Below, piece by piece: positions 1 through 20,507 of a DNA stretch of 20,507 bases. The translations under genes and the position numbers were made by a program. The notes below the pieces were generated by a model, which saw only the letters and a list, made by a program, of their open reading frames with translations, had not been told where the DNA came from and searched no databases. Source of the stretch: a virus; the IMG/VR virus record IMGVR_UViG_3300007734_000441, positions 1 to 20,507 of that record; one strand, 5' to 3'. Each line of letters opens with the position of its first letter. Positions within the stretch are counted from its first letter, which is position 1.

Positions 1-420
1 TTTATCAAATGCGTACATCTGATATAATTTAGAACTAGCCCATATCTTTGGTTGTTTTTCTAATCTTTTCAATTCATCTATTATACCATCGTATGCTTGT
101 TCCAGCTTTTGGTCAGTATCCGTATCATATTCTTCTTCTATCGTATCGTAATGAGGATTTAATTCAGTATTTCTTTTGTCCACTTTTATACGATTAAGAA
201 AACGAGATTTGATAAATGAGTGGCAATACATTAGATTAAATGAATTGAGATAATATAATTGTGGATTACATTTTTCTGCTAAGTAAAGATATAATTCACT
301 AACTAATTCTTCTGCTATATCTCTATTCTTTGATATATTAAATGCTACAGCTTTTAACCAACCATCATGCTGCTTAAAAAGTATTTCTAATCGTATTGTA
401 TTTTCTTTACACTTACTCAC
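1..420 (-). CDS. Sigma-70 region 2-like protein (3' truncated by window edge)
   Basis: The frame is open for 140 codons and runs off the left edge, so the C-terminus is missing. It opens directly after an in-frame TAA at 421-423, so the first codon is GTG at 420-418; the purine-rich stretch AAGAGAG precedes it. It overlaps the end of the upstream gene by eight bases. Residues 17-50 (HDGWLKAVAFNISKNRDIAEELVSELY...) look like sigma region 2.1-2.2: a hydrophobic helix, then an acidic AEELV helix equivalent to the AEDLVQE of extracytoplasmic-type sigma factors. Residues 92-103 are acidic, and 124-137 (KIWASSKLYQMYAF) may begin a region 4-like segment. Small sigma-like proteins of this form are frequent in phages of Bacteroidota. 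It could be a transcription factor, or a helix-turn-helix terminase small subunit; the missing end would decide. Confidence 0.55.
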   Translation of the reverse strand, partial: MSKCKENTIRLEILFKQHDGWLKAVAFNISKNRDIAEELVSELYLYLAEKCNPQLYYLNSFNLMYCHSFIKSRFLNRIKVDKRNTELNPHYDTIEEEYDTDTDQKLEQAYDGIIDELKRLEKQPKIWASSKLYQMYAFDK

Positions 421-640
421 TTATCTCTCTTACAAATTTTCTTAGTTCTTCAACACAACTTCCCCAATGGCGTGCTGATGATTTACATGAGCAAGGTTGA
501 GTTACTTTTTGTCCTCTGATACGATTACACCAATTCCAAAAAGGAGTCATTAGATGCTCAGGTAAAAACGATTTAATACCTTCTAAGTGAGTCTTTAATT
601 CATTAAATTCTGATTCTGATAAAGGTTGATATTTCTCCAT
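413..640 (-). CDS. Small cysteine-motif protein, 75 aa, function unknown
   Basis: Starts at ATG 640-638, three bases after the preceding gene's stop. The N-terminal half is a predicted amphipathic helix. The C-terminal half carries C38, C50, C52 and C62 in the pattern IRGQ..TQPCSC.SSARHW..CVEELRKFV, which could bind a metal ion. I recall similar short PCxC...LRxFV proteins in phages of Bacteroidota but know no function for them. It lies in a tight cluster (HNH, 65-residue protein, this gene, sigma-like gene), each overlapping or nearly touching the next, so one transcript is likely. Confidence 0.65.
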   Translation of the reverse strand: MEKYQPLSESEFNELKTHLEGIKSFLPEHLMTPFWNWCNRIRGQKVTQPCSCKSSARHWGSCVEELRKFVREISE

Positions 641-643
641 AAT

Positions 644-841
644 TTATATTTTAATTCCATTACATTCCCCATCATACTGAGGATTAGTAAGACGATTGAG
701 CCATTGCTTTCTTTCACAACATCCACATGAATCCGAATGAAATATTGTTTTTGCAATCAAAAGCGCTAGTCTTTCACCAAATCCGAATGTTATTACGTGA
801 ATTAGAGCTTCAACCCAATCGCCTATTTTAATCCATTTCAT
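644..841 (-). CDS. Small protein with CxCC motif, 65 aa, function unknown
   Basis: ATG at 841-839 lies inside the last codons of the HNH gene (14-base overlap), suggesting translational coupling. Residues 8-33 form a largely hydrophobic helix that might touch the membrane but has charged residues within it. It is followed by a cysteine cluster (C39, C41, C42) in the motif SCGCCERKQWLNRL, with C60 near the end. The GCCxRxxxLN pattern recurs in small phage proteins. A metal-binding or membrane-associated accessory role is possible; the sequence shows nothing more specific. Confidence 0.62.
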   Translation of the reverse strand: MKWIKIGDWVEALIHVITFGFGERLALLIAKTIFHSDSCGCCERKQWLNRLTNPQYDGECNGIKI

Positions 842-1214
842 ACCTTACTAATTTTCTTTTTCTTTCATACATAGCTAACATATTCTCTGAATGTGTTACT
901 AATCTTAAATTAGTTATATTATTGTTATGTTTATTTCCGTCTATGTGGTCAATTTCTAAACCTGATTTAATTTTATCTTTGAAAGTTTCCCATACTAAAC
1001 GATGCCCACGTCTCCACAATCTTTTCTTATTAGGTCCTTTACCAACGAACAATCCATAGTACAGGTATCCGCTTGGATGTGTGCGAGGTTTTACTAATCT
1101 CATTTCACCATTAGGGTTGTAACGATATGATATTTTAGTACTCCATATAGTACCATCTTCACAAGCGTAATAGTTATCTAATCCTTTAATTTCTTTGAAT
1201 TCTTTATTTGCCAT
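828..1214 (-). CDS. HNH homing-type endonuclease with NUMOD4 domain
   Basis: This is a compact free-standing HNH nuclease. Residues 6-26 (FKEIKGLDNYYACEDGTIWS) match the NUMOD4 DNA-binding module found at the N-terminus of many homing nucleases. Residues 71-104 hold the HNH core: HR at 71-72, EIDHIDGNKHNN at 88-99 and NLR at 102-104. D89/H90 are the expected metal/catalytic residues and N99 the central Asn. At 128 residues the length is normal for this family, so it looks intact. It is the first gene after the terminator at 1265-1292 and overlaps the next gene by 14 bases. Such nucleases spread by cutting related phage genomes; whether a nearby gene is its target cannot be told from here. Confidence 0.9.
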   Translation of the reverse strand: MANKEFKEIKGLDNYYACEDGTIWSTKISYRYNPNGEMRLVKPRTHPSGYLYYGLFVGKGPNKKRLWRRGHRLVWETFKDKIKSGLEIDHIDGNKHNNNITNLRLVTHSENMLAMYERKRKLVRYEMD

Positions 1215-1264
1215 TTTGTATTGTTTTTGTATTAATAAATATTAAGTAGTTTTAAAAACCGCAT

Positions 1265-1292
1265 AAAAAAGGCCCGCTGAGAACAGCAGGCC
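1265..1292 (-). terminator. Rho-independent terminator
   Basis: On the minus strand GGCCTGCTG and CAGCGGGCC pair over nine positions (one G-U) around a UUCU tetraloop, followed by a run of six T (plus-strand A at 1265-1270). It ends minus-strand transcription coming from the 1402-2196 gene group, or the putative small RNA at 1293-1386. On the plus strand there is no T run, so the direction is clear. Confidence 0.85.
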
Positions 1293-1372
1293 GTGGGTAA
1301 AATAAATTACAGGGGCTGGAGAATACATAAGTAAAAATGGCAGTTTAGACAATATATCAAAGTGCCCCTGTA
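1293..1372 (-). ncRNA. Putative structured small RNA (non-coding gap 1215-1401)
   Basis: The 187-base gap between the HNH gene and the 61-residue gene has no convincing ORF. It contains a perfect 9-base inverted repeat, TACAGGGGC (1308-1316) and GCCCCTGTA (1364-1372), enclosing 47 bases. Just upstream on the minus strand is a copy of the AATTGTTAAA element (1377-1386), and just downstream is the terminator at 1265-1292. Promoter-like element, long closing stem and terminator together suggest a transcript of about 100 nucleotides. I see no tRNA features (no T-arm GTTCGA) and recognise no riboswitch class. It could instead be a structured 3' UTR of the 1402-1587 gene. Confidence 0.35.
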
Positions 1373-1376
1373 TTAG

Positions 1377-1401
1377 TTTAACAATTGTATATAAAAATAT
1401 A
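1377..1401 (-). promoter_or_regulatory. AATTGTTAAA element, copy 1 (candidate phage promoter)
   Basis: Reads AATTGTTAAA on the minus strand at 1386-1377, preceded by an A/T-rich stretch. Over 25 bases it matches the copy at 18839-18863 with one difference. Here it lies just downstream of the stop codon of the 61-residue gene and upstream of the inverted repeat and terminator, with no start codon nearby. Promoter function is inferred from the full set of six copies. Confidence 0.45.
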
Positions 1402-1587
1402 TTAATTACTTTGTTCATCTTTTGGTTTAATTACTTCTAAAAATTCCTTATTCTGTCTATCAGCTGCTGCCTGAAGTAATGCTCCCATATCCATATTCTC
1501 TAATACAAACATCATTTCATCATGCGTTATTTCCATTGGAGATTTCTTTAAGAGTTCTTCCAAATTGTATTTTTTATTTTCTGACAT
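1402..1587 (-). CDS. Hypothetical small acidic protein, 61 aa
   Basis: ATG at 1587-1585 lies within the end of the 110-residue gene (14-base overlap), as expected for a coupled operon. The protein is helical and rich in Glu, Lys and Met, with no Cys, signal peptide or membrane segment. I do not recognise a family. The last gene of a five-gene cluster (2196 to 1402) of short overlapping ORFs, it is followed by a candidate promoter element and a terminator. Arrangement and strand suggest an accessory phage gene. Confidence 0.6.
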   Translation of the reverse strand: MSENKKYNLEELLKKSPMEITHDEMMFVLENMDMGALLQAAADRQNKEFLEVIKPKDEQSN

Positions 1588-1906
1588 TTTCTTTTAGTTT
1601 AGTTTTAGTAATTTCAACTTCTCTGTTGAGAGCATCTAATTCAATTGTTTGTAATTCTTTTTGTATATGCTGAGTAGGTTTAATAGTTGCTATGTACTGC
1701 CTCATTTCTTCTTCCAACAATCTTTTCTTCTGAGAGTATTCCCATGCTTCTTTCACAGCTTCATTATCTATACCTTCAAACTTTGGTAATGATTCGTTTA
1801 ACCACTTTCCTAATTCTGAGTGTATATGGATAGCATCTTCTCTATCCAGCTCTTTTACTATTGTAAGAAGTAATGTGTTCTTACCCTTTGTTAGATTTAT
1901 TCCCAT
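1574..1906 (-). CDS. Hypothetical protein, 110 aa, coiled-coil C-terminus
   Basis: Residues 1-20 (MGINLTKGKNTLLLTIVKEL) form a short beta-prone stretch. From about residue 35 the protein is a continuous charged helix with heptad-like spacing (EEEMRQYIATI, KELQTIELDALNREVEI). There are no cysteines or catalytic-looking clusters. It overlaps the preceding 49-residue ORF by 26 bases and the following 61-residue ORF by 14. Family not recognised; a small oligomeric or scaffold-type accessory protein is all that composition suggests. Confidence 0.6.
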   Translation of the reverse strand: MGINLTKGKNTLLLTIVKELDREDAIHIHSELGKWLNESLPKFEGIDNEAVKEAWEYSQKKRLLEEEMRQYIATIKPTQHIQKELQTIELDALNREVEITKTKLKENVRK

Positions 1907-2030
1907 TTGTTTCGTTTTTTAATTGTTTATATTTTTCTTGCAATCTTTTTTCTAATTGCTTTTGTTCTTCCAGCTTTGCTGCATAAACTAAATTTCTTGT
2001 ATTTGAATAACTTTTTACCTTTGGATGCAT
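1881..2030 (-). CDS. Hypothetical small basic coiled-coil protein, 49 aa
   Basis: A short ORF from ATG 2030-2028 to TAA 1883-1881. The protein begins MHPKVKSYSNTRN, continues with a strongly helical Lys/Glu/Gln segment (residues 16-40, including EEQKQLEKRLQEKY) and ends in an Asn/Lys-rich tail. It starts one base after the stop of the 54-residue ORF and overlaps the 110-residue gene by 26 bases, so it fills what would otherwise be a gap in the operon. Support is positional and compositional only. Confidence 0.5.
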   Translation of the reverse strand: MHPKVKSYSNTRNLVYAAKLEEQKQLEKRLQEKYKQLKNETNGNKSNKG

Positions 2031-2031
2031 T

Positions 2032-2196
2032 TTATTTTTTTATTATATGTTCAAACATTTTATCAAATTCTTCTTCTGATATACCTGATTTACCAAGCAT
2101 TTTATTTGGTTGTAAAATTTCAATAGAAGCTGAAATAGGAGTTTCCACTTTTGATTCAGGTTCCATATATTTTTCAAAAAGGCTTTGAAAATCCAT
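2032..2196 (-). CDS. Hypothetical small acidic protein, 54 aa
   Basis: ORF from ATG 2196-2194 to TAA 2034-2032. The protein starts MDFQSLFEKYMEPESK and ends in a helix (SEEEFDKMFEHIIKK) with an acidic-then-hydrophobic pattern that could be a peptide-type interaction helix. It starts six bases after the stop of the DUF6291-like gene and ends one base before the next ORF, which supports it as a real operon member. No family recognised. Confidence 0.55.
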   Translation of the reverse strand: MDFQSLFEKYMEPESKVETPISASIEILQPNKMLGKSGISEEEFDKMFEHIIKK

Positions 2197-2202
2197 AACT
2201 TA

Positions 2203-2673
2203 TTATTTTAAAATTGAATCTAATTGACTGTGTATATTATTTAATTCTAATTCAGTATATTTTTTATTTAATCTCTGTTTGACTGCTATTGCTTTACTGT
2301 CTTTATCTATATCTCTAGCTTTATCTTTATCTTTATCTTTATCTTTATCTTTATCTTTAAGGTTTTGTGGGTTAGCTTGGGTTTCCGAAAAACCCACTGG
2401 GTTATTTGGGTTTTGTTGGGTTAATTTAGGTCTACCACCTTGCTTTCCGTTCTCTCTATTTGCTTTTACTTTTCTTTCGTAATTTTCAGATTGTACGATG
2501 AAATCTCTTTTTATAGCAAGAAAAATACCCATAACTAATGGGTCTGTGATAGTCGGTTCTACACCTTTTTGGAATAGACCTATTGATTTTATTAAGATAC
2601 CAGCTTGCTCATCTGATAAGTTATCCATCAATTCAAAATGCGATTGATAGATGATTGTGTGTTTGTTTGCCAT
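2203..2673 (-). CDS. DUF6291-like phage protein with (KD)n repeat
   Basis: Residues 4-70 fit the DUF6291 pattern: an initial aromatic strand (IIYQSHFELMDNLSDEQAG), a helix ending in GLFQKGVEP, then an IFLAIKRDFIVQSENYERK segment, followed by the diagnostic NGKQGGRPK at 75-83. DUF6291 proteins occur in phages and prophages of Bacteroidota and Firmicutes, often near replication genes; a replication-initiator role is often supposed but I do not know it to be proved. Residues 106-118 are six Lys-Asp pairs plus Lys, encoded by a perfect hexanucleotide repeat, forming a charged linker before a short C-terminal helical domain. The gene has a strong Shine-Dalgarno site and probably its own host-type promoter at 2784-2815. 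Confidence 0.75.
   Translation of the reverse strand: MANKHTIIYQSHFELMDNLSDEQAGILIKSIGLFQKGVEPTITDPLVMGIFLAIKRDFIVQSENYERKVKANRENGKQGGRPKLTQQNPNNPVGFSETQANPQNLKDKDKDKDKDKDKARDIDKDSKAIAVKQRLNKKYTELELNNIHSQLDSILK
2319..2359. repeat. Hexanucleotide tandem repeat (CTTTAT)6
   Basis: Six uninterrupted copies of CTTTAT plus five bases of a seventh. On the coding (minus) strand this is (AAAGAT)n and encodes alternating Lys-Asp in the DUF6291-like protein. Because the unit is six bases, slippage would change linker length without breaking the frame. Confidence 0.95.
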
Positions 2674-2680
2674 TTTTATT

Positions 2681-2687
2681 CTCCTTT
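2681..2687 (-). promoter_or_regulatory. Strong ribosome binding site of the DUF6291-like gene
   Basis: Minus-strand AAAGGAG followed by AATAAAA and the ATG at 2673-2671, a textbook Shine-Dalgarno sequence and spacing. Most other genes here have only A-rich leaders, which is normal for Bacteroidota, so this site stands out and fixes the start. Confidence 0.7.
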
Positions 2688-2721
2688 ATAATAAATAGTG
2701 TGTTTCCAGAAAAAAGCTAAA

Positions 2722-2748
2722 AATAAGGGGAAACTTTTGTGTTCCCCC
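2722..2748 (-). terminator. Hairpin with T-rich tail, terminator or attenuator
   Basis: On the minus strand GGGGAAC and GTTTCCCC pair (one bulged base) around ACAAAA, followed by TTATTTTT. It would end transcripts of the 63-residue gene. Since promoter 2784-2815 lies upstream of it, the hairpin also falls in the roughly 100-base leader of the DUF6291-like gene and could act as an attenuator. The 129-base gap 2674-2802 otherwise holds only the ribosome binding site and that promoter. Confidence 0.6.
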
Positions 2749-2783
2749 TATCCATATGAACATCTAAAAAACACAAATTTATA

Positions 2784-2815
2784 CAAATATACGAAATTAT
2801 TTTTACTTTTCCAAA
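2784..2815 (-). promoter_or_regulatory. Bacteroidota-type promoter P2
   Basis: Minus-strand TTTG (2815-2812), 20 bases, then TATATTTG (2791-2784), an exact fit to the TTTG/TAnnTTTG consensus of Bacteroidota vegetative sigma factor. It overlaps the last codons of the 63-residue gene. Transcription should start near 2777 and reach the DUF6291-like gene after a leader of about 100 bases. Confidence 0.7.
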
Positions 2816-2994
2816 TTTTTTTCTTTAATTAATCCAACACTTTTCATCCATTCTTCTGTACGCTTATTACGTTCCATCAGTTCATCATATCCCTTTTGGA
2901 TTTCAGCGTAAAGTGTTTGTAATTTAGCTTCCTCAATTACTTGAGCCTGTCTTTCCATTTCTCGGAGTTGTTTAGTCAACATAGTTTTTATCAT
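2803..2994 (-). CDS. Hypothetical small coiled-coil protein, 63 aa
   Basis: A continuous charged helix from about residue 6 to 50 (LREMERQAQVIEEAKLQTLY, then QKGYDELMERNKRTEEW) with heptad-like spacing; no Cys or membrane segment. The start at ATG 2994-2992 lies only about five bases from the expected start site of promoter P1 (3006-3037), so the message is close to leaderless. It is isolated between two promoters and two hairpins, i.e. transcribed alone from a strong host-type promoter, the arrangement of an early-expressed phage gene. Family not recognised. Confidence 0.65.
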   Translation of the reverse strand: MIKTMLTKQLREMERQAQVIEEAKLQTLYAEIQKGYDELMERNKRTEEWMKSVGLIKEKNLEK

Positions 2995-3005
2995 TTGTTA
3001 CAATA

Positions 3006-3037
3006 CAAATATACGCAAAACTACTTAATTTTCCAAA
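3006..3037 (-). promoter_or_regulatory. Bacteroidota-type promoter P1
   Basis: Minus-strand TTTG (3037-3034), 20 bases, then TATATTTG (3013-3006), exact consensus, followed closely by the start codon of the 63-residue gene. Spacing and -7 sequence are the same as P2, and both share the surrounding context (TTTGGAAAA... and CGTATATTTGTAT). The duplicated palindromes at 3073-3150 lie just upstream and could bind a regulator. Confidence 0.75.
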
Positions 3038-3045
3038 CTTTTTAT

Positions 3046-3150
3046 GGTATTTTTTAGTGCTTCTGACGTAAGTAATTGATAATCAATAAGATTTTTTTGG
3101 GTATTTTTTCACAAGTTATCCACATTTCCATAACTAATTGATAATCAATA
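3046..3150. repeat. Duplicated palindromic unit with DnaA box (operator or origin candidate)
   Basis: The non-coding stretch 3038-3156 contains two copies of GGTATTTTTT (3046-3055, 3100-3109), each followed by a copy of TAATTGATAATCAATA (3073-3088, 3135-3150). The latter contains the palindrome ATTGAT-A-ATCAAT. Between the second GGTATTTTTT and the second palindrome is TTATCCACA (3116-3124), identical to the Escherichia coli DnaA-box consensus. Palindromes in duplicate beside a strong promoter suggest a regulator site; the DnaA box and A/T-rich content suggest a replication origin. Both readings are inference. Confidence 0.55.
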
Positions 3151-3154
3151 GCAT

Positions 3155-3177
3155 AAAAAAACCCACAAGAAGTGGGT
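3155..3177 (-). terminator. Rho-independent terminator after the 90-aa gene
   Basis: Minus-strand ACCCAC-TTCTT-GTGGGT followed by a run of T (plus-strand A at 3155-3161): a six-base perfect stem with five-base loop. It lies 35 bases past the stop of the 90-residue gene and closes the 3936-3212 pair. Confidence 0.8.
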
Positions 3178-3211
3178 AAAAATGGATAATTTTGGCAGGT
3201 ATCACATTTTT

Positions 3212-3484
3212 TTATAAAAGTATAAAATAATCTTCTGATTTTCTCAATGCTGAAATCTTTCTAGCATTTACTAAAAAAGGGAATATCTCTTTGTATTGTG
3301 TGAAAGAAAACTTCTTATCAGCTCTAACCTGTTTAAGAATTTCTTCCATTCTTTTCTCAATCAAATCAGGTTGTTCTAATTCAACGATATAATCTTCTAC
3401 TTCTTTTAGAAAAGCGTTTGTTTTATCTTTTCCAGCTTTCTGAAGTATTCCGAATTCTTCTTTAAGGAATTGTTCGTAATCCAT
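3212..3484 (-). CDS. Hypothetical helical protein, 90 aa
   Basis: The ATG (3484-3482) overlaps the TAA of the preceding gene (TAATG), indicating coupled translation. The protein is mostly alpha-helical, rich in Glu, Lys and Phe, with aromatic-hydrophobic clusters (QYKEIFPFLVNA, SEDYFILL) and no Cys. No signal peptide or membrane span. Family not recognised. Being coupled to the Cys-motif protein, the two may be made in equal amounts. Confidence 0.65.
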   Translation of the reverse strand: MDYEQFLKEEFGILQKAGKDKTNAFLKEVEDYIVELEQPDLIEKRMEEILKQVRADKKFSFTQYKEIFPFLVNARKISALRKSEDYFILL

Positions 3485-3936
3485 TAGCTTCCGTATTTAG
3501 AACGTATCATTCCACAAACTTTCTCAGCAATTTCTTTACTTCCGTATCTATCAGTTTGCTCTAAAACGCATTCATCCCAAGGATATTCTTGTAAATTAAC
3601 ACCAGCTTCTTCTAATTCCATTTCTATTTTTGCTAATGGTACACAATTAGGTACTTCTCTACCATCTACAACCTTTGTACCAACTTGTACATAATTTTCC
3701 CAGCATGGGTCATTTGGTCCTTTCTCTAATGGTGCTAAGTTAATACCTCTGAATTCAGTATCGTATTTGATTCTAGCCATTGCTTTCTTATCCATAGATT
3801 TGATTTTTTTCATATTTTCTCTACGATAGGTTGAATAACATATAGCTAAACTTTGTTCTTGTGGATACTCTCCACCTATTTCACTCATACATCTTCCGAT
3901 ATATGAATCTTCAGTTGTTGGTTTTGGTATTGGCAT
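3484..3936 (-). CDS. Three-module cysteine-motif phage protein
   Basis: Three short modules. Residues 11-39 read YIGRCMSEI..EYP.EQSLAICYSTYR (C16, C33). Residues 73-102 read GPNDPCWENY.QVGTK..DGREVPNCVP (C78, C98). Residues 117-149 read EYPWDECV.EQTDRYGSKEIAEKVCGMI (C123, C141). The Cys pairs are evenly matched, one pair per module, so disulfides or shared metal sites are possible. I know such modules as tails or inserts on portal, protease and head proteins of phages of Bacteroidota; here they stand together as a separate protein, and the fused protease at 5632-7017 lacks them. A virion-associated role is inferred. It is coupled to the 90-residue gene and diverges from the plus-strand endonuclease gene. 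Confidence 0.65.
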   Translation of the reverse strand: MPIPKPTTEDSYIGRCMSEIGGEYPQEQSLAICYSTYRRENMKKIKSMDKKAMARIKYDTEFRGINLAPLEKGPNDPCWENYVQVGTKVVDGREVPNCVPLAKIEMELEEAGVNLQEYPWDECVLEQTDRYGSKEIAEKVCGMIRSKYGS

Positions 3937-3940
3937 TTTA

Positions 3941-3972
3941 TTTGGTTTTTTAAGTTATTTTTCGTATCTTTA
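3941..3972 (+). promoter_or_regulatory. Bacteroidota-type promoter P3 (plus strand)
   Basis: TTTG (3941-3944), 20 bases, TATCTTTA (3965-3972): one mismatch from TTTG/TAnnTTTG, with exactly the spacing of P1 and P2. Start expected near 3979, about 14 bases before the ATG of the GIY-YIG gene. It sits in the 56-base divergent gap 3937-3992; I see no clear promoter for the minus-strand gene there. Confidence 0.55.
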
Positions 3973-3992
3973 CGTTATAATAATAACAATCA

Positions 3993-4478
3993 ATGTATTA
4001 CATATATCACATACCTGGCATTAAAATTGGATGTACTACCAATCCAAAGAGTAGAGTTGAAAAAAAACAAGGATATAAAAAATATGAAATATTAGAAACA
4101 CATACTGATATTAATATAGCATCTACAAGAGAAATTGAATTGCAAAAACAATATGGATATCAAATTGATGTAACACCATATTCACAAAGTTATAAATGGG
4201 CTACATCGGGAAATCCATCAGTTAAGCCAATGATAAAAGCAGGAAAAGAATGGATTATGAATAATAAAGAAAAACATTCTGAAAATGCTAAATTAGGTGG
4301 ACTAAAACAAGGACCGATTACAGCTAAAAAGAATGTAGAAAGTGGACATATATCTAATTTAGGTAAGATAAATGTAAATACAGTATATACATGTCCTCAT
4401 TGTGGTAAAGTTGGTAAATCATCTGGTATGTTTACATGGCATTTTGATAGATGTAGAAACAAAATTGTTAAATATTAA
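3993..4478 (+). CDS. GIY-YIG-type homing endonuclease with C-terminal zinc finger
   Basis: Residues 1-60 resemble the divergent GIY-YIG nucleases common in phages: YIYHI (3-7), KIGCT (11-15), R21, then STREIELQKQYGYQID (44-59), where a Glu is expected to hold the catalytic metal. Residues 97-125 contain Gly/Lys-rich repeats like NUMOD3-type DNA-contacting modules (AKLGGLKQGPIT...). Residues 134-154 form a likely zinc finger, CPHC with H150 and C154. The order nuclease, linker, zinc finger matches T4 I-TevI in outline. It lies on the plus strand between minus-strand blocks and eight bases before the sigma gene, typical of a mobile free-standing nuclease. The first YIG-like motif is weak, so activity is not certain. 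Confidence 0.75.
   Translation: MYYIYHIPGIKIGCTTNPKSRVEKKQGYKKYEILETHTDINIASTREIELQKQYGYQIDVTPYSQSYKWATSGNPSVKPMIKAGKEWIMNNKEKHSENAKLGGLKQGPITAKKNVESGHISNLGKINVNTVYTCPHCGKVGKSSGMFTWHFDRCRNKIVKY
4463..4472 (+). promoter_or_regulatory. AATTGTTAAA element, plus-strand copy before the sigma gene
   Basis: AATTGTTAAA spans the last codons of the GIY-YIG gene and ends 14 bases before the ATG of the sigma-like gene. It is the only plus-strand copy and sits in front of a plus-strand gene, so orientation follows the gene as in the other copies. Confidence 0.45.
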
Positions 4479-4486
4479 ACGTTACA

Positions 4487-5332
4487 ATGCCTAGGAAGAA
4501 GAATCCAAATAACAACTATTTTAACCAAGAGGTAGAGGATGCCGTATGTGCATACCTTTCTACCGATAACCAAATTGAAAGGGAAAAGCACTTTCGTATA
4601 ATCTATCCTGCCCTTTGTAAGATAGCAGAGGTAATGTACCACAAAGTTAAATTCTCTTATTCCGATGATGATAGAGAAGATGTAATGGCGAACTGTGTTG
4701 CATGGTTGGTAGAGAAAATGCCAATGTTTAAATGTGGTATGGGTACTAAAGCATTCTCATACTATACAGTTACTGCACGTTTCTATTACATTCAGTTAGC
4801 AAATAAGAATTACAATTATTTTAAAAAGAATATCCCACTATCTTCTATGACACATAATTGGGATGTAGAAAATAGTGATAGAGAAGATGAATCAAAAGCT
4901 AATTCAGCTGCTTTATTGCATAGATTTATTGAGTATTGTTACCATAATATTGATATTATGTTTCCAAGCAAATTAAAATCTTATGCCAATATTATTTTAG
5001 ATAATCTTTCAAATTATGAAGAAATAGAAGATTTTAGAAATCGTAAAATACTTCAGTTTATTTATAAAAGTGGTAATATTATAGAAAGGAAAAAAACTAA
5101 TATTAATAAAACACTTAATATAATGATTTCTCACTTAACACTATTTAAGAAAAGATTTTTAGCAGGAAATGATTCTTTAGAACTTTGTAAGAAAGAATAT
5201 CTTACTGAAGAAGAAGTTCAAATAGTAAGGGATACAATTGTTGTTGGAAGAAAGAACAATGGTACTACTGCTTTAGCAAGAAAGTTTGGTGTTGATATAA
5301 AAGTTATATACGATTGTTTAAAACCTACTTAA
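4487..5332 (+). CDS. T4 gp55-like phage RNA polymerase sigma factor
   Basis: Residues 36-115 carry a sigma region 2-like pattern: a helix (RIIYPALCKIAEVMYHKVKF), an acidic helix (DDREDVMANCVAWLVEKM) and MFKCGMGTKAFSYYTVTARF with conserved-looking aromatic residues. The same order (FSGYTQ..., helix, F-D..AF.YiT) is seen in T4 gp55, the late-transcription sigma subunit. Residues 176-225 are helical, and 260-279 (TTALARKFGVDIKVIYDCLK) form a good helix-turn-helix. The protein probably redirects host RNA polymerase to phage promoters. It stands on the opposite strand from almost all other genes, shares a promoter with the upstream nuclease and has its own AATTGTTAAA copy. Its 3' end overlaps the convergent 105-residue gene by eight bases. 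The family match is from memory of patterns, not an alignment. Confidence 0.65.
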   Translation: MPRKKNPNNNYFNQEVEDAVCAYLSTDNQIEREKHFRIIYPALCKIAEVMYHKVKFSYSDDDREDVMANCVAWLVEKMPMFKCGMGTKAFSYYTVTARFYYIQLANKNYNYFKKNIPLSSMTHNWDVENSDREDESKANSAALLHRFIEYCYHNIDIMFPSKLKSYANIILDNLSNYEEIEDFRNRKILQFIYKSGNIIERKKTNINKTLNIMISHLTLFKKRFLAGNDSLELCKKEYLTEEEVQIVRDTIVVGRKNNGTTALARKFGVDIKVIYDCLKPT

Positions 5333-5642
5333 CGTAAAAGGTTCTACCATTTTGTACAATCTTAGTCACATTCTTTAGGACAATTGTACGATAATCACCA
5401 TCAGTTTGTGAATAATAAATCATATAGTTGTAAGGTGCTCTCCAATAGATAGTACCACCCATTGCTCTACCACCAGGCCCTGGTACTGAATACATATCTC
5501 TTACAATATTACTACCATCTAACTTTGTAGCATAGATACGAAAAGGTGTGCCTGTTAAGGTCATCTCTCTCATTTGTTGATAAGAGATTTCAGTTCTTTG
5601 TGCAAACCATTGTAGTTTTTTATATGCAGTGCTACTGTTCAT
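5325..5642 (-). CDS. Small protein of structural operon, 105 aa, function unknown
   Basis: ATG 5642-5640 overlaps the end of the protease gene by 11 bases; the gene ends in TAG. Residues 45-93 carry a distinctive beta-rich stretch: IVRDMYSVPGPGGRAMGGTIYW, then APYNYMIYYSQTDGDYRTIVL. The YSQxDGxYRTIxL pattern suggests a small SH3- or KTSC-like barrel. I believe related proteins occur in other Bacteroidota phages but know no function. As the last gene of the protease block, and convergent with the sigma gene, it may be a minor virion or assembly protein. Confidence 0.6.
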   Translation of the reverse strand: MNSSTAYKKLQWFAQRTEISYQQMREMTLTGTPFRIYATKLDGSNIVRDMYSVPGPGGRAMGGTIYWRAPYNYMIYYSQTDGDYRTIVLKNVTKIVQNGRTFYVK

Positions 5643-7017
5643 ATATTTCTTTCACAACTTTAATATGATTATCCATAAATGAAGTATCGTGCTCCATTCC
5701 TACAATTTTATCAACTTCTTCCATAATATCTTTAAAATCATCAACCAAAAGGACTACTTCTTCGTAATCATGTTGAGATGCAATTCCAGCTTTTAATATT
5801 TCTTCTTCTTTACGGAATACATTATCAGCAGCTTGTGCAGCACTTCTAATCATACCTTCTGTATCTTCATCAACTTCCATTGTTGTAAGATGTTCAAATA
5901 ATGCTGATGCAGTTGGACACATATGAAAATATCTTGTATGATAACCAAATACATTTACGTTTGGTTTCTCAATTGCAAGTGTTGCTTTTCTTTTGTATTT
6001 ATTTTTACCCTTTGCTGCTTCACCAGGGTATGTTGAAGATACTGAAGGTTGTGATTCAGATTCTTCTAATAATCCTAATTCTCTTAATTTATTTCTACTA
6101 TATCCTAACCCAGCTTTACCACCCCATAAAAGAAATGAAATTACTGCACAATCATTTTGTGAATCTGCATTATCATAATATCCTTCAGCTCTACTTAAAT
6201 AGCTGTACATTCTTTTTATAGTTTCAACTGAAATAGGTCTTTTTTGTGCTAATTGTTGTGCACGAACTTTACCAACTGGTGTGGCACATTTGTTACCATT
6301 CTTTTCGTTTAGTTCTATACCTCTCTTAGCGTTATTAGCTACACCATCACCATAATCAGAATAAGATTCCATTTCTACCTTTTTCTTTGTCTTATAGCGA
6401 TTATCTCTCTTAATCAATGCTCTTATCTCAGAAAGGATTAGAAGCGCTTCTTGCTCCTCTAATTCATTTAGAATGTTATCTTCTGAGAATAACATAGATT
6501 GTTGTACTAAGTTATGTCCAAATAAACCTTCTATTGAGAATCCTTTAACCTCACCAGTCTTTACATAGTTATTCCAAATATCCTCATTATCAACCTTAAA
6601 CGTCCCCATCCATGTACCAACCGGAACACTAAGTCCATATACAGCTGATTTATCTTTAGTTCTACTTTCCACAATCCATGACTCAACAAGCGAAATATCA
6701 TCTACTTTATTTTTATGTTCAATAGTTGTATTTGAAACATATTTCTTTTGAAGATACATTTCTGATAATCTCTTAATAGTTTCAGGTTTGAAATAAACAA
6801 AATACTGCTCACCCATACCATCTATTCTTAATATCTTTTTATCAGGCACCAATATAGGTCCCATCACCAATCTTTGTTCATCTGATACTGCTTGGAATTT
6901 AACTTCTTCCTTGTCAAAATAAACAAAATTAGCTTCAATAGCAGGTTCTTCCACCAACGATATGGCAAAAACCTCATCTATATTTTCATCTTCAATTACT
7001 AATTCGTATAATTTCAT
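5632..7017 (-). CDS. XkdF-type prohead protease fused to two extra domains
   Basis: Residues 15-170 match the XkdF family of prohead serine proteases: FAISLVEEPAIEANFV (17-32), QRLVMGPILVPDK (48-60), TIEHKN with candidate catalytic His101, PVGTWMGTFKV, and EVKGFSIEGLF with candidate Ser161. This enzyme trims scaffold and capsid proteins during head maturation. Residues 219-315 form a second domain (YSDYGDGVANNAKRGIELN, KRMYSYLSRAEGYY, ISFLLWGGKAGL) recurrent in phage head proteins of unknown role. Residues 352-460 are a helical domain (FGYHTRYFHMCPTASALF, YEEVVLLVDDF). At 461 residues it is longer than simple XkdF proteins. It follows the tape measure gene, an unusual place for a protease, behind an AATTGTTAAA copy, and ends in TAG. 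Confidence 0.8.
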   Translation of the reverse strand: MKLYELVIEDENIDEVFAISLVEEPAIEANFVYFDKEEVKFQAVSDEQRLVMGPILVPDKKILRIDGMGEQYFVYFKPETIKRLSEMYLQKKYVSNTTIEHKNKVDDISLVESWIVESRTKDKSAVYGLSVPVGTWMGTFKVDNEDIWNNYVKTGEVKGFSIEGLFGHNLVQQSMLFSEDNILNELEEQEALLILSEIRALIKRDNRYKTKKKVEMESYSDYGDGVANNAKRGIELNEKNGNKCATPVGKVRAQQLAQKRPISVETIKRMYSYLSRAEGYYDNADSQNDCAVISFLLWGGKAGLGYSRNKLRELGLLEESESQPSVSSTYPGEAAKGKNKYKRKATLAIEKPNVNVFGYHTRYFHMCPTASALFEHLTTMEVDEDTEGMIRSAAQAADNVFRKEEEILKAGIASQHDYEEVVLLVDDFKDIMEEVDKIVGMEHDTSFMDNHIKVVKEIYEQ

Positions 7018-7025
7018 ATTACTAA

Positions 7026-7035
7026 TTTAACAATT
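7026..7035 (-). promoter_or_regulatory. AATTGTTAAA element before the protease gene
   Basis: Fills most of the 20-base gap between the tape measure stop and the protease ATG, ending eight bases before the ATG. If it is a promoter -10 region, the protease message would be leaderless or nearly so. Confidence 0.45.
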
Positions 7036-7037
7036 AA

Positions 7038-9284
7038 TTATCCATTTGTTCCACCACTAAACGTAGCTGCTCTAGTTGTACGGCGGTCTAAAGCTTGCTG
7101 GGATGTCACATCTCCGCTAATGACGTAGGCTCTAATGGGTCTATTTTGTGCAGCACCAATTGTTTGTGCTATTTGTGCACCAGGTGTTGCTTGTCCTTGC
7201 GTACCAACAATTTGTGGAATACCAGTTTGTGCTCCAGTATTTACACCAGGCACAGTTGGTGCTGCTCCTGCTGATTTAGGTAGATTTGCTCCACCACCGC
7301 TTGAAGGAGTTCCACTATCCGATGATTTAATTTGTTGTATTGCTTTTATACCAGCTGCTACTGATGATGCTATACTCAATGCTGCTGTTGCAGTGTTGAT
7401 AGCAACCCAAGGTAAACCACCGGTCAATGGTGATGCTGCAACTGCTTTCGCATTTGCAATACCAGTGTTTACAATTATCTTGCCAATTGCCGCTGCCTGT
7501 TCTACAATAACACCAGCTATTGCCAATTTCTTATTCTTTCCAGCAATCTCTTTTAAGAACGAACCAAATCCACTTGCTAAATCTAAGTAAGCAGTTTGTA
7601 ATTCTGCTTTAGCTTCCAACTCAGCCATATCAATCTGCTTACGTTCTTCTGCAGCTTGTCTTACAATTTGTGTACGTTGTGCTTCAGTTAGGCCGGCTTG
7701 AGAAAGTAATTGTGCTTCTTTCTCATCTATAATTGCTCTCCTTCTATCAAATGATGTACCTAATGCTTCAGCTTCTTGGTCTAATAACATTAATTGTTCA
7801 TCCAATGTCTGAGTTCTTGCATCTCTACGTGCTTGCTCAGCATCAATTACTATTTGAGTTCTTTGTGCTTCAGTAAGTGCTGTATCTGAAAGAAGTAATT
7901 GTTCTCTCTCATTTATAAGTTGTAACTTCTTATCTAAGTTATCGGATTCGTTTTGTAATAGTTGTTTGTATGAGTTTTCATTAGCAAGAACTTTATCATC
8001 TAATCCTTTCTTAAACTCATCATACTCTTTTTGTTGTTTTTCTTCTCTCTTTTTCTTAGCTTCTTCATCAAACTTTGTATTAATTTCAGCAACATCTCTA
8101 TTGTATGCTTCTAATACAGCTGTTCTATCAGTTATACCTGCTTTCTCTAATGCTGCAATATCTTCATTAAGTTTCTGACCTCTTTTGTATATCTCTTTAT
8201 CTCTATCTTCTAATCCACTTAAATAAGCTTCAGTTAAAATTTTGTTAGCAGCTTCTAAATCTTTTAATCTTTGTTCTTCTAATTTTTTAGCTTCTTCTCT
8301 TGCTTTCTCTCTAGCTTCTTTAGCTTTTTCTGCTCTTTCTTTTGCAGCTTCTTTTTCTGCTGCAGTCATTCTCTTAGTACCTTCTTCAAAACTCTTACTA
8401 GCTTTATCATAGCCAGTAGTTGTAGCATCTACAAAAGAATCTTTAATTGCTACACCAGTTTTATAAACCTCATTACCAATCTTAGCCATTCCACCAACAA
8501 CTGCGGTAGATGCCTCATCAAATCCTTGCTTTATTAAGTCTAAATCAAAAGTAAATACACCTTTAATTATTTTACCTGTACCAGCTGCTACATCAGCAAG
8601 TGTTTTAAATCCAATTACTAAGTTGTTAATTACAAATTTATAAACTGCAATTTGTGCTTCTAATAGGAATTGTAATGCTGCTGCTAATACACCTACTGTA
8701 GTAGAAACACCTTTCATTACCTTATCATTCTCTAAAAGTGCTAATGCGAAATCTATTACAACATTTGCAATAGGTTCAATTACAGCAAACAAACCATTCA
8801 TTATCTTTTCAAATGCTTCGGTTAGTTTGTTCAATTTAGCTTGTCCTTCTTCAGTACGGCTTAGAGATTCTTTAAATGCTGCTATTGCACCTACTATGGC
8901 TAAAACTGCACCTAATGCAACTTTAAATCCTAAAGAAAATTTATTTAATCCAGTATTAAAAGATTGAATACCACTACCAATCTGTCCCAATGGACCTGGC
9001 AATGCGGCTAACTGGTCATCAAACTGACCGGCTTGGAAGTTTACTCTTTCCTGAGTATCATTTAAATCATCTAATTTCTTCCTTAGATTTTCAAACTCAG
9101 CACTACTTTGTTGTCCTTCATCCGCAAGTTTTTGCATTTGAATGGTAGTTTCTCTGATTTGAGTACGAAGTGACTTAAACTTACCGCCCGTTCCTTGAGC
9201 TTCATTACCTAAGTTTTCTACCTGGTCACCACCTTTAACTTCGGTTTCTACTACTACATTATATGTGGTTGTATTATCGGCCAT
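7038..9284 (-). CDS. Tape measure protein
   Basis: At 748 residues this is the longest gene in the window and has the standard tape measure build. A helical N-terminus with coiled coils (41-80) precedes hydrophobic helices at about 119-137, 166-184 and 196-216. A very long charged coiled coil covers 290-560, rich in Lys, Glu and Ala. A hydrophobic Ala/Gly segment lies at 585-650, and a Gly/Pro/Ala-rich tail ends in AYVISGDVTSQQALDRRTTRA, a C-terminus I associate with tape measure proteins of Bacteroidota phages. LTEAQRTQIV occurs at 470-479 and 532-541, a 62-residue internal repeat. Tape measures set tail length at about 0.15 nm per residue, giving roughly 110 nm. The start overlaps the 48-residue ORF by 11 bases. 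It lies after the tail-tip genes rather than before them. Confidence 0.9.
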   Translation of the reverse strand: MADNTTTYNVVVETEVKGGDQVENLGNEAQGTGGKFKSLRTQIRETTIQMQKLADEGQQSSAEFENLRKKLDDLNDTQERVNFQAGQFDDQLAALPGPLGQIGSGIQSFNTGLNKFSLGFKVALGAVLAIVGAIAAFKESLSRTEEGQAKLNKLTEAFEKIMNGLFAVIEPIANVVIDFALALLENDKVMKGVSTTVGVLAAALQFLLEAQIAVYKFVINNLVIGFKTLADVAAGTGKIIKGVFTFDLDLIKQGFDEASTAVVGGMAKIGNEVYKTGVAIKDSFVDATTTGYDKASKSFEEGTKRMTAAEKEAAKERAEKAKEAREKAREEAKKLEEQRLKDLEAANKILTEAYLSGLEDRDKEIYKRGQKLNEDIAALEKAGITDRTAVLEAYNRDVAEINTKFDEEAKKKREEKQQKEYDEFKKGLDDKVLANENSYKQLLQNESDNLDKKLQLINEREQLLLSDTALTEAQRTQIVIDAEQARRDARTQTLDEQLMLLDQEAEALGTSFDRRRAIIDEKEAQLLSQAGLTEAQRTQIVRQAAEERKQIDMAELEAKAELQTAYLDLASGFGSFLKEIAGKNKKLAIAGVIVEQAAAIGKIIVNTGIANAKAVAASPLTGGLPWVAINTATAALSIASSVAAGIKAIQQIKSSDSGTPSSGGGANLPKSAGAAPTVPGVNTGAQTGIPQIVGTQGQATPGAQIAQTIGAAQNRPIRAYVISGDVTSQQALDRRTTRAATFSGGTNG

Positions 9285-9420
9285 GCCACATTCGTTTTAT
9301 TAATTGTTTAACTTGCTTCCAAGTGTATGGTATTTTACGGCTACCTTTTGCAAAATCAATTCTTTCACTTTCACCATAAAAATCACCACTTGCTAATATA
9401 TTGATTATATCTTTAATCAT
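9274..9420 (-). CDS. Small basic protein before the tape measure, 48 aa
   Basis: ORF from ATG 9420-9418 to TAA 9276-9274. It starts 13 bases after the stop of the 184-residue tail gene and overlaps the tape measure start by 11 bases, so it fills an otherwise empty gap in a gap-free operon. The protein begins MIKDIINILASGDFYGESER and ends in a basic helix (TWKQVKQLIKRMWHGR). It has neither the position relative to a tail tube gene nor a frameshift site expected of tail assembly chaperones G/GT. Function unknown; a tape-measure partner is a fair guess from position. Confidence 0.6.
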   Translation of the reverse strand: MIKDIINILASGDFYGESERIDFAKGSRKIPYTWKQVKQLIKRMWHGR

Positions 9421-9433
9421 ACTATTATAACAT

Positions 9434-9988
9434 TTAACTATTCACATTTAACGAACCCTCTAATATCGGGCCTAAAAGTTGTATATTACACTCACCTGTG
9501 GATAAATTATAATCATTTATAGCACGAAGGTGATAATCATTCCCTCTAAAATTCACAACATCATTCAATTCCATATCAACATAGTCAGCTAATGGAATAA
9601 TTGCTGACATATTTAATAAACGAGTTCTTGGATTATAAAGAAGATTTACATAACTACTCCAATATGTTGAATATAATGAACCAGTTGGTGCTGTACCATA
9701 AACTGCTTGTTCATTATAGAATAGTAATGATTTAGAGCCATCCGTTGGAAACGAACCTGTAACTACATTGTAATTATCAAAATATGGAAATCTAGTTATT
9801 GGTGGCTTATTTAAAGTCCAAGCACTTCCAGTTGGAAAATTATAAAATCCTTGAAGATGATATTGTTCACATCCAACTTCACCATTGTAAAATAAAAGAC
9901 GTGGTTGAACTCTAGCCGGCGAATAACTCTGGTCAGAAATATAAGTTGGAATATAAATTGGTATTTTTTGTGAATTTAAAACTGGCAT
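9434..9988 (-). CDS. Tail-tip/baseplate protein, C-terminal-type module
   Basis: Beta-rich protein with no membrane span. Recognisable stretches are QPRLLFYNGEVGCEQY (28-43), TGSLYSTYWSSYVNLLYNPRTRLL (102-125) and IIPLADYVDMELNDVVNFRGNDYHLRAI (130-157). The YW..YVN.LYNPRTR then D.V.FRG..Y pattern is one I associate with the C-terminal end of large tail proteins in Bacteroidota phages. It lies in the same reading frame as the 672-residue gene, separated only by TAA AAA AAA TAA ATT, so the two genes could be halves of one ancestral protein. Likely part of the tail tip complex. Confidence 0.65.
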   Translation of the reverse strand: MPVLNSQKIPIYIPTYISDQSYSPARVQPRLLFYNGEVGCEQYHLQGFYNFPTGSAWTLNKPPITRFPYFDNYNVVTGSFPTDGSKSLLFYNEQAVYGTAPTGSLYSTYWSSYVNLLYNPRTRLLNMSAIIPLADYVDMELNDVVNFRGNDYHLRAINDYNLSTGECNIQLLGPILEGSLNVNS

Positions 9989-10000
9989 AATTTATTTTTT

Positions 10001-12019
10001 TTATATACAATCTCTACAAAATCCTGTAAAACCTGTGAGAATACCTGTTGGGTATGCAATATCCCAATATTGGCAATTTATATCATCAATTAACCAATAT
10101 GCATTTGAAACAACATCTGCACCACCAGAATCATAATATAATGTTACTCCACTTTCAATTAATCCAGTAGTTGTCCAAATATCATAGAATGAATAACTGT
10201 AGCAATTTTCTCTTGGAGAAGCAGATGAGAAACTTAATCTATACATTCCAGCATAGATTACAGGATTTCCAATAGGAGTTAATCCAGCTACTGAACCAGA
10301 AACCCCTGTATTAGCTATTTGTAATAATTGGGTAGAAGAAAGAGAAGTTTTAACTTCAAATTTACCTTGTGAAAAGAAATTCTCTTGGTCAACATAATAT
10401 TGTTTTCCATATTCTCTATTTGCTTCTTTAGAAAATTGTTGTGATATATAATCCAAATCTAAGGTATCACCAAAATTAAGTTCGTTTACAGCTAAATTAT
10501 TTGCTGGTATTACTTCAATCTTTTCATCTAAATTAGCATATTTGTTAAAATCCCATCTTCTTCCTTTATTGTACCAATTTGTAAATGGTTCTATAATAAA
10601 TTCATTTCTTACAGTTTTAGATGGATACATTACCAAATTAAATTTCTTTTGTACTGATGTTAAGAAATCAATCTGCTTAATACCTGATGTACCAAATGGC
10701 ATATTTAAAGGTATATTCATTACAAAACCATCACCTAATTGTGCTACTTTAGTAACCTCTAAATAAGATTTAATTTGATTATCAGGTTCTAATGTAATAA
10801 CAACATCACCATTACCTTCGAATGTTTTTAAGAATTTAAATTGAAATTCATAAGAACCTGATTCTAATAACGGAGATATAAATCTTTGTCCAACTTCTAC
10901 TTTTTGTACTTTAGTACCATCTGTTCCATTATATATTTGAATTTCTTTAAAATAATTGTTTATTATAGTTGTATCAATTGTACGAGAAACTGCTGTATCT
11001 TTATTTACAATATAAAATTCAAATTGTGGAACTTTACCTAATCCACCAGCATTTGCACTACCACTCATTTCAATATTAAAATTAATATTACCTCTAAGAG
11101 ATGATGAATATGCTAACGAATAAGTTAAACTTCCTGCCATTTGTCCACCGGGATTCTTTTGAATATTATACCATGGTAGTGGATAAGTTGTACCAGCGCT
11201 TGGATTCCAATTTGTTTGATTTGAACCTGAGAATGGTGCTATTCTAAATAATCCATATGTTTCTAAGTTTTGCTCAGCAAATATAGGATAACGTAAAGCC
11301 CTATTACAAAGTAAGTAAACACCATCTAATCCACCATTATCTATAAATGATGATGAATATGTATATCCTGCTGAATCAAATATTGCATCCCAAACTATCT
11401 TTGCTTTTATAGCTGGTTTAAAATCTTGTACACATAAACCATCGTCTTGCGCATCAATACCAAATTCAGGTGTATCAGGGTTAAATTCTATTCTTTGTCC
11501 ATATTCTGCTAACGGATAAACAATTCCGTAATTAAATAAAGAACCTGTCCAACTTCCAGTAATTGCTGATAAAGAAGCTGTATGGTTGTATATTGATAAT
11601 GAATTTAAATCAGTTAAATAATTTCTATTTATCTCTCTAGCAAATGATGATACTGCCCCAAAGATTGTTGCTTCATATGAATCAATAAATTTATTTGCAA
11701 AAACATTTACTTTATTTAATTGCAAATAACCTTGTGCTAAATAAACTCCACCAAAATCTAAGTAACAAGGAACTTTAATATTAGTTGCGAAAGTATCAGG
11801 AGACTGAATAGAAATATCATAAACGTGCTCAAAAAAATCATTATTTTTCTTCGTCCCAGGTAACGTAATCTGCCTTGTAAAATCGGCAGGAATAATACCC
11901 AAATCAAAAAGCCCTGTAACATTATCTGACAATAGTATATCTTCATCTTTAAAAAGGTCTAAGATGGTATTGTTTGCAACTAGCTGAAATTCTATTCCTT
12001 GCGTTGATAATATTCCCAT
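10001..12019 (-). CDS. Large tail-tip/baseplate hub-like structural protein
   Basis: 672 residues, starting in a TAATG overlap with the preceding tail gene. The N-terminal region (45-70, PADFTRQITLPGTKKNNDFFEHVYD) is a hallmark I associate with a conserved large tail protein of Bacteroidota phages, followed by a beta-rich body (YLDFGGVYLAQGYLQLNKV). Residues 200-235 hold KAKIVWDAIFDSAGY, and the C-terminus is Cys-containing (NCQYWDIAYP and FCRDCI). Likely a tail hub or host-contact protein at the tail tip; receptor binding is possible but not shown. The following 184-residue gene is in the same frame. Confidence 0.7.
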   Translation of the reverse strand: MGILSTQGIEFQLVANNTILDLFKDEDILLSDNVTGLFDLGIIPADFTRQITLPGTKKNNDFFEHVYDISIQSPDTFATNIKVPCYLDFGGVYLAQGYLQLNKVNVFANKFIDSYEATIFGAVSSFAREINRNYLTDLNSLSIYNHTASLSAITGSWTGSLFNYGIVYPLAEYGQRIEFNPDTPEFGIDAQDDGLCVQDFKPAIKAKIVWDAIFDSAGYTYSSSFIDNGGLDGVYLLCNRALRYPIFAEQNLETYGLFRIAPFSGSNQTNWNPSAGTTYPLPWYNIQKNPGGQMAGSLTYSLAYSSSLRGNINFNIEMSGSANAGGLGKVPQFEFYIVNKDTAVSRTIDTTIINNYFKEIQIYNGTDGTKVQKVEVGQRFISPLLESGSYEFQFKFLKTFEGNGDVVITLEPDNQIKSYLEVTKVAQLGDGFVMNIPLNMPFGTSGIKQIDFLTSVQKKFNLVMYPSKTVRNEFIIEPFTNWYNKGRRWDFNKYANLDEKIEVIPANNLAVNELNFGDTLDLDYISQQFSKEANREYGKQYYVDQENFFSQGKFEVKTSLSSTQLLQIANTGVSGSVAGLTPIGNPVIYAGMYRLSFSSASPRENCYSYSFYDIWTTTGLIESGVTLYYDSGGADVVSNAYWLIDDINCQYWDIAYPTGILTGFTGFCRDCI

Positions 12020-13179
12020 TAGAGTATAAGTTTATATCCTTGTCCGAAATCAAAATCAAATGCGTATTGAATTACTTTATCAACTACTCCAGTTTTAAAT
12101 GTAACTGATTCGGTGTTTATAGTAATAGGTAAAAGGTCAGTAGCTGATTTTACCCAATATATTTCTTCTGATACTAATAATTGTTTAAATATCTCATTAT
12201 AATCTTCATCAACCCAATCACTATTTACGCTGATTGATTGTTTAGAATCTACAATATAATTTAAGTTTGAACTATCGTATTGATTGTATGTTAATGTAGG
12301 TGCTGTCCATTGACCTAATTGTGGTTGGTAACTACGTTTTGTTGTTGAGAATGATTGGCGATTTACCATATAGAATGAGAACCAATCAAATTGTCCGTAT
12401 CTATTTTTCCATTTCAATCGTATGTTTGGATACTTTTGCTTACAAACAACCTCAAAATTGATAGGCGTCCCTAATGGGGTAGTATTTGCATAAGCTTGGA
12501 TAGAATAGAACTCTGTATTTGTACTCAAAGGAAAGCCACTTTCCTGAGGTGCCTGAGGGTAGTATTGAACTTGCTGTGAAGATGATACACTACTACTTAA
12601 ATTAAAATTAGCAGTACCTAAATTCCCTGTATATACTAATTTGGTTGGTTGAGTAGCTCCAGTTGTACCAACATAAACACTTCCTAATCCTATATCTTCA
12701 CTTAATACTGATTGAGATACAGGTCCATCAGTCATCAAAGGCCAATGTATTGATTTAGATGAAATTTGCTGACCTATTGGTTCATCAAATATTGCATATC
12801 CATCTACCGCTTTATATACTTCAGATTTTACATGCGATGATGTCACAGGATTTGCTGATGAACCAGAAAGGTATCTAAAATATCCATCTACTGCGAAATA
12901 TTTTATATTTGATGGAACTGCCTGTGCTGAGCCTGAAAGAGATGAATTTAATATTCTACCTACATCAAATATACCAACACGGCTTACGTTTGGATATTTT
13001 ACCATTGTGTATTGAGCCACCGAACCTGAATTGTTTGGTGTACCTGTCCAATAGTATAGGTCTAAATAGTATTGAAAAGATGAGGATAGTACAACATCAC
13101 CACTCTCAGATAATGTAAATATCGTAGGTGATTGCACTAATGAACACGTTGCTGGTGTTTGGTTGTATGATAGAGCCAT
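12019..13179 (-). CDS. Tail protein, probable distal tail component
   Basis: 386 residues, Ser/Tyr/Gln-rich and beta-structured. The N-terminal part (10-80) reads like a beta sandwich (SPTIFTLSE, SSSFQYYLDLYYW, VSRVGIFDVGRIL), and residues 255-271 hold KWKNRYGQFDWFSFYMV, a motif I associate with a tail protein found beside the large tail hub gene in Bacteroidota phages. No catalytic motif. It lies after the tail completion genes and is coupled by TAATG to the 672-residue gene, suggesting that the two assemble together at the tail tip. Confidence 0.65.
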   Translation of the reverse strand: MALSYNQTPATCSLVQSPTIFTLSESGDVVLSSSFQYYLDLYYWTGTPNNSGSVAQYTMVKYPNVSRVGIFDVGRILNSSLSGSAQAVPSNIKYFAVDGYFRYLSGSSANPVTSSHVKSEVYKAVDGYAIFDEPIGQQISSKSIHWPLMTDGPVSQSVLSEDIGLGSVYVGTTGATQPTKLVYTGNLGTANFNLSSSVSSSQQVQYYPQAPQESGFPLSTNTEFYSIQAYANTTPLGTPINFEVVCKQKYPNIRLKWKNRYGQFDWFSFYMVNRQSFSTTKRSYQPQLGQWTAPTLTYNQYDSSNLNYIVDSKQSISVNSDWVDEDYNEIFKQLLVSEEIYWVKSATDLLPITINTESVTFKTGVVDKVIQYAFDFDFGQGYKLIL

Positions 13180-13229
13180 CTAAAATCTTTTATTATTTTA
13201 ACCTTTTTAGAAGGAAAAGTATTTGATGG

Positions 13230-13634
13230 CTATTTTTTAGAGAATGCTTTTAGTTCTACATCAAGTTCCTTAGCCAATTCTTCTACCCTTTTTTCTATTT
13301 GTGATTGAACATAAGAATCAATCATCATTTGAAGTTCTACATCATTTGCAGCAACTTCTGAATATCTTCTTGGTCCGTATTTGGCTGATGTTCCCTTTCC
13401 TTCATGTACAAAATAACCATATTCTGCGCCAGGCGGTGCATAGTTTAATGCTAACACAACCTTCCCTTCAGAATTTTCTTTTAACATTTTACTTACATCA
13501 TTGTAATTTCTTACAGTTCTTTCCAAATTACCTGTTATGTAAGCTCTTTTAAAATACTGACCATTGGTCATATAAACTGCTGCTAAATCAGCGTATTTAA
13601 AAGCAATATCTTTGAGTGTTGGAGTAGTAGCCAT
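13230..13634 (-). CDS. HK97 gp10-like tail completion protein
   Basis: I start this gene at ATG 13634-13632, which overlaps the TAA of the preceding gene (TAATG); a TTG two codons earlier is less likely. The resulting protein has 134 residues. Residues 65-91 contain NYAPPGAEYGYFVHEGK and KYGPRRY, the YA.yvHeG...R.yGpR.y signature of the HK97 gp10/tail completion family, followed by a long C-terminal helix. The family sits at the head-tail junction and helps complete the tail. The position, just after the probable tail terminator, agrees. Confidence 0.75.
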   Translation of the reverse strand: MATTPTLKDIAFKYADLAAVYMTNGQYFKRAYITGNLERTVRNYNDVSKMLKENSEGKVVLALNYAPPGAEYGYFVHEGKGTSAKYGPRRYSEVAANDVELQMMIDSYVQSQIEKRVEELAKELDVELKAFSKK

Positions 13635-14194
13635 TAGCAATCAGTTTGTACACCTTTAATATCCAATGTAGTTCCTAAAAGATTAGGATATAAACAAATA
13701 TCTTGCTGATTGAATACTTCTAAATCAAATGTACAAACCCAACCTGCTAAAGCGTTAGGAAATTCGTCCTTAAATGGTTTTGCATTTGGGTTTGTTATAA
13801 TATCAAATGCTTCAGTTCCACGTTGTGTAAATGAAAGTAAATCATTTAGAATTGAAAATGTGTTTGCATGAATATCTACAGTATCATCAGTTCCAAAAAA
13901 AGGAATAGTTTGAGAGTTAGAACTACCAATACTTTCGTTATTTTTTAACTTAACTTTATCTGCAATAGTAAGTTGGACTGTATAATGAAGAACTTTTTCC
14001 TGAAATCTAGCATTAGTAATTATTACATTACCTAATGGATATTGAGGAAATTCATCCGGGTCTACATCAAAATCACCACCATAAGTTACATTAGCAATGC
14101 TAGGATGGTTTGTCATTATTGTTTTGAAATAGTTTAATACGTTATAATATAAAACGTAATTAGTTCCAATATTATTTACTATTTGTGCTCCCAT
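13634..14194 (-). CDS. Probable tail terminator / neck protein
   Basis: 186 residues, alpha/beta, with an N-terminal helix (YVLYYNVLNYFKTIMTNHP) followed by strands (NVTYGGDFDVDPDEFPQYPLGNVIITNARF) and later VLHYTVQLTIADKV. This helix-then-sheet order, with a polar DPDEFP loop, is typical of tail terminator/neck proteins that cap the tail tube. It stands between the head-tail connector and the gp10-like protein, where a tail terminator is expected. The identification rests on fold pattern and position, not on a recognised signature. Confidence 0.6.
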   Translation of the reverse strand: MGAQIVNNIGTNYVLYYNVLNYFKTIMTNHPSIANVTYGGDFDVDPDEFPQYPLGNVIITNARFQEKVLHYTVQLTIADKVKLKNNESIGSSNSQTIPFFGTDDTVDIHANTFSILNDLLSFTQRGTEAFDIITNPNAKPFKDEFPNALAGWVCTFDLEVFNQQDICLYPNLLGTTLDIKGVQTDC

Positions 14195-14198
14195 TATA

Positions 14199-14717
14199 TT
14201 ATAAATTTATTCCACCAAAATAAGCATTACCCATATCAGGATAAATCTGAGTTTGATTACCAACTGATTGATAATACTGAGGTATCTGATTTGAATATGA
14301 TATTAGATAGTTTTGCATTCTTGTTGCGTAATAATCTGCATTGTTCATAGCTTTTTGAAGAAGATAATCTACTTCATTTTTGCTTATTGATTTAGCCGTT
14401 TCAGTTTCATGCTTTACCGCACCTTCAGATTTAAATTGAACTCCACTAAAAGGAAGATACTCAACGCAAGCGTACCAAATTAATGTAGGCTTGATATGGT
14501 CTTTCATTAGGTCTTGATAATAAGAATCTAATTGATTGAACGTACCAGCTTCAATTCTAGCTTGTAGAAAATCAAAAAGTACAGTACCTAATAAGTTTAA
14601 TATGTACTTATCTTGCGCTGTTCTTACAAAATTTAATAACCTATCCGCATCAATAGAACCCTGTAATGGAGTGTTCTTTATAATATCGTTGCGTGTTATG
14701 AATAGTGCGTATGCCAT
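14199..14717 (-). CDS. Head-tail connector/adaptor (gp6-like)
   Basis: 172 residues, mainly helical. Residues 5-65 follow the connector pattern FITRNDIIKNTPLQGSIDAD, RLLNFVRTAQDKYILNLLG, FDFLQARIE: a start strand, then helices that pack against the portal ring. Residues 68-100 continue with helices (YYQDLMKDHIKPTLIWYACVEYLPF). I recall this as DUF6712-like, a common Bacteroidota phage neck family. It starts three bases after the portal stop, the normal place for a gp6-type adaptor. The C-terminus is Gln/Tyr-rich. Confidence 0.7.
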   Translation of the reverse strand: MAYALFITRNDIIKNTPLQGSIDADRLLNFVRTAQDKYILNLLGTVLFDFLQARIEAGTFNQLDSYYQDLMKDHIKPTLIWYACVEYLPFSGVQFKSEGAVKHETETAKSISKNEVDYLLQKAMNNADYYATRMQNYLISYSNQIPQYYQSVGNQTQIYPDMGNAYFGGINL

Positions 14718-14720
14718 ATC

Positions 14721-16013
14721 TTATAATGATTTATATGTTTCAAAGTTTTTACTAAAATTAGGATTACTTCTACTATAATCAGCTAATGTTTCAGTTTCTA
14801 TATTTGTGTCAACTGCTGATGGATTTTTTTCTATCTCAGCAGGATTCTGTCCATCTTCATTAATTTGTTCTTGTACTTGCTCAGTTGTTTGTCCTGTTTC
14901 TTCAGCAGTTTGTGAAAGAATTACTAATGGAGTAATTTGTTCAAAATACAATTGTGAATCAGGGTATCCACCTTTATCAAATGCTTCAGCTAAGAAATTA
15001 ATAATAAGATTTTGGAATGGATTAATTGTCATTGTTTGAAGAATTGAATAAGCTGTTTTCATTTCTTCTGATTGTGAACTAAATCCGTTAGCTACAGTTC
15101 TAATACCTAACAATAATGGAGATGTAATTCTGTGTCCAACTAAGATTCTATCCTGTGCATATTCTGCAACATATCTTACTTTATCATGTAGATTATCAGT
15201 AGATATTACATCAATTGTAGGTTTTCTTTCAGGATCATCGTTAAATGTTACAATGAATCTTCCAGCATTTCTAGTGCCTGTAAATTTAGCTTCAATCAAA
15301 TCTTCAATTGTATCTCTTTCTTCAGGAGCTGGAATACCATTGTTCATATTCAACATTACAACAGGTAAGAAACCATTCTCAATGTTGTTTAGATGTAAGT
15401 TAGATAATTCAGCCTCTACAAAAGAGAATTGTAAAGCAGGAATCCAATCAGGCAATGCGTAATAGTATTTGCCTGGCGAATAGTTTTTAATCCATAGGAT
15501 TTCCATTTTATCTGACGAAGTACCGAACGCAGGTATTTTTTTCTTATATCTCTGTGCTTTATAGTCACTCCAATCTGAGCAATAATAGAAGTTTTCAATT
15601 TTCGGTTTATCATATAGTTTTTCAGCTCTAAAGTTTTGTGCTGGAGCATGATACATTTTAATTATCTTTGTGTGAGAATCATCCCAATATACTTGAATAA
15701 CTGCGTTACCAAATAGTTTTAAATCAAATGCTACTCTCTTTATTTCCTCTTGTGGAATAATCTTACCTAATGTTTCAGCAAATCCTTCATTCTTTGTGAA
15801 AAGGCCTTTACCATAAATCATATCAGCAATACCTTCTATACAAGCTGCATTTGTTGTTGAGTTGTTGTATGCTTCTATTACATTCTGAAAGAAATCATCA
15901 GGTCCGATAATACCAACAGGCACCCATTGGTAGCGTGTTTTGGTATCTTCAGTAATAACTGGGATTTCTTGCTGAGCAAGATTTACAACACTTAAATTTT
16001 GATTTAACTTCAT
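14721..16013 (-). CDS. Portal protein
   Basis: 430 residues, beginning with a flexible N-terminus (residues 1-30) and then WVPVGIIGPDDFFQNVIEAY, NSTTNAACIEGIADMIYGKGLF (about 51-72), the usual portal entry with a helix followed by a Gly-rich turn. The wing and stem regions follow (IKRVAFDLKLFGNAVIQVYW, LPDWIPALQFSFVEAELSNL, ISPLLLGIRTVANGFSSQSEEM). The C-terminal 60 residues are Gln/Glu/Asn-rich and disordered. Portals form the 12-subunit ring through which DNA enters the head. Two bases separate its start from the stop of the 124-residue gene. It lies after, not before, the capsid gene. Confidence 0.85.
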   Translation of the reverse strand: MKLNQNLSVVNLAQQEIPVITEDTKTRYQWVPVGIIGPDDFFQNVIEAYNNSTTNAACIEGIADMIYGKGLFTKNEGFAETLGKIIPQEEIKRVAFDLKLFGNAVIQVYWDDSHTKIIKMYHAPAQNFRAEKLYDKPKIENFYYCSDWSDYKAQRYKKKIPAFGTSSDKMEILWIKNYSPGKYYYALPDWIPALQFSFVEAELSNLHLNNIENGFLPVVMLNMNNGIPAPEERDTIEDLIEAKFTGTRNAGRFIVTFNDDPERKPTIDVISTDNLHDKVRYVAEYAQDRILVGHRITSPLLLGIRTVANGFSSQSEEMKTAYSILQTMTINPFQNLIINFLAEAFDKGGYPDSQLYFEQITPLVILSQTAEETGQTTEQVQEQINEDGQNPAEIEKNPSAVDTNIETETLADYSRSNPNFSKNFETYKSL

Positions 16014-16014
16014 A

Positions 16015-16389
16015 TTATTCTAAAATTATATATTCGTTATCAGTTACATTACTTACATAAACATCTTCCAATGGAATTTGGTTTACATATCCATAATTAA
16101 CAATTGATTGAGATGTAAATACTGAAATACTACCATGCCATATAGAACAAGTTGTATCACTTAAATAAGCTCTATATTGGTCACCAACACTAGCTGATAC
16201 CAATGTAGGAACTTGAGATGCTGTAAATTGTAATTTAGATTCATACGGGTCATATGTGTAATTTGACAATGATGCGGATGAATTAACCAATGTTAGCATG
16301 TCTTGCATATGCAAAGTAAGATTAGAACTTCCAGTAGGTTGTACTCTGAATGTCCATAGGTTACTTCCTGATGAATAGAATGTAAGCAT
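16015..16389 (-). CDS. Small beta-rich structural protein, 124 aa
   Basis: Beta-structured protein with alternating hydrophobic and Ser/Thr residues: SNLWTFRVQPTGSSNLTLHM (9-28), YDPYESKLQFTASQ and VGDQYRAYLSDTT. No membrane span or catalytic motif. Proteins of this size and build (sNlWtf..., beta sandwich) sit near portal genes in Bacteroidota phages, in my recollection, with no known role; a head decoration or neck accessory role is possible. It is the first gene of the neck/tail block: a terminator lies before it, then an AATTGTTAAA copy 21 bases upstream of the ATG. Confidence 0.6.
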   Translation of the reverse strand: MLTFYSSGSNLWTFRVQPTGSSNLTLHMQDMLTLVNSSASLSNYTYDPYESKLQFTASQVPTLVSASVGDQYRAYLSDTTCSIWHGSISVFTSQSIVNYGYVNQIPLEDVYVSNVTDNEYIILE

Positions 16390-16410
16390 TATCTCGTCTT
16401 TAGTTTATAT

Positions 16411-16420
16411 TTTAACAATT
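16411..16420 (-). promoter_or_regulatory. AATTGTTAAA element before the neck/tail block
   Basis: Minus-strand AATTGTTAAA followed by ATATAAAC; 21 bases before the ATG of the 124-residue gene and downstream of the terminator at 16447-16475. Terminator then element then gene is the order expected of a new transcription unit. Confidence 0.45.
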
Positions 16421-16446
16421 TTCACAACAATAATAGTGATTAGCAT

Positions 16447-16475
16447 AAAAAAAGGGTGACTTTATAGCCACCCTT
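16447..16475 (-). terminator. Strong rho-independent terminator after the tail tube gene
   Basis: On the minus strand AAGGGTGGCT pairs with AGTCACCCTT over ten positions (one G-U) around ATAA, followed by seven T. It lies 27 bases past the tail tube stop codon and separates the high-expression capsid/tube block from the portal block. Confidence 0.88.
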
Positions 16476-16501
16476 AATTATTTTCTTCTATACTGAATAG
16501 A

Positions 16502-17053
16502 TTAGCTTCCTTTTACAATTGTTGGAGGATTTGTTACCGCTCCAAATGGAGAACCATATGTTGAACCAGATACGAAAGGTGCTGGGAACTGCTCTTGTCC
16601 AGTGAAGGTAACTGAATAACCATAAAGGTCACCCAATGCTGCACCAGTCTGAATAGTACCACCTGTTACATCTGCTCCCTCTCTTTGTCCCACCAATAGA
16701 GTATCACCTGCCATTGTGTGGATGAAGATTTGAGGACGACCATAAGCCATCAACTTTAATTGTGTAGTCATTTCGTTAGTAAGTTTCTTCAAGTTAAGAA
16801 CTAATTCTTGAGAGAAGAAAGTTGTACCATTATCACGAGATGAGTTTACAGTTTCAGTATAGCTAGAATTTCCTTTAAGGTCATACTCATACACTGTTAA
16901 GCCAGTTGGAAGTGATTCTAAAAGAGCATCACCATTTGAAGTTGATGATTGTGCACCAAAAGAACCAGTATAGTTGCAGAAATAAACTGCTGCTATACCA
17001 CCAACCGAATCTTTACAAGGTTCAAGTCTACCTGCTGATAAATTACAAGCCAT
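16502..17053 (-). CDS. Probable major tail tube protein
   Basis: 183 residues, beginning MACNLSAGRLEPCKDSVGG, which I recognise as a conserved start in Bacteroidota phages. Later come VYEYDLKGNSSYTETVNSSR, then KKLTNEMTTQLKLMAYGRPQIF and EGADVTGGTIQTGAALGDLYGYSVTFTGQEQFPAPFV. The last stretch (Thr/Gly turns, gD..G...tftG.E..PA) is typical of tail tube folds. It follows the capsid gene and precedes a strong terminator, so it should be made in quantity, as a tube protein must be. I cannot exclude a head decoration role. There are three Cys near the N-terminus. Confidence 0.6.
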   Translation of the reverse strand: MACNLSAGRLEPCKDSVGGIAAVYFCNYTGSFGAQSSTSNGDALLESLPTGLTVYEYDLKGNSSYTETVNSSRDNGTTFFSQELVLNLKKLTNEMTTQLKLMAYGRPQIFIHTMAGDTLLVGQREGADVTGGTIQTGAALGDLYGYSVTFTGQEQFPAPFVSGSTYGSPFGAVTNPPTIVKGS

Positions 17054-17098
17054 AGTTTTTTAGTTTTTTAAGTTAATTTTAGTTGTTTAATATATTAA

Positions 17099-17136
17099 GA
17101 GTGAGAGAGGGAATTTCACCCTCTCATTATTCACTC
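17099..17136 (-). terminator. Long hairpin between capsid and tube genes (leaky terminator or mRNA stabiliser)
   Basis: GAGTGA-GAGAGGG (17099-17111) pairs with CCCTCTC (17119-17125) and, after a five-base bulge, TCACTC (17131-17136): 13 pairs around a seven-base loop. On the minus strand it is followed by TTAATATATT, a weak T tail, so complete termination is doubtful. It may reduce read-through from capsid to tube, or protect the capsid mRNA end. Confidence 0.55.
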
Positions 17137-17144
17137 AAAGTATA

Positions 17145-18098
17145 TTAATAGTTCTTATGGATAGCGATGTCATTACCGATACCATATTGAGTACCAGCTG
17201 TGTATCTCATCACGATTCTGTAGTTCTGAGAACCATCTAAGTTAGCCATGTCAAGTACTCTTACTTCGTTATGGTCACTCAATAAACCAGTTCCGAAGAA
17301 CAAGTTAGATTTTTGAGCTACTACCATAGCAGAAGAAGCAAGACCAGGACAGAATGCTAATTCAATACCATTGAAGTTCAATGGCTTCTCACCAACGTTC
17401 ATTTGGTTGTTGAATCCGTTTGCACCTTGTGCTCCACCAGCTAATGCTTGTTGATAAGCCTTAACTACGTTAGTAGGTACATAGATTAACAAGTCTTCCT
17501 TACCATAAACAGTTGCTGGAACTGCATCTACTAATGCATTTAACGCAGTTAATACGTTTGCAGAAGTGATAGAACCAGAAACTGAAGAAGTTACAGGAGC
17601 GTTAGTACCACCAGCTACAACTGAAGAAGATAATGCAGTGTAGATACCACCGAATTGTCCGTTAGTTGCAGAGTTACCTCTCCAAATTGATTCTTCAGTA
17701 GCTTGTGCTACTTTACCAGCTACATAGCTGATTAAGAAATCGTTGAAATCCTTTGGAATTTCATCAAATGCGCTATAGCCCAATTGTAATGCTTCCCAAG
17801 AATCAACGAACTCTTGCTTACATAATTCAAGGTTTACTTGAAGTTCTTTTGGTTCTAAGATTCTTTCAGAAAGAGCCACAGTACCAGAAGTTGTGAAATC
17901 ACAAGATGCATCGTTTACAATTGAATCAACTGCAATTCTTTGGATTACACTTTTGAACTTCACATTCGGCATGATTGTGATGTATTGATTATCCAAAGTT
18001 TTAGCTGATAACAATGCTGCTGCGATGTACTTACCTGCGAACTCACCAGCGTAGGTTGTAGTAACGCTAGGCTGTGCAAAGTTTTGTTGTTTTCTCAT
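17145..18098 (-). CDS. Major capsid protein (HK97 fold)
   Basis: 317 residues. The N-terminus begins with VTTTYAGEFAGKYIAAALLSAKTLD (11-36), which I recognise from capsid proteins of Bacteroidota phages. The body contains KFKSVIQRIAVDSIVNDASCDF, SERILEPKELQVNLELCKQEF, EESIWRG (P-domain-like spine helix and following loop), and later VYGKEDLLIYVPTNVVKAYQQAL and FNGIELAFCPGLASSAMV. The C-terminal strand GTQYGIGNDIAIHKN is typical of the HK97 fold. There is no separate long N-terminal delta domain, in keeping with the scaffold-like gene just upstream. It is transcribed with that gene (17-base spacing) and is probably the most abundant virion protein. Confidence 0.88.
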   Translation of the reverse strand: MRKQQNFAQPSVTTTYAGEFAGKYIAAALLSAKTLDNQYITIMPNVKFKSVIQRIAVDSIVNDASCDFTTSGTVALSERILEPKELQVNLELCKQEFVDSWEALQLGYSAFDEIPKDFNDFLISYVAGKVAQATEESIWRGNSATNGQFGGIYTALSSSVVAGGTNAPVTSSVSGSITSANVLTALNALVDAVPATVYGKEDLLIYVPTNVVKAYQQALAGGAQGANGFNNQMNVGEKPLNFNGIELAFCPGLASSAMVVAQKSNLFFGTGLLSDHNEVRVLDMANLDGSQNYRIVMRYTAGTQYGIGNDIAIHKNY

Positions 18099-18115
18099 TG
18101 TTAATAAGTTTTTAT

Positions 18116-18820
18116 TTATTTATAAAGTCTTGATAAAACAGCTGATTGATAATTAATCAATTTGTTTGTTTTACCCAATTTTATGTTTGATTTTTGTGCG
18201 TTTTCATCAATTGGTGCACCATCCAATTTAGGAAGTTCTTCTTCCTCATCTTCTTCAGAAGGGTCTACAGCTGCCATCTTCTCTGCCTTATCGCCAGGTA
18301 ATGGTTCTGCTTTTACTTCTTCAGCTTTCTTTCCTTCTTCTACAACTTCTTCTTTTACCATTTGGTTGTATTTCTTTTCCAATTCTTCAATACGATATTG
18401 TAGTTTTTGTACTACTGATTTCATATCTTCATCTTCAGGAAGAGGATTTGCGGTTTCTTCAGTTGCTACTTCTTCATCATCACCCATGTCACCACCAGCG
18501 ATTGATTCCATTTCAACAGCTTCATCAGCTGCTGGAGTTTCAACTTCTACGTTTTCTCTTTCAACGATTTTACCGTCTTTAGTTTCTAATTTGATTCTTA
18601 CGTCATTACCTTCAGAATCTTTTAGTACAACTTCGTGCTCACCATCTGGTGCCGGAGTTTTAGTACCATCTTCTGATACAACATCTACAGATTCACCCAA
18701 ATCAAAGGTTGGAGATTCTAAGATTGTTCCATCAGCTAATTTTGCGTATGTCAATTCTACTTCTTCCTTAACCAATGCTAAGTTTTGTAAAATCTTCTTT
18801 AATACTAATGTTGCATTCAT
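18116..18820 (-). CDS. Acidic scaffold-like head protein
   Basis: 234 residues, very acidic. Residues 20-95 form a small beta module (YAKLADGTILES, PDGEHEVVLKDSEGN, IKLETKDGKIVE), a lysine/glycine pattern I know from proteins next to capsid genes in many uncultured phages. Residues 100-130 are disordered, 131-160 form a coiled coil (KSVVQKLQYRIEELEKKYNQ), and 185-200 are a run of acidic residues. The C-terminus (LINYQSAVLSRLYK) is a basic helix of the kind scaffolds use to bind capsid. The order coiled coil, acidic linker, basic helix suggests an internal scaffold cleaved by the protease at 5632-7017. The first gene of the capsid block, it stands behind an AATTGTTAAA copy. Confidence 0.65.
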   Translation of the reverse strand: MNATLVLKKILQNLALVKEEVELTYAKLADGTILESPTFDLGESVDVVSEDGTKTPAPDGEHEVVLKDSEGNDVRIKLETKDGKIVERENVEVETPAADEAVEMESIAGGDMGDDEEVATEETANPLPEDEDMKSVVQKLQYRIEELEKKYNQMVKEEVVEEGKKAEEVKAEPLPGDKAEKMAAVDPSEEDEEEELPKLDGAPIDENAQKSNIKLGKTNKLINYQSAVLSRLYK

Positions 18821-18838
18821 AGTTTTTGTATTTAGTTA

Positions 18839-18863
18839 TTTAACAATTATATATAAAAATATA
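18839..18863 (-). promoter_or_regulatory. AATTGTTAAA element before the capsid block
   Basis: AATTGTTAAA at 18848-18839 (minus strand), ending 18 bases before the scaffold ATG. It matches the copy at 1377-1401 in 24 of 25 bases including the flanking TATATTTTTATATA. The gap 18821-18871 holds nothing else. Confidence 0.5.
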
Positions 18864-18871
18864 GTAATTTT

Positions 18872-19942
18872 TTATGGGTTATATTGTGGGTATGGTTCAA
18901 ATGTTCCCACAATCATTGAAGCTGGTGGAGTAAAAGATGAACCAGTATATTTTGCTGCTCCATTATAAAATCTGAAGTCTTGTACAAATAATCCACTACC
19001 AGTGGCATAATTTGTATTATTCATATTGTTTATTGTAGATCCTGTAAATGGATTTGGATTACCTAATAATTGTACAGTAGTTGCTGCAGCTATACCTATT
19101 TGATTTGTTATACTTCCGCTACCAACCTTAACACCGTTTATGTACATATTAACTACACCAACAGATGCTGATGGATAACATGTAATTGCTGTATGTTGCC
19201 ATACATAAGGAGTTATTAAGCTGCTTGTTGTAGAGTTTATCCTAAAATCAGGGTTTCCAGCATGCAACGCAGAATCATAATAAAATGCAGGACTTCCACT
19301 AACCAATGTTATAGGTGGTGGTGAACCAGCATTTTCTAATCTAGATGCAAATCCTGTATATGCTATAAAAGATGAACCAGTTGGGTTAGTTGCTGTTGTA
19401 TATTTGTTAATCCAAGGTTTATTTGGAGAACCATACCATACAGATTGTGATGGAGATGATAATCCACCAGAACCAATAAGAGAAGCAGTTACATCGTATG
19501 CAAACCAAGCTTCTATAGTCCAAGGTGTATCCTTACTTAAATTAAAATCAGTACCTAATGAAGATGAAAGTTGATTTGAAATTAGTGCCATATTTCCACT
19601 AACAATCAATGATGTTTCATATCCATTAGCAATAAAATTAGTTAAAGAATTAGGTCCAACAAATCCTACTGAACCTGTTGGTGTAATTGTATGAGATACA
19701 TAAGCAGGTTCATATTTTGCAGTATTTTCATTAAAAACAGCATTTCCCTTTAGATAGCCGGATATATCATCAAATTCATTTATTTGATTAAATACATTTA
19801 CATATCCTTGTCTAAAGATAGCTCCAGGTATAGCTAAAACCAATGAACCTGAAAAAGGGTCTGGTCTTCCGAAAGGTACGAAAGGTCTACCAGCTGGCTT
19901 ATTCAAACGGCAATTGGTTACGTTATAGTTTAAATTGTACAT
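18872..19942 (-). CDS. LamG-fold (concanavalin A-like) lectin structural protein
   Basis: 356 residues. Residues 138-152 (DTPWTIEAWFAYDVT), 248-255 (WQHTAITC), 266-276 (MYINGVKVGSG) and 320-346 (QDFRFYNGAAKYTGSSF, then PPASM) are the usual strand signatures of a laminin G-like jelly-roll, a fold that binds carbohydrates. Phages carry such domains on virion proteins that touch the host surface. The N-terminal 60 residues look like an attachment segment (GRPFVPFGRPDPFSGSLVL). Its start lies three bases after the stop of the spike-base-like gene, so the two are probably one unit: a base plus a sugar-binding spike. Confidence 0.8.
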   Translation of the reverse strand: MYNLNYNVTNCRLNKPAGRPFVPFGRPDPFSGSLVLAIPGAIFRQGYVNVFNQINEFDDISGYLKGNAVFNENTAKYEPAYVSHTITPTGSVGFVGPNSLTNFIANGYETSLIVSGNMALISNQLSSSLGTDFNLSKDTPWTIEAWFAYDVTASLIGSGGLSSPSQSVWYGSPNKPWINKYTTATNPTGSSFIAYTGFASRLENAGSPPPITLVSGSPAFYYDSALHAGNPDFRINSTTSSLITPYVWQHTAITCYPSASVGVVNMYINGVKVGSGSITNQIGIAAATTVQLLGNPNPFTGSTINNMNNTNYATGSGLFVQDFRFYNGAAKYTGSSFTPPASMIVGTFEPYPQYNP

Positions 19943-19945
19943 ATA

Positions 19946-20227
19946 TTATTTTAATGCTACTATGTTACCAGCAGTTGATGATGCAGATACCGCTGTAATA
20001 ATACCAGGGATAAATCCACTAGCAGATACTAAAGTGAATACTGATTGGTCATAAGTTTTAACAACTAATGTTCCAATTTCACCAACATATAATCCGCCAG
20101 CCACAAATCCAAATTGAGGTGCGTTAGCAGATGCAGATGCAAATGCAGAACCTGAAATTGGAATTACTGGTACTCCACCAACGAATTGTGGGTTAGTAAT
20201 ATACGAATTTTGAGTTTCTAATTTCAT
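19946..20227 (-). CDS. Head spike base-like small structural protein, 93 aa
   Basis: Residues 39-93 (FGFVAGGLYVGEIGTLVVKT, SVFTLVSASGFIPGIITAVSASST, NIVAL) follow the pattern GLYVG..G.v.v....tf..v..G.ilP..v..V.a..TTA..IvAL that I know from the spike base family typified by Rcc01079 of the Rhodobacter gene transfer agent, which anchors fibre spikes on the capsid. The length (93) is near the family's usual 90-130, and the first 38 residues are Ser/Ala-rich and probably flexible. It sits directly before the LamG protein. The match is by pattern only, so a general decoration protein is the alternative. Confidence 0.6.
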   Translation of the reverse strand: MKLETQNSYITNPQFVGGVPVIPISGSAFASASANAPQFGFVAGGLYVGEIGTLVVKTYDQSVFTLVSASGFIPGIITAVSASSTAGNIVALK

Positions 20228-20245
20228 ATTGAGTTATTTTTATTA

Positions 20246-20255
20246 TTTAACAATT
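20246..20255 (-). promoter_or_regulatory. AATTGTTAAA element before the spike block
   Basis: AATTGTTAAA ending 18 bases before the ATG of the 93-residue gene, the same spacing as the capsid-block copy. It lies in the 47-base gap after the stop of the glycine-rich protein. Confidence 0.45.
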
Positions 20256-20274
20256 ATGTTTTGAGATTTATTGA

Positions 20275-20507
20275 TTATCCAACAAAAGTAAATTTCAATG
20301 ATTGATATTGTAAAGATGCTGTAAATGTGTGAATTGTATAATCACCATCAGTTGTTACAACTCCACCAGTTCCTTTTTGTGTACCTTGGTATCTTATTAT
20401 TACAGTTCCAGCTGATGCATTACCTTTTGGTTGACTAAGTGTACCAGAACCACCGCCACCATTTCCTCTATTTGCTGTACCATCAGCTCCAGCGCCCGTT
20501 GTACCCC
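20275..20507 (-). CDS. C-terminal end of a glycine-rich phage fibre-type protein (5' truncated)
   Basis: An open frame enters from the right edge and ends in TAA at 20277-20275, giving 76 codons of C-terminus. The protein is Gly/Thr/Asn-rich (RGNGGGGSGTL) and then holds SAGTVIIRYQGTQKGTGG and GDYTIHTFTAS before ending in KFTFVG. The GG.G.vviRY...G.....G.YTiHtFT sequence is typical of the end of glycine-rich phage tail or spike fibre proteins. The start lies outside the window. It adjoins the spike-base-like and LamG genes, so the three may form a surface-structure group. Confidence 0.75.
   Translation of the reverse strand, partial: GTTGAGADGTANRGNGGGGSGTLSQPKGNASAGTVIIRYQGTQKGTGGVVTTDGDYTIHTFTASLQYQSLKFTFVG

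Follow-up and report, generated by a model that had tools for sequence, protein, structure and literature searches.

What does a 10-mer, AATTGTTAAA, do in front of separate gene blocks in a phage of an uncultured, aquatic family? The window considered here, a 20,507-nt stretch of viral DNA, holds six copies against a mean of 0.44 in dinucleotide shuffles, none of which (0/100) reached six or more and which gave three at most. The first-pass annotation, which had guessed about 0.3 copies by chance, proposed a phage-specific promoter, and its six positions and strands were all exact on recheck. We arrive at an extended form of that reading, to which we give a probability of about 0.83: as judged from sequence, the repeats would be the downstream half of a phage-specific, sigma-dependent promoter, T[CT]A[AC]TA-N15-TTGTTAAAWA, for the virion blocks and a structured RNA. 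The elements are as follows.

20246-20255, minus strand: core box AATTGTTAAA, 18 nt before gene 19946-20227; conserved in 17 of 28 related contigs
20269-20274, minus strand: upstream box TCAATA, 15 nt from TTGTTAAA
18839-18848, minus strand: core box, 18 nt before gene 18116-18820; conserved in 19 of 28 contigs
18862-18867, minus strand: upstream box TTACTA, 15 nt from TTGTTAAA
16411-16420, minus strand: core box, 21 nt before gene 16015-16389; conserved in 22 of 28 contigs
16434-16439, minus strand: upstream box TCACTA, immediately 3' of a terminator-like hairpin (16475-16452)
1377-1386, minus strand: core box preceding the structured RNA
1400-1405, minus strand: upstream box TTAATA, 15 nt from TTGTTAAA
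1271-1371, minus strand: conserved structured RNA, an 8-bp stem with compensatory changes and then a terminator hairpin (1292-1271)
7026-7035, minus strand: core box with no upstream box; the ATG of protease-like gene 5632-7017 follows after 8 nt
4463-4472, plus strand: core box with no matching box upstream, followed after 14 nt by sigma gene 4487-5332
13197-13203, minus strand: weak variant GGTTAAAATAATAAA (GGTTAAA) ahead of gene 12019-13179; relatives conserve it

The five copies described as lying 8-21 nt before a start codon are at 18, 18, 21, 8 and 14 nt, and genes inside the blocks lack AATTGTTAAA in the window, as had been said. The genes served include the first gene of the portal block (16015-16389) and gene 18116-18820, the first of the block that holds the probable capsid gene 17145-18098. 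The sixth copy does stand ahead of a hairpin-plus-terminator RNA, for which Rfam gave no match, and the agreement noted between 1377-1401 and 18839-18863 holds at 24 of 25 bases. The copy at 4463 overlaps the 3' end of ORF 3993-4478, which appears to have been inserted into an older divergent promoter region. By sequence, this copy and the one at 7026 are not full elements, and the latter, which has no upstream box, is less certain as a promoter.

The 10-mer that was first taken as the signal is a real core but only half of it, the full element being bipartite, T[CT]A[AC]TA-N15-TTGTTAAA. Four window copies (1377, 16411, 18839 and 20246) have both boxes at one fixed spacing, and across the family the spacing of 15 occurs in 59 cases against 1.8 expected, with neighbouring spacings at 0-2. 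This spacing is kept at unrelated, non-homologous genes, and 51 of 61 bipartite hits lie no more than 60 nt upstream of a start. A sigma-type bipartite promoter is defined by such a pair of boxes, a constant distance apart, located 5' of a transcription unit and pointing in its direction. Additionally, an A stands six bases beyond the core in every one of the six window copies and at 88% of distinct family sites; this A is likely the start point, and its distance matches the geometry found where flavobacterial promoters have been mapped (PMC9723704; PMC6847099).

Equal abundance inside genes had been named as a finding that would speak against a promoter, and the 28 related phage contigs gave the opposite: 1.95 copies per kb upstream of starts vs 0.005 per kb within genes in the sense direction, with 68 of 87 cases no more than 40 nt upstream of a same-strand start and only three in sense inside genes. 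An unbiased count returned TTGTTAAA as the top upstream 8-mer (119 vs 2.6 expected; 28/28 contigs). At 80 portal loci the motif showed a strand bias of 101 to 10; the reversed string, AAATTGTTAA, is not an independent control there because it overlaps the motif itself, and permuted 10-mers (mean 9) serve as one. Many of the contigs are related to each other, so the family counts overstate independence. Chance repetition in an AT-rich genome would account for the near-chance number of copies with one mismatch in the window (16 vs 10) and for the mild over-representation of TTGTTAA over all sequence (353 vs 305), but placement, strand, spacing and conservation fall far outside it, and with the comparative data already refuting it we give this explanation practically no weight.

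The early side of the window offers promoter candidates of host type. The host sigma-A promoter of Bacteroidota is TTTG / TAnnTTTG (PMC9723704; PMC6847099), and two stretches resemble it:

3006-3037, minus strand: host-type promoter TTTG-N20-TATATTTG, before early gene 2803-2994
3941-3972, plus strand: TTTG...TATCTTTA, which resembles a host-type promoter and is retained ahead of the 281-aa sigma gene in relatives

Four matches to this pattern occur in the window against 1.8 expected by chance, so a single match is weak; a sigma70 consensus scan was uninformative (87 found, 99 expected). The motif had been described as unlike the host pattern, and the aligned late promoters indeed carry no TAnnTTTG, their core being TTGTTAAA. 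The inferred geometry resembles that of sigma-A, with a downstream box at about -12 to -6 and an upstream box near -33, but neither box sequence fits and the host-type boxes stand before early genes instead. Sequence mismatch rules out a host sigma-A promoter, as it does a T4-type one.

Two other functions could be served by such boxes. In a phylum that lacks Shine-Dalgarno pairing, a signal for translation initiation or in the mRNA leader would suit the fact that all window copies but 1377 sit 8-21 nt before an ATG, and the copies at 7026 orthologues, like those of Nonlabens phage P12024S, are mostly exactly 5 nt before it, as a ribosome signal might be. However, anything from 5 to 32 nt separates the motif from the ATG across the family, block-internal genes go without the motif, one copy precedes a non-coding RNA, a second box lies 15 nt further up at fixed spacing, and the known flavobacterial signals are A-3, A-6 and A-12/-13 (PMC6847099); a translation signal is therefore quite improbable. 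We also regard as unlikely an operator function, in which a phage activator or repressor would bind the two boxes beside host-type promoters and the boxes themselves would not be the polymerase site. Fixed spacing would also suit a two-domain DNA-binding protein, and in relatives inverted TAACAAT...TTGTTA arms precede the 281-aa sigma gene, but these arms are not a constant distance apart (about 7 to 15), each copy stands singly and points the same way as its gene, the late copies have no accompanying TAnnTTTG and the conserved A is where a start point would be expected. A dimer operator was rejected, the arm spacing not being fixed. The promoter reading proposed at the outset is supported by position, orientation, two-box spacing and conservation at non-homologous loci, and it best fits the variable ATG distance, the presence of one copy ahead of a non-coding RNA and the difference from the host-type promoters of the early region. 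Counted against it are the absence of an upstream box at 7026 and 4463 and the copies at 5 nt, where transcription would start on the ATG itself and a leaderless mRNA would be required; such mRNAs are rare in flavobacteria (5.5%; PMC9723704).

A promoter of this kind needs a reader, and two sigma-like genes, both conserved in the phage family, are present:

4487-5332, plus strand: phage protein of 281 aa; a sigma2 domain is predicted at residues ~12-112, and the C-terminal region is HTH-like
1-420, minus strand: gene for an ECF-type sigma, truncated where the contig ends; ~180 aa at full length in relatives

The first-pass annotation had named only the former, and it is sigma-like, but it is not clearly the protein that reads the boxes. 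A fold model was needed for it, since Pfam returned nothing, PHROGs gave weak matches only and a profile search found no sigma match among PDB sequences. The model aligns with 4x8k_A (Z 8.1, 2.4 Å, 96 residues), the top rows being almost all sigma factors, and by predicted fold the protein would carry the sigma2 domain of the sigma-70 family; the HTH-like helices (241-278) have lower model confidence and are hardly covered by structural matches. The ECF-type gene adjoins terminase in relatives, and the model of a full-length relative matches 1h3l_A over sigma2 (Z 9.3, 2.4 Å, 75 residues) and 2h27_D over sigma4 (Z 9.5, 2.0 Å, 69 residues). Ten of 11 members fall in a PHROG sigma family, Pfam Sigma70_r2 stays below cut-off, and tblastn found no match among isolates in the phage collection. 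With sigma2 and sigma4 only in ~180 aa, this ORF and its relatives are predicted to be ECF sigma factors. We put the ECF-type protein at about even odds of being the box reader and the 281-aa protein at roughly one chance in three, leaving a small share for both or another factor; motif and sigma co-occurrence offers few contrasts (P12024S, G038-G041).

Known systems help to place this arrangement. T4 late promoters depend on gp55 and carry TATAAATA, and SPO1 uses gp28 and gp33/gp34. As in these phages, late genes here would lie behind a phage-specific consensus, with phage sigma factors and, as far as visible, no phage polymerase. The motif had been declared not to be of T4 type, and this stands: the T4 late promoter is one box, whereas this family has two at fixed spacing with a different core and other sequences, and its likely host, unlike that of T4, is a Bacteroidota bacterium. 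SPO1 also has two boxes, with sequences that differ from ours. ArpU, RinA and Xpf, encoded next to terminase in phages of Gram-positive hosts, regulate late genes, and the likeness is a small sigma-like or HTH protein just upstream of terminase that acts on late genes; theirs is another phylum, and the comparison is by position and kind, not by sequence. ECF-type promoters have AAC at -35 and CGT at -10, and F. psychrophilum has a promoter class with a CGT box (PMC9723704). The window phage encodes an ECF-type sigma, but its TYAMTA and TTGTTAAA boxes contain neither AAC nor CGT and do not belong to that class. The cultured P12024S comes close to the ECF pattern, with both AAC and CGT in a sister motif, AACA-N16-CGTTAAT-N5-ATG. 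It shares with the window family the two boxes, a GTTAA core, a place ahead of structural genes and a sigma-like gene upstream of terminase, and differs in its CGTTAAT core, its AACA upstream box and a fixed 5 nt to the ATG; only an ECF-type sigma was found in it, and the 281-aa sigma was not.

These elements suggest an order of events. Sequence evidence points to host RNA polymerase with a host sigma factor starting early transcription from TTTG/TAnnTTTG promoters, and sequence and fold evidence to phage sigma factors being made from it. Host core polymerase with a phage sigma would then bind TGTTAAA around -12 to -6 together with the upstream box around -34 to -29, start at the conserved A and transcribe the structural blocks. 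We infer the term late from these structural genes and from the early region having promoters of host type. Relatives carry overlapping divergent copies in the interval that separates the 281-aa sigma gene from the first early operon, and through these copies both could be subject to feedback. Where the upstream box is missing and the core sits 5-8 nt from an ATG, the promoter may be weaker and its mRNA leaderless or almost so. More tentatively, and with the odds somewhat against it, the ~35 kb phage family, with likely Bacteroidota hosts, may run a two-sigma cascade: host promoters first, then a terminase-side ECF-type sigma reading a new bipartite late promoter, with some starts on the A of the ATG (leaderless late mRNAs) and a phage non-coding RNA in the regulon.

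No relative of the phage was found in 84,980 bacterial and archaeal genomes, so there is neither a prophage nor a direct host assignment. The open-access literature searched contained no match to the motif string, no transcription study of such phages and no described phage-specific late promoter for Bacteroidota phages, abundant as these are. The two-box consensus could serve to annotate operons, temporal classes and non-coding RNAs in these genomes, and it supplies a promoter and a sigma as a candidate pair for a phylum that differs from E. coli in its transcription signals. It also makes sigma-promoter co-evolution testable, with TYAMTA/TTGTTAAA here vs AACA/CGTTAAT in P12024S.

The reading of the 10-mer core AATTGTTAAA as a phage-specific promoter element is supported and sharpened by its placement, strand, fixed two-box spacing and conservation, and by the presence of two sigma-like genes. 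All six copies reported in the first-pass annotation were confirmed (1377, 7026, 16411, 18839 and 20246 on the minus strand, 4463 on the plus strand), against an expectation of 0.44 and a maximum of 3 in shuffles of the window. Five lie 8-21 nt upstream of an ATG and the sixth, at 1377, lies ahead of a hairpin and terminator, as had been claimed. The window, a virus record of 20,507 bases, has the following features of concern:

1-420, ECF-type sigma gene, truncated by the contig end
828-1214, minus strand, HNH endonuclease gene directly 3' of the non-coding RNA (Pfam HNH_3, E 6e-17)
1271-1371, minus strand, putative conserved phage non-coding RNA
3993-4478, plus strand, endonuclease-like ORF (weak PHROG homing endonuclease family match; GIY-YIG-like start by eye)
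4487-5332, gene of the 281-aa sigma-like protein
5632-7017, protease-like gene
7038-9284, tape measure gene
14721-16013, portal gene
17145-18098, probable capsid gene

In 80 related loci from a portal search, oriented by the portal, the core occurs 101 times forward and 10 times in reverse, while permuted 10-mers average 9 with both orientations together. Among orthologues, it persists ahead of the same four genes despite drift in the adjoining DNA; phages further removed have the relaxed forms GTTGTTAAA and TTTGTTAAA. The earlier proposal would have suffered had the motif been equally common inside genes; in a comparative set of 28 contigs (about 0.65 Mb), some of them near duplicates so that counts are not independent events, 68 of 87 copies have a same-strand start no more than 40 nt downstream and 3 sense copies lie within genes, a result with which the proposal stands. 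An unbiased screen of upstream 8-mers in this set ranks TTGTTAAA first (119 vs. 2.6 expected, in 28/28 contigs). An additional core copy is found 13-20 nt before a 59-62-aa ORF (G003:890, G006:22611, G010:29097, G013:3004, G019:129); this conserved ORF of the relatives lies downstream of terminase, outside the window.

Core-anchored alignment of the three best-sampled classes revealed a second conserved box, T.A[CA]TA, occupying positions -19 to -14 relative to the first base of the core. Across the 28 contigs, T[CT]A[AC]TA is followed by TTGTTAA at a spacing of exactly 15 in 59 cases (1.8 expected), compared with 2 at 16, no more than 1 at each of the remaining spacings between 8 and 22, and 5 at 23. 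Four window copies (1377, 16411, 18839, 20246) carry the upstream box, each at spacing 15; it is absent at that spacing from 7026 and 4463. The genes downstream of two-box sites form separate BLAST clusters, and therefore the common spacing is not explained by descent of one site.

The sixth base 3' of the core is A in 6/6 window copies and in 88% of 93 distinct downstream sequences, the highest value among offsets 1-14, reaching 100% in the 16389 (portal block), 18820 (capsid block), 20227, 59-62-aa ORF and sigma gene classes. Taking this A as +1 would place TGTTAAA at -12 to -6, close to the box at -12 to -5 in mapped flavobacterial host promoters (PMC9723704), and the upstream box at -34 to -29. 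Flavobacterial transcription starts 4-5 nt 3' of the host promoter box (PMC6847099). In its two-box geometry the element corresponds to a sigma-dependent promoter, with a putative start position read from base conservation. Late timing and use of a phage sigma are presumed; on this reading the element would join the already known phage-sigma-dependent late promoters.

The core-only copies leave room for another explanation. Copy 7026, located between the tape measure gene and the protease-like gene, lies 8 nt before the ATG in the window and 5 nt in most relatives, and similar copies occur 5-9 nt ahead of some orthologues of gene 9988. With +1 at offset 6, transcription from a copy at 5 nt would begin with the A of the ATG, giving a leaderless mRNA, a type known but rare in flavobacteria (5.5% in F. 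psychrophilum; PMC9723704). Copies of the 7026 type and those of the 9988 orthologues may have a translational role.

The 4463 copy is a separate case. Of the relatives whose sequence covers the DNA ahead of the 281-aa sigma gene, most show a host-type promoter there (TTTG ... TA[TC]CTTTG or near match) with TAACAAT...TTGTTA after it, and several carry a full two-box element in this DNA on the opposite strand, directed at the first early operon. In the window, ORF 3993-4478 separates the host-type promoter from the sigma gene, apparently as an insertion, and its final codons run into the 4463 copy, which therefore looks like a leftover of the regulatory region and not a typical late promoter. 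Related ORFs occupy the corresponding position in L143 and perhaps L145. The host-type promoter sequences, together with the cultured Nonlabens phage P12024S, suggest a Bacteroidota host.

The 1377 core and its upstream box precede a short putative RNA present in five contigs (the window; L191 from 2049; L199 from 148; L114 3439-3579, minus strand; L140 1705-1838, minus strand). It has an 8-bp stem, four pairs of which are altered in both strands of the stem; conservation extends to the loop and to internal sequence (TGCCA...TATT.CTCC), and a terminator follows. Rfam gave no match in the window.

A single sigma gene had been proposed, and 4487-5332 is indeed sigma-like by fold. No Pfam match was found for the 281-aa protein; its predicted structure has a mean pLDDT of 79 and matches sigma2 domains (e.g., 4x8k_A: Z 8.1, 2.4 A, 96 residues), and sigma factors make up nearly all of its top structural matches. 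The second sigma gene, ORF 1-420, had gone unmentioned. Its full-length, ECF-type relatives (about 180 aa) match a phage sigma family and show sigma2 (1h3l_A: Z 9.3, 2.4 A over 75 residues) and sigma4 folds (2h27_D: Z 9.5, 2.0 A over 69 residues). Both proteins are conserved across the phage family, and the ECF-type gene lies immediately upstream of terminase in relatives G003 and G006.

Contrasts with P12024S and with contigs G038-G041 (L207-L213) weakly favor the ECF type as the sigma that would read the box. P12024S, a relative by portal (32%), encodes at the same pre-terminase place a sigma-70 region 2 protein, gp33, with 26% identity to ORF 1-420; the 281-aa type was absent from it in a profile search. 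Its top upstream 7-mer is CGTTAAT (6 vs. 0.27 expected), which lies 5 nt from the ATG at most of the gene starts that have it; on the gene strand, AACA precedes this core by 16 nt in 8 cases, against 0-2 at other spacings. The arrangement AACA-N16-CGTTAAT-N5-ATG (L189, NC_018271: 167, 3019, 5400, 21269, 23949, 25189, 26790) precedes structural and terminase-region genes. In G038-G041 a distant 281-aa-type protein is present, the ECF type was not found and there is hardly any TTGTTAAAT. These distant homologues, on contigs without the motif, are 225-232 aa long. Upstream of their genes, G040 and G041 show a mild excess of TATTTAT/ATTTATA-type strings.

Follow-up and report, generated by a model that had tools for sequence, protein, structure and literature searches.

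The window, that is the whole stretch of DNA analysed here, is a virus record of IMG/VR (IMGVR_UViG_3300007734_000441) 20,507 nt long, from a virus infecting Bacteroidota. It is probably a fragment, because relatives reach 31-33 kb. The genes lie mostly on the minus strand, and those recognised encode a portal protein (E=2.1e-52 to phrog_33693), an HNH protein and a DUF6291 protein. Rfam and tRNA scans of the window gave no match. A cut-off gene at 1-420 (minus strand) resembles, by likeness only, sigma-type genes of relatives. These were seen as phrog_1740 in four of 69 proteins scanned (67 mostly non-structural proteins from four relatives carrying the sites described below, plus two from the window), and as Sigma70_r2 at 2515-3084 of locus L175; besides this sigma factor, the families listed for the 69 proteins include terminase, HNH and DUF6291. 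A 281-aa gene transcribed from the opposite strand (4487-5332, plus) lacks Pfam and PHROG matches; it is matched in 6 of 10 long relatives and, distantly, in the cultured Flavobacterium phage immuto (33%).

Organization of the intergenic region

The stretch of interest separates the gene at 3484-3212 from P1 (2994-2803), and is read on the minus strand. The preliminary description, made from the sequence alone, had reported here a non-coding stretch with a promoter on one side, a terminator on the other and a DUF6291-like gene close by. All these features are confirmed. No ORF of at least 40 aa is found in the interval 2995-3211, which hosts, in minus-strand order, the terminator of the structural operon, a distal site, a DnaA box, a proximal site and a Bacteroidota sigma-A promoter, followed by the early genes. 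The intrinsic terminator (3177-3161, minus strand), identified by pattern scan, consists of ACCCACTTCTTGTGGGT followed by a T-run, and is found at the same location in relatives. The distal and proximal sites are 27-bp inverted repeats at 3130-3156 and 3068-3094 (minus strand), scoring 25.4 and 24.2 with the weight matrix described below. Their centres, 3143 and 3081, are at about -142 and -80 from the predicted transcription start (about 3001), according to the numbering used in an excerpt of PMC6847099 (T at -12). The DnaA-box match TTATCCACA at 3116-3124 is exact and lies on the plus strand, the minus strand reading TGTGGATAACTTGTG.

The promoter (3037-3006, minus strand) has TTTG at -33 (3037-3034) and TATATTTG at -7 (3013-3006). 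The two elements are about 20 nt apart and fit the Bacteroidota sigma-A consensus, given in the same excerpt as -33 TTTG / -7 TANNTTTG (PMC6847099). Next comes P1 (2994-2803, minus strand), a 63-aa ORF of no confident family, the first gene of the operon that the region would control. A second promoter of the same type at 2814-2784 (minus strand; TTGGAAAA from 2814, TATATTTG at 2791-2784) precedes the DUF6291 gene and has no site. The DUF6291 gene (2203-2673, minus strand) is confirmed by its family profile (E=1e-16). The KDKDKDKD repeat of its product was used as a search pattern and drew in many stretches without any relationship; 599 stretches matched a pattern, and 26 of them encode a relative.

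The repeated unit and its conservation

Two repeats recur in the region. TAATTGATAATCAATA, at 3073-3088 and 3135-3150, has its copies 62 bp apart, within a 20-nt repeat conserved at 95%. GGTATTTTTT is found on the plus strand at 3046-3055 and 3100-3109, 54 bp apart, within a 17-nt repeat conserved at 88%; on the minus strand both copies read AAAAAATACC, the first being the A-rich stretch upstream of the -33 element and the second adjoining the DnaA box. An exactly repeated 16-mer occurred in one of 2000 dinucleotide shuffles of 2995-3211. The repeats are genuine and exceed chance, and the duplication of units 54-62 bases apart noticed earlier is borne out. Allowing one mismatch, the full record of 20,507 nt contains two copies of the palindrome and none of the reversed control.

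Comparison with relatives, collected through three window proteins, defines the conserved unit as the 27-bp inverted repeat TAACTNRTTGATWATCAAYNAGTTA. The palindrome had been judged to have the size of a dimeric regulator site: a dimer-sized repeat it is, although the true unit is a 27-mer rather than a 13-16-mer. The core TTGATWATCAA was found 50 times in 146 loci, a count in which the two sites of the window enter twice as two of the loci are the window itself, versus 0-7 times for 14 control palindromes. Conservation in related phages is positive: among the 48 records compared, the exact core is present in 20 and the reversed control in two. A few of the 20 have arm-less cores, probably chance matches. 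A symmetric position weight matrix (PWM) was built from 31 distinct sites; six arm-less core matches at four distinct sites (L064 9673, L084/L085, L091/L093, L121 2286) were excluded, which biases the matrix towards the arms. Viral loci gave 715 oriented matches to the PWM, versus 0-12 for 20 column-permuted matrices. Weaker sites are found in the relatives G012 (12.3 to 17.9) and G038 (15.0), which were placed in neither group in the protein clustering of 31 records described below; G038 was counted as site-bearing in the wider protein comparison.

The window and the relatives G005 and G020 (L061) are arranged alike, with terminator, site, TGTGRATAACTTGTG, site, ACTTACGT and promoter in this order. 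Genes that come early after the sites encode, among others, DUF6291 in G042, where this gene is directly adjacent, and P-loop proteins with weak AAA matches in G005 and G001. The relative G002 is 72-94% identical to the window in most structural proteins. It retains terminator and promoter without the module between them, TTTTTTATGCTATT running straight into the promoter (TTTGG, TATTTTTG), and its 31 kb contain no PWM match scoring 11 or more. Since so close a relative lacks the sites and yet has both flanking elements, the module is optional.

Position of the sites relative to promoters

Sites are mostly intergenic, 7 of 125 viral sites falling within an ORF, and often begin at the stop codon of the upstream gene. 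Removal of near-identical contexts reduced the oriented sites from 808 to 260, the contexts used for the DnaA-box counts to 128 and the promoter distances from 136 to 55. Of 142 deduplicated sites, 54 are followed within 50-124 nt, on one side or both, by a strict -33/-7 promoter; no promoter was recognised at the expected distance for the other 88. Counted by orientation in the same range, 55 of 260 sites have a promoter, versus 14 of 906 control positions shifted by 900 or 1500 nt. Sixteen promoters were found at -200 to -26 of the site and two overlapped it (-25 to 49). Sites thus lie upstream of the promoter without overlapping it (55 at 50-124 versus 2 at -25 to 49), as sites of class I activators do. 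Many relatives also match both elements of the sigma-A promoter.

The distance from the -7 element to the nearest site falls within 50-93 nt in 48 of the 55 deduplicated promoters, being 67-70 in 18, 77-82 in 14, 64 in four and 89-91 in five; with 81 nt, the window is an ordinary member of the set. The two main groups are about 10-11 bp apart. Rayleigh tests, in which a 5.25-bp period was also tried, first suggested a period of 10-11 bp (reached in 0 of 3000 nulls). Once the 67-70 group is removed nothing is left of it, 2037 of 3000 nulls reaching the value. The periodicity thus depends on one distance group and strict 10.5-bp phasing was not upheld; preferred distances are what the data support.

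In four loci site and promoter immediately precede phage tmRNA genes (L238 5596-5981, L202 1665-2043, L281 9480-9853, L178 2658-3055), the distance from site to -7 being 69 nt in each. tRNA genes follow the tmRNA in all four, some kilobases further on in L281.

Distribution among viruses and bacteria

The exact extended motif is present in at least 120 IMG/VR stretches, on contigs of 4 to 482 kb. When 42 of the records were searched with a looser pattern, as many as 16 forward matches were found in one phage record, and the reversed control matched in two of the 42. The exact two-site pattern with the letters of the window had no match in IMG/VR, and no strong site was found in the parts scanned of two cultured phages encoding homologous proteins. 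G088 (L425) has seven site pairs at 465-8400, with 48 bp within a pair and a pair every 1-1.6 kb or so; none of its 14 sites has a -33/-7 promoter recognised by the strict scan. In G087 (L440) nine sites crowd into about 570 bp (17456-18029), with no recognised promoter and an array- or enhancer-like look.

A search for the exact motif in some 85,000 genomes of bacteria and archaea gave 100 stretches, and 49 of the 80 listed belong to one Microscillaceae MAG. Of 295 Bacteroidia genomes drawn, 13 have a site at one mismatch or less (control, 1). With so few positive genomes, a general chromosomal regulon in Bacteroidia was rejected. The motif thus characterises phages far more than chromosomes, the Microscillaceae MAG apart. 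The latter (Prado074, G101; 6.8 Mb) has 415 sites at one mismatch and 1208 at two (narrower centre), with none for the reversed control; among the 148 genomes of the order to which it belongs, 46 have a match when two mismatches are allowed (control, 0). The Prado074 sites listed (loci such as L293, L300 and L342) are intergenic, face in every direction and keep no particular distance from promoters. Chromosomal matches are a mixture, since some lie within longer hairpins. In the bacterial loci L360, L323, L332, L324 and L349 matches adjoin, by eye, apparent 3' ends of tRNAs; several are within a longer stem, and are perhaps tRNA terminators.

Publications retrieved with the core strings mention, in title and start of abstract, no regulatory site of Bacteroidota phages. 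No such element is described in the titles found by a wider search with the terms used in the collection searched.

Nature of the site

An inverted repeat may work as a hairpin, in RNA or in single-stranded DNA, and could be a terminator, a REP-like element or a recombination site. Covariation was evaluated at pairs 6 and 7, which are symmetric and variable, and the expected Watson-Crick fraction was derived from independent columns. The observed fraction was 0.32 versus 0.52 expected and 0.22 versus 0.35 expected in the family, 0.56 versus 0.54 and 0.19 versus 0.29 in the pattern-derived viral set; in neither viral set was it clearly above expectation at these pairs. Because paired positions do not covary, the 27-bp repeat is best seen as a double-stranded site for a protein dimer, not as a hairpin; a dimer-sized inverted repeat conserved as double-stranded DNA is what class I activators bind. 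Viral sites are moreover often followed by A-runs, and in the window family are usually downstream of a separate G+C-rich terminator. Evidence of the opposite sign comes from bacteria. Of 15 loci fetched from the Cytophagales chromosome G441, 6 have the match inside a perfect stem that extends beyond it (half-length 15-29), and in bacterial matches other than Prado074 positions flanking the core pair more often than expected (Watson-Crick fraction at pair 13, 0.68 versus 0.27). For the viral sites, disfavoured already by the covariation test, the hairpin is very improbable.

The sites are akin to those of class I CRP-type activators, as they are palindromic dimer sites placed wholly upstream of the promoter. 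In Escherichia coli, CRP is a strong activator when bound at -61.5, -71.5/-72.5 and -82.5, but has little effect from -66.5 or -76.5, as reported in an excerpt of PMC6301791. Phage sites are centred at about -66 to -69 and -76 to -81, that of the window at -80. They differ from CRP sites in having a longer, distinct motif (a TTGAT-N-ATCAA core with TAACT/AGTTA arms), in the sigma factor and the host phylum, in being often in tandem, and in showing preferred distances rather than established helical phasing. They also set these promoters apart from plain Bacteroidota sigma-A promoters, whose consensus has no upstream palindrome. The FNR/Anr box is TTGAT-N4-ATCAA. Its half-site has the same letters as the phage site, but the latter has additional conserved arms, and a central spacing of 1, not 4, in both window sites as in the sites used for the 27-bp comparison, which were preselected for that spacing.

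Activation, repression or replication

The preliminary description left two possibilities, a phage origin or an operator controlling P1. The operator half is supported, sites being upstream of sigma-A promoters in relatives and in unrelated phages alike; the origin half is less likely. The same site precedes promoters in many otherwise unrelated viruses, and is for this reason probably a docking place for a gene activator rather than a replication origin. In the window, two sites lie upstream of a canonical sigma-A promoter, without overlapping it, at a distance common in other phage promoters. We infer, at slightly better than even confidence, that this region controls the minus-strand early operon of the phage; that the 27-bp repeat is a putative activator site for this operon is a reading we hold with similarly modest preference. 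Each site would be bound, as double-stranded DNA, by a dimeric DNA-binding protein, and by analogy with class I activators such as CRP the bound dimer would activate the promoter from upstream, the distal site adding a second dimer. The operon so driven would start with P1 and continue with small genes, DUF6291 among them. The intervening DnaA box would be a separate, optional element.

The pair could also be a repressor operator, at which a phage or host repressor would loop or block the DNA and silence the early operon. Sites are indeed commonly found in tandem or in pairs, 25-65 bp apart, and pairs permit cooperative binding. Repressors, however, usually act at the promoter elements themselves, and sites overlap -33/-7 in 2 of 87 promoters within 200 nt (bins summed). 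Integrase and repressor families are also missing among the best 25 of 82 and the best 25 of 75 families obtained for the 69 proteins. Repression at these sites thus looks improbable. If replication were the main function, an initiator would occupy the palindromes, while host DnaA would be recruited by the DnaA box or pair of boxes; the A+T-rich stretch would open, the promoter would supply transcriptional activation, and an operator might coexist. The region resembles DnaA-box origins for the exact TTATCCACA, and for pairs of boxes 11 bp apart in relatives. It differs from them in having a single exact box in the control region of the window, in the lack of a skew signal and in the absence of the module from G002, whereby the module is not in all close relatives.

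The perfect DnaA box described earlier inside the second unit is exact, and lies between the second GGTATTTTTT and the second palindrome. Taken alone, TTATCCACA is weak evidence for an origin, because the window has 12 such boxes at one mismatch or less, where chance would give 8.4, and another exact copy lies at 9497. An exact box is found within 150 nt in 10 of 128 site contexts, in seven as a pair 11 bp apart. The controls gave 7 among 586 shifted windows and 7 among 348 promoters that lack a site; the association is real, in a minority of contexts. Some relatives have the exact pair, the control region of the window a single box. Both exact boxes of G027 and all three of G042 are at sites, and polymerase, helicase and primase are not among the best 25 of 82 and 25 of 75 families of the 69 proteins, which also speaks for an origin. 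A bacterial locus (L361 4824-6403, from a Verrucomicrobiales MAG), where a site precedes by about 120 nt the gene of a plasmid-type initiator of replication (RPA, E=1.7e-15), points the same way. On the other hand, 118 of the 128 contexts have no box, G001 has a site with no exact box near and G002 has neither, and large phages have many dispersed sites per genome. The GC-skew check proposed at the outset turned out uninformative. In all of 10 long relatives skew is monotonic or nearly so, tracks the coding strand and has no turning point at the site, and was therefore rejected as an origin test; the window is itself a fragment. An origin as the main role is rather unlikely.

The putative binding protein

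A phage-encoded binding protein was sought by protein clustering. In 31 related records (16 site-bearing, 13 site-less and 2 neither), the protein family best tracking the site is present in 7 of 16 and 0 of 13, respectively. It is represented in the window by the protein encoded at 1574-1906, which was rejected as the binder: none of 11 further records with sites, most of them larger, encodes it, and its structural model (mean pLDDT 55) has no defensible DNA-binding fold. BLAST comparison of the 31 related and the 11 mostly larger records found no protein shared by most site-bearing ones. Since no phage protein tracks the site across lineages, the data favour either a host protein, or a phage protein fast-changing or too divergent for BLAST. 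For a host protein in some lineages count the many sites of Prado074; against a general regulon, the few positive Bacteroidia genomes. A bolder proposal, tentative at best and rather doubtful, is that of a portable enhancer-like module. Bacteroidota phages that are unrelated and very different in genome size may each have acquired the 27-bp site on their own, and use it to bring a single DNA-binding protein of the host to their early, tRNA and tmRNA promoters. This protein would have over a thousand chromosomal sites in one lineage, the Microscillaceae MAG.

Significance

To our knowledge, little is known about how Bacteroidota phages time gene expression. A single recognisable operator, common to phages both small and very large, would give access to their regulons from sequence alone, and would help to predict early promoters in metagenomic viruses. 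The 27-bp site could moreover serve as bait for a protein on which many unrelated phages may depend.
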